A stretch of 64,000 bases of DNA. Origin: Siphonodentalium dalli (lineage: Eukaryota > Mollusca > Scaphopoda > Gadilida > Siphonodentaliidae). The position numbers and the translations under genes were made by a program. Of this stretch, positions 1 through 64,000 are shown in pieces. The stretch's first letter is position 1. Every line of letters starts with the position of its first letter. The stretch is from the NCBI GenBank assembly GCA_032622095.1, contig CP136069.1:82544958-82608957 (forward strand), read 5' to 3'. A model generated the notes under the pieces. The model was not told the DNA's origin and did no database searches. It saw only the letters and a program-made list of their open reading frames with translations.

Positions 1-50
1 ATATATTCACAGAAGGAAATTTGCCTTATATATTACACAGTCTAAATGAA

Positions 51-304
51 CAAGCCTTGAAATAGTGAGCCTGTAATTTGCAGAATGAGGTTCCCAGAGG
101 GCGAATTTAGTGATGCTATCCCAAACAGTGGGCTAGCATCACCAAATTCACCCTCTGGGAACCTCATTCTGCTAAGGCCTAAGCAGAATGAGGTCCCCAG
201 AGGGTGAATTTGGTGATGCTAGCCCGCTGTGCGGGATAGCATCACTAAATTCACCCTCTGGGGACCTCATTCTGCAAATGACAGGTTCACTATTTCAAGG
301 CTTG
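51..304. mobile_element. Paired-hairpin element, short form (family A)
   Basis: Outer inverted ends read caagccttgaaatagtg and its complement. Inside are two back-to-back hairpins whose arms start gcagaatgaggt and contain cccagagggtgaattt, with a small loop at each centre. No coding sequence and no clear target duplication. Confidence 0.8.
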
Positions 305-800
305 TCAATGAACCAACACACAGTCTCAGTCTCTTTAAAAATAAGATTCTTACTCTGGAACTATTTTTCTCGAACTCTTGATTAAATCTCTAGAACTTCA
401 AAACATTATAGTTTACGTGACTGGAATCTCGCACAATAAATGCAAATTCCTTGTCATAGATAATTCGTCTATGATTTCCTGATCAATACAGTGACAATAT
501 GAAATAATTCTAAAGCATTAAATTTCTCTGGAAAATTTTCAAAAACCATTTCATTGCTTGAACTAAGTGTAAATTTTAGACACTCATTGTCAATTGCAAC
601 ATGTTCCATTCAAATTAGTTCATCAGAGGGTGATGCTGGTGAATAAAAATATAAAGTTGGCAGCACTTGACCAATCAGACAGCAATGTTTGCAACTCTTG
701 ACTAATCAGAATGCATGCTTCAGCGATAGATATTCAACTTGAATTACAATGCAGATTATCCTCTTTTTATTGAGCTTGAGGTATTGGCACAGTGAAACTG
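305..800. other. AT-rich 3' flank, nothing recognised
   Basis: No open frame of note, hairpin or repeat was seen between the family-A and family-B elements. Confidence 0.6.
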
Positions 801-813
801 ATCATGGCCTTAA

Positions 814-1092
814 CCCTTCCATGACTGGAGCTTCCTGAAATTTTGTGAAAACACTGTGTCCATGCATTCTCTGATGTATGCGAGTCAGTCTCCCATAGGG
901 AGCCTCACATATATAAGAGAATACATTGGCCTAACAATATTTACATTGACCTTGTAAGCCAGTGCATTCTCTTATATATGCAAGGCTCCCTATGGAAGAC
1001 TCGCATATAAAAGAGAATGTGCTGGCATAGGATCTTTAATGCTGATCCAGCGCAGCCCCTGTCATGAACCTCATGTGCCGGTCATGAAAGGG
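814..1092. mobile_element. TTAA-flanked MITE, family B (CCCTTCCATGACTGG ends)
   Basis: TTAA sits at 810-813 and 1093-1096. The ends are cccttccatgactggagc and its imperfect complement. Inside are two palindromes built on the core gcattctcttatatatgcga. TTAA targets and CCC ends are typical of piggyBac-like elements. Confidence 0.75.
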
Positions 1093-1142
1093 TTAAAAAG
1101 GTATTCAGGTCTCTATTTTTCTATATCATCTCTGGTATTTAA

Positions 1143-1375
1143 CCCTTTCTATACTAAATAGATTCTCCCATTCAGTTATAAATGTATACAATGGAACGGT
1201 CTATTATTCATCTGGAGGGGTGTTCAGGAAAAATAAGCAGACGACATATAATACAAGTACAGAAAGAGTCATCTTTATTGGAGATACATGTTCAGATAAT
1301 AAATTCAACATATGATGGTCGTTTGTTGAACATTTCCTAAGGGATAATTACTCATAAATGAGTATTTAAAGCCTT
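1143..1375. mobile_element. TTAA MITE, family C, right end truncated
   Basis: Starts at TTAA 1139-1142 with ccctttctatactaaatag. Contains the arm gttcagataataaattcaac, but the right end breaks off near gagtatttaaag. Lies in the 3' region of the host gene. Confidence 0.65.
1274..1279 (-). terminator. Candidate poly(A) signal for the host gene
   Basis: AATAAA on the minus strand, about 206 bases after the TAG stop at 1485. It lies inside the C-family MITE at 1143-1375. If used, the mobile element supplies the 3' end of the transcript. Confidence 0.35.
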
Positions 1376-1484
1376 TTGTGACACTATAAAATTGAATAAT
1401 ATAAAAAAACAGGCGTTGTTGTCATTTACTGGTTGAAGACATGAATACCTCTTTAAAATTTCACCATTATGTTATTCTCCATTT

Positions 1485-1656
1485 CTAAATACTGGTCTGA
1501 AGAACACCAAAAGGATCCGTTCTCTGCGTCATGCTCTGTGGGCCACATCTGAGTGATGGGTCCGGCCCTACCGCTCCCTGTGGACCCTTTGCTAGTGATC
1601 GGTCGCGTCCAACATTGTAATCTGGGTTAGGTCCTTGAGCAAGACTGCCTGTAGTT
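1485..1656 (-). CDS. Exon 11: terminal exon with GPxxSL repeats and stop
   Basis: 172 nt of coding sequence after acceptor cattttacag, ending in TAG at 1487-1485. It begins TTGSLAQGPNPDYNVGRDRS and continues with SLAKGPQ and GPDPSLRCGP units, then ends RTDPFGVLQTSI. The repeat motif crosses the exon 10/11 junction in frame, which supports the splice. A possible polyadenylation signal (AATAAA on the minus strand) lies at 1279-1274, inside a TTAA-flanked MITE. Confidence 0.9.
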
Positions 1657-4600
1657 CTGTAAAATGAATAATCAAAGTTTAGAGGAATATACATCTTAGC
1701 ACCAGTAAACAAGCTGATGAAATAAGTCTGAATTAACCCTTTTTGTCCCCACATCCGTAACATTGTCCCCACATTGTAACTAGCAATCTGATTGGCTACA
1801 ACGCCATGTCTAAATCACCATGTCCCCCATCACTCTTGACAGCGGGGTATAAGAGAACGTGCACCAAACATCAGGGGTATACGAGCATGTGAAACATTGG
1901 GGGTATATGAATGACCCTTGAACTGGTAGTTCCACCAATTGTGACGTTGCGCTCGCATATCGGATAACCTACGAAAAACACACTTAAATTAAGGAGACAC
2001 GGTTATTATTGTGGGGACAAAACCGTTATCTCTGGCAACATCGTGGGGTACATGGAGATTTAATACCTGGATGTCTCTTTTTGTACCCCCGATGTTCCCG
2101 AAGATAACTAATAATATACTAGAGCATCATTTACGAGTAGTTATCCCATAGGAAACATTCAGATAATAAGTTCAAATAATCACCATAGGTCGTTTGTTGA
2201 ACTTATGTTATCTAAACATTTCCCTCAGTAAATAGGACTCATAATAAACAAGTTTCAAAAATTGATATCTGATCAGTCAGAAATTTGATTGGTGGGTTCC
2301 TCAACTCAAATCAAATATTTTTTACCCCGGAGCCAAATATTAATTTATGTGCGTTTAATCAGATTATAAGCTTACGTTGCATCATAGACACCCAGTCCAG
2401 GAGGCATACTGGTAACTCCTGAAAACAAATTTGGGCAGGACTGGTTTTCGACCTCATCCAATATATTCATGAGTATAAACCATGATCAAATTTGGTCGAA
2501 ATTGAATTATGTTTGTTAAAGTTATCACTCATATGTCTCAAGATGAACACCCACTGCCATTTATAAAACCATAGGTCGAGTTTGTGATACAACAGAACTA
2601 ATAAAACTGTATATAATCAGTGTTTTGAATATTGGTCAACACTCACATTAAGAGCGATCTATCTGGACCTTTACGGAGAGATGTGTCAGGCCCCTTGGCA
2701 AGTGTGCTGTATGCAGATGTATAAGCTTTTGGTTGTGTTGACACCCCTGCCGGCTTTGGTCGAGTTTCCTTAGCAGCTCTGGCTGACGATGGTTTTGTAG
2801 TTTTGCTGAATAAAGATCCGAGAATTGCAGTAAAAATAAATAACAACTCTAACAGAAAACACACAACTGTAGACAACCAATGCAAAGTCTATTTGCATAA
2901 GAATTAAGAATCTTTCAGCTAATTTCAATAATTCTTCATGAGGTATACATAGGTAATTGGAAGTTTTATAATACTTGGGGTGATATCACTGCTGATGTTG
3001 GAAATTGATTATAACAAATTATTAGTAATAATTTAAGACAAAAAGTGTATTGCTCTGTGTGTACATCTAATATATAAATGTGAATGTGTGTGTCTCTCTC
3101 TCTGTGACTCTGTATGTTCCTTATAGCCATCCACATTTCTGCACCTATTGCAATGAAATTTGGCCTGCATATGTATTTCGGCACATGGTCTGGGTCCCGT
3201 CTCTGTCCAACGTCGCATTTTGACATCATATGTGCATGGGCAAACTGGTTTCTTCGGAAATAATGACTGGATCGCACTAAAATTTGGTATGGGCATGTAT
3301 TTCGGCCCTCCAGTTAATGTGAGATGGGTCTAAACTCTGGCCGACGTTATGATGTCATATCCACATGGGTAAAATGGTTTCTCAGGAACTACTGGCCAAA
3401 TCACACTGAAATTTGGTATTTCGGCTCTCCGGGTAACACAAGCTTGGTCCGAACTCCACCCAACATCATGTTTTGATATTATGACATCATATCCACACAG
3501 ACAAAACCGTTTCTCATAAACAACTGGTGGATCTCACTGAAATTTGATGTGGTCATGTATTTAGGCCCTCCGAGTAACATGGGCTGGGTCTCGACTCCAC
3601 CCAACAGCGCCTTTATTTTCTACCTTATCAGAACAAAGTACCATAACAATCAACACTCTTTAATATTCCCGTGCAATGCCGGGTACATCCGCTAGTGTAA
3701 ATAGAATTCAGATATTTATGTTAGGAAATAAATCCCAGTTTTGATAATTTACAAAAGTCAAACTAATATCATGCAGTAACATAATTATTTAAAGGTACTC
3801 AATCCGAACAGAGGGTCCCCATCTCAACAGATTCCAACAACAACAATCCGATCAGAGGGTCCTATATTACTATTTCTTTGGCTTTGGGGGTAAAAAATAT
3901 TTGATTCGAGTCGAGGAACCCATCAAACTAAGCTCAGAGTTATTAGATATTGATTTTTGAAATTTGTTATATTCTCGAGATGAGTACTAATAATTGCCGT
4001 CAATTTCGTATCCTGCTCGAGATGTGTACACCAAAACTCTATTCAAACAGACAAGGATGGATAACTCTAAAATCAAGTGGTAATAATAATGCAATTTTGA
4101 CTGTGTTCTGGGCCAGAAAGTATTCCCGATAATGAAAAATAATAGATTTCTAAAATCGATATCTAACAAATCTGAGCTTTGATGGGTGACTTCCTCGACT
4201 CGAATCAAATATTTTTGACCCCCAAAGCCATTGAAATAGTAATTGGGAGGAGTTTTATCGGATTGAGTACCTTTAAGCATAAGCTGCAACAAAATATCAA
4301 TGCAGAATGCAAAGGCTGGGGGATACATCTGTGGCCAATCCTGCAAACATGAAGTGTTAATGATGACGTCAAATTGGCAATTGATATATTTGTATAATCA
4401 TAAAATTCCAAAGCCGCTCTATCTGAAGCTGATATTAACATAAGCACATCAGATGAAAAAGTCAAAGAGCAAGTATTTAGCAGCTATTTCATGCAAGATA
4501 ACAACAGTTATTAATAACAGACATGTTTTGATTGAAAAACTGCGAACTTCGCCCATCAAGCAGAAACAGATTACAGATTCCATAAGGTGTGGCAGGAGTT

Positions 4601-7600
4601 TGTGCCGAAAGGTTCTTCCATACAGTGTTTATGGCGCGGCATGATGAGCGATTCATCAAATTAGAACACGCTGGAGGCAATGAGTGCATGAACACAGCAT
4701 GGGATGACGGTATAGAACGAACTTCAACAAAGATACTGGATGCACAGCAGTTTTAGGTCTAGGTCAGTTTTTGGACTGTGATTGTGCATCGCTTCACCAT
4801 GCAGTCATTTTTTTTTTAAATACGCAAATAACGAAAGAACAATGAGTTCAATGGAAACATACAAGTAACTGCAGAAAACGCCCTTTATGCAGAAAACGCC
4901 CTCGACACAGAAAACGCATGGCAATCGCAGTTGAAGGGCTTTAATGGTAGTTGAACTATAATCAGCTGATAAACTCCACATTTAATACTAAATTTGGTTA
5001 ATTTGTTACATATTGAGTAGTGGCCCCATTTAATGTTGACTAAAATATGTTGACTACATTTATATATCAATCAGTGTTTGTGAAGGCCCAAAATTTACTT
5101 TAACAATTTTTTAGTAATTCAAATATACTTGCAAGCCGATCACATTTATATCTATATTCTTGATAACAGAAACTTCTTCCTTGTCAAACCATTGAATAAA
5201 CAAGAGATGGATTGTCATCCGGTGCATACCCCCTCCTGGCATACCGCCTAGTGTGGGCAAATCTATAACTTATGATGGCTATACTCAGACATATGGACCC
5301 AGAAATCAGCATTTTCATATAAACAAAGATGAATAACTATAGAACAAAAAACCAAAACAAACATTTGAATGTGCCATTAAATGTCCTCATAGTGGTGAAC
5401 ATCCATACAAAATTTCATTGAGATCCGAGCATTACTGTTCAAGTTATGAGCTGAACAGACATCAGATTGACTAAACAGCCAACATTTCCAGATAAACAAA
5501 GATGAATAACTCTAGAATGGAAAAGCGGAACAAAACGATAGAACCCTCTTTTTAATGTCCTCATAGTAGTGAACATCCATACCAAATTTCATTGAGATTC
5601 CAGCACAACTGTTGAAATTACGACATGAACAGACACCAGACGGACCAAAAATCCAACATTTCAAGATAAACAAAGATGAATAACTCTAGAATGGAAAATC
5701 CAAACAAAACGATGGAACCCTCTATTTAATGTCCTCATAGTTGTGAACATCCACACCAAATTTGGTTGAGATCCCAGCACAAGTGTTGAAGTTACGACAT
5801 GAACAGACACCAGACGGACCAAAAAGCCACTATTTCCAGATAAACAAAGATGAATAACTCTAGAATGGAAAATCCAAACAAAACGATGGAACCCTCTATT
5901 TAATGTCCTCATAATAGTGAACATCCATACCTAATTTCATTGAGATCCGAGCACTACTATTCAAGTTATGACATGAACAGACGTACGTACGGAACGACGG
6001 ACGGACGGAGAGGTGCAAAACAGTATACCCCCCTTTTTTTTTTAAAGGGGGTTTAATAACCCTTTCTTTACTAAATACTCATTAACAAGTAGTTTCCTTA
6101 GGTAATGTTCCGATCATATGGTCAAGCCTTGAAATAGTGTGCCTGTCATTTGTTAGAATGAGGTCCCCAGAGGGTGAATTTAGTGATGCTACCCCACATA
6201 GCGGGCTAGCATCACCAAATTCACCCTCTGGGAACATCATTCTGCTGAGTTGTAAGCAGAATGAGGTCCCCAGATGGTGAATTTGTTGATGCTAGCCTGC
6301 TATGTGGGGTATCATCACTAAATTCACCCTCTGGGGACCTCATTCTGCAAATAACAGACACACTATTTCAAGGCTTGGGTGATAGGCCATTTGTTGGGTT
6401 ATGTAATAGACAGAATGACTATTATTATGAGATGGTTTCAACGAGATAAGCACCTGACTCTATGGTCCCCATGGATTTCATATAGCATGTTCTTATAATG
6501 GCAGCACAGTCAGTGGTACTAGTCCAAGTCTTCTCGTACTAAAGCCGGCTAAGATATTGGGATGGAGGTGCCGGTCTCGTACTAAAGACCGGCACCTCCA
6601 TCCCAATATCTTAGCCGGCTTTAGTACGAAAAGACTTGGACTACAGTGGTACATGCATGTAGCAATATTTCGATATACTTCTTCAGGTTACTACCAGCTG
6701 ATTGCTCAAAACAATTTGAACAATTTCACCAAGTCTTCACCCACAACCAAATGAGATACATAGAATATACATAATGCCACTATCTTGCCTGCAAACAGTG
6801 TGTCTGTCATTTGCAGAATGAGGTCCCCAGATGGTGAATTTAGTGATGATATCCTACAAGCTGGGCTAGCATCACCAAATTCACCCTCTGGGAACCTCAT
6901 TCTATTTAGTATCAGATTGAAGGATCAGATTGAAGTTCCCCTGTTGAAGTTGGTGATGTTCACCCATTATTAGTCACCTAGATTATGCATTTTATCTTCT
7001 GCAAATTAGGGGATATAGAAACTTCCCAGAAGGGAAAAAATATCTAATAACAATGTTAATTTGAGACTATATATACTTCCCAGAAGATGAGGCCTAAGCA
7101 GAATGAGGTCCCCAGAGGGTGAATTTGGTATGCTAGCCCGCTGTGAGGGATAGCATCACTAAATTCACCCGCAGGGGACCTCATTCTGCATATGACAGAT
7201 GCACTATTTGCAGGCTTGGCATTATCTTGGTCAAATTGATATGTAAGATTCAGAAGATATTTTTTTGAGTAGTCTTCTCAAATTTATCTAAAATGGCATA
7301 AAAACAAATTAAGCACAAATATCACAATCAAACACAACATGATTTAGGCCATTAAAGAATAAACCTGGGTTTTCAACCACCGTCAGATTCAGCCTGCCAT
7401 GTCGGGCAGACTTTTCTATTTGTATCTGTAAATTTCCGGGGCTGGAGCCTTTCGGCTGTTGTCGCGTCATCACTATGTCGGATGTTTCTCCTGATATTGA
7501 CATTGTCACTGAGCATGCGCCTGGGCACCCATTTCCAGATTTAGAGTGGGTCTATGAAACTTCTTATAATTTGTCAATTTTTTATCTCAAAATTTCAAAA

Positions 7601-10600
7601 TATAAGAGGGAAAAATACTTTCACAAGAATATCACAAAATCTCTGGAAATACTGCCCAATGTCTTACTTTGGAGACTTTAGGGCAAACATGCCATGAGAT
7701 GGGGATAAATAAGTCGGTAGACAACATAATTTTCCGATTATAAATTCACAAACTTTCCCTTTGAAAAGCCAATAATGATCTTAAGATTTACGTCTCTAGA
7801 ATACCCAATCAGATCACTTTTCTGTGAATGACGGGACATTCCCAAAGTGACGTTGCAAATTGCTTCCAAATATGGAGCACATGCCTGATGTAGTAAACTT
7901 TTTGAGATAAGTACCATTGGCTTATAAAATAAATAAAAGATAATGTGTCCAAGCTTGTGATGAGTAATTTATCGCTTCCATTTATAAATATATGTATATT
8001 GCCTGAATTCTGTATCTTAAAATTTGTTGTGTCATGCTATGTGTGGGAAAATAGTCATTGACCTCCGATCTCACAATTTCAATATAACCAATCAAGAAGC
8101 CATGTTTATTATTGTCGTCAGCTTTTTAACCCTTTCATGATGGGAGCTGTGCTGGTGCAGCATTAAAGACCAGCATATATAAGAGAATGCACTGGCTTAC
8201 AAGATCAAGGTAAATATTGTTAGGCCAATGTATTCTCTTATATATGTGAGGAACCCAATGGGAGACTCGCATATATAAGAGAATGCTTTGGCACAGGGTT
8301 TTCGCAAAATTTCAGGAAGCTCCAGTCATGGAAGGGGTAAAGAGACTGGACTTTGCCTGGCAATGAGCTGTTACTCTTACTAACCAATACAATTGAGCAT
8401 AGTAGCCCACATCAATAGGAAAATGCGATCTAAATGGGAATTCTTGACATGAAATCTGAAAGATTATTGCACATTTTTAACCCTTCCATGACTGAAGCTA
8501 CCTGAAATTTTGCGAAAACCCTATGCCAATGCATTCTCTTATTTATGCGAGTCTCCCATAGGGAGCCTCGCGTATATAAGAGAATACATTGGCCTAACAA
8601 TATTTTCCTTAACCTTGTAAGCCAGTGCATTCATATAAGGTAAGCGGGGCACCCTATGGGAGACTCGCATATATAAGACAATACACTGGCACAGGATCTT
8701 TAATTTTGCACCAGCGCAGCTCCCGTCATGAAAGAGTTAGAGACTGATTCGCAATTTGCTCAAATTTTAAATTTGGTAAAGCTTGAGAACCCAGGATTAT
8801 TTATTCAATGGCCTCATATACAGTAATGCTAAATTATAATCAACCCCTTAACCACAGCAGAATTATGGGTAACTTTTCAGGATTTAGTCGGAAATATGGC
8901 TTGTTGCCATTCATCGGGCTTTCAGATGAATGGCAACAAGCCATATTTCCGACTAAATCCTGAAAAGCTACCCATAATTCTGCTGTGGTTAAGGAGTCGA
9001 TTATTTAGAGCATTACTGTATATAAAGGTAGTCTACACTATATTGGGCATGCAATGATCTTACCCCTCGTCATCTTCCCTATCATCAGCTGGCCGTGCAC
9101 AACATGTACTGGCCAAATGATTAAGGGCATCATTTGTCTTGTTCAGTAACTGCTCGCTCATCCTATTGTGGCAGAGCAGAAGGGAGTGCAAGGGTTAATT
9201 AGTACTCTAGTGATTTACTCAGGAGGCAAGACAGAACAGAGTGGAAGTATGGCAGAAAGGGTCAGGGGGTTAAAGTAATGCCCTAAATAATCGACTCTTT
9301 AACCACAGCAGAATTATGGGTAATTTTTCAGGATTTAGTCGGAAATATGGCTTTTTGCCATTCATCGGAAAGCTCTCGGTGAAAGCTTTCCGATGAATGG
9401 CAACAAGCCATATTCCCCGACTAAATCCTGAAAAATTATCCATAATTCTGCTGTGGTTAAGGGGTCGATTATTTAGGGAATTACTGTACTACGTTTTCAA
9501 CTTTTCCGTGAACAATGACAAGAACCAGTCTATTGTGCGAAATTTTACAACTGTCTAAATTTCTGGTTCGCGAAAGTAAAAGTACATTTTAATGAATGAT
9601 TTTCATATCAAAGTTGATATAACTGCTTTGTGAATTAAAATTGCCATCTAGCTGTCGTCGGTCATTGTTTTTGCGACTCCATTGTCATTATATTTGCACG
9701 CGCTCAATGTCCTTGTTGAATAGATTGATTCTTGGTCGAAAGCACAAAAAATCTGAAAATGTAGGAACCTGACCCCTCCAGCGGCAGTACAAAGATCAGA
9801 GTTTTGCTCAGTCTGAGTGAACACTGACAATTGAACAGATATAATAATGCCCTAAGTAAATTGCTGTGAGCTTTCCGATGAATGACAACAAGCCATATTT
9901 CCGACTAAATCCTGAAAAGTTACCCATAATTCTGCTGTGGTTAAGGGGTCGATTACTTAGGGCATTACGTTACGTTTCCAACTTTACGGTGAACAATGAC
10001 AAGGACCAGTCTATCATGCAAAATTCGACAACAACTGTCTAAATTTCCACTTCTTGGAAGTAAAAGTACATTTTAATGAACGATTTTCATCTTAAAGTTT
10101 ATATAACTGCTTAGTGAATTGCTATCTAGCTGTCGTCGGTCATTGTGTCTTTATATTTGCACGCACTCAATGTCTCTTGTTGAATAGACTGTTTCCTCGT
10201 CGAAAGCGGCAAAAATCTGAAAACGTAGGAACCTGACCCCTCCAGTGGAAGTATGAAGATCAGAGTTTTGCTCAGTCTGAGTGAACACGGACAATTAAAC
10301 AGATACACCATCATGTTCAACAGTCTGCTACAAATAGCAGAGAATCCCATTTTCCTCCTATATCATGCTACGAATGAAACTATTGATGAGTCAAAAGTGA
10401 CATAGCACCAATAAGGTAAAGTGTGTTAATACTTTTAAAAAGTATTATATCAGTGTCGGCCAAACACAAATTGCAGCAAGACTCATCCGAAGCCAATTAC
10501 CTAGAAATACCTAGAAAGCGGTGGTAATACGAAAGATATCGGAATGTTTCAGACGATCGAACGAGTCTTGAAATAGTGTGTCTGTCATTTGCAGAATGAG

Positions 10601-13600
10601 GTCCCCAGAGGGTGAATTTAGTGATGCTACACCGCACAGCGGGCTAGCATCACTAAGTTCACCCTCTAGGGATCTTATTTGGCTATGTCCTCATCTTCTG
10701 GGAAGTATCTAGTCTCAAATTAACATTGTTTTTAGTTACTTTTTCACTTCTGTTCTCAATCCCATAACTTGCAGAAGATAAAATGCATAATCGAGGTGAC
10801 TGATGGATGAACATCACCAACTTCAAATGAGGAACTTCAATCTGATCCTAGTTCACCCATAGGGTTTAGGCCTCAGCAGAATGAGGTTCCCAGAGGGTGA
10901 ATTTGATGATGCTAGCCCGCTCTGCGGGGTAGCATCACTAAATTCACCCTCTGGGAACCTCATTCTGCAAATGACAGACAAACAATTTCAAGGATTGCCA
11001 TCGAATGCGTAGCTGTTCAATAGTCTGTGTTCGACAAACTATTTTTAGATAAACACTTCTTAATTATGGGTCAACAAGTAAACTCCATATTTATAATCAT
11101 ATTCAGAAAAATATACATTTGTATATTTGTTTGCAAACAGAGTAGCCACTGATTCACTCATTCAACATTATTTTGTATAGGACTTAAAGACATACTATGC
11201 ACTTATATTGATGAATCAAACAAATACCAGTAATTACCCCTGCACTTTGCCTAATGACATAATTTATTACCGAGAATTCCAACCTCACCAATCATACCAT
11301 TTCAGAAAACAAAACGTCTGAATGACGCACAATTGTATATTTAGTACTTTAATCGGGACGAATTTATCATAGATAAACAAATGGCAATTATTCCGTTAAC
11401 AAGAGTAGCTGCATATATATCCCTTTTATGATGAGAGCTGCACTGGCACAGTATTAAAGATCCTGTGCCAGCACATTCTGTTATATATGCGAGTCTCTCA
11501 TTGGTAGGGAGCCTCGCATATATAAGAGAATGCACCGGCTTACAAGGTCAAGGTAAATATTGTTAGGCCAATACATGTATTCTTTTATATATACCAGTGC
11601 TGGGCGGTTTTCCGATTAATCGACAATACCCGGTTAAAATTTCAATATCGTCAGTAATATCGTCTAAACTAAAATAACCGTAATATCGTCGGCAATCAGT
11701 GGGTGCCAGCCAATCATAAGCGTATACAAACAAATAGTTTAACTCAAGCCTAAATAGAGTTATTTAAGTTTTAAATTCCAACTAAATCCTGTGTCCTGAT
11801 TTTTTCAATATTCAATCATCATAGTAAACAACGTTTAGAACAACTAACGAAATTAGGGGAATATGAAATACGTCACAATATTACACAAACCCTCCGACTT
11901 CTCTGCGTAATATTTATTACAAGAGAATTCAACAAATGAATCGACGACTGATCAGGTGATAGATCGATATGAATGTCAGTTAGGCCACGCTCTTCCTTCA
12001 GTACAATGATGCACATCCACTGCCAATCAATAATAAATGGGCGAAGATACCGCCCTCTTATCGTCTAGAAGAAACCACTCACTGCGATTAGTTAAAACCA
12101 ATTGTATAGAATTAGGGCTTCAAACCTGCCCAAAAATACATGGTGTCCTTGCTTGGCCGAATTCCAAAAGTTATGTACGTGTGTTTGGACTTCGCTAAAA
12201 GACTAAACCTCATTGTCAAATTTGTCTTGACGGTAAACCACATTTCCATTTGTCAAGCGACGCAAGTGTCATCGGGAATAACATATATATTTACTCTCAA
12301 CATAGTTGAACATACCGAGTTAGAAAAGGATACTATAGTATAGAACACTTTTAGTTTTGGCATAGACGAGATAATGGTTTTATTAATTACCGGTATATAC
12401 CATAATTTGTCAAGTCACGGAACGAAATTGTCCGAATAGCGGAATTTAACCAGTGAATTTACTTTTCATTCAGAATATCGATTGAGCATGAGGTTGTCAC
12501 TGGTTGAGTGGTTGTATATGTTATTCCCGACGTCAAATTGTCAAATTTAATGACAATGATGTGATTCTAGTGAACAGTGAGAATTTTTTTTCAGTTTCTA
12601 GTATCTGTTTCAAAAAAACGCAATTATATCGTTAACCGCGGTTTTAATTTCAAAAAATCGCGGTTTTTATTTCCGCTAATATCATCCAGCCCTAATATTT
12701 ACGAGGCTCCCTATGGGAGACTTACATATATAAGACAATGCATTGGCACAGGGTTTTCGCAAAATTTCAGGACGCTCCAGTCATGGAAGGGATATATATA
12801 AGAATGAAGGTGGGATATAGAATTTATGAAAGATAACTGTGGTATTCTCTATTCCCATTCGACCATCCAAGCCGAGTTTTTCACATCACTTTAATGTGTC
12901 CAGACAAAACATGGAAATTCCGACAATTCTACAGCACAGCACAATCTAACAAGAAACAAATCAACACGGTCTTGTAAATTGAGCGGATCTTGGCCTAAGA
13001 GGATGAAAACAGTAATTCTATCATTCATTTAACCCTATCTATACTATAAAGATTACATTGGAATTCTATTATTATCTGGAGGGATTTTCGGAAAAAAATA
13101 AGCAGATGACAGATAATACAAGTACAGAAGGAGTCCTATTTATTGCAGAGAAATGTTCAGATAATAAGATAATAGGTCGTTTGTTGAACTTATTATCTGA
13201 ACATTTCCTAAGGGATAACTACTCGCCTGAGTGTATTCAGTAGAGATAAGGGTTAATACCATGGTATGCATTTATTGGAGCATTTGAACCCTAAATACTC
13301 ATGCACTAAATACTGATTGATGAGTAGTTTTTTCCTTAGGAAATATTCAGCCAAATTTCTGCACATAAGGATCAAGTCCTGTACTCACCGGTAAACATCT
13401 GTGACTTTATGGTCTTTGTTAACAGCAGCTCTTTTAGGAGAAGCATGAGCAGAAGTAGCCGGTACTGTTGGTGTAGCACGTGAAGTGGTCGCTACTGGCC
13501 TTGTACCCTTAGCAATAGTGCTGGAAAACAATTCTGATATAAGGCAAGGTAACTGACATGAATATTCACATGAAGTTATCTATGACAATGAACACAATTG

Positions 13601-16600
13601 CATACAGTTAATAAAAATAATTATATGAGTGAAATAAGGTCAATACAAATGACCTGAATGATTCTTGAAGTTTGCAGCTGGAGTGAGCCTGCAAATAGTG
13701 GTCTGTCATTTGCAGAATGAGGTCCCCAGAGTGTGAATTTAGGGCTAGCATCACTAAATTCACACTCTGGAACCTCATTTTGCTTAACCATCATCTTCCG
13801 GGAAGTAACTAGTCTCAAATTAACATTGTTTTTTAGTTACTTTTTCCAGTCTGGGAAGTTTCTATATCCCATAATTTTCAGAAGATAAAATTCATAATCG
13901 GGGTGACTTCACCTGGGGAACTTCAATCTGATCCTAGGTCTCCCATAGCAGTTGAGGCCTGAGCAGAATGAGATTCATGTAGGGTGAATTTGTTGATGCT
14001 AGCTCGCTGTGCGGGATAGCATCACTAAATTCACCCTGTATGAATCTCATTCTGCAAATTACAGACACACTCTTTGCATGCTTGATCCTGACAGTGTAAT
14101 AACAAGTTTGTACTTCCTTGAGTGGGGATACTATTTATATTTTGACATAAAATGTTGATGAAAATATTATTTTTAAAAGTATAATACATTTTTCCTTAAA
14201 GAAAGCCTGAACACTGAACTATATGGATATATGTCCTGCTTTTGTAAACCATAGTAGGAAATGGGTTAACTTTTTGGTCGCCTACGGTCTACGGATGCCT
14301 ACCGTACCAGCCTGCCCGGATTATTCATGCATGCGCAGTCCCAACACAACCGACTGAATTCCTCAGTTTATTTTCAACTCAATCAGGAGATTGGCGAGTT
14401 GTGGGGTTGGGAATGGCACCGCCATGGGAGGCCCCTATGATAGTTCAGTGTTCAGGCTTTCTTTAAGGAAAAATGTATTATACTTTTAAAAATAATATTT
14501 TTCCGCCAAAGGAAGCCTTTCACACTGAACTATATGGATTAGAATGCAAGCCCAGGAGGAGGCACGAGCAATAAAGTTAATAGCCAAATTTTTGAGGGAA
14601 TGCACTCTTCTAAAACAGATTGTACCTAAATATGAACTCTTTAATGAATCTGTTATGATTAGTTACGTGAAATAACTCATAATTAGAGTGCTATATTGCT
14701 CAAACATGTACCTCCCCCCCTTGTTTTTGGAAGCAACATCCCAGGTGGTGCCATTCAATCAGAATTGAGAGCGAACCGAGCAAGTATAACCGAACAAGAT
14801 ACTCATCGGTCTTCTCTTTTCTTCTTCTTCTTCATCCGTCAGTTCTAAGAGTCCAGACGATTTGAGATGCGAGGAGACTAACTCCCTCTCCGCCTTAGCG
14901 ACATAACGACCTGCACTGGAGGAGGCCCACTCCGAAGATGGCAAGACAACCAACATTAAGAGTTAACTAACTGCTGTTCGCCAATGCAAATGGCAGATAA
15001 CCTGATGCCCAATCTGTGGCACAGGGATCAAATGGAGAGCCCATTAGCAGGTGGTCATGCCCAAGCTAATATCCTGGCCAAGCTGGAGGGTGGGGAGAGG
15101 TCATTTTTCTCCGATCCCTTCACGGAGGAGTGGCAGGCAAGACAGTGTCGTTAAGACGAGCGTGACCAGGGGGGGGGGGCGCGGCGCTTTACCTCATGGG
15201 TACGACCCCTGCCCTACGCTTAAGCTGCCGAAGGCCATCCAGCCGGTGTCGATACGTGCGTACGCGATTTGGCAGCTTTAGCGCCCAGAACCGCTGGCGT
15301 TTGGTGGGGGACAAATGTCCTGGAGGTCCCAAGTACCCCGTCTACTCCACCAGACGTTTCCCCCATACCTGGTTGTACCGCCGAGGCGTAACCGGAGGAG
15401 CGTGAACTGGTCCTGCCCCTAGAACAGTTATCACACGTTCACATGTCTCTGAGGTACCTATGTATCACAATATACACATTGCGTATATATATATATAAAA
15501 TGATATAATATATATATCCGGGGGATATATATATTAAGTTTTCCTCATGAGACCATGTCAGAAGGCCCTACCAAAGCTGCGCCCATCAATCCAATGGTCG
15601 GAGCCAGATCACAGCTCCCTGTCATGATCCAACGTATCACTAAATATAGATATATAACCCCACAGAGAACATGTCGCATGTCTCTGAGGTACCTATGTAT
15701 CACAAGATATCATTGCAGAAACCTGGTGATACAAATCTTTTGCATAAATAGATATATAAAATGATATAATAGATATATCATGGTGATATATAAGTCATCA
15801 TGAGATCATGTCATAAGACCCTACCATAAGACCCTACAATCCAATGGTCGGAGCCAGAGCAGAGATCCCTGGCACAATCCAATGTATCATTAAAGATATA
15901 TATATAGCCCCTCAGAGAACATGACTAACAGCCATGAGCATCGGGAGAAAATGGCCGAACACCGCAGGTGACCAGAGCATCTAATGAGAAAGCAAACCGC
16001 TACTCTCAGGTGCCAAACAATAATGTCGGTACGAGTATCAATTTTGGAGAAATTTCCCAACGATCACCATCCTTTGGAATGGAGACAGACAGCAAAATGT
16101 GCAATCACAAGTATTATGTTCAGCCTAAATCCACACACATTACTATTATTAGGCCATCACGACCACTAGGCACCTGAGAGCAGTCCACGTTCCCAGCGGA
16201 ATACCCACCGCGATCTGATTCTAAGAAATGAAGGTGCGCCTTCTACAGCCGAAATCAGTTCAAATGATGTACAATGTAGTCAGATGATAAACACAGGTAA
16301 ATTTTCACGGTCACCATACGGAATATTCAGGTCTGAGCCTCTGCCCAGAACATCATGTCACTTCCCTCCCCCAAACATGCAGCAGAACGACCTAGGTGTG
16401 TGATAGGTCGGTTAGTGTGAAGCATGCAGCAAACTAGGGGAAGACCCGCTCTAAAAATGGCTCCCCTAGGAAGGAAACGAATGAAATTATCATCCTCCTA
16501 GTAAAGGATACACATCCCTTTTTTAATGTTGTATTTTAAATTGAAGAGCCAAGATAGAGAGGAACTCCCCCTACCTAAGTGGTCCTGCCTAAGGCATGTT

Positions 16601-19600
16601 TAAGGAAAAGAGGACAAATCCAGCATAGACCGAAGTGCGCAGAGTTGGCAGCATGGTTTCAGGCCCTTACGATCGGGCATCTGGTGCCATGGGGATGGGA
16701 TCCACTCGTACGGGGTGGTCCCCTGCCTGCGTCTTAGGAAAGGTCGGTAATGCTGGTCAATGAGCTTCCTCGAAAGCTTAGCTGGACAGCGCAAACGTCA
16801 TTTGATATGGTTACTTGCCATAAATAATGTCTCCCCCCACCTTCCTCGTCTTGGAATACCACTGCTATTATATCGTTTCTTATTCATTGGGGAACGTCAT
16901 CCAGGCCACGGTCGCCAGTAATACTGCGAGAAACATTGCGGCCACATAGGGAATCGAACATTCCACAGCAGCAATTGACAGTGGGCCAGTTAACTGGAGG
17001 GGTCAAGTCACCACGATTCTAAATACCTGTCAGGCTGGAATCATGAATAATTCCATTGCAAATAACACTTGCACATTCTCATAATTGAATCAAGAAGGGG
17101 AAAGTTTTTTTTTTATCCAAAGTATCTTCAAATATATTTGTAGATAGTGAAACCATGATTAAACACCGTCAGAGTGACGATAAGCTTCTTCCCTTACTCT
17201 AGAGAATGCAAACCGGAGCACCCATGATTTGTAATTTTGTGTCCCAATTAGAGCCATATCCAGAATCATAGTAACCCAACCCCCACCGCTTCTTTTCTGT
17301 AAACCTGAACAGGAAGGATAGCAATTATGTTTGTATTCCGGAAGGAGACACCATTTAGTCGAGAAACAACCCAGCAATGGGTTAATTTTGGATACGATTC
17401 ACAATAATAACTAAAATCTGGAATTGAGACAATAGTGAAACTGCCATCACGATTAATTTTAGTCCTAATCCCCACAGATCACCATTATTCTAGGCCATCA
17501 CGAATATCATGCACCGAGAGCAAGATAAGCCCATCGTCAGACCGGCTTGCTTAGAATCGCCGCTATTGTTCCTCAGAGCAGAAACAACTAGATAGATATG
17601 AAAGCTGAGAGTGAGCATTAGCTATGATGTCCGGGGGACAATGGCATTTCATGCTTGCAATCATTAAATGCTAGCAGTTCTAAATTCGACAGTACAGCTG
17701 AAGCACTGTACGAGAATCGAATCATGTACTCAACAGAATTCTGACCCTTGTCAGATATCAATTAATAATGACACTAACGAATCCTAGTACCACGACAGTC
17801 GTTATTTTTCTGATATTGATAAACTGTAGTCAACTTCAAGCGTCGACAAACACATCTAGATCATAGGAGACATGTGTGACAGTATTGAAACATAAAACAC
17901 AAAGTATTTTGTGAAAGCACGTTGTTCTGATGAGTTCTGGTGACTCCAGTAGCGTTCTTTAACATGCACACACCTAGGTGTCGGGGAAAGTCAGCATTTG
18001 CATTCGGATTTTATTCAGTAATCTCGAATGAGACTTTTTAGCCTGACAAACTTGGTATCGGACCGAGTTCTGATTTCTGTCAGAATACCCTGACCAGGGT
18101 GCGATCCCCGGTCCGCTAGCACATGGCTGAGATTGTTACATAGAAGTTGATGCTCCGTTACGAGAATCAAACCATGAACAGAATTATAACACTTGTCAAA
18201 TATCAATCTCTGTCAATTTATTAAAGTAATAATGACACTACTGTTATTCTTAGGTACCTGGTTTTACATTGATAAGGCCTAAAAAAAAAATACATTTGTT
18301 TCCGCTAACGAGCTGAACAAAATTAGGGTAGGTAGGTAGGCTTAATTTTTTTTTTTTTTTAACTTTTTTTTTTCAGTATCTTTAAAAATAATTGTATAAT
18401 ACTTGTCAATAACCCAAACTATGCACTTCTTAGCCCCAATCAGGTTAACCCAGATGACAGATGAACTAGAAACTCCAATTCAATCTTACATATGCTTTAA
18501 TATTTACATATATACCAGTCTATATACTAATATAGTCTTTGATAATCCTAATATTTCCCATATGGTCTGGCGACAACTGGAGTCAGTCCAACGCCACTGC
18601 ACTGTTCACATATTGGAGTAACCATCTTGTACCGATCTCTTAATGATGGCTTCATAACACTACCTTCTCCTCCGTATTCAGTGAAGGATCTAGGTATTTT
18701 TTGGGGACACCTGATTTTGGACAACGATATGCCGAAGGCATAACCTGAAGGCCTGAGCGGAGGAAGGTTTGGAAGGGATGACCCTCTGCTGATGGTGGGG
18801 GTTCTCCCCCTGGAAAAAATTTGAAAATCCATTGCATTTAGAGCTAATCTAAGGCACTTTGAGTCAGTATTTTGAATTTTACTGAGAGATCAATTTGATC
18901 AAGTTTCTCAAGCATAACTTTGGAAATTTTTTAAATATGTATGGATTGGAAATGCTCATAAGTCATTGTCAGATATCTTTTGGTTCAATGGATTATGCTT
19001 ATCCTGCTTGAAATGAGACTTACCATTATCACTCTAATTCATATAATTGGCTATTTTATAAAATTCAAGTAAGACACATACATAATATACTACATGTAGT
19101 ACAGAAACAATGTCTATTAAGTTAGTAATTACTATTTATAGTACTAATCTCTATATTAATTATTCATTTGGTATTATGAGATCCCATCTGATAACCAGGT
19201 TGATTCGATCAAATTGTTAATGTTCCTGTACTGTATTTGATTGAAATACTGAAATCTGAAGGCTGAATGATAACAAACCTGAACTGAAACTATTTGAAGT
19301 TTTCACAGATGAAAGCTAGATAAAGCCAAACATACTCTACAGTATGATTCCAACTGTTAAACTTAAATCTTTTTGTAAACTTAAATTTCTTATGTGTCAA
19401 TATATATAAATGTTTTGCATCTTGTTATGATATGAATTGGGACCTAAATTGAAAAAAAAAAATATATAAATAAATTTTTTGTTTTGTTTTTTTTTTGGGT
19501 CCAATTTTGTTTGTTTTGCAATGGCAATAAAAAGTTTAGGGTCGGGGGTTAAAATAGGGTCGGTCGGGTTAGCGGAAACAAACGTCTTTTTTTTTTAGGC

Positions 19601-22600
19601 CTAAACCAAGATGTAATCAACTTTAAGTTCAAATGTGACCAACACATCTGGATCAGTTGTATTGAGCCATAAAACAACAAAGTATTATGTGAAAGAATGT
19701 TGTTCATAAAATTATGATAGATAGCGTCAGTAGCGATGGAATTATTGCTAAATAAATGTCCACGCGTAAATAAATTCCTACGAAATTAGTAGACTTCCGG
19801 TAGCGAATCACGTGGCATATTTTATATCTGACAAATTCTATCATACCTTATAGGTGCTATAATAATTACATAGATGTATTGCTCACAATAATCTATGCGC
19901 CTCGTAAGGCCTTGAAATGGCGGCTGATTATGGCGAAATGTCAATTTTCATATTCGATAAATTTTTTTAATTCGCCGCCTGTTCGAAAACACGGACAATT
20001 GTATGTTTGAAGCGAAACGGTCCGTGAATTCGAAACGATAATTCTAAAAACGAACGCGTAGGCGACCAGTAATTATTGTATCGATAAATTGAATTTGTTG
20101 TCTAGTTGTTAAACGACAAATTCGGAAAAATACTCCCTTTAGACTTCCGTTCGGTTCCGTAGCAGAAAATAAACTGAGGAATTCAGTCGGTTGTGTTGGG
20201 ACTGCACATGCGTGAATAATCCGGGCAGGCTGGTACGGTAGGCATCCGTAGACCGTAGGCGACCAAACAGTTAACCCATTTCCTACTATGGTTTACAAAA
20301 GCAGGACATATATCCATATAGTTCAGTGTGAAAGGCTTCCTTTGGCGGAAAAATGGAATAAAAGGAGATTCCCTAACCTTTTGGTAGCTTGTGATGATGT
20401 AGATGCTGGTGTATTTGAATCCTCCATACCGAAAGTAGCTGGTTCAAACGAAGCTGACGCTACTGATGTTGTCATGGTCTTTGGTGGAGAAGTTGACTTA
20501 GGTCTAGGTTTAGACCGTGGTTGCTGTCTGAAACATTAATTTTCATAATGACATAAATTTCACAGGGATTCAGAGGGATTCGGTAAAGGCAGACCTTTAG
20601 AATATGAATCAAGTATTAAACAAGAGATGGTCTGTTGCCCGGTGCATACCCATGTGGCATTCCACCTAGTGTGGTTATACCTATAACCCATGGTTGAGAT
20701 ACTCAGGTAGACGGACAAAAAAATATAAATTTTCAGATTAACAAAGATGAATAACTCTAGAACGGAAAATCTGAACAAAATGATTGAACACTGCATTGAA
20801 TTTCCCCGATAGTGGTGAACGTCCATACAAAACCCCCCAGCATTTCCAGATAAACAAACCCAGACAAAGCGATTGATGTGAATACTCCATTGAATGTCCT
20901 CATAGTAGCGAACATCCATACCAAATTTCTCCAATACGATGGTCCCCATATCATTAAGTTTCAATAACAACAACGGAATTTCACTAATAGCTCATATAGT
21001 TATCCAAATTAGTTTATTATCATAAATGCTCACAACAATACCAAGCACGATACATATTTGCTGAAAAAATCCTATAATAACGATTTTTCTTGGCAGTTTG
21101 TGGAATAAGCGAGTGTGGTTTGCAACTTCCATACATGGTGATGCCAATAGTTTTAGTGGAATTCCCCCAATAGGCGTCATCACAAATGTAAACAAACATA
21201 TTTCAACTTGTAACCAGCATGCTGTTATGTAATATGACTATTTTCATGACTAAAACATGATTACCGATTCATAAATAAGTATATGCAAGTATATGCAAGT
21301 ATCCTCACGTCAAGTATCACAAGTTACCTTATTTTTTGCTGCTAACTACTGTCCATCATATTTTATGCCGAAATTAATTTGCGATAGCACTGATCGCCAT
21401 GCAAAGTCACAGCAAACTTTGACAATGCGTGACCTTTCGAACTCTAGCAATGGCGTCAGCGCATGTCCTTCTGGATGAAGATCATTGGAATTTTTGCTAG
21501 GCAGCCAAATATTCGATGTGGTGAAAAATAACAAAAATAAAATCTAATAACGCTGAACTGTGATGGGTGGGTTCCTTGGCTCAAATCAAATATTGTTTAC
21601 CCCCAAAGCTGAAGAAATACTAATTTTGGGGCATTAAATTGGTGTATGTATCTTTAACTTTCTCATCATCGCTGGTGATTATTTCTTGTCATGGATCAAA
21701 AATAGGGAAGTTCAATCTCCAGTTTTTTTGCAGTCTGTAATTTCATATGTAAAAATACAAGACGAAGTATTTTTCGCCTTATGATCATTCTGTGACATTC
21801 GTCGTTCACTTCACTATGCCAGAGGACTGAACAACCAATCCGATTTGATGGTCCCCATATCATCAGATTCCAACAACAACAACATTTCTTGAAATGCCAC
21901 TTCAGTCTCGGAATTGATTAACTGACAAAAAATAATATTTTTTTACCCAAAATATGTATCTCCTAATAAGTATCTTGGACACTGAACTCATAGGGCCCAC
22001 TCTGTTGGGATCAACATTCCCGCCCCGCGCACATGGTCAAAACGCATCGAACACACAGCAGGGAGAAATTAAAAGACCGCAGACTCACCTTGACAGGGCT
22101 TTTATAACCAAAATGACTGTCACACGTCATGGGGTCAAGTGAAGTCGAATCTGATTGGGTTTGACCGTGTGCGCATACTTTAGGTACTTCGTACGGATTT
22201 TCGATTTTTATTCTAGAATCTTGCAAGCAAGAAATATATAACCATTAGTTCATTCAGTGTCCAAGATATCTGTGCCGGAGATATAATGGTAACCACTGTC
22301 AAAAAGTGTTATACATCAACATTTTGTTCAATGAAATTTTGTATCGAGAGTATGTCGGTCGGCATTCGTCAAATATTTGCCAGCCTGCCATATATTCCAG
22401 GTGGTGAAAAATAATAGATTTCAAAAATTGATATCTGATAACTCTGATCTTTGATGGGTGGGTTCCTCGACTCAATTAACATATTTTTTTACCCCGAAGC
22501 CAAAGAAATAGTAACTTAGGAGCGTTAATTCGGATTGTGCATCTTTAAGTAATTCTTACCTTTCAACATCCTTGATACTCATCTCAAGAATTTTGGAAAC

Positions 22601-25600
22601 ATTTGTTTCATCGTAGTTACAAGCTTCCAGGGCCATATGAACAACTGATTGTGGCAATTCTTTGAACTGAGATTCATACTTGGATTTCACTGAAAGAAAG
22701 TGAATAAATTTGCATCTTCTAAACTTATGCCAGTTGGATAAATACAAGGAATATACCCTAATTTTCTATGCCTCCATCGAACTTAACCTCAAATTGAATC
22801 TGGTGGCAAGATGTCACATAGAATTGAAAAAGAGTAATCGAAAATTTAGCGACATTATCAGAATCAACAATATGTTTTCATTGCAGGCGAATATAAGGAA
22901 CATCATGAGTAAACTACGATGATCGCACACTGTTACATGTTAACTTATTAGACTGAAAAATTTAATTGATAACTGAAATCAGACGAGAAGGAAGTAACTT
23001 TTTTATTCACTTCGCTATCTGCACAGTGACAAATAAGGCCATTAAAAATATATACCTGTGGTTTCAGGCAATTTTATAGAGATAATTAGATGAGGGAGGG
23101 AGGCTTTTTATATTTATCCAAGAAAAGTAATGTATAATATTGATAATTTTAAGGAATAAATTTAGATTGTTTTCCAAGCAATCCAATGCATTTTAGTTAT
23201 TACATCATGAACAGAAACATATATAAATTTCTATGCGAATAAATTGGTGATTGAGTATTGAACCTTCCAAATTTTTTTTATAAATAAGTAAATATTTTGT
23301 TTTTATGACACTCTCTTTGTGTGATGAGGGAGGTACCTGAGAACACAATATTTTTATTTATTTGGCCTAAAAGAACGTTGACGTAATTGAAAATTGAGAG
23401 TCATCAGAACAACTCTATTGTTTAGTCCAATATAAAACAATTGCTTGATTTACATCCCATCCTGACCCTATTTTTAGTCACCTCCTCATTTTTTTATTTG
23501 GATACCTTTAATGTAAACTTTTTTCCCACATCTTGACCATAAAATTACAATTCAATGACACATATTAAGATATATTTCACAAAATATGATGAAGGAGTGA
23601 ATAGGGAAGAGGCTCTGGGATCAAGCATTGTCTGCTTATATTAACCCATCTTATTTTCTTCTGTTGAATTTTTACAGTTTAATATGGGACACGATTACAA
23701 TCGACACTGTTAACCTTTTCTTTATTAAATGGATTCTCCAATTCATTATAAAATTATATACATAGGAATGGTCCATTATTCATTTTGAGGGCTGTACAGG
23801 ATAAATTAGCAGACAACTCTCAAATGAAAATTTAATACATTACTCATCAATATGAGTATTTAGTTTAGAATGGGTTAAACATGCAACTATAACTCGGGAG
23901 CACACGGAAATAAGCATGGACCAGCCTAGACCTGATTTTCAGGGCGAAGTGACTTCTCCTTGTCACAAAAATGATATTTTTAAAAATATAATATATATTT
24001 CCTTAACCCTTTACCCAACAGAACGACCATAGGTCGCCTCGCATATATAAGAGAATGCATTGGCTTAACACATTAAAAATTATAAAATTGTTAAAGAATG
24101 TAAGAAAAAATTGTAAAAAAAGATTTTTTTTAGGCCAATGCATTCTCTTATATATGCGAGGCGACCTATGGTCGACTCGCATATAGAAGAGAATGCATTG
24201 GCACAGGGCATAACTGTAACTATCACAATGTGGTCAAGGAGCCGGTTCCAATGATATCCATATTTGTATGGTTCTATTGAGACAGACCGAAGATATTTTA
24301 GGCTGTTGAAGCTTTATTTGGCCGGTTTTGGCCGGTTTGTTGGGTAAAGGGTTAAAGAAAGCCTGAACACTGAACTATATGGATAGATGTCCTGCGTTTG
24401 TAAACCATAGCAGAAAAGGGTTAACTTTTTGGTCGCCTACGGTAACTAATGGTCAGTGGCTTGCCTCGGCATCAGTCACGCATGCGCAGTCCCAATATAA
24501 TTCACTGTACAGATTGAATTAGCCAGTTTATTTTCAACTCAATCAGAAGATTGGCGAGTCGCGGGGTTGGGAATGGCACCGCCATGGGAGGGCCCTATGA
24601 TAGTTCAGTGTTCAGGCTTTCTTTAAGGAAATATATATTATATTTTTAAAAATATCATATTTCCGCCAAAGGAAGCCCTCACACTGAACTATATGGATTA
24701 GAATGCAAGCCCAGGAGGAGGCACGAGCAATAAAGTTAATAGCCAAATTTTGAGTAAAGGTACTCTTCTAAAACAGATTGTATCATATATGAACACTTTA
24801 ATGAATCTGTTAGGATTATTTACGTGAAATAACTCATATAGTTAGAGTGCTATATTGCTCAAATGTGTACCGCCCCCCTTGTTTTGAAACAAACATCCCA
24901 TGAGGTGCCATCCAATGCATAGTTGCGAGCGAACCGAGCAAGTATAACATTAGAAGAAACTCTTCGTTCCTCTCTGTGTCGTCTTCTTCAGCTGTCTGTT
25001 CTAAGGTCCCACCCGTCAAGGTCCCATGATGCAGGATCATGAAGGAAGGAGACTAACTCACTCTCCGCCTTAGCGACAGAACGACCTGCAGACGGAGGCC
25101 CACTCCATCGATGGCGAGACAACCTAAGTTAACTAACTGCTATTCGCCAAAGAAAAAGCCAGAGAACCTGATGCCAAATTTGTGGCACAGGGATTGAGTT
25201 GAGAACCCATTAGGCCAAACAGGTTGTACAACGATAATGGAGTCAAGCCATCTGAACAGAGGGAGCCCTCTCTGAGGTACCTATGCATCACAGGATATCC
25301 GACAGAAATCCTGTGATACAAATCTTACGAGTATATAAACAGTCCTTCCCATGAGGAAAACACACCGAGAGCATTTATTTGCTCCCGTAATGCAGAAGAC
25401 GGGAGTAATATGGCACCCATACGATACCATAATTGTACATGTAAGTTTGGTTTTTGCTCAAACCAAAAGTCATTGTGGAATAGACCTATGTCTAGTTACA
25501 CTTTAATATGCCATAGTTGCACTGAGATGGTAAAGCATCTAAATAAACCTTAAAATAGTTCAATATTGAACCAACAATTACAGTCTCCATTAGTATTTTG

Positions 25601-28600
25601 TGAAGAAGGACGGGTGCGAATTTTAGCACACGTGAATTGAAAATTACGAGTGCATACGGGTTCGAGAGCAATCACTCCCGTCTCCTGGGAAGGACTGATA
25701 TAAATATATAAAAATGATATAAAAATTATATATCAAGGTGATCTATAAGTCACAATGAGATCATTGCAGAAGGCCCTTTGGCTCTTTGACAACTGAAATC
25801 AGTTCAAATGATGTACAATGTAATCAGATGATAACCACGGGTAAATTGTCACCATGCGGAATATTCAGTTCTGAGCCTCTGCCCAGAACATCATGTCACT
25901 TTCCCCCCCAAACATGCAGCAGAACGACCTAGGTGTGTGATATGTTAGTGTGAGGCATGCAGCAAACTAGGGGAAGACCCCCTCCAAAAAGGCTCGCTGA
26001 TTAAGGAAACAAATGAAAATTTTTATCCTCCTAGTAAAGGACACACATCCCTTTATAATGTTGTTACTTATTGAATTTTAAGAGCCATGATGGAGAGGAG
26101 CTCCCCCGACCTAAGTGGTCCTGTTGAAGGCATGTTTAAGGAAAATAGGACAAATCCAGCATAGACCGAAGCGAGCAGAGTTGTCAGCATGATCTCAGGC
26201 CCTTATGATTGGGCGGCTGGTGCCATGTGGTTGGGATCCCCTCATATGGGTTGGTCCCTGCCTGCAAGGAAAGGTTTGATGGCTAGTCAAAGAGCTTCCT
26301 CGAAAGCTGAGCTGGACAGCGCAAACGTCTTTGCCTGTTTTTATTGTCGAATGTTGATAGGACAATTCCGGCATATACCGAAGCGCGCAGAGTTGGCAGC
26401 ATGGTTTCAGGCCCGTATGATCGGGTGCCATGGGGTTGGGATCCACTCGGACTGGGTGGTCCCCTGCCTGCAAAGAAAGGTCTATAACGCTAGTCAATGA
26501 GCTTCCTAGAAAGCTGAGATGGACAGTGCAAACGTCTTTGCCCGCGTTATTGTCTATTGTCTATAGGCGTGCAGTGCCCTGTTAATTTTATTACCATGTG
26601 CCAGATAATCAAATTGATATTGGTAATAGTAGTATGAAGAGCCATGAGATGTACTCTGTCGGCCAGGCCATTGGCAGGGTCGTTGTGGCACGTGACAAGA
26701 GAAATGCTTTCCATGTAAATGTGCTTCATTCATGTGTGAAGTCTATTGACCAGTGTGTCAGTTGCGGGTCGTGTCACTTACCTATGAAATGTATATCACA
26801 GGTAAGATAGATCGAGTTCTCGATGCATTTTGAAGACGGTGGTACGATTGCGCAGGGCGTGCCAGGAGGGCTTGAGAGTTCATAGTTCAGTAGGAAGAAG
26901 CCTATAGATGAGATAATCCGTGGATAGGAAATCACGATCCGCAGCTTCTGCCTTACCGATGCCAGACTGTGACGACCGAAAAGACCCACAGTCTGACGTA
27001 TTGTGCGCAGACGGGTCGTCATCGAAAGCCTCAGACGCCTTGGGGTGTAAGGATAGCATGTCGCTCTCTGCCCTAGCGTCGGAACGACCTGCAATAATGG
27101 ACGACAAAACACTAGAGGGAGGCCCATTCCGGCGATGGCTCAATCGAGGAGTAAATACCTCCCATGGAATTTTAAGGCTGATAAACTGAGTTCCAATTTT
27201 GGAGTCCAGTGTCGAAATGAAGAATCCCATAGCCAAAACTGGTTTCTTCTGATAACCGGAAGGAGGTGGAGCCATCGGACCGGGGTGAGCCCCCCCCCAA
27301 ATGCAGGTGGTCCCGACCAAGCTGAATGTCCTGTCCAAGCAGAACGATGGGTAGAGGCCATTGCAGCAGAAACCCCAAGATGGCTGAGAGGCAGGCAAGG
27401 CCGTGTCTTTATATAGATCGTGACCAAGGGGACCGGGCTTGCTACCTCATGGGTAGGGCCACTGCCCTATGCCGAAGTCGCCGTAGGCCGCCCAGCCGGT
27501 GTCGTTACGTTCGCACGCGATTTTGGCAACTTCAGCACACAGAACCGCTTGCGCCGGTGTGGGACCAAATGTCCTGGGGGTCCCAAGTACCCCTGCATCG
27601 CCACCGGTCGCTTCCCCACTAATTGATTTAATGCCGCGGCATAATCGGGGGAGCGTGAACTGTTCCTGCCCGAGAAGAGATCCGACCGAGAAATACTACC
27701 TGGGAAGGATCCAGAGATGGTGCAAATAAAGGCTCCATATCATACTAGTAGACTATCTCATCCGATTTTCATGTTTAGTTGTTGAATTATTCTTCTCTTA
27801 GAAAAATTTGTTGAAATAATGGAGAACCACTTTAATAATTACTATCCCCAGGGTCTCCAGAGTTTGAGCGCCCAAACCTGTAGCAGGTAGAAAAACATCC
27901 CTGGATCCTTCTCAGAAATTTACAAGCCCACCGGTTCAGACCTGCTTGCTGAACCGGCTGGTGTATAATCGCAGCTATTGTTCATTAGACCTACCGCCAT
28001 ACTTAAAGTAATTAACCACCAATAACGTGGTGTCACCCAGTTAATATGGCGGTACTATACCGCGGTATCCTCCAACACCGCGGCACCGATACCACTTGTT
28101 AACGCGAACAAGCATGCGCGAGTAAATACCTCCCCTAAAAGAGTTCCATGAAAATCACCGCGGTATTCAACAAAATTAATGCGGTGCCCGCTAAAAGACC
28201 ACTGTATCATCACCCAATACCGTAACTTCACGCCATGACCGCTCGATACCGCTACCGTTTATTACCGGTATCACCGCGGTCATGACCGGGGTATCATCCC
28301 GTTTCTCTGGTCAATCACTTTGAGAATAGCGGTATATACAAGGTAGCTATTAATCGACATACCTCTATGACATGGCTGAGATTTATTCGTAGCACTACGG
28401 TACTACTGTCATATGAAGTTATTGTTATGCATGTGACATTGATAAACCAAGATCTAATCAACTGTCAGTATTCTTGGGTAGATTGTAATCAACTTCAAGG
28501 TCAAACGTGATTAACACATCTGGATCATTTGTATTGAAACATAGTATTATGTGAAAGCACGTTGTTCATAACATGACGAGAGATAGCGTCAGTAGCGATG

Positions 28601-31600
28601 GAATTATTGTTAAATAAATTTCCACGCATTAAAACGTCAAAATAATTCCCACGAAATTATGATATTTCCGGCGGAGAATCACGTGGCATTTTTGATATCT
28701 GACAAATTCAATCATACCTTATAGGTGCTATAATAATTCCATAGATGTATTTCTCACAATAATCTGTGCGCCTCGTAAGGCCTTGAAATGGTATCTGTTT
28801 TTGACATTGATAAACCAAGATTCTTGTTAATGTTATCAACTTTAAGTTCGAATGTGACCAACACATCTGGATCAGTGGTATAGAACCATAAAACAACAAA
28901 GTATTATGAGAAAGAATGTTGTTCATAACATTATGATAGATAGCGTCAGTAGCGATGGTAATTATTGCTAAATAAATGTCCACGCGTAAATAAATTCCCA
29001 CGAAATTAGGAGACTTCCGTTAGCGAATCACGTGGCATTTTTTATATCTGACAAATTATATCATACCTTATAGGTTCTATAATAATTACATAGATGAATT
29101 GTTCACAGTAGTCTATGCGCCTCGTAAGGCCTTGAAATGGCGGCTGATTATGGCGAAATGTCGATTTTCATATTCGAAAATTTTGAAGTCAGCCGCCTAT
29201 TCGAAAAACACGAACAATTATATGTTTGAAACGAAACGGTCCGTGAATTCGAAACGATAATTATAAAAACGAACGCGTAGGCGACCAGTAATTATTGTAT
29301 CGATAAATTGAATTTGTCGCTATTGTTAAACGACAAATTCGGAAAAATACTCCCTTATGATCCGTTCGGTTGGTAGCAGAAAAATAAACTGGCTAATTCA
29401 ATCTGTACAGTGAATTATATTGGGACTGCGCATGCGTGACTGATGCCGAGGCAAGCCACTGACCATTAGTTACCGTAGGCGACCAAAAAGTTAACCCTTT
29501 TCTGCTATGGTTTACAAACGCAGGACATCTATCCATATAGTTCAGTGTGAGGGCTTCCTTTGGCGGAAATATAAGGCGAAGTGGGCGTTCAATAGGGCGA
29601 AGTGGTCTTTTCAAAATCAAAATCGACCAGTAGAGTAGTGGCCTAAGCTATATAACGAAAATAGTAGATATGTAATATCTAAATTAAAATGATGAAACAA
29701 TTGTTCAAATATGGAATCTTTATGTTCAAATCATGACTCAATAAATGTGAATAATCTCCAAACATAAGGTTGAGAGAATGGTAGCATTTTATATAAAAAA
29801 TTTGGTAGAACAGCATTTTTACAACCGCTTATGAAAAATAAAATTAAACTATGCTTATGAAAAACAAAATTAAACAATGCTTATGAATACGAAAAAAATT
29901 GTGTCAATTTAAGGTAAAATGAAATGAAATCTTGAATATTCTCACTAATTATTAAGCTGGGTATAGATATTAATATGTTACACAAATGAATTTGTGTTCA
30001 AAGTTGTTCTGGCCTTCACAAATGGGTGATGAACTACTATTAAATTGTAATTTCGGGGGGCAAACCCCAGGATGGTCTAATAGACCTTCATGTTTTGCGT
30101 TTATTAATCAAAAAACAAAAACAAAACAAGAAGCAATTTTTTTACATCAACTTTTCATTTGTGTTTCTTCCTCTTCAGTGCTGTTTTTCTCCGGAAGATG
30201 GGGGAGACGTGGCTTGATGTTGTCGTTCTTGTTTTTCTTTTTCTTCCTTCCATCTTCGTGTGTGTTCTTGTGCTTTTGTCATCTCTATTTCGAGACGTCT
30301 CCATGCCGCAGTTGTTTCTTCATCTTCGGCAGCCCCAGGCGGTGATCGTTGCCATGGGGATGAAGATTCCGGTCCGATGTACGTCGGCGTCCTCGGGATG
30401 GTGTGGGTGTCCTCCAACGTCATTGATGGAAATGGTGGAGATTCCATCAATACCACAAAGTAAGCGGCAGGGACGTCCGGGATGGTGTTGGCGTCCCTGT
30501 CTCCTCTGGCTTCAATGTCGGCAGCAGGGGCCTCCGGTGTGGCTCTGGTGTCCCTGTTTCCGCTGGTGGTAATCTCGGTGACGACATCGACAGTGGGCAG
30601 GTGGTCTTGTCCCAAGGCAAAGTGGAGGGGAGCTGGGCATCTCTCAGCTCCCTGTTTCCACCTGGCCTTCCTGTCAGCATCCCTGCGTCTTCGAGATGGC
30701 GGCTTCGATTTCTTCTTCTTATTCTTGGTCTTTGTGGTGATAGTGAAACTCCCATTCTGGTGGATTCCAGCATGTCTCTCCAAGTCACGGCCGGTAGAGG
30801 GTTCTACCAGAGTGACCAGGTAGTTCAACACCCCCTCCAATCGTTCCGAGCTAGCATGGAGATTCCAGCTAACACAATGCACGAATTGGTAAGCGCTCAG
30901 TACGTGCACGACCTGACTGGGAAATAAATCCATAATCCAGCCAGGCCTGACAAAAAACTCAGTCACTCAACGGATTATTGCAGCTAGCAATAATGTGACT
31001 GTCCCGTCGAGTGACCGGATCTCGGATGAATTGGGTGATGAACTGACACATGCTAAGGTGTATGAGTTATAATCTTCATTCATTGGAAGGCGTGATAATA
31101 TCGTCACTGTAGACACCTTACAATATTTTCACAGCTGTCTGCAATCAACGTTAAGGTGTTAACAGGCACCCAAATCAGATTAATATAGATGTTAATAAGA
31201 ATTATGGTGTTTTATAAGACCCTATCAATGGATAACTGTGTTAAATCAATGTTGGCAGTAAATTAGGAGGAATGTTTTGCCGATTTTCGTCGGTCAACTT
31301 CGGAAATTTCCGGGCGACTTAACCTTTGCCCAAATGAAAAATTAGGGCGAAGAGAGCAGGAATAGGGAGACTTCTTCACCCACGTCGCCTTCTCGTCTGG
31401 TCCCTGGAAATAGGGCACTAGGATGTGCACAGTGTTAATTTTTTTCTTTTTCAATCAGATAATTCTGGTATCCATAATCTGGAGTGTTCGCTTTACAGTG
31501 GTGTATATAAAATAATTAGAAGCTACAGTAATTCATCGGGAGAGCTTTCCGATGAATGGCAACAAGCCATATTTCCGACTAAATCCTGAAAAGTTACCCA

Positions 31601-34600
31601 TAATTCTGCTTTGGTTAAGAGGTCGATTAATTAGAGCATTACTGTACATATAGAGCAGCACTGTGTTGATTTTGGATAATGATTATCACATGAGAGTGGA
31701 TGATAAGACGGATTCCCCGAGAGATGGGACAAAAACTAACACAAATGCAGCTCTATAGTTGCTACACACCCCAAACGCAAGCAAAAGTAAAATTATTCTT
31801 GAGGAACTTATCTGATCAACATTGGTTTATTTGCAATGATTTTTATATCATAAACTTCTTAAATTCTTGTTACATCACAATTAGCTCCATAATTACATCA
31901 TGCATCTCCAGGGAGAGTACAGGATCGCCCTTGAGAAAACTGTCAAAAATTACCACATGGCTTGAACTAAGAATTTCAGACGAGAGTGTGACAAATTCAA
32001 GTCTGCAAATAGTGTGTCTCTCACTTGCAGAATGAGGTCCACAGAGGGTGAATTTAGCGAAGCCTTCCGCACAGCGGGCTAGCATCACCAAATTCTACCT
32101 CTGCAGACCTTATTCTGCTTAGGCCTCATCTTCTTGGAAGTATCTATCGTCTCAAATTAACATTGTTTTTAGTTAATTTTTCCCTTCTGAAAAGTTTCTA
32201 TATCCCCTAATTTGTAGAAGATAAAATGGATAATTGAGGTGTCTAATGGGTGAACATCACCAACTTCAACTGAGGAACTTCAACCTGATCCCAGGTCTCA
32301 AATAGTATTTGAGGCCTGAGCAGAATGAGGTTCCCAGAGGGTGAATTTGGTGATGCTATCCCACCATGTTGGATAGAATCACAAAATTCCCCCTCTGGGG
32401 GACCTCATTCTGCAAATGACAGACACACTACTTGCAGGCTTCGACAAATTAACTTACGCCTTCTTTTTTCATGCTCAGATACACCACGAGGAGCTGGTGG
32501 TGATGCTGCTCTTTGCTTCGGTGTCCTATTAGCAGCTGTGCCAGATGGTTTTGGATGATACCCCAGACTTTTCAGCACTTTCTTTGTCTCTGTTACATCA
32601 TTGCCACAGCTACAATACGAAACGAATGATAAAATAACTGTTTTGTTTCCCGCTGTAAAATACTATGAAAATTGGAAATTGAACACTGTGTTTACATATT
32701 TTTATGATTCAAACTAAATTTTCCTTTTGTTGTCATATTCTTTGTCACCTGAAATAAATGATGCGATAAAATTTTCATTGTTGTGAAAAGACTCGAATCG
32801 GGCATTTGTGGCTTGAATCGAATCTCGCACCGAGTCAGGTCAAGGATTTCACATCGAATCGAAACAAATAGTCACTTGAGATAACTCTATTACTCGTTAA
32901 CTCGTGAAGTTTGCCACATGTTCGGGTATTGACTTTGAGTCTTATGAGGCAATATGTGCATGTTTGCTTATTATATAATTCTGCTCAATTTTCACGAAAT
33001 AAAATGAGGAAATAAATGGTATAATATAAACAAATCTCCCAACGAATTTTGAATCGAATCAGTTGGGCGATTTTGAAAGGAAACAAAATCTCGAACCTTC
33101 ATCGGAGTCCAGTTGTGAACCAAGTTTTTGGGATGTCCAACTTGAAACTTTTCTATATTTAACCCTTTGATTTGGTAACTGCACCCCCCACTTCCCCAAC
33201 TGTGATCAAAATTTCCAACAGTTGTAAATTTCATGTCTGATACATCATTTGTAAATTTCATGTCTAACACATCATTTGTAAATTTCATGTCTAAATTTCA
33301 GACCAAAAATAGGTTAAAAATTTTCTGACAATTTGAATTTCCAACCATTATTCCAACTGTTGGAAAACTGACTCCAACAGGAGGGGGGGGGGCGTGTTGC
33401 AAATGGAATTTTAGATATTTGTGTCTGGTTCAGGGGAGGTACAGTTGGAAATTCTAAGTTACACCCCCCCCCCTTCCAGCCATTTCAGAAAACACCTCAC
33501 TTGAACTATGCCCCAATATTGTAAACATTTACTCCTTAATTCGGGAAACATTTTCGTCGATAAACAAATGGCAATGATTCCAACAAGTCACTGCTTATAA
33601 GTGATATATAAAAATGGCGTTGTGTGCTGTAAATTTGGATGGAAATAGTACTTTACTTATGAAATTAACTACTGTATTCCCAGTTGATCACCCCACATAA
33701 TGTTTAAACATCTCTTTAACCCCTTCATGACTGGAGCTTCTTGAAATTTTGTGAAAACCCTCTGCCAATGCATTCTCTTACATATGCGAGTCTCCCAAAG
33801 GGAGAGAAAACATTGGCCTAAAAATATTTACCTTGACCTTGTAAGCCAGTGCCTTCTCTTATTTATGCGGGGCTCCCTATGGAAGACTCGGATATTTAAG
33901 AGAATGCACTGGCATAGGATCTTTAATGCTGAACTAGCGCGACTCCCGTCATGAAAGGGTTAAACATCACACTGTCTGCATGGTTCTTAAGATACCATGT
34001 TCCAATATGATATGGCTTTTCATTTCCAGCAATAGAAGCATTGATTACTCTTGGGCTCCAAATAAACATGCATGCATGTTTATTATTTTCTTGGGAAATT
34101 TCCCCCCTGCACAGTCCTTATTTGGGTCTGCACGTTTATTAATTTTGAGGCTATCAAAATTGAAATCGGCACAAACTCAAGATTTTTATATGACTCTGAT
34201 ACCAAAATGATGAGTTTATATCATTATGCATGTACATATTCAAATTTATTACATGATCCTACCTTTATTCCATTCAATAAACCCATTCTATAAATTGTGA
34301 TATTAAACGTTCGTTTAATAACAGGAAATAGTGCCAGGTGACCTTTGACTTCCGGTTTGTGGTTTCTTTACATTCCGTACGCTACGTCTCAAAATACTAT
34401 GGCTTCCAATATAATTTCAACAAACTATAATGAATGAAGAGTTTGAAAAGTTATGTCGTTAAATATACGCCATTAAATACTCCAAAGAGTCTTTATTTAT
34501 ATGGGACTATTTCTTTGCGCGTGCAAACAACGCAGAGTTGTGTGAAACGTCATCGCATGCCTTATAGAAGTTGATGTTAGTTTCGCGTCCCATTTGTTGA

Positions 34601-37600
34601 TTTAAGTATGTTTTGTCGAGGTTTTGGATCATGTAATAAATAGAATCTACAACTCGTCCCAAGTTTATATCGGAATTTACAAAACTCGTCCAGTAAATTA
34701 GGTCTGGACCTCGCCAAAGGCTCGGTCCAGACCTAATTTACTGGACTCGTTTTGTAAATTTCGCTATAAACTGGGGACTCGTTGTAGATCCTCTATATAT
34801 GACACACATGTGAACATTTAAATACTGAATAAAACACCACATGACACATACCGTACTATGTTGATTCCTATACTTGACTTACCGGTACACGAACTGTAAA
34901 AATAATATGTTTAACAGTTGATGTTTTGCTCAGAGTTTCCCCTGCACTATTATTGGGGCCTGCACTTTTATTTGGAGCCCGAGAGTAAATGGACAGAAGA
35001 ATATTTTATCCTCACCCTGTGTACACGTCTTGTACGAGATTTGATCCAACTGACGGGAACTCAGCTTGTATCCTCTGTAGGTCAGGGTCATTTTCTAAAC
35101 TTGATGATGCCTCATTAATCTCCAGCCTCACATTTTTGTAGCCTTTCTTCTGAAGTTCAAAACAAGCAATGCCCATATTCTCCTTTTCCCTTAAAAAGAA
35201 ATGTTCATTAATATTTAACTTGAATTTCATGAAATTCTTACACTGGAGTCAAAAGAACCCAAATATGCCCCATTCCCAATGGAAAATAGACAAACTTTTT
35301 CCCCAATTTCTGGCCCTAAAATTCTGATTTCACCAAAAAATCTCTCTTTATAAACCATTTTGCACTCAAAAAAAGAGATTTTCGATAGCACTTCACCTCA
35401 ATGTTATGAAGATTTTCAAGTCCTCATGTTCCATTCATATAAAACATGAATAATATTCACAGAAATGCATTAAACTTTTTGATTACTCTGAATTTCACAA
35501 TGAGATTGCTTGTTCCTTATATCTTTATCACTCATAGAAATTCCCAATTAACCCTATCTTTACTAAATCGATTCTCCCGTTAGGTTAAATGAATCAACAT
35601 TGGAATAGCCTATTATTTATTGGAGTGGTGTTTAGGAAAAAATGAGAAGATGACAGATGTACAAAAGATAATACAAGTGCAAAAGAATTCTTTGGAGTAA
35701 AATGTTCAAATAATAAGTTCAACAAACAACCTATGGTCATTTATTGAACTTATTATCTGAACATTTCCTATGGGATAACTACTCGTCAATGAGTATTTAG
35801 TAAATAAAGGGTTAAAAGCCTCTATGTCGATATTTTCCGTATGGAAAAGGCACAGGATCCATTCCCAAAAAGGGTAGAAAAATTTTTGTGTTGAAAATCG
35901 GAACCTCACTTTGACTGTAGAAATTAGCTACATTATGTAATTATGATACCATGAACTGATGTAAGTCGTAAGGCACTACAAATGTAAGGCCACTAAATTA
36001 TCCCCCTTCTGTAACTGGGAAACTGTAAAAATCTATTTATTTAACAGTTATCTGCCCTATTCCAGAACTTAATTGACCCTGTCACACCCAATTGGCCTTC
36101 CCATAAAATTTAAAACAAATAATTCTGTGGATTCGTAGCAGAAACATCCAAGAACACACAAACTAATATTTAAAGGTACTCAATCCGTAAAGAGGGTCCC
36201 CATCTCAACAGATTCCAACAACAACAATCCGATCAGAGGGTCCTATATTACTATTTCTTTGGATTTGGGGGTAAAAAATATTTGATTCGAGTCGAGGAAC
36301 CCATCAAACAAAGCTCAGAGTTATTAGATATTGATTTTTGAAATTTGTTATTAACTCGAGATGAGTACTAACAACTGCCGTAATCTGCTCTGGATGTGTA
36401 CTCCAAATCTATTCAAACAGACAAGGATGGATAACTCTAAAATCAAGTGGTAATTTTAACGCAATTTTGACTGAGTTCTGGGCCAGATAGTATTCCCGAT
36501 AATGAAAAATAATAGATTTCTAAAATCGATATCTAACAAATCTGAGCTTTGATGGGTGACTTCCTCGACTCGAATAAAATATTTTTGACCCCCGAAGCCA
36601 TTGAAATAGTAATTGAGAGGAGTTTTATCGGATTGAGTACCTTTAAACAGTTTCATACTCAAACAAACATTGAATTTTTTTATTGCAACAGAATAACATA
36701 CTGGCTGGTGGCATTTAGGAAAATCCGTTTATAGGTTGTGCACGTATGTGCTGCGTTAAAATTGGGATAAAGGCAACACCACTATTAAAGGTGTCCGAAT
36801 GGCCACGATATGTCTTTTAACTCTTTTGATGCCATGCAGTACCACAGATGGATGCCCCAGTGGCACACATTATGTACATGTATACAGTAATGCCCTAATT
36901 AATCGACTGCTTAACCACAGCAGAATTATGGGTAACTTTTCAGGATTTAGTCGGAAATATGGCTTGTTGCCATTCATCGGAATGCTCTTGGGGAGAGCTT
37001 TCCGATGAATGGCAACAAGCCATATTTCCAACTAAATCCTGAAAAGTTACCCATAATTCTGCTGTGGTTAAGCAGTCGATTAATTAGGGCATTACTGTAC
37101 ATAGATTGTGGGGTAAAAAGTTAATGTGGTGTATCTCAAGTATTATTGGGTATATTTTGTTCAAACTTCACAGGTGAGTGAACATAGGGTTGGGCCACCT
37201 ATAGCTGCTTTGACCACCATATGGAGGTCACGTGACCTTGGCAGCCATCTTGGATTTCTACTTGTATGCCTGTATTTTGGGTATATTCAGGTGTATATAC
37301 ATGTAGGCAAATATCTGTGATAAATAATGTAACCAATAGTCTGAACTATATTGAATATTATTATCAGTGTGGGAAGAGGATTTAAGCTTAATACTTACTT
37401 AAAGGATTTATTCGGTCTAGAAACTACAAAACGCAATCGGAAAGCCCTCCCTGTTGTGATTAAAATGATCCAAGTCCCATTCCGATCGCATAATAAATAA
37501 CCCGTAAAATAAATAAATAATACCACCACCAGTATTCGGAGATTTCCGTGACTAAACTACGAGTGACGTACTTGTGGGAGCAAATTAAAAACACAGATTC

Positions 37601-40600
37601 GGAGCCGGAGTTTATTATGCTGACTACGATGACGTAATCGTAAGTCAGCCGATACTAAAATGCGGAGTTGTATGTGCGCGTGTGGTGTATAGATTACGTT
37701 ACGCTTTGGCCGTTTATCTGGAATAGAAGACAATAACTATGTGAATAAAGTAATTAATAGCGCCTAGAATGGTTGTTGTTTTTGTAGCCATTAATAACAT
37801 GCCGGCACGTGTCTGCTTTGGTGAATAGATGGCAGTAATAAGTGCTTTGATTGTCTCGCGTATTCACTCGGTGATTTGTAATCACTCAGTGACTATTCAT
37901 CAGTGTCAGTCGCGAACTTGTTTGCACTCTAAAACGCCACAAAGTGAATAGAAAGAACATTATCTCTCTGGTCATACATATATAAGAAGCGCCCACATTA
38001 ATATAAACACTGGGCTGAATAATGTTAACTCTATTTAGGCGCTTTTGTTTTGTGTTTGTTGTTTTACTTTCGATATAAATATCCCGAGTATCTGTCATCT
38101 CCACATATTCCAAGATGCCTAGTAGATGTAGTGTGTTCAGTTGTGGGCGGGCTAGCGATCCATTATTTAGTACCTCCAAAAAGACAACACAGTGCGTAAT
38201 TTATAACGCTCTTTATTGTCTACCGCTTTTGGGAGATGGAAGCATGGACGCTCTTTATATTTAATTGTCACAATACCACATACAAAATCACCCATGACAT
38301 AGCGAAATAGAGCACGTTCATAATTGAGAACGCTCTTTATTGTCTACACCGCGACGAAAACATGGACGATCTTTATTAGAGGCAATCATTGGATTTTTTC
38401 TATGCTAACAATTCAAAAAAATCCTCTCTAGAAAGTCAATATGTGCCATCAAAACGTAAACTAAAACGAACAACAAATACAAACTGAAAAACAATGCCAG
38501 GCTAGCCTTCAATTAAAAAAAATGTCGTTATGGCAAACTGCAGCCTAATTATTGTAGTTTCAACAGTCTGTTGTGTATTCGAGTGAATTATTTTGTTTAC
38601 TCACTTATCGATCTTGACTGGAAGGATTTTTGCAAGCTGTTCACAGTCGTGCACTTCTCCACACAAAATGTTTCGTGTGAAGAAACAGACAGGAACATTA
38701 TTATGACGAATATGAAAGTGTCAATGACACTGTAGCTCAACTTGGAAAGGGAATAATTTAATGTATTACAGTCAATGGAGCGATTAGGAATGTGGAAAGT
38801 TGAATGTCTAATACTAGTTTATAGACATGAAGAGAAAAGTAAAATCCAAGATGGCTGCTGGCGGCCATGTTTTCGGCCGAATGACCCCAAAATGATTGTA
38901 TCCCATCTACATGTCATCGTTAACATCCATGACAAATTTTATGACGATCAGACTAAAGGTACGACCTGTAGCCTATGCTAAAGAATTTAGTCATACAAAG
39001 AGTAAAATCCAAGATGGCTGCTGGCGGCCATGTTTTTTGGCCGAATGACACCAAAATGACTCGTTCCCATCTACATGTCATTATTAACATCTATGACAAA
39101 TTTTATGACGATCAGACTAAAGGTACGACCTGTAGCCCATGCTAAAGAATTTAGTCATACAAAGAGTAAAATCCAATATTAACAACCATGACAAATTTCA
39201 TGATGATCAGACGAACAGTATGACCTGTGGCCCATGCTAATGGATTAAATTTTGAAATCCACGATGGCCACTGGCGGCCATGTTTTTTGTCCGAATGACC
39301 CCAAAATGACTCGTTCCCATTTACATTCCAATTTCAACAGCCATGACAAATTTTATGATGATCAGACTAAATGTACGACCTATAGCCCGTGCTAAAGGAT
39401 TTAGTCATACAAAGAGTAAAATCAAAGATGGCTGCTGGCGGCCATGTTTTTCTGCCGAATGACCCCAAAATTACTCGTTTCCATTTACATTCCAATTTCA
39501 ACAGCCATGACAAATTTTATGATGATCAGACTAAAGGTACGACCTGTAGCCCGTGCTAAAGGATTTAGTCATACAAAGAGTAAAATCAAAGATGGCTGCT
39601 GGCAGCCATGTTTTTCTGCCGAATGACCCCAAAATGACTCGTTCCCATCTACATGTCATTATTAACATTCACGACAAATTTTATGATGATCAGACTAAAG
39701 GTACAACCTGTAGCCCGTGCTAAAGGATTTAGTCATACAAAGAGTAAAATCCAAGATGGCTGCTGGCGACCATGTTTTTTGGCCGAATGACCCCAAAATT
39801 ACTCGTTCCCATCTACATGTCATTGTTAACATCCATGACAAATTTTATGATGATCAGACGAACAGTACGACCTGTGGCCCGTGCTAATGGATTAAATTTT
39901 GAAATCCAAGATGGCCACTGGCGGCCATGTTTATTGGCCGAATGACCCCAAAATTACTCGTTCCCATCTACATTCCAATTTCAACAGCCATGACAAATTT
40001 TATGATGATCAGACTAAAGGTACGGCCTGTAGCCCGTGCTAAAGAATTTAGTCATACAAAGAGTAAAATCCAAGATGGCTGCTGGCGGCCATGTTTTTTG
40101 GCCGAATGACCCCAAAATGACTCGTTCCCATCTACATGTCATTATTAACATCCATGACAAATTTGATGATGATCAGACTAAAGGTACGACCTGTAGCCCG
40201 TGCTAAAGAATTTAGTCATACAAAGAGTAAAATCCAAGAAGGCTGCTGGCTGCCATGTTTTTTGGCCGAATGACCCCAAAATTACTCGTTCCCATCTACA
40301 TGTCAATATTAACATCCATGACAAATTTCATGATGATCAGATGAACAGTACGACCTGTGGCCCGTGCTAATGGATTGAATTTTGAAATCCAAGATGGCCG
40401 CTGGCGGCCATGTTTTTTGTCCGAATGACCCCAAAATGACTCGTTCCCATCTACATTCCAATTTCAACAGCCATGACAAATTTTATGATGATCGGACTAA
40501 AGGTACGACCTGTAGCCCGTGCTAAAGGATTTAGTCATACAAAGAGTGAAATCAAAGATGCCTGCTGGCGGCCATGTTTTTTTGCCGAATGACCCCAAAA

Positions 40601-43600
40601 TGACTCGTTCCCATCTACATGTCATTATTAACATTCTTGACAAATTTTATGATGATCAGACTAAAAGTACGACCTGTAGCCCGTGCTAAAGAATTTAGTC
40701 ATACAAAGAGTAAAATCCAAGATGGCTGCTGGCGGCCATGTTTTTGGGCCGAATGACCCCAAAATTACTCGTTCCCATCTACATGTCAATATTAACATCC
40801 ATGACAAATTTCATGACGATCAGACAAACAGTACGCCCTGTAGCCCGTGCTAATGGATTGAATTTTGAAATGCAAGATGGCCACTGGCGGCCATGTTTTT
40901 TTACCGAATGACCCCAAAATTAATCATTCTGGTCTAAATGTTGATGTCAACAGCTATGACAAATTTCATAATGATCCGACCAAAGGTACGACCTGTAGAC
41001 TGCATTGTTGACGCCTTACGTACACACGCACACACGTACACACGGACGACGGACGACAAAGCCATGGCAATAGCTCAAACTTTACAAAGTAAAGTTGAGC
41101 TAATAAGCCATCATAATACATGTACTAGTACAACAACCACCACCTTTTTAATCATTTGTATTTAATTGTACGCATATAGCGCACAACGGGATGACACTAG
41201 TGTGTAAACTAGCTTCCGAAATTGGTACCATACAACGAAGAATGAATTACATGTACCGGTATATGGCGTAATTTGTATTCTTTCAGAAACAGTTAAATTA
41301 GTTTCACACGAAATTCCACTCGCTCATTGCATTTCTGCATAAATTAATCTCATTTCAAACAACTTTTATCGCCTCAAAGTGCATTTTAGCCATCATTATT
41401 CGTAATATAATCCAACATTCTAGCAAATCCAGTTCATAATTCAGCACATTCAAACAATTTTATTCCGTAATCGCTATTTATCGTAAAGGCTTAGGTAATT
41501 AACCAGCGTAATTTATCAACTCGTTACGCGATTGGCGGAATTATTTCAAGCTCCACCCACCGCTGTCATCGGTAAGCGTCGAAGCAGATGATCGGTCATG
41601 TGATCGCGTTGTGGTCATGTGATCGCACTCACGTGACTGACTTCGGATATTTCCACGATTTTTTAAATATCATAATAATAAAAATACTATCTGCTCGATT
41701 TTGAATTTTCTTGGCGAAATGGGTCTGTTAGACATATATTATTAGTATTGTGACGATAAAAAAAATATTTTTTTGACAGACTAATTCCTTTAAGGAGAAC
41801 AGATTTAATTAGGTTTTCCGGACAGTGTGGGAACCAGGATTTAAGCTTCATACTTTCTTAAGGAGAACAGATTTAATTTGGTTTTCCGGACAGTGTGGGA
41901 ACCAGGATTTAAACTTAATAATACTTACTTATCGAGAACAGATTTAATTTGGTTTTCCGGACAGTGTGGGAACCAGGATTTAAGCTTCTGCACCTTCCCA
42001 CTGAATGAGTTTGGTGATTCTTCGCTCAGACGTGTTTCTTTCTTCTACAGAAATAATCAAAATTCAGTCCATAATTAGTAAACAAATTCATGAAATCATA
42101 CATGTAGTTGCAGGCACCAGATTTTAAAGAATAACCATTTTTCGAATTTTGTTATGAAATAATGACATGCTTTGAGCAGGCCTTCTGTGGTTTAAAATTT
42201 CTAACAAAAGGAAAAAGACAGTTAATTCCTGTTATTAAGATCATCACCATACCGTAGAGAATGATAAAGACTGGCATCTATCAAGTCTACAAAGAAAGTG
42301 ACTGTCTGATTCAAATTTACTAGAAATTATGGTAGAGTATTTTATTCATATCCAGATATACCCATTTGGGAATCACAACAGCATTAGTAGGCTTATTAGA
42401 ACGTTCAAGATTTGATTTGATTTTATGTAAAATCACAAAAGGTTCAATTCAAAATATTTTGAAATGATCGAAAATATTTGAAGCCCTCCTGCAATGGGAG
42501 ATGCCTGCGAATAGCTCTAATATAAAAATGAAAATGCCCTTAACACATTGACTGCCAACTATGAGTTATTTCGTACTTTTTGCATGTAATTGAATGGGAG
42601 TCGGCAGTCGATATGTTAAGACATTGTCTTTATCGTGGTTGAACAGAAGGGAGATAACCATGCAGGTGGGAGCTTGCTAAAATTATGGTGTATCAATGAG
42701 TTGAGATGAGTTAAAAGTAATTGAATATTTAGTATAATGTTATGCAACATTTCTTGAAAGTTCAGAAGGATTTTGGAAATTAAAGCCACATGGCGGATTG
42801 AAGTGCCAAGTCCAATTTTTGTATCAACCCATATTTCCTTGATCATTTTTCAAATTTATTGATTATAATAATGTGATACATTAATGGAAAGAGCTCTTAC
42901 CATCAATGTATCACATTATTATAATCAATAAATTTGAAAAATGATCAAGGAAATATGGGTTGATACAAAAATTGGACTTGGCACTGAAAGGGTTAAAACA
43001 TGCCAGCAGATGGGTATTAAGCATTCATCTTCATATAAATATGGCTGGCTGTAAAGTGCAAGAATAAATCATAGACGATTTTAGAAGATTACAGCAAAGG
43101 CGTACATATAAGCAAAATGTCCACATAACAATAAAATAGATCTTACATATCCTTTAATGGAGCTTCCTGAAATTTTGCGAAAACCCTGTGCCAGTGTATT
43201 CTCATATATATGGGAGTTGCCCATATGGCGCCTCACATACATGTACATGTATTTAAGAGCATGCAATGGCCTACAAATATTCACCTTTACATTGTAAGCC
43301 AGTGCATTCTCTTATATATGTGAGGCTCCCTATGGGGATGCACTGGCACAGGATCTTTAATGCTGCACCAGCACAGCTCCCGTAATGAAAGGGTAATAGA
43401 TGGCTGATTACGAGTTGTCTCGCAATTTACAAATTTCTCATACTGGACCATCCCTCAGGGGTACTACTACGAGTTGACTCATATTTATTAATACATACGG
43501 AATCTCATATTTCTACTCAAGAAAGTGAAGAAACTGAAGTTACTGAACCCCAAAGTACATGTAGGCACCAGATTTAAAAAAAAAAATTTATGAAATAATG

Positions 43601-46600
43601 ACATGCTCTTGAGCAGGCCTTCTGTGGCTTAAAATTTTGAACAAAAGGAACAAGACAGTTAATTCCTGTTATTAACCCTTTGAGTGCCAGGGGCCAATCT
43701 CATCGGCACTAAACCTACAAAATAAGTTTGTTAAAGAATATTTATATAAGAATAAATTATTAAAATTGTAAAAAATTTAAAACAAAACAAAAAAACAAAA
43801 ATTGTTAGGCCAATGCATTCTCTTATATATGCGAGGCGACCTATGGTCGACTCGCATATATAAGAGAATGCATTGGCACAGGGTATATGGGTTGATACAA
43901 AAATCGACCTGGCACCCAAAGGGTTAAGACCATCACCAGACCATAGAGAATGATAAAGACTGGCATCTATAAAGTCTACAAAGAAAGTGACAGTCTGATT
44001 CAAATTTACTTGAAATTATGGTAAAGTATTTTATTCATATTCAGACATATCGATTTGGGAATTTCAATAGTATTAGTAGGCCCATTAGATGTCAAAATAA
44101 ATTGTGAATCTTAACAATTTCCTCTACAGTTGATGGTGGCGGTACACAAATTGTCAATTCACTTATTTTACACTTTTACACGCGAATTTAAGGTTTTTGT
44201 CACAGTTTACGGTACCTACATGTACATGTATCATTGTTTATATGGCGTGCCAAATGACAAAACAACTTTACATTAACCCTTTACCCAACAAAACGGCCAA
44301 AAACGCCCAAATAAAGCTTCAACAGCCTAAAATATCTTCGGTCTGTCTCAATAACACCATACAAATATGGATATCATTGGAACCAGTTCATTGACCACAT
44401 TGTGATGGTTACAGTTATGCCCTGTGCCAATGCATTCTCTTTTATATGCGAGTCGACCATAGGTCTATAATATATAAGAGAATACATCGGCCTAAAAAAA
44501 ATCTTTTTTACCACTTTTTACCATTTTGTTTTACATTCTTTAACAATTTTATAATTTTTTCTTACATTTTTTAACAATTTTTATAATATTTTTCTACATC
44601 CTTTGACACTTTTATCATTTTTAATATGTGTTAAGCCAATGCATTCTCTTATATATGCGAGGCGACCTATGGTCGACTCGCATATATAAGAGAATGCATT
44701 AGCACAGGGCCGTTCTGTTGGGTAAAGGGTTAACCCTTCAAATTGTCAAAAATAAAACAAAATATATAATAAATTGACTTTATCTACATGTATATTACCG
44801 TTGATATTAAGAACTTGGCTTTAATTATCGACTGAATTACTAATACTATTACATGTAGATATTCATAATTTGTTGAAAGACTGAGATTTCCCCCCCAGTG
44901 GCCATAGGGGTACCATTCCCCAACCCCTAGCGGAAACCCTGAATGATAGTATGAATGCAATAATACCCACAAAACACACTTTGTATGTGAATGAGTATTT
45001 GTTTATATACACACAGCATGTAAAGAGTATGCGATAAGCAAAAGGCGAAAAAAAAAAATTTGGGAGAGTGATTCACGGTGATCCATTCAACACCAAAATC
45101 TTGTGTGGTGAGGATCAGCGAGCACTATATCGGTATGTTGTAAATAATATGGTGTCAATTTTAAGCAAAGTTCACTCTCTGAGGTCTCCCCAGTGTTGAG
45201 TGTTTTGCGTGTCGCACATTCTTTACCCAATGTACTGTATCATAATATATGGCTTCTGTTTACTAACAAGGTCATACGTTTTTGACAATAACATGATATT
45301 TATGCGATATTTATGATTTGTATAAGAATAAAATATTCTTTCTGTTTATCGCGGTTTTAACGGATGTGAATTTTAACCCTTTGAGTGCCAGGTCGATTTT
45401 TGTATCAACCCATATACCCTGTGACAATGCATTCTCTTATATATGCGAGTCGACCATAGGTCGCCTCGCATATATAAGAGAATGCATTGGCCTAACATTT
45501 TTTTTGTTTTTTACAATTTTAATAATTTATTCTTATATTCTTTAACAGACTTATTTTGAAGGTTTAGGGCCGATGAGATCGGCCCCTGGCACTCAAAGGG
45601 TTAAAACAACTATACCCATCGAGAAGGCCATCTGTATCTTTAAAACAGGCCATCGCTATGCTTCGCTGCCTAAACCCTCTTCTCTCACTCACCTGTGTAT
45701 TGTTAGTGAACGAGTTATACCAATCGTCAGAAGAACTGACACCGGACAGAGCGGTCATGGCGATGTTGGCATCTTCATCTGTCTCCCACTCATTATTTTC
45801 AGAATCACTATCTTCATTCAGGGTCTAAACCAAGGGAAAATACTCACAATATGGACATGCAGTAAAACGAGCAAATACTTCACTTTCGAAGCAAATTTGC
45901 TGGAAAATGAAAACATGCTAAAGTTAGAACATTTGAAACACTTACGAGAAACACACAATTCATCTGAGTAAAATTTTTGAAGCTAGTTGATCTCATTCAA
46001 TAGTCTTCTAAAACTACAGTAATGCCCTAAATAATGGACTCCTTAACCCTTAACTCATATACCCTGTGCCAATGCATTCTCTTATATATGCGAGTCGACC
46101 ATAGGTCGCCTCGCATATATAAGAGAATGCATTGGCCTAACAATTATTATTTTTTTTTATTTTTTTTTTTTTTACAATTTTTTACAATTTTAATATATTT
46201 TATTACATTCTTTAACATACTTATTGTGTAGGTTTAGGGCCGATTAGATCGGCCCCTGGCACTCAAAGGGTTAACCACAGCAGAATTATGGGTAACCTTT
46301 CAGGATTTAGTCGGATATATGGCTTGTTGCCATTCATCGGAAAGCTCTCACTCATTACTGTAGATTCACACAACTTTACTTCATTGAGGGGACTAAGTCA
46401 AACTCTATATATAAGTAATGTAATCCCAAATGCTCTTCAAAAATAGTTATCAGGCTGCAGATTTGTTACCCATAGTTTGTTTATTTTACCCACTAAACAT
46501 TAACCAAACATTGATTGGAATTTGTGGAAGATAGGTACAAACCATGAAATAGTATGTCTGTCATTTGCAGAATTAAGCCCCCCCCCTCCCCTGAGCAAAT

Positions 46601-49600
46601 TTAGTAATGCTATCCCCCACAGCGGGCTATCATCACTAAATTCACCTGCTGGGGACCTCATTCTACTTGGGCCTCATCTTCTGAAAAGAATCTATATTCT
46701 CAAATTAACATTGTTTTTAGTAACTTTTTCCCTTCTAGGAAGTTTCTATAGACCTTAATTTGCAGAATATAAATGCATAATCGAGGTGACTATAAATGGG
46801 TGAACATCACCAACTTCAAATATGGAACTTCAATCTGATCCTAGGTCTCCCATGGCAGTTGAGGCCTAAGAATAATGAGGTTCCCAGAGGGTGAATTTGG
46901 TAATTGTAGCCGGCTGTACTCAGTTATAATTTCTGATAAGGCATTGTATGTATGGGCAGAGAGAGAGACCCATCTTAAAAAAAAAGTTTTTATGACTCAA
47001 ATGTCAAATTTTTTAAATCGAGAATGGAAATAAGATCAATTAGCTTCAACAATATATGTTTTGATACAAAACTATACAGAATTAGATTCACCATCTGATG
47101 TTAGACCTAGACATTACTCAAGTAGTCACTCAACCACATGATGGAGTATAGATCTGAGATCAGTGTAGAGGCATTAAGATGTGATCCAGAGTATGAGAAT
47201 ACTTTACAGTCATAAAGAAAAATATTATTATAACCCTTTCATGACTGAAGCTTCCTGAATTTTTGCGAAAGCCCTGTGCCAATGCATTCTCTTATATATG
47301 CGAGTCGCCCATTGGGCAGCTCGCATATATAATAGAATGCATTGGCCTAACAATATTTACCATGAACTTGTAAGCCAGTGCATTCTCTTATATACACAAG
47401 GCTCCCTATGGGCGACTCGCATATATAACAGAATGCACTGGCACAGGGCCTTTAATGCTGCACCAGCAATGAATGGGTTAAGCCAGGGCCAAGCTGATTC
47501 AATCCTGATACACTGTATCTTTAACAGATTATGTGAAAATATACTATTTTGTAATTTGAGTGAATTTTGTCAACAAAATGCACTTTTTATTAACCTCTTC
47601 GCTGCTATGACGTCCGTAGCTATTACGGACGTAAAAGTGCACGCCGTGTGCTATATGGTCCGTAGGTACTACGGACCTACTTCAGCACACTAACAGTTGG
47701 CCATTATACATAACTGTAACTAAGAGGTTAGTGCATCGGAATAACTGTATTTCGAAGTTCCAAACAGTGTATGGTGTTCCACGATTGTGAACGATAAAAG
47801 CCTTTAAACTGAGTCAATGTTATGGTTCTTGTGATATTTCCGTTATATTTTCCCACTGGAAAGTGGCAATAACGTCAACAGCCCAGCACACGACGTCATA
47901 ACGTCATTTAGCAGCGAAGAGGTTAACTGTTTGTTTGTCTGTTGTCTGCTCATTTACCACGAATAAGACTATTCCAATGGTACATGTATAACTTGGTGTG
48001 ATAATCCATTTAGTATAGAAAAGGTTAATACTAGTACATAAATATAACCAAGTTCATCAGGAACTGTCCCGAGTAACCGAATGGAAAATCCATTGAGATC
48101 TGATACACCAAAACATTTTTTAAAGGAAATCTCAGTCTGTGTCATGGAGAGTTGAACTCTTCACACATTTTTTAGTAAATTGTTCCATGGGTTAATTACA
48201 GTGGAGACAAATGCACCTTCATGTTAGAAATTCTGAGTTTCAAGCATGAAAGGAGATTGTGAACTTGTCAGCGGTTCACTCACAAACTGTTTTCATGTTC
48301 AAATCCTTTTAAAAAATGTCCAACTCAAATTTATTTATCTTCTACTAATCTCATAAAACCTACTAAAATGACATTATTTTTAATAGAAAATAACTCAACG
48401 TGCAGTATTTGTTGGCAGTCTAATTAAAATTTGACCGTGTTCATTTCAATCAACTTATGATGAAAATAATGAGACGGAGTCTGGATATTTATCAGACTGT
48501 ATTGTTGGATGAGCGAAAGCAATATTGAACATGCAAAACATTTTCCGCAGACAGAGAGTAATCCAGAACTGATTGAACTGAAATTATGAACACACAGAGA
48601 AGAGCTGAGATACCAATGCATCGCCACAGCAAATTGTTTAAATTTTGCACAAGACACAGGCATCTTACACAAGCATTACTGTAGTTTTCAAAATTAAATT
48701 ATAAGAAAAGATGTTGTCAAGCTTGGAAAATTAAACAACAGTAAATTCACAATTTTAATACTTATTATTTACATACACACAAATTTAGATTAAAAGCCGT
48801 GAAAAGCCATGTAAAGCAGTGAAGAGTGAAATTAAATTTAAAAATGCATTCCTTGTCCACCGGTTTCCAAAAATATATTTACAAAATTCACTGAACTTTT
48901 TCAACCTTGTAATAGCTTAAACATACCTTGGTTCCTAAATTTATAAAATGGAAAAAAATCCACTTTTTTTTAAAGGGGAATAGAAATCTTGAGAAAGTTT
49001 ATAAGTAACTTTTAAAAAATTGTTCCACGAGTAATATATTATATCCTTCTATTAAACAAATAATAGATAGCTAGTGTTGTTGCTTTAAGTTATTAAGATG
49101 TTTGCCAAAATGGGATGCTTCAATTGTCTATACTACGTCTACATGTCCATGTAATTATAATTATTCCAGAATTTAGTATTATTTTCTAAGGAAATAAACA
49201 TCATGAAGGACAATGATGGCTGCACAACGCTTGTCGAAATCCTACAACTGTATAGTCAGTAAAATTGAAATATAAAGTATGAGGATTCTGGTGGAGATGG
49301 AAAATGCAGATTTATGTACTGAGTTAAAGCTCATTTGGATATGTGCGATGGACAGCTTACTTCATCTAAATACATGTAATCATGATATACATGGAATCAG
49401 GTTTTTATTCCATACCAGTCATTTTCTTATCTTTATTACCCAAATGTTATAACATTCAAGCACTTTCAAGAACCATGTCATATTTCATGAAAAAATCAAT
49501 GACTTTCAAGGACTAGAAAAATCCAAAATTAACTTCAAGCACTTTCAAGCCCCCATACGAACCCTGGTTTATGAACAACTCTTGTTTATATCTCCTTATA

Positions 49601-50630
49601 TGAAATATTCATATGGTCATTCTATGCCATCACACATTTCCAAATAGGCCTTTATTTTGATGCTTTGATAACTGAATAATCACATTTGTAAAGAGAACGT
49701 TCAGCTTATATTAAAGTTCAACAAACATTGATTAAACTAGAACCGGTATCTGAACATCCCTACAAATGAAAAATGAACCATCCAAAGTATACATTTAAAA
49801 GTGAATGGAAGAATCCAATCAGTTATCATAGCATATCAGAGATAATGATAGAGTAATGTCCTAAATAATCGACCCCTAAAACCACAGCAGAATTATGGGA
49901 AATTTTTCAGGATTTAGTCGGAAATATGGCTTGTTGACATTCATCAGAAAGCTCTCGGTGAGAGCTTTCCGATGAATGGCAACAAGTCATATTTCCGACT
50001 AAATCCTGAAAAATTTCCCATAATTCTGCTGCACGGTTAAAGGGTCATATACTTTTGGAGTTACTGTAAAGAGTCTGTGTAGGGCTGAATTGGTTACTCT
50101 CACCAGTTTTTGTGATAAAGTTTCCCAAATTCCTAAAATTGTGATAAAGTTAGTCAGGTTGGGGAGAATAATGTCATGCATAGCAATCAAATATTCACTT
50201 TTTTGCGATCAAAAGACAAACTCCAGAACTAATATTTCTTAATTTTTGCTCAATGAGGATGATCTCTTCCAAAATTTTTACACTATTTCACCTCAGTTAC
50301 TTTTAAATCGTGTTCATATTGTGAGATTTGCATAACCTGGGTAACTTGTCTTTATCACAATTTTGGGAACCTGGGTAACTTTATCACAAAAAAAACCAGT
50401 AAGAATGACCAATTCAGGCTGCGTATGCATGTACCTTAGCAGCGGTATGGTGAGCAGTAGATCGACTTGCTGATGCACCTGTGGCTCCCGCTGTGTGATG
50501 TGTACCACCAGTTGCAGTCGATTGCTGGGCTGGCCTTGGTGAATGCCCACCAGTTCCTCCTTGAGAGGCATAGTATTCGGCTCTAGGATCTTCCCATGTA
50601 GTAGAGTGATCTGAGTGATTTATATAAAAG
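1485..50630 (-). CDS. Host gene, WW and CUE/UBA-like adaptor-type protein, 11 exons (5' end missing)
   Basis: Spliced gene on the minus strand. Exons (transcript order): 50630-50435, 45824-45693, 42044-41929, 35189-35016, 32609-32458, 22689-22560, 20527-20378, 13520-13389, 9162-9064, 2805-2647, 1656-1485. Every intron is GT-AG and phases match at all ten junctions, which gives 536 residues and a TAG stop. Residues 1-16 are the C-terminal half of a WW domain (second Trp at 12, Pro at 15). Residues 66-109 are acidic. Three CUE/UBA-like segments follow: about 126-168 (FP at 134-135), 184-226 (FP at 192-193) and 258-297 (LP at 268-269). Residues 301-460 are mostly Ser/Thr/Pro/Lys-rich linker. Residues 461-525 repeat a GPxxSL motif. 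Known for these families: WW binds proline motifs, CUE/UBA binds ubiquitin. An adaptor role is inferred. I do not recognise the gene name, and the first half of the WW domain is not in any exon I could find. Confidence 0.85.
2100..2235. mobile_element. Family C fragment
   Basis: Contains acgagtagttatcccatagg and ataataagttcaaataatc, the terminal and central parts of family C, without TTAA borders. Confidence 0.5.
2647..2805 (-). CDS. Exon 10: basic linker and first GPxxSL repeats
   Basis: 159 nt, phase 2 at both ends, acceptor ctttattcag, donor gtgagt. It begins KTTKPSSARAAKETRPKPAG and ends with STLAKGPDTSLRKGPDRSLL. That ending starts the tandem Gly-Pro-Asp...Ser-Leu motif array that continues in the last exon. 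Confidence 0.9.
3066..3695 (+). mobile_element. Helitron-like non-autonomous element with minisatellite
   Basis: Begins TCTAATATATAAATGTG after an A and ends with a small hairpin (cccgtgcaatgccggg), a short spacer and CTAG before a T. It has no terminal inverted repeats and no target duplication. This is the standard Helitron plan (TC start, hairpin, CTRR end, A/T target). The middle is a diverged tandem repeat of about 150 bases (3115-3605, about four units with ggtttct and aaatttg). Confidence 0.65.
3793..4272. mobile_element. TTAA-flanked palindromic element, family J (AGGTACTCAATCC ends)
   Basis: TTAA at 3789-3792 and 4273-4276. Ends are aggtactcaatccga and tcggattgagtacct. The two halves are long imperfect complements (attactatttctttggcttt and its partner). 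AG-type ends with TTAA targets resemble Kolobok MITEs rather than piggyBac; this is tentative. Confidence 0.7.
4453..4690 (+). other. Weakly coding-like stretch of unknown nature
   Basis: The plus strand has a 63-residue frame (MKKSKSKYLAAISCKITTVI at its start), and a second frame (DYRFHKVWQEFVPKGSS) overlaps its end. The minus strand is also open here. It might be a decayed gene fragment. I cannot assign it. Confidence 0.2.
4868..4918 (+). repeat. Short tandem repeat, unit about 18 bases
   Basis: Three copies of cagaaaacgc, two of them cagaaaacgccct, spaced about 18 bases. Confidence 0.6.
5300..5985. repeat. Four-unit tandem repeat (about 170 bases each)
   Basis: Units begin at about 5332, 5494, 5667 and 5841 with aaacaaagatgaataactct. 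Each contains gtcctcatag and gaacatccat. The block starts with acaagagatgg...cggtgcatacc and ends with acggacggacgg and a T-rich run, which suggests a mobile element with an internal repeat. Confidence 0.75.
6055..6121. mobile_element. Family C fragment
   Basis: A short segment starting taaccctttctttactaaat and continuing to gtaatgttccgatca, next to the A-family copy at 6123. Confidence 0.5.
6123..6377. mobile_element. Paired-hairpin element, short form (family A)
   Basis: Same ends and twin hairpins as the copy at 51-304. The two hairpins are joined by only about ten bases (gagttgtaa), with the longer internal segment missing. Confidence 0.8.
6520..6643. mobile_element. Palindromic element with perfect 9-bp duplication (Mutator-like size)
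   Basis: A nearly perfect hairpin: arms of about 57 bases start tagtccaagtcttctcgtac and meet at a short loop. It is flanked by cagtggtac at 6511-6519 and 6644-6652. Nine-base duplications with long inverted repeats are typical of Mutator-like elements. Confidence 0.75.
6784..7217. mobile_element. Paired-hairpin element, long form (family A)
   Basis: Two family-A hairpins separated by about 190 bases containing the conserved internal segment (attatgcattttatcttctg and ttgagactatatatacttcc). The ends are variants of cttgcctgcaaa. Confidence 0.75.
7475..7552 (+). CDS. Possible short first exon on the plus strand
   Basis: An ATG begins MSDVSPDIDIVTEHAPGHPF and runs to DLEW before a weak donor (gtctat). 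The surrounding 160 bases are GC-richer than the intron. The opposite strand is also open. Too little evidence to decide which strand, if either, is coding. Confidence 0.2.
8130..8336. mobile_element. TTAA MITE, family B
   Basis: TTAA at 8126-8129. The right target has decayed to GTAA. Same two core palindromes as the copy at 814. Confidence 0.7.
8481..8736. mobile_element. TTAA MITE, family B
   Basis: TTAA at 8477-8480 on the left; TTAG on the right. Core palindromes with gcattctcttatttatgcga and its partner are present. Confidence 0.7.
8821..9018. mobile_element. Tc1/mariner-like palindromic MITE, family H
   Basis: CAGTAATGC ends flanked by TA on both sides. Long arms (aattatgggtaacttttcag and complement) meet near a short loop. 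Lies just downstream of exon 9. Confidence 0.75.
9064..9162 (-). CDS. Exon 9: small phase-2 exon between two palindromic MITEs
   Basis: 99 nt. The acceptor has a long pyrimidine tract (cactcccttctgctctgcc then acaatag) and the donor is gtaaga. It carries one leading base, 32 codons and two trailing bases, so it fits the phase-2 junction between exons 8 and 10 exactly. The peptide begins MSEQLLNKTNDALNHLASTC and ends acidic (DDREDDE). It lies between two near-perfect palindromic elements (8821-9018 and 9274-9486). It could be skipped without changing frame, so it may be alternative. Confidence 0.7.
9274..9486. mobile_element. Tc1/mariner-like palindromic MITE, family H
   Basis: Arms from agtaatgccctaaataatcg to its complement, with the central aagctctcggtgaaagcttt. 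TA flank on the right. Confidence 0.75.
9376..10320. repeat. Tandem duplication of about 480 bases
   Basis: The stretch around 9376-9840 (family-H arm, gtgaacaatgacaag, then tgtaggaacctgacccctcc) recurs at about 9860-10315 in the same order with scattered changes. Confidence 0.75.
9845..9976. mobile_element. Family H MITE, half copy
   Basis: One end (taatgccctaagtaa), then the second arm of the palindrome through to gggcattac. It is part of a local tandem duplication of about 480 bases. Confidence 0.65.
10562..10997. mobile_element. Paired-hairpin element, long form (family A)
   Basis: The terminal hairpins flank the conserved internal segment (tcatcttctgggaagtatct and aacatcaccaacttcaaatg). 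Ends resemble caagccttgaaatagtg. Confidence 0.75.
11421..12791. mobile_element. Family B MITE split by an hAT-like insertion
   Basis: The family-B sequence runs 11421-11594, is interrupted by a 1.1-kb element, and resumes at 12695-12791. Both outer flanks are ATAT-rich rather than TTAA, so this copy either used a non-standard target or its target has mutated. Confidence 0.72.
11595..12694. mobile_element. hAT-like non-autonomous transposon
   Basis: Ends are CAGTGCTGGGCGG on the left and, read inward from the right, TAGGGCTGGATGA. The element is flanked by an 8-bp duplication, atatatac (11587-11594) and atatttac (12695-12702), with one mismatch. The interruption of a family-B copy fixes both borders. 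The 8-bp duplication and CAGNGCTGG ends are standard for the hAT superfamily. No transposase is seen. Confidence 0.8.
13033..13252. mobile_element. TTAA MITE, family C
   Basis: TTAA at 13029-13032 and 13253-13256. The ends are ccctatctatact and its complement. The central palindrome has arms gttcagataataag and its complement. Confidence 0.75.
13285..13350. mobile_element. Family C fragment
   Basis: About 65 bases of the family-C terminal segment (actaaatactgattgatgag and ttccttaggaaatattcag), just after the intact copy. Confidence 0.5.
13389..13520 (-). CDS. Exon 8: Thr/Ala-rich linker
   Basis: 132 nt, phase 2 at both ends, acceptor attgttttccag, donor gtgagt. It begins TIAKGTRPVATTSRATPTVP and ends DHKVTDVY. 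No domain is visible. It is kept as an exon because of its strong splice sites and exact phase match with neighbours. Confidence 0.88.
13684..14084. mobile_element. Paired-hairpin element, long form (family A)
   Basis: Left hairpin is shortened (loop side deleted). The right hairpin uses a variant arm (gattcatgtagggtgaattt) matched on both sides of its own loop. The arms of one hairpin therefore vary together. Confidence 0.7.
14759..14956 (-). pseudogene. Gag-like coding trace in DIRS-like copy 1
   Basis: A minus-strand reading frame contains LPSSEWASSSAGRYVAKAER followed by ELVSSHLKSSGLLELTDEEE. The same module recurs with frame breaks at 24960-25100 and about 27000-27130 in copy 2. Shared composition across copies suggests a decayed structural (gag-like) protein. 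No reverse transcriptase or recombinase motif is visible. Confidence 0.4.
15190..15415 (-). pseudogene. Gly/Pro-rich coding trace in DIRS-like copy 1
   Basis: Minus-strand sequence resembling 27450-27690 of copy 2. Both contain a GYLGPPGHL-type peptide, and both are GC-richer than their surroundings. Frames are broken. Probably part of the element's former structural protein. Confidence 0.35.
18276..19601. mobile_element. Harbinger-like element nested in DIRS-like copy 1
   Basis: Ends are ggcctaaaaaaaaaatacat and, inverted, ggcctaaaaaaaaaagacgt, continuing ttgtttccgctaac on both sides. It is flanked by TAA (18273-18275 and 19602-19604). Copy 2 carries the intact site gacattgataaaccaagat at about 28437 and 28803. 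A TAA duplication and GG-type ends fit PIF/Harbinger. No transposase was recognised. Confidence 0.75.
20378..20527 (-). CDS. Exon 7: Ser/Thr/Pro/Lys-rich linker
   Basis: 150 nt, phase 2 at both ends, acceptor gtttcag, donor gttagg. It begins QQPRSKPRPKSTSPPKTMTT and stays low in complexity to SSQATK. The outer end of the large DIRS-like element lies at 20349, only about 27 bases past this donor, so the element landed almost on the splice site without removing it. Confidence 0.87.
20617..20960. repeat. Shorter relative of the 5.3-kb tandem repeat
   Basis: Shares acaagagatgg, ggtgcatacccatgtggcat and aacaaagatgaataactcta with the block at 5205-6045, in the same order but with fewer units. Confidence 0.65.
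21541..22555. mobile_element. Family J fragments
   Basis: Partial family-J sequence at about 21541-21660, 21835-21890 and 22400-22555, recognised by gatgggtgggttcctcgact and ttaccccgaagccaaag. Another fragment is at about 2255-2360. The stretches between are AT-rich with nothing recognisable. Confidence 0.55.
22560..22689 (-). CDS. Exon 6: third CUE/UBA-like segment
   Basis: 130 nt with a strong acceptor (cactttctttcag) and donor gtaaga. It enters in phase 1 and leaves in phase 2. It holds one whole helical unit: KSKYESQFKELPQSVVHMAL, then EACNYDETNVSKILEMSI. Leu-Pro replaces the usual Phe-Pro. The Asn-Tyr-Asp, Val and Ile-Leu pattern fits the second and third CUE/UBA helices. Confidence 0.9.
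22930..23700. other. AT-rich intron, nothing recognised
   Basis: Long T and A runs, no repeat structure and no splice-flanked frame. Confidence 0.6.
23714..23874. mobile_element. TTAA MITE, family C, internally deleted
   Basis: TTAA at 23710-23713 and 23875-23878. Starts ccttttctttattaaatgg. The central palindrome is missing. Confidence 0.68.
24007..24351. mobile_element. TTAA MITE, family E, nested in the DIRS-like end
   Basis: TTAA at 24003-24006 and 24352-24355. Ends are ccctttacccaaca and tgttgggtaaaggg. It splits the sequence tttccTTAAagaaagcctg, which is intact in the other DIRS-like copy near 14194. Confidence 0.85.
26195..26540. repeat. Two tandem copies of a 190-base unit in DIRS-like copy 2
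   Basis: The units at about 26145-26335 and 26360-26540 share gcagagttg...cagcatg, caggccc and gagcttcct...aaagctgag. Copy 1 has a single unit at about 16605-16795. Confidence 0.6.
26598..26809 (+). pseudogene. Exon-like segment inside DIRS-like copy 2
   Basis: A plus-strand open frame runs through DNQIDIGNSSMKSHEMYSVG to a Cys-rich end (CVSCGSCHLPMKC) and stops at a strong donor-like sequence, atcacag then gtaaga. DIRS-like copy 1 has no equivalent. It may be a captured host gene fragment. I cannot identify the source, and it may be chance. Confidence 0.35.
30175..30933 (-). CDS. Uncharacterised 252-residue reading frame, probably retroelement ORF1-like
   Basis: Single uninterrupted frame on the minus strand in the intron between exons 5 and 6. 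The first ATG gives MDLFPSQVVHVLSAYQFVHC. Next comes a Lys/Arg block (TKNKKKKSKPPSRRRRDADR), a Thr/Pro/Ala-rich part with about 20-residue repeats (RDTRATPEAPAA, RDANTIPDVPAA), and a charged C-terminal helix (WKEEKEKQERQHQ). An AATAAA lies about 75 bases past the stop (minus strand, near 30100). It does not match the phase of the neighbouring exons. The basic patch suggests nucleic-acid binding. I do not recognise the family. Confidence 0.5.
   Translation of the reverse strand: MDLFPSQVVHVLSAYQFVHCVSWNLHASSERLEGVLNYLVTLVEPSTGRDLERHAGIHQNGSFTITTKTKNKKKKSKPPSRRRRDADRKARWKQGAERCPAPLHFALGQDHLPTVDVVTEITTSGNRDTRATPEAPAADIEARGDRDANTIPDVPAAYFVVLMESPPFPSMTLEDTHTIPRTPTYIGPESSSPWQRSPPGAAEDEETTAAWRRLEIEMTKAQEHTRRWKEEKEKQERQHQATSPPSSGEKQH
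31522..31648. mobile_element. Family H MITE, half copy
   Basis: Contains ctttccgatgaatggcaaca and the right arm through to gagcattactgta. The left arm is deleted to a few terminal bases. Confidence 0.65.
31998..32440. mobile_element. Paired-hairpin element, long form (family A), next to exon 5
   Basis: Two degraded family-A hairpins around the usual internal segment. Its right end lies about 17 bases from the exon 5 donor. Confidence 0.72.
32458..32609 (-). CDS. Exon 5: end of second CUE/UBA-like segment and basic linker
   Basis: 152 nt, acceptor cgtattgtag, donor gtaagt. It enters in phase 2 and leaves in phase 1. The peptide starts CGNDVTETKKVLKSLGYHPK, closing the second CUE-like unit, and continues with a Pro/Ala/Arg-rich linker. 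A hairpin-pair mobile element ends only about 17 bases beyond the donor (31998-32440). Confidence 0.9.
33225..33300 (+). repeat. 28-base tandem repeat, three units
   Basis: Repeated tttgtaaatttcatgtct joined by gatacatca or aacacatca. The flanking 33300-33480 contains two G/C runs and gttggaaat motifs. Confidence 0.65.
33720..33959. mobile_element. TTAA MITE, family B
   Basis: TTAA at 33716-33719 and 33960-33963. Ends are ccccttcatgactggagc and its complement near cgtcatgaaaggg. Confidence 0.75.
34642..34795. mobile_element. Palindromic MITE
   Basis: Arms tctacaactcgtcccaagtt and its complement (loop near tcgccaaaggctcg). AT-rich flanks; no clear target duplication. Confidence 0.6.
35016..35189 (-). 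CDS. Exon 4: end of first and start of second CUE/UBA-like segment
   Basis: 174 nt, phase 2 at both ends, acceptor catttctttttaag, donor gtgagg. It encodes EKENMGIACFELQKKGYKNV, the third helix of the first CUE-like unit. After a short linker comes DLQRIQAEFPSVGSNLVQDV, the first two helices of the second unit. So each CUE-like unit is split by an intron after its second helix. Confidence 0.9.
35552..35811. mobile_element. TTAA MITE, family C
   Basis: TTAA at 35548-35551 and 35812-35815. Full central palindrome with gttcaaataataagttcaac and its complement. Confidence 0.75.
36174..36642. mobile_element. TTAA-flanked palindromic element, family J
   Basis: Same ends and halves as the copy at 3793-4272, with TTAA at 36170-36173 and 36643-36646. 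Both copies share the internal gagatgagtactaa region. Confidence 0.72.
36885..37097. mobile_element. Tc1/mariner-like palindromic MITE, family H
   Basis: Ends CAGTAATGCCC and its complement, each bordered by TA (36883-36884 and 37098-37099). This copy is almost fully self-complementary. Confidence 0.8.
38115..38261 (+). pseudogene. THAP-domain N-terminus fragment
   Basis: The frame starts ATG and reads MPSRCSVFSCGRASDPLFST. This is the classic opening of a THAP zinc finger: Met-Pro, then Cys-x4-Cys. The remaining Cys-x2-His and AVPTF-type motifs are absent, and the frame ends soon after. Either this is a first exon whose partners have been lost or a decayed copy. THAP domains bind DNA in transposases and transposon-derived proteins. 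Confidence 0.55.
38825..41000. repeat. 160-base satellite array with two alternating unit types
   Basis: About 13 units carry tggcggccatgttttt, gaatgaccccaaaat and catgacaaatttta. Type A has tttagtcatacaaagagtaa at its start; type B has attaaattttgaaatcc. Type B starts at about 39240, 39890, 40375 and 40858. The last two intervals are about 484 bases (B-A-A). The array ends in a CA-rich stretch and gacggacgac. Confidence 0.85.
41792..41986 (-). repeat. Tandem partial duplication of host exon 3
   Basis: Three units of 56-71 bases each contain ggttttccggacagtgtggg. Units are at 41792-41859, 41860-41930 and 41931-41986 (the authentic exon). A 38-base fragment lies at 37365-37402 beyond the transposon. 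The extra copies keep LKSWFPHCPEN but lose the exon's own acceptor and good donors. Confidence 0.85.
41929..42044 (-). CDS. Exon 3: start of first CUE/UBA-like segment
   Basis: 116 nt, phase 0 start after tttctgtag, phase 2 end at the perfect donor gtaagt. It encodes KVQKLKSWFPHCPENQIKSV plus flanking residues. The spacing from hydrophobic residues to Phe-Pro and on to Ile/Val/Leu matches the first helix and loop of a CUE domain. The domain is completed by exon 4. The 3' part of this exon with its donor is duplicated in tandem immediately downstream (41792-41930), with a further fragment beyond a transposon at 37365-37402. Confidence 0.87.
42095..42395. repeat. Segmental duplication, uninterrupted copy
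   Basis: Matches about 43555-44080 (aaataatgacatgct, gagcaggccttctgtgg, gaatgataaagactggcatc). The second copy differs mainly by the family-D insertion. Confidence 0.75.
42544..42615. mobile_element. Very short TTAA element (72 bp)
   Basis: TTAA at 42540-42543 and 42616-42619. Ends are cacattgactgcc and, inverted, catatcgactgcc. Confidence 0.55.
42784..42992. mobile_element. TTAA element with family-D end but different core
   Basis: Long inverted repeat with arms agtgccaagtccaatttttg and its complement. The middle arms (attgattataataatgtgat) are unrelated to other family-D copies. The right end is gcactgaaagggTTAA. The left end has diverged. Confidence 0.7.
43150..43395. mobile_element. Family B MITE, degraded
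   Basis: Contains ggagcttcctgaaattttgc, the two core palindromes (diverged) and cccgtaatgaaaggg. Borders are weak. Confidence 0.6.
43676..43923. mobile_element. TTAA MITE, family D, with paralogous empty site
   Basis: TTAA at 43672-43675 and 43924-43927. Ends are ccctttgagtgccaggg and its complement. The flanks match a nearby duplicated segment in which the same site is a single TTAA (around 42235). The element therefore inserted at TTAA after the duplication. Confidence 0.85.
44277..44729. mobile_element. TTAA MITE, family E
   Basis: TTAA at 44273-44276 and 44730-44733. Ends are ccctttacccaaca and tgttgggtaaaggg. Contains the family core in two palindromes separated by a T-rich stretch. 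Confidence 0.8.
45377..45600. mobile_element. TTAA MITE, family D
   Basis: TTAA at 45373-45376 and 45601-45604. Ends ccctttgagtgccagg and cctggcactcaaaggg. Contains the core gcattctcttatatatgcga and its inverse. Confidence 0.82.
45693..45824 (-). CDS. Exon 2: acidic segment
   Basis: 132 nt, phase 0 at both ends, acceptor ttggtttag, donor gtgagt. It encodes 44 residues starting TLNEDSDSENNEWETDEDAN and ending SFTNNTQ. The segment is Asp/Glu/Ser-rich with three Trp residues and probably disordered. Phase 0 joins it exactly to the exons on either side. Confidence 0.88.
46017..46365. mobile_element. Family H MITE interrupted by a family D MITE
   Basis: Left end cagtaatgccctaaataatg, then the nested element at 46047-46270, then ccacagcagaattatgggta. 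The second arm is mostly missing. Confidence 0.78.
46047..46270. mobile_element. TTAA MITE, family D, nested in a palindromic MITE
   Basis: TTAA at 46043-46046 and 46271-46274. It splits a family-H element at its own TTAA (ctccTTAAccacagcag), giving a second demonstration of the target. Confidence 0.85.
46537..46920. mobile_element. Paired-hairpin element, truncated (family A)
   Basis: Left hairpin and internal segment are present. The right hairpin stops after its first arm near 46920. No matching right end is seen. Confidence 0.65.
47234..47477. mobile_element. TTAA MITE, family B
   Basis: Left flank is ATAA and right flank TTAA (47478-47481). Contains ccctttcatgactgaagctt and two core palindromes. 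Confidence 0.7.
47594..47922. mobile_element. TTAA MITE, family F (CCTCTTCGCTGC ends)
   Basis: TTAA at 47590-47593 and 47923-47926. The ends are cctcttcgctgct and agcagcgaagagg. Near the left end are two small hairpins, gtccgtagctattacggac and ggtccgtaggtactacggac. Confidence 0.8.
47930..49850. other. AT-rich intron, nothing recognised
   Basis: Almost 2 kb without a hairpin, repeat family or exon candidate. Confidence 0.6.
49852..50066. mobile_element. Tc1/mariner-like palindromic MITE, family H
   Basis: Full palindrome with small changes in both arms (gggaaatttttcaggattta). TA flank on the right. Confidence 0.75.
50435..50630 (-). CDS. Exon 1 of the visible part: second half of a WW domain
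   Basis: Minus-strand exon of 196 nt, preceded by a pyrimidine-rich acceptor (tccatttcag) and followed by donor gtacat. It starts with one base that completes a split codon and ends in phase 0. The peptide opens FYINHSDHSTTWEDPRAEYY, the typical second and third strands of a WW domain, with the conserved Asn-His, Thr-Thr-Trp and Pro-Arg. A low-complexity Gly/Ser/Thr/His/Ala tail follows. The first Trp of the WW domain must lie in an upstream exon. Confidence 0.9.
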
Positions 50631-50814
50631 CTGAAATGGAGAACATTACCAGAAGCTGAAAGAGTTAGCCCAGAAATAACAAGGGCAGCACCAAGCGTGG
50701 GCCAATGCCCCCGACTGTACGCTCAATATTTGCTATATTTAGAGAGAAAATGAAGTACGGTAATAGGGGGGCATTATTCTCTCAGTTTAAACCCGGGTCA
50801 TAACTCAAGCAAAG

Positions 50815-51200
50815 GGCCATAACTCTGGAAAAAAAGTTTGGCAAAACCTGCACTATAAAGGACGGACGAAGATCTCCACTATATACCCTAAATTCACAAA
50901 TTTCCAAGTCAAACAATGGCCGTAACTCTGGTAAAAATTAATGGATGAAAAACGTAGTATGTGGATATCCTTTTCCCAACCTGTGCTATCACCATGCCAA
51001 AGGACAACGAAATCGTTTTACACTAAGTCCAGCAAAGGACCATAACTCTGGAAAAAATAGCGGACAAAACATGCACTATGCGGATATCCTTTCCACAATT
51101 CTGGTCTACCGGTATAACAACTTAGGACATCCAAATTGGACTATCGATACTTGAGCTGTGTTGTGAAATGTTTGTTACGGACGGACGGACGGAAGGAGGT
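50815..51200 (+). repeat. Diverged repeat with ccataactctgg motif
   Basis: Three or more degenerate units contain ccataactctggaaaaa and ggatatcctttcc, ending in ggacggacggacgg. This resembles the ends of the 5.3-kb and 38-kb repeat blocks. Confidence 0.6.
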
Positions 51201-52094
51201 CTCCACTATATACTGGTACCCCCGAGGGTCGGGGACATAATAGCACCTGTGGTTAGGGTAACCCATCCGCCCCTCCAAAAACGTACTGCCTCCTGTTCAT
51301 TGTATAGTTTTTTTTCTTCAAATTTTCCAATTCATTATTTTTTTTCGCTTACTCTCGTGTCTTGAATAAATGTGCAGTTTGGGATATAAGTGCAGGGTTG
51401 AAAACCCGACCAGAATTAATATAAGTGCTCTGTCAGACAAAAAAGATCGGGGATGGATACATATGCTTTTGAAAACAGAGGCTCATATAATTTAATTAGC
51501 AAATTGTTTGGTTTTGCATCGCAATATGCATTACAAAATCCCGGTGCTACGAACCACAATCATATGTTGATTAGCAGTGCAGCGATTCAATTCTTCTATT
51601 GGCAGATTTAATAGCACAAATTGGATTCCCCCGGGTATAATACATCGCTAAATTATGCATCCTGGACACACATGGTGGAAGTCTAATCTATAATGATGTG
51701 TTGTGCGATGTATAGTCACGTGGCTCCAGTATAATTTATCGTTTTTTGGCTAATCATTTTTAGTATATGATGTAGTGTGCGTTGTACAATCACATTTCCA
51801 TTGGTTAACTAGTGGAGTCCCAGCAAGTGGTTATTGATTTTTCTGTATGATGTGCGCAGTACAACTGCATACTGCATTGGACTACTAGTACATGCAGTTG
51901 TGTTTCGCATGAGCGAAAGGTTTCGGAAACAGTGTTGCAGGTCACTGAGAATTTTGTAATTATTGAGCCAATTTGAGGTGATCGGTAATATTAGGGGAAT
52001 GGGGCCGGTAGCCGTCAAGGGGAAAAATCCAGGTAAAAGTAGCCTGTTTTAGCACTGGTTGAACTACTTTCGTTATATCGGCCAATAGAATCGT

Positions 52095-52313
52095 GTGAGA
52101 GTAGAAATGGCAGATTGTTTTGTTCCATTTCTGCCCAAGTGCCAAGCTATCAAACCTTATACATGTACCTGTAACATTAAAACTAGTAAATTTATTAGAT
52201 ATAAATTAATTTACGAAGTACAGAACACCAGTAATTTGGATCCCGAGTTAAACGTGCTCGTTGATGTTAAAAGACTCACTGTGGAAGACCCAGCAGATAT
52301 TTCGGATGCATAA
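52095..52313 (+). other. Short open frame, uncertain
   Basis: An ATG in good context (gtagaaatgg) at about 52107 opens MADCFVPFLPKCQAIKPYTC and ends LTVEDPADISDA before TAA. It is a single frame with no recognised domain and no clear neighbours. Confidence 0.25.
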
Positions 52314-53299
52314 CGTAATCGGAATATATTTTAGCAGCTGCAGTGTAAATATAGAAGGCTGATTACATATCTGGCCGATGAGTATTCTTTGTGGGCAGTG
52401 GTAAGATGCCTTGATGCCTGGTGCGGCAACTCCCACATTTCTCTCTCGCTCTATTACAAAGTGAACAGTATATTTTGCGGTATAAAACATGACAGGTACG
52501 ATTAAATTACTGCTCTTTTGCATAACATAACAGGGTATTAACCGCAACGTAACTAACCAGCCTCAAAGGCATAGCTTCTAGCGATGTCAGTTACAATCAA
52601 TTTAAGTTTCAATTTTCTATATAACAACGCGTTTAGAGTGTGTACACTCACAAGATATAAAATAAATTCACCTTTTAAAATTCCTTAGTACTTTCCAACA
52701 AAATTCAGAAGTTTTAAACATCTTTATACCTTTATAGACATGCAGTATGTCCTGGGGTATGGCAGGAGGGGAAAAAACTTGGCGAGGGGAACGGGGCCGT
52801 CAAGGGGACCCCCTGCCGGTATAGCGGAAACCCTGATTTTATGTACTAGTATTTCTAAAGAATAATATATATTAATAATAAACTAAACTAGAGGTCAGAT
52901 TCCATGGAATCAGATATACTTCCATGGTATCCCATCCCATCCATGTGAGTATATGCGTATATGTGTGTTTCTCTTCATGGAATGCATATTGGTGCTTTGT
53001 GATCCGATGGTGGACTTGCATTGACATTTCTGAATAAGACATATATTCCAAAGGTACATGTATATGTCATGATGATTAATGACTGTCTAGTGCATCATGG
53101 TCCTGACCAACTGAGTCAACATTCACCCAGCCAATCAGTTCATTTGTTTTCGGTAGGGATATATTTTAGGGCTAATTATAATCCCTCCCCAGGACGCCCA
53201 AATCCTGTTCAACGGTCACGAAATTTGACGTGTCGGATTATATAGTAATCGACATGTATATCAAAAGGGTATAAAGCATATTAATGTACCATAACTCTG

Positions 53300-56200
53300 T
53301 TATATCGCATTTATTGGATAGTTCTTTCAGTTTTGGATTCAGAATTTTTTAGTTTTAATGGCGGAGGAAACACCGCTTATTAATTAATTCAGAGCGTCTT
53401 CGCTACACTATAGTCATTAACGTCTTTGTAATAGAGTTAACTGTAATCGAGAGATAACTATATCACAATCGATAATGCCATCTGAGTGCTTACCCGTCCG
53501 CTTTAATGCCGTCCGTATATATACTACCAAACACATGCAGTGTTCAAGATATAAAACACTAGATTCGCGATTTTCCATTTTTTCCCTTTTACAAGTTTCG
53601 GTGGAATTTTCCAAAAGACTCGACCTTCCCATGGCGTACGCGCTGGTTGCTTTCATTGTAGAGCAGTGAACATTTGGGGGCGTATCTAACTATCTATGGT
53701 ATATCGTTGTGATAAACCTGTTTGAATTTGGCATCAAGAAGAGTGCGTTTTAATTTGAGTCATATATATCACACGTTAACAACGTTACGCGCTACCAGGA
53801 GTAAACGGTCCACTCTAAAACTTACAAAATCGTACTAAAGTTGTGCCTGGATACTGCTAACCACGTCCAATCGTCAACAAGTTTTTATCTCAAAGTTTGA
53901 TTTTTTGAGTAATTTTACGCATTTGTTTCCGGTGGAATTTGCCAAGTCTGAACCCACTCCGACGCAAGCTCTCCGTTGAGCAGGTTGCATTTATGGCAGA
54001 GCGGTAAAATCTTGGAGGCGTACCTGGGTCAATATTTCAAAAGTGTGCATTTCGGGTAAATAAAAAACTAATTTTGAAACTAGAATACTGAAGAAAGTTA
54101 AATACTCATTATCATTATACATGGCTGGCAGGTACGAGAAACATGTGCAGCAGTGCTAAAATGTCATCGTGGTTGCCATGGCAACCATAAGTAACCAACC
54201 ATGAGCCAAATGTTTGTCATTTGTGTTACTATCAACCAAGGGTGTAATGCTCTATAAACAGAAAAGTTATTCTGACCAAAACTCATCATGCTTAACAGGT
54301 AGGTCATACCTACTGACTTCCACATATGAGACATATGGAGAATGATAGACATGTTAAGCTATGGTCTGTTATCGCTGTTATGTGATAAAATGTTATAAAT
54401 TTGGTCTTTGTTTGTTTTTGCAAATAATGTGGTCATGAATAATTTCCCAATCAAACTATAGGTAGGAGATAAAGTCTATTTGTCTCTACCTGTGGCAGAA
54501 AAATGAGAGCAACAATCCTCACTGGTTTTCTTAGGAGATGCATTTTATTACGGTAACACCAATGACATGAGGGTAACACCAATGACATTTTTGGATTTTC
54601 ATTTAGAAATCATTCTCCCTTCCTTTAAAAAACGCATAGGGCGATTCCAAGGTAACGGACGTACCATTCAGAATGGTTTTGGAGATAACAAAATTCACAT
54701 TTAGAAATCCTTTTATATAATGTCTTCAAAAGGGACAATGTCAGAAAAAAGCCCAATTCTTTTTAAAAATTTGCATTTTTTTCTCTCCAACATGGAATTG
54801 CCCAATATTTCAAACAGATAACAAGATACATAACATTTAAAGGGGAAATAACAGTACCACAGGTGTGTGAACACTAAACATTGGCTATTGGCTATACATG
54901 TGTTGCATCAAGCAGTATGAATGCAATATAATCAGATTTATACAGTTGGAAAATTCATTCCTGACACATTACCCCTGTAGTTGGAAATTTCTCACCAACA
55001 ATAGGTTTAAATTGTACTCGGAGTTTGATTTAACAACAATTTATTAGTGGGGACTTAGCTGTATTTAGACCAAACTTTGCCTATTTTTCTAGTTTTTTTT
55101 CTCAAAATTTTGGGCTGACATAGCCATCGGTTCGATTCGGGTGAAAATTTTCCAACCTCAGGGGCGGTGTCAGGTTGGAAATTTCAAACAATGGAAAGAT
55201 TGATGACAGTCTATATATGGCATTTATGCTAGGATTTTGCTATTTCCATGATCATGTTCAGATTTCAATATTTTCTCCCACCGGCCAACCCATGGCCCGG
55301 AGTGTCTCCTGCTCCCAACCATGCGGCCATGGTGAATAACCTCTAATTAAGTTAAGAATAACCAATTGGGGTGTACGTGAATTCACCTGCCGTTAGACCA
55401 CTTTATGTTAGGATTTTGCAATTTCCTAGATCAGATCTCAAAATTGTCTCATACTAGCCCAGTGGATTATGTTCCTCCCCTGACTAATGTCCACAACACT
55501 ACTGATCCATTTAGAATATGCTACTGTCCAGGCTTGTGAGGGAACAGTTAACAGTTGGGGGAAATCAAAGAACCCAAGTGGGGGAGGAGGTGCAAATGCA
55601 AACGAAACTACACAAAATTGTGAGTTTGGTTTAGTTCAATGGGGTGGGGGAAATTCCAAGGTGAACACCCCTCCCTAACAGAGATTAAGCCACGTCCCGG
55701 CAGACATTAACACATTAATTGTCTTGTCACTTTATAATTTTAACTTTAACACTTCTTCAATTTTTAACAAAACTGATTTGTTTTGTATATTGAGGTCCAA
55801 AACCCTGAAAATATCTTCGAGACTATTTCATTGGCAACTTAAGAACAAATTATGATGATTTCTATTTATAATATCATTGGTGTTACTTTTTGTGGTAACA
55901 CCAATGACGGTAACACCAATGACATTTTTTAGGTAAAATGAATTTTTCAGATAGAAGTCGAGGAATTTTGTTTGCCATTTCTCAATTTCTTTTCTAAGAA
56001 TCATTTAATGTATAAAATGCATATAAATCTGTTTTGTTCTATAACAGAATTTTTACCATATTGCGGTAACACCAATGACAAGCAATTAACATACTCAAGG
56101 ACATTTTGAAAATCTGTCATAAATTTTAAAAAACATAAACAGTTGATGCCACCACTTTAACTTTCCAAGCAATTACCTTGAAATATTCTACCAACCAGTG

Positions 56201-57010
56201 GTGTTATCTTATCCTAGACTGATTCTTATCATCTTATTAAGGAGGATTATCAATATGGTAACACCAATGACACAGAAATCAGTAACGGTGCAAAACAAGT
56301 AAAAATCTGAAATATGATGTCTTGTCACATGTTTTTGTGAATTATTTCACAAAGAGCAGAGTTTTGTGATAAATAAAAATAATAAATACCTATCATTTGC
56401 TATATATTTATCTTGAGAATTTCTCATGAAATTACATTGGTATGACCAGTAACATCAATAAAACTGGTATGTGGCTCTAATACTGATCTTGGAATATAAT
56501 TTGGAATCTCAATAAGTTCACTTATAACAATTTTAAGTAACCCCTGATGATACCACCATCACAAATAAATACAATTATTCCAGGTTATTAGTGTGCTAAC
56601 TGACATGTGTTCATGTCAACCCAAGTAACACCATTTTGCACCTTTTTTCAATATTGACCCACCTACAGTATGCCGACGTACATGCTCCTGCATTAAACTA
56701 GCTCCTCCATTAGCACGTTTGGACTTTGTGCTAAAAATAGGTTAGTCATAGACTACTTAAGTATACATATTTATATTATATAGCGTCGTCACGAGTAAAC
56801 TGTTGCATCTGAAAATTCGAAAATGACACTTTAGTTGCGCGTGAACACTACCAATCAGATGTACTCGTCAAAATGTTTTTATCTTCATGTTTGAATTTTG
56901 CCCCTTTGCGATTTTCTCAACCCACCGACTCGCATCCTCCGTTGGGTAGGTTACTTTTAAAGTATGGCGGTCAAGCTTTCGGGGCGTGCATAGAATATCC
57001 CAATGTACCT
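53300..57010. repeat. Three diverged copies of a 200-base unit
   Basis: Segments near 53560-53670, 53880-54010 and 56860-56990 share tttttatct, tttccggtggaattt-like sequence and gttg.gcaggttgc. Apart from these and the 16-base motif, the interval is AT-rich with nothing recognised. Confidence 0.45.
54552..56272 (+). repeat. Dispersed 15-16-base motif ggtaacaccaatgaca
   Basis: Six direct copies at 54552, 54572, 55894, 55909, 56065 and 56257, plus one inverted partial copy at about 55874-55886. Two of them are in adjacent pairs. The sequence between copies is AT-rich and not otherwise repeated. Confidence 0.75.
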
Positions 57011-57299
57011 GCTACAGCATTACCTAGCTCTTTAATTAGCCCGTTTTTATTTGGTGGGAAGAATAGGGGCAATTTTTCCATTTCCCGTAAAGCGGAAAGG
57101 CCTCAGAGAAAAAAACTTTTAAGATGTATATTTGGGTTCGAATCACTCCTCCCATTCGGAATATGCGATAAAAAAAATAATAGGGCTAAAACAAAATCGG
57201 TTTATTCATCCTGGTGTATAGTGTGTCCCTATACTCAGAATATGGCAAGATTGTTTCAACCCTTGAATTTATAGGTGGCATGGAGAGTATATACATGTC

Positions 57300-60200
57300 C
57301 ACTGTATATCCCATTATATGTCCAATAAATATATACAAAATACTACATGTACTCTTAACATCGCAGCATGGACATCATGTTGCTCAGCTTGTTATTGTTA
57401 TGGCGAACTGGGTCACATATGTCGTCCAACAAATACGAATATGGCCCATTAAAATCCAGACAAGAGCCGATTTGTGATTTATTGATAAACGTCTTGTAAA
57501 GTTTGGCAGTTACTGTACGGTGACGGTGGTTTCTATATGCAGTGGGGTGATTTGTGGGTGGAATGATTCTACTGCACGATACATATTTGACGCCCGACAA
57601 AAACTGATATACATTATTACTCCTTGAGCAGATAAGAAAGGTATTTTATGTTCATTTTGTGCAATACAATTATATGGGGAGAGAGACCCTTTGTAAGTTG
57701 CAAAACTTATGTCTCAATCCCGTTGCGTTATTATGCAATAAAATACGTTTTGCACTAAGAAGGGAATGCCCAAAATCTTGTACACCATCTCGCTGTTAGC
57801 ATTGATAAACGCCTCGAATATATTGTTATGGATTAGTTACATGTGTGATATGTATTAACGTAAGAACTGTTTTGTATTCAATGCAATACTATTAAAATAA
57901 GACAGAAGGATCGAAGTGACTCAGTCGGACAGGTGTGTAGCATAATATGTCATACGAAGCACTTCGGATATATGCTGCAGCTGGTTCCATTTAAAAAAAA
58001 CTCGAATTTGTAAAAAAAAAATGCACGGATTTGGGAATGTAATGTCAGTGACGGTTGTTCCTGCGTGCAGTGAAATGATTTTCTGTTAGAACAATCCGAC
58101 TGCACGTAGAAATCACTGACACCTGGCAATCACTGACACAAATTATAATGCCCATTACGTGTTGTTATACATTTAGTTATATGAATTAAATTGTTTTATG
58201 AACAGTGAAATACTGTAACAACGATTACATATTAATCAAGTAATTGCTCACGTTTCTGTTGTCGACGTTAATGGGCCAAAGCACGAACACAATTACATGA
58301 AATACGTAGAGACAATTTTGTTCAGACGGCATATGCATTGAAAAGAGTCACATAGTGACAGAAATTACGTACAGAGGGAATGAACGCGACCGGTTTAGAG
58401 AGCGTCCTGTGTTATTCTTCTGCATAACGGGACAATCCATTAATTTCTCATGTCTCTATGAAATCATTATATTCACCAGAATGAGATAAAAGCGAATATT
58501 TGTATACTTGGAGATCTACTATACTCCAACTCCAAATACCACCGACATGTAACATACGAATCAGTTAACTAATACTAGAGTTATCAATCAGAAACCATAT
58601 CGAACGGACGCACGGACGAACATGCTGATTACTATATTCCTCCCAAATCTATCGGGAACAATTATATATTACTGGAATCAGCATGTCCGTCCGTTCATCA
58701 ATATATATTTGGATATACGTCGTCTTTACGTTAGTATAAGATAGTATACATCGTACATCGTATAACTAAGGCTTGTTTGGTCCCATTAATGTAATGTTTG
58801 TATTTTGTTTGGTTGTACTTGAGATGCAGTGCATTGAAGATGCGAAATACGATACACAAGTGAAATGCACGAAAGGCAGAAAATTCATGGCACACTATAC
58901 ACGTTAAAATGATAATTTAGCCCACACCATGGACAGCAAAATTTACGAATAGGTGGGTTTATATTCAAATCCAAGTTATTTGCTTTATAACAGCTTCGAT
59001 ATGTACTCATACCAATATACCAGTCTGGAAATGATTGCTGGAATTCGGTGGGCGTGCTATCGGTTCCCATGTAGAGGCATGAGCCTGGACCGCGAGACGG
59101 GTGCGTTCGAATCGGAGCTAGGTTCCATCCGCGGGGAGATGGAGTAGCTGGAGGAAGGCGAAGGGGGAGTGACAAATTTTTGGCATATATATAGATAATA
59201 TATATTATATATATAAGCGGAATTGTTTTGAAGAGCTCTTTTCACTTGACTGAGAAAAAAATAATTTTCCAAGTCCAAAAGTTTAGGTTGAAATAATGGA
59301 GCCTTTTTAAAAAACGGAAAACAAAATGAACGACTTTTCTGGTACAGGTCGATTTGGATCCGTTTTGGACTCTGGATTTCCAAAAAGTCATTTCCGTTTC
59401 GCGTGTAGCATAATATGAATCTTCGGAGGAGATGTGTTGTCAAGCCCATGGGCCCAAATTGCAAACTTTGATGGCCCGTAACTCTTGCATTTCTTCTCGG
59501 ATTTCAAAAATCCTTTCCGGTATGGGTTTGTTTTCGTTCGGGAAATACATAAACTTAAATAGATGAATGTCAATCAAAATTTTATTTTGCGAAAATTTTA
59601 CCCCCCACCCCAGTGTAAAAATATATGACCGACCCTGTCAAATTTTCCTTCTCTGACTAAACTGACAACTCTCAACACGACTATGAAAACCACATGCAGT
59701 TATCTGGAATGGTACAAGAGGACAACAGAGTACAATCAAATAGAGGTTTGCCAACTATGGACGGTAACTCCTCAGGGAAAGCGCGGACACAAGTTTTGAT
59801 GCACGTGGGAAGTAGGGCATATCGAGGTGTGCATACAGTCCAATTTTTGATGCTCTGCTCCTTATAATTTCCAAGATAATAAAATGACATTTTTTCAGAT
59901 AAAGGGAGATAACTCCTCGGAGAAAACGCGGACAATATTCTTTATGCGACGATGGCATACAACTCTCTGACCCCAAGATACGTACCAAGTTTTAGTGTGC
60001 TACTCCTGGTACTTTTCGATTAATAAGGGTTGCAAAATTGTCCAGTATAATAATAATAATAATGAAAAATAATCGAAAAAGGGCCATAACTCTGTCAAAA
60101 GATATTGGACCAACATCCGGATACCATTATTTTTAGTAGACCTTAGATGCCTATATTCGCTAGAGATTTCGCGGTCCTCCTCCCATTAGTTTCTGAGTAT

Positions 60201-60850
60201 TTCCAATTAAACAGAAAACGGCCGCAGTAGAAAAACAATATACTAGTACTTCCTTGGTTACACCATGGAAGTATAATAAATATTTTAATAATATATAGAG
60301 GTCACGAGCAATAGCCGTAAATTGGCGTAATAGACCTTCCCACAGCTGCCGCCCTCTTGTTGCGAGTATTATACAGGCACTCATTTTCTGCCCACATGTT
60401 TACCAGCCGATAATTACACCCACTTCATTTTCTATAGTAAATTGCTGTTGAGTTTATCAAAGCTAATCTAATTATAACGGATAATTACATTAGGTCGAGA
60501 TTTTATCAGTGCAACAAAAACGACCCAAAAGTACTTGCGCGCAATGATATTTGTAGTCCGTTGCATAGTAACTAAGGACGCTATTTTATTCGCACTCGCT
60601 TCGCAGTAGACCTACACATTTTTTTTCACGAACGCTATGAAAGCCAATAAAAGAATAATAAATAACTATCCAAATAAAGACAATGCCCCAATATAATAAA
60701 CATTCCCAAGCTGTTTACAGAGTGTAAATTTGGTCGTATTTGCGACGTTTCGTTACGAAATGCATGACTAAACATACACAACTTTTTAGTTTTCGTTTCA
60801 TTTATAATTTTATTTACATTTTCCCAGCAGGCACCACTTGTCATTTTGTA
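57300..60850. other. Intergenic or intronic sequence with no assignable gene
   Basis: Contains an inverted repeat at 58603 and an AT palindrome at about 59185-59215. The minus-strand frames at 58885-59464 are open in two registers without a recognisable domain. A strong donor-like ggtatgagt on the minus strand near 59011 has no matching acceptor or phase that I could tie to the host gene. Confidence 0.5.
58603..58698. repeat. Inverted repeat with GGACGGAC arms
   Basis: gaacggacgcacggacgaac with catgctgatt on the left and aatcagcatgtccgtccgtt on the right, about 50 bases apart. Confidence 0.6.
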
Positions 60851-60852
60851 AG

Positions 60853-60997
60853 ACCACAAGAGTGTGGAACTTGATTAATAATTGCATTAATTAGCCTAAT
60901 TACCATTTTTTTGGCCATAATGCTGGGCCAATAAAAATGCTAATTAGCATAATTAAGGCAGTTATTGATCAAGTTCCAAGCTCCTGTGGTAAGAGTA
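60853..60997. mobile_element. Palindromic MITE
   Basis: Arms gaccacaagagtgtggaact and its imperfect complement, with ttaattagcctaattacc near the centre. Confidence 0.6.
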
Positions 60998-61074
60998 TAA
61001 ATTTAGTGGTTATATATTCTGGGCACTACAATTTATATTATAGGATGAAATTTTTAATTACTGTTTACAGATGT

Positions 61075-61835
61075 CCCCAAACATTGTACCAGTCCCGTGA
61101 GAAAACTGCAACATATTTTTTCCCTTCGTCTCAGTGTAACGATAAGTTACAAAGCGTTTCATGATTTCTGAGATTTCACAGAGACTGGCCCTACAAACTG
61201 AAACTTACAAAGTCCCCGAAAAAAAATATATGCAGCATTCAATGTTTCTTCACCTCCTTTTATTGTAGCGATATGTTGCAAAGTGTTATGAGGCGTTACC
61301 GGTACATGTTACAAATGATATTAAGCCCCCCTCCCCCCCCCCCCCCAAAAAAAACCACAGCATATTATTAAAACTCATCTCAATGCAGCGATATGTTACA
61401 AAGTGTTACAAATCGTTATATGATTTCAGAGATCCACAGTGACCGCTCGTAGACAGGACTGTGTTACAAATGATATAAAGTCCCTGTGAGAAAACTGCAG
61501 TATATTTTTTCAACTCGTCTCAGTGTAGCGATAAATTGTTACGAAGCATTACGTTACATGTGTAACAGAACAAGATAGAGAGAGTGAGAGAGAAGTGTGG
61601 GAGTCGCACCGAAAGTTGCTTAACTTCGGTTATCACACAAAGTGTGTAACGACCGTGACCTCTCGATCAGAGAAGTCATCGGCCTTCTATATTTACAACG
61701 CGACCGCTATACACATGATTTCTGAGATCCACAGAGACCACTCGTTGATTGGTGTTACAAATAATGTAACGTCCCTGTGGGAAAACCGCAGGATATTTCT
61801 TCTACTCGTCTCAGAGTACCGATATGTTAAAAAGT
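61075..61835 (+). repeat. Diverged tandem repeat
   Basis: At least three units contain tcccgtgagaaaactgcaac-like sequence, actcgtctcagtgtagcga and gatatgttacaaagtgttac, with irregular spacing. A C-run at 61326-61347 lies inside. Confidence 0.65.
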
Positions 61836-62396
61836 GTTACAAAGGTTTACGTGTCTGCATTATCTGGACACAAGCGATTTAATAATCACTTTAAATTTTA
61901 CCAAATATATTAGTTTTTGAAAAATAAATCATCTTAAAATTCCTTAAATGCCATGATGATTTAATTCTTCTGAAAACTTGTTTCTCGGTAAAATCACAAT
62001 GACACAAAATGACTGCGAAAAATCGAAAAGTATTTGGCTCACTGTCGATAGATAGGATTCCTGTAAGAAAATGCTCACTAAACTTTTTGATTATCGCATG
62101 TTCATGATTCCCAGTTGACATGGAGACTAACTGTATATTTTCCTCTTCCAAAATTCTGCTAATAATGTTTAATTTTGATCAAAAGTTTATTAATGTTTTG
62201 TTTCGTCCTTGACATACGTTCGGGAAAAACCCACTCGATCTGCAGATCGATCGATATTATTCGGACGGGAATGCAGCGTCTTGTTTTCGGCTCAAGCCTT
62301 GTCTGTTATTTGAGAACATATAGTTCCTTGTTTCAATCGTATTTTAAGGGCGAATATGTCTTTAAAATCAATATTTAACAATCGATGGCATAATTA

Positions 62397-62552
62397 TAAG
62401 GAATAATCTCGGTTTCCTAATGTAATTACACAGTCTAAAGGCATATGCCGAATCACAAACTCTTATAAATCGCAAAGCGATTTATAGATTTGTGATTCGG
62501 CATATGCCTTTAGACTGTGTAATTACATTAGGAAACCGAGATTATTCCTTAC
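62397..62552. mobile_element. Near-perfect 156-base hairpin
   Basis: Arms run from taaggaataatctcggtttc through ggcatatgccgaatcac to the centre gcaaagcg and back with almost no mismatch. No target duplication is obvious. Confidence 0.7.
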
Positions 62553-62737
62553 TTGTTCCTTGTCGATCGATCAGAATTCATGATTTAATTTCGAATAGAG
62601 GTCGCCGCTAACAATTCCGACATTTTGAACGAGGTTTTGGTCATGTGACAAGCAAAACACATGCGTTGCCATCGTCACGAGCTTGATTTTCCTGATGAAA
62701 TCAAACTCAGTTTGATCGGATCTGACAAAAACTGCTC

Positions 62738-62831
62738 CAAAGTGTCGGTGCACATGTCCCAATTGTCCCCGATTTATCCGGCAGCCGGATTAATCAGGGA
62801 CAATCGGGATCGTGTGCGCCGACACTTTGGT
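62738..62831. repeat. Second hairpin close to the 62.4-kb hairpin
   Basis: Arms aaagtgtcggtgcacatgtc and its complement meet at gccggcagccgg-like sequence (tccggcagccgga). Several mismatches. Confidence 0.65.
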
Positions 62832-63943
62832 CTTGGTAACCTGCTATTCATGAACAATCAAGAATGGGCAGATTCAAATACATCCCATAGACTACCTACA
62901 TGTAGACGTAGTAGTACAGTAGTACTGCTAATGGGGTCATTGTCGTTATGTTTTATACACAGATGCACACCGTGTCCATTTATGTATACATAAATGCACA
63001 CCAGTCTCGCATAGTATCATGTGACAGGGGTCATTGTCGTAGTGTTTTCTACGTAAATGCACACGTTTTGATACTTTTTGTAAGTTTTTTCTTCCGTTCA
63101 TCGACCAAACAAGCATGCAGTTCTTTCTGTCCCTGTTTAATACTAAGGAAAATAAGCGATCGATGACCAATTTATTGCAATTTCCAGGCACGTATGATGG
63201 GGTGGTGGGTGTCTCTTGGGTCCAAAAAACAGTTTTTTCCATATGCCAATTTTTTTTTCCATTCCTGCTATTGAGTCTTATTTTGATGTGTTTTGAACAG
63301 AAACAGGTCATATATAGTTAATACTAATGCTATACTACATATAGAGGTCATCATAAGTTGGATCAGTTGCACAATGGCCAACAATAACCCAAATTAAACT
63401 TGATAGAACTAGACACTGCGCTATTGGAAAAATAAAATTTAATCAGGATTCCATCTACTGATACAACAAAATAAGAATAACTACGCATAATTCAGCTGAA
63501 AATAAGCAATAAAATGAAAGCACACTTGACCATATGTGACATGGAAATAAAGATATAATAAATAATGGAATAAAATAGACTTTTGACAACGTAAAACATA
63601 AAATCTTAACAAATAAATTGAAGGCCAGCCGGGCCAGCTTGAACAATTTCAAATTCTTTACCATGTTAATGTGGATCAGCTTGTAATGTTAATCACAGTA
63701 ACGAAGATTTTATCGTCACTGATATCGTGAGCAAAAAAGAAGTGAAATTGGGCTATCCATCTATATTATTCCCAATTATTACGAAGCCTATTACTTCAGG
63801 CAGTGGCTACCAGCCTGCCATTACACGCTATAACATGTTTCCTCAGTTCTGGTTTCTGAGATGCCACAAGAAGAGTCATGCGGGTATATCATGGTTATGA
63901 TGAACAGTTGTATTTCCACATGTTTTGATAAACAATTTGATTC

Positions 63944-64000
63944 CAGTAATGCCCTAATTAAACGACTCCATAACCACAGCAGAATAATGGGTAATTTTTC
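63944..64000. mobile_element. Family H MITE cut by the window end
   Basis: First 57 bases of the family, from cagtaatgccctaattaaac to gggtaatttttc. Confidence 0.7.

Follow-up and report, generated by a model that had tools for sequence, protein, structure and literature searches.

We describe a locus that, judged from its sequence, looks like a real, single-copy animal gene and whose product combines a divergent WW domain with three CUE/UBA-like modules and a C-terminal array of GPxxSL repeats. The whole gene comprises no fewer than 12 coding exons, spread over about 63 kb, and, from the chosen start codon, encodes a 564-residue protein. With a rough probability of 0.55, we suggest that this protein is a WW-to-ubiquitin adaptor that would bridge PPxY proteins and ubiquitin. 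The window, i.e. the whole stretch of 64,000 nucleotides that was analysed (C9:82544958-82608957 of a 2.23-Gb genome in 9 contigs), holds the gene except for its first coding exon.

An earlier note on this DNA had claimed an in-phase gene of 11 exons and 536 residues with GT-AG introns throughout. Without being given the strand, we reproduced this gene on the minus strand: eleven spliced exons between 1485 and 50630 translate into 536 residues followed by a stop codon, and the introns between them are GT-AG in 10/10 cases and in phase in 10/10 cases. The note had given outer coordinates only (1485-50630); because exon count and length are equal, we take its inner exons to be those listed in Table 1. 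Exons 3, 5, and 8 to 11 are symmetric and, therefore, skipping any one of them would keep the frame. An AATAAA hexamer lies 206 nt past the stop codon.

Table 1 Coding exons of the gene in window numbering
Coding exon	Content	Position	Strand
1	ATG and first half of the WW domain	64875-64957 (beyond the window end)	-
2	Second half of the WW domain (FYINHSDHSTTWEDPR) and Gly/Ser/Thr/His-rich linker	50435..50630	-
3	Acidic linker TLNEDSDSENNEWETDED...; 132 nt, symmetric phase 0-0	45693..45824	-
4	Linker and first half of CUE-like module 1 (LKSWFPHCPENQIKSVLDK)	41929..42044	-
5	Second half of CUE-like module 1, linker, first half of CUE-like module 2	35016..35189	-
6	Second half of CUE-like module 2 (CGNDVTETKKVLKSLGY) and basic, Pro-rich linker	32458..32609	-
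7	Nearly whole third CUE/UBA-like module, without internal intron	22560..22689	-
8	Ser/Thr/Pro/Lys-rich linker; 150 nt, symmetric 2-2	20378..20527	-
9	Thr/Ala/Pro-rich linker; 132 nt, symmetric 2-2	13389..13520	-
10	MSEQLLNKTNDALNHLASTCCARPADDREDDE; 99 nt, symmetric 2-2	9064..9162	-
11	Basic linker and first two GPxxSL units; 159 nt, symmetric 2-2	2647..2805	-
12	Remaining GP-repeat tail and stop codon; C-terminus ...RTDPFGVLQTSI	1485..1656	-

The introns are repeat-rich. One of them carries a tandem array at 38841-40998 with spacings of 155, 164, 250, and 319 bp, and across positions 1-64000 there are many short interspersed and inverted repeats, comprising 20 direct families and 23 inverted pairs of at least 120 nt, some of which read MRSPxGEFSDD... 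Ten of the larger intronic open reading frames had no Pfam match at E up to 0.01.

The eleven exons in the window open at a splice acceptor (FYINHSDHSTTWEDPR), lack an ATG, and contain the second half of the WW domain only; the 11-exon model is confirmed but incomplete, missing the start codon and the first WW half. To find this half, we built our own WW profile from 15 of the 27 WW matches in the genome and joined exon 2 to each GT in the 101 kb upstream that left an open stretch of 8 codons or more (n=3248 joins). The best join used an exon 0.9 kb outside the window that supplies both an ATG and the first WW half (MAQAQKYKWIPPLPPAYEARWDQNNGA-Y), and this exon raises the count of coding exons to at least 12. 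Its score of 34.2 bits with our own profile does not by itself separate it from the best of 3526 plus-strand control joins, which reached 34.1 bits. With the Pfam WW profile, the same join scored 42.9 bits as compared to 25.5-33.6 bits for seven other joins (four controls and three upstream joins, picked from the 20 listed). The chosen ATG has an A at -3 and a G at +4. An in-frame stop codon lies upstream of it with two more in-frame ATGs in between and, therefore, the protein may begin up to 16 residues earlier. No match came from pattern searches for the complete WW domain or its first half; all patterns required a Trp at the position where this domain has a Tyr.

The earlier note had called the gene model strong on the grounds that all junctions keep frame and all introns are GT-AG. 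Phase and GT-AG alone prove nothing: at the splice thresholds that the model needs, 66 kb of sequence yields 185 candidate exons of 80-200 nt on the minus strand, of which as many as 44 can be chained in phase, and the 188 candidates on the plus strand still allow an in-phase chain of 38; we therefore ruled out such a chain as proof of a gene. The strength of the model lies instead in codon usage, in the domain halves, and in a shared intron position described below. In a leave-one-exon-out test, in which codon usage was trained on the other eleven exons and the null consisted of stop-free segments of the window at least as long as the tested exon, 12/12 exons ranked within the top 0 to 3.5%. 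The weakest were exon 5 (9/261), exon 7 (21/624), and exon 12 (6/273); the value of exon 1 was reached by 1 of 1429 null segments. Moreover, the two halves of the WW domain, of CUE-like module 1, and of CUE-like module 2 lie in separate exons and are joined in phase into domains. Searched at E up to 1, the 2.23-Gb genome yielded 14 rows: each of the 11 exons at this locus, two incomplete copies of the CUE1 exon next to it, and one minisatellite; no second full copy of the gene was found in this genome by this search, which may miss weak matches. The minisatellite (L005, G000:C5:199077500-199081000) is the only match off the locus. It had been a paralogue candidate (E 0.08) and was rejected as such, the stretch being a minisatellite in which the reading frames give long, regular peptide repeats (SDGSVPDT / EPSLVSGT).

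In the full-length protein, residues 13-43 match the Pfam WW domain (PF00397) at 35.6 bits (cut-off 26.9; E 9.2e-9) over profile positions 1-31 of 31. This score includes the exon outside the window, and the half inside it scored 14.4 bits in the 536-residue protein; thus, the WW domain proposed from the window lies above the Pfam cut-off once the outside exon is added, the window itself holding one half only. WW domains usually have both name-giving tryptophans, and the Pfam score does not require them. Here the second is a Trp; because the first is replaced by Tyr17, we refer to a divergent WW domain. By comparison, the first Trp is kept in 15/15 other WW domains of the same genome (15 of the 27 matches were fetched). 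Among the best 60 of 91 sequence matches in solved structures, the closest WW domains are those of Itch, NEDD4L, WWP1, CG4244-PB, and YAP1, and the WW strand FYINHSDHSTTWEDPR is close to YFLNHNDQTTTWQDPR of a YAP1-dendrin construct. The stretch Y17-E18-A19-R20, in which the first aromatic residue is followed by Glu at +1 and Arg at +3, fits the NEDD4 WW pattern in the excerpts of PMC6801763. From these sequence features, the domain is probably of the NEDD4/YAP type and would bind PPxY motifs.

Two other WW-containing loci in the genome, C8:82105957 and C8:88787079 (G000), lie 6.7 Mb apart, have equal WW scores (45.6 and 33.0 bits each) and open frames of 903 residues each, and are possibly duplicated intron-poor copies. 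One piece fetched from there (L024) reads like the start of a KIBRA-type protein.

The three CUE/UBA-like modules span approximately residues 154-194 (CUE-like 1), 212-252 (CUE-like 2), and 285-325 (module 3). Because module 1 scored 17.0 bits against Pfam CUE (PF02845), under the cut-off of 21.1, and modules 2 and 3 had no CUE or UBA match in Pfam, we use the label CUE-like; the three CUE/UBA-like segments proposed earlier are upheld in this sense, clearly for modules 1 and 2 and less so for module 3, and not as Pfam members. As references, we used CUE domains of the same genome, for which there were seven matches, five of which were fetched and four aligned (L015 was left out). In comparisons with three of the seven (the weak L013 was left out), 0/200 shuffles equalled module 1 and 0/200 equalled module 2, while module 3 was equalled or beaten by 4/200. 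The three modules together matched four CUE candidates of the genome with a profile probability of 91.8, over 30 columns only. When the modules were aligned to one another with hhalign, shuffles equalled the true score in 14/200 cases for modules 1 and 2, in 128/200 for modules 1 and 3, and in 1/200 for modules 2 and 3; in a fixed ungapped register, the corresponding values were 2, 1468, and 1 of 100000. Sequence searches of the PDB with the single modules at E up to 10 gave none, five, and three matches, respectively, and no named UBA/CUE chain.

Roles of an MFP motif and an LL pair in ubiquitin contact are described in the excerpts of PMC6688830. In modules 1, 2, and 3, the MFP positions read WFP, EFP, and QFK, with the central Phe kept in all three, and the LL pair reads EL, VL, and IL (register set by eye); by sequence, the ubiquitin-contact motifs are only partly kept. 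Modules 1 and 2 also share an intron position: in both, a phase 2 intron lies 14 residues past the F of FP (F162 and K176 in module 1; F220 and G234 in module 2). Exon 5, which links the two, is symmetric (phase 2-2), and its 174 nt, or 58 codons, equal the spacing of modules 1 and 2 from residue 162 to residue 220. Most likely, the two modules go back to the duplication of a symmetric exon of 58 codons; each such event would add one module. At 41790-41988, running from exon 4 into the next intron, a 71-bp unit that includes part of the CUE1 exon occurs 2.9 times head-to-tail. The extra copies beyond exon 4 lack a splice donor (read by eye) and look inert.

Module 3 is the only module contained in a single exon. 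Its predicted model has helices at 3-7, 13-22, and 27-41 (mean pLDDT 75), and of the 12 Foldseek-ranked chains the six listed entries gave Z-scores of 5.4 (HBS1-like domain), 5.3 (EDD UBA), 4.5 (USP5), 4.0 (HHR23A UBA), 3.9 (gp78 CUE), and 2.9 (archaeal Af1502). The UBA/CUE-type matches (Z 3.9-5.4) are below the caution level of the tool for helical bundles, and the model covers module 3 alone; a Z of about 5 is modest for a 42-residue helical bundle, and the module is weak by sequence. By this model, module 3 may adopt a UBA/CUE-like three-helix fold. From its name, we infer that the top entry, the HBS1-like domain in PDB 1ufz, is the UBAh domain of PMC13232801, the text of which does not contain '1UFZ'. 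According to its excerpts, the N-terminal UBAh domain of mouse HBS1L binds ubiquitin although it is divergent, while the yeast UBAh domain does not.

The C-terminal tail (residues 471-564) contains three exact GPxxSL repeats, one GRDRSL, and six GP dipeptides. Among 20000 shuffles of the tail, six GP were reached in 4 and four G[PR]xxSL in 0, in agreement with the GPxxSL array described earlier. Modeled from exon 12 only and as a single sequence, the tail has a mean pLDDT of 64.8, rising to about 90 in a hairpin at the C-terminus. The last residues, ...TDPFGVLQTSI (1485-1520), include a DPF tripeptide motif and a C-terminal T-S-I of the kind that would fit a class I PDZ ligand; both could be due to chance. 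The protein is without an enzyme domain detectable with Pfam or NCBIfam: SMR, HECT, and SNF2 domains were absent when all 564 residues were scanned against Pfam at E up to 10, and NCBIfam gave no match to the 536-residue protein.

Together, these domains suggest how an adaptor would work. Its N-terminal WW domain would bind PPxY motifs, and the three tandem CUE/UBA-type modules would read ubiquitin, although one of them might instead recognise a folded partner; several weak ubiquitin contacts would add up. The linkers and the GPxxSL tail, probably flexible, may serve as docking sites for further partners. The protein would link PPxY proteins to ubiquitinated ones, for example substrates or adaptors of NEDD4-type ligases. 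We infer all of the binding, the partners, and the role in the cell, and we have doubts about the adaptor reading because the MFP and LL motifs are incomplete and the WW domain is altered.

Three alternatives bear on this reading to different degrees. The most basic is that the model stitches together parts of different genes or stretches of non-coding DNA, so that its domain set is an artefact. The ease with which in-phase chains arise by chance, with 38 exons on the plus strand, argues for it, as do weak splice sites (exon 8 acceptor -1.2 and exon 1 donor 0.3 in our own matrix). However, codon usage favours coding for every exon, the WW halves of two exons join in phase into a full profile match, and the halves of CUE-like modules 1 and 2 in three exons likewise join in phase with agreeing intron positions; we regard an artefact as highly improbable. 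Another alternative concerns the WW domain. The Tyr in place of Trp turns LPPAY (usually LPxGW) into a PPxY sequence and, therefore, the domain could bind itself or another WW protein; it might then be weak or self-occupied, with LPPAY binding to its own domain, to that of a second copy, or to a NEDD4-type ligase. This would agree with PPAY at residues 14-17 being the sole [LP]PxY in the protein and with the contrast to the 15 other WW domains compared, but LPPAY belongs to the first part of the WW fold, where it may not be available as a ligand, and the profile match is otherwise full length, so that we consider self-occupation unlikely.

Finally, gene and domains could be real while the CUE-like modules bind folded partners other than ubiquitin, making the protein a scaffold unrelated to ubiquitin. 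This has a precedent in SMARCAD1, the CUE1 domain of which binds the RBCC fold of KAP1, with loss of binding largely caused by F169A according to the excerpts of PMC6688830, and the modules here, with incomplete MFP and LL motifs and yet a central Phe in each, would suit such a mode. On the other hand, a run of three similar modules suits weak multivalent reading of ubiquitin, yeast Cue2 is proposed to use its CUE and UBA domains to recognise ubiquitinated ribosomes (PMC9841427, excerpts), and the UBAh domain of mouse HBS1L, as opposed to that of yeast, shows that a divergent domain can bind ubiquitin (PMC13232801, excerpts). We hold the ubiquitin-unrelated scaffold to be possible and rather doubtful, and favour the WW-to-ubiquitin adaptor.

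Several known systems resemble this protein in part. Like it, yeast Cue2, NONU-1 of C. elegans, and human N4BP2, which act in no-go decay, have several CUE/UBA modules. These proteins are endonucleases with an SMR nuclease domain, whereas no nuclease domain was detected in the 564-residue protein. The order given for Cue2 in the excerpts of PMC13232801 and PMC9841427 is CUE-CUE-UBA-CUE as compared to CUE-like, CUE-like, CUE/UBA-like here, and the same excerpts make no mention of a WW domain or a GPxxSL tail in Cue2/NONU-1/N4BP2, both of which are present here. SMARCAD1 has two CUE domains in tandem, one of which binds a non-ubiquitin fold (PMC6688830, excerpts), but is an SNF2 ATPase (PMC6713675) while our protein lacks an SNF2 domain. 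The NEDD4-family ligases, to which several of the closest WW sequences belong, carry a HECT domain; the protein described here has no HECT domain and a single WW domain in which the first Trp is a Tyr. CUEDC1 is a CUE protein tied to the WW-HECT ligase Smurf2, and there the WW domains belong to the ligase and the link is one between two proteins (PMC7655170, excerpts); in the excerpts of PMC2873481, WW and CUE likewise occur in different proteins. Within the open-licence papers searched, we found no single protein with both WW and CUE, and there the earlier remark that no characterised protein was known with WW, three CUE-like segments, and a C-terminal GPxxSL array met no counterexample. The parts (WW, CUE, and UBA) are known and the combination seems new; the protein may be conserved but unnamed in many invertebrates. 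A more far-reaching proposal, which we consider quite improbable, is that WW, tandem CUE-like modules, and GPxxSL repeats define a separate family of invertebrate adaptors that is absent from vertebrates by loss or from the outset, in which the WW domain with its own PPxY (LPPAY) would switch between self-binding, dimer, and NEDD4-ligase-bound states and exon duplication would tune the number of ubiquitin-reading modules.

At present, what the locus offers is an interesting combination of domains, not yet a new mechanism. The link between PPxY motifs and ubiquitin is thought to run mainly via NEDD4-type ligases and their adaptors. If the adaptor reading is true, an animal adaptor would couple PPxY recognition directly to ubiquitin reading without itself being a ligase, and its phase 2 symmetric exon, equal to one CUE repeat, would show how ubiquitin-reading arrays can grow by exon duplication.
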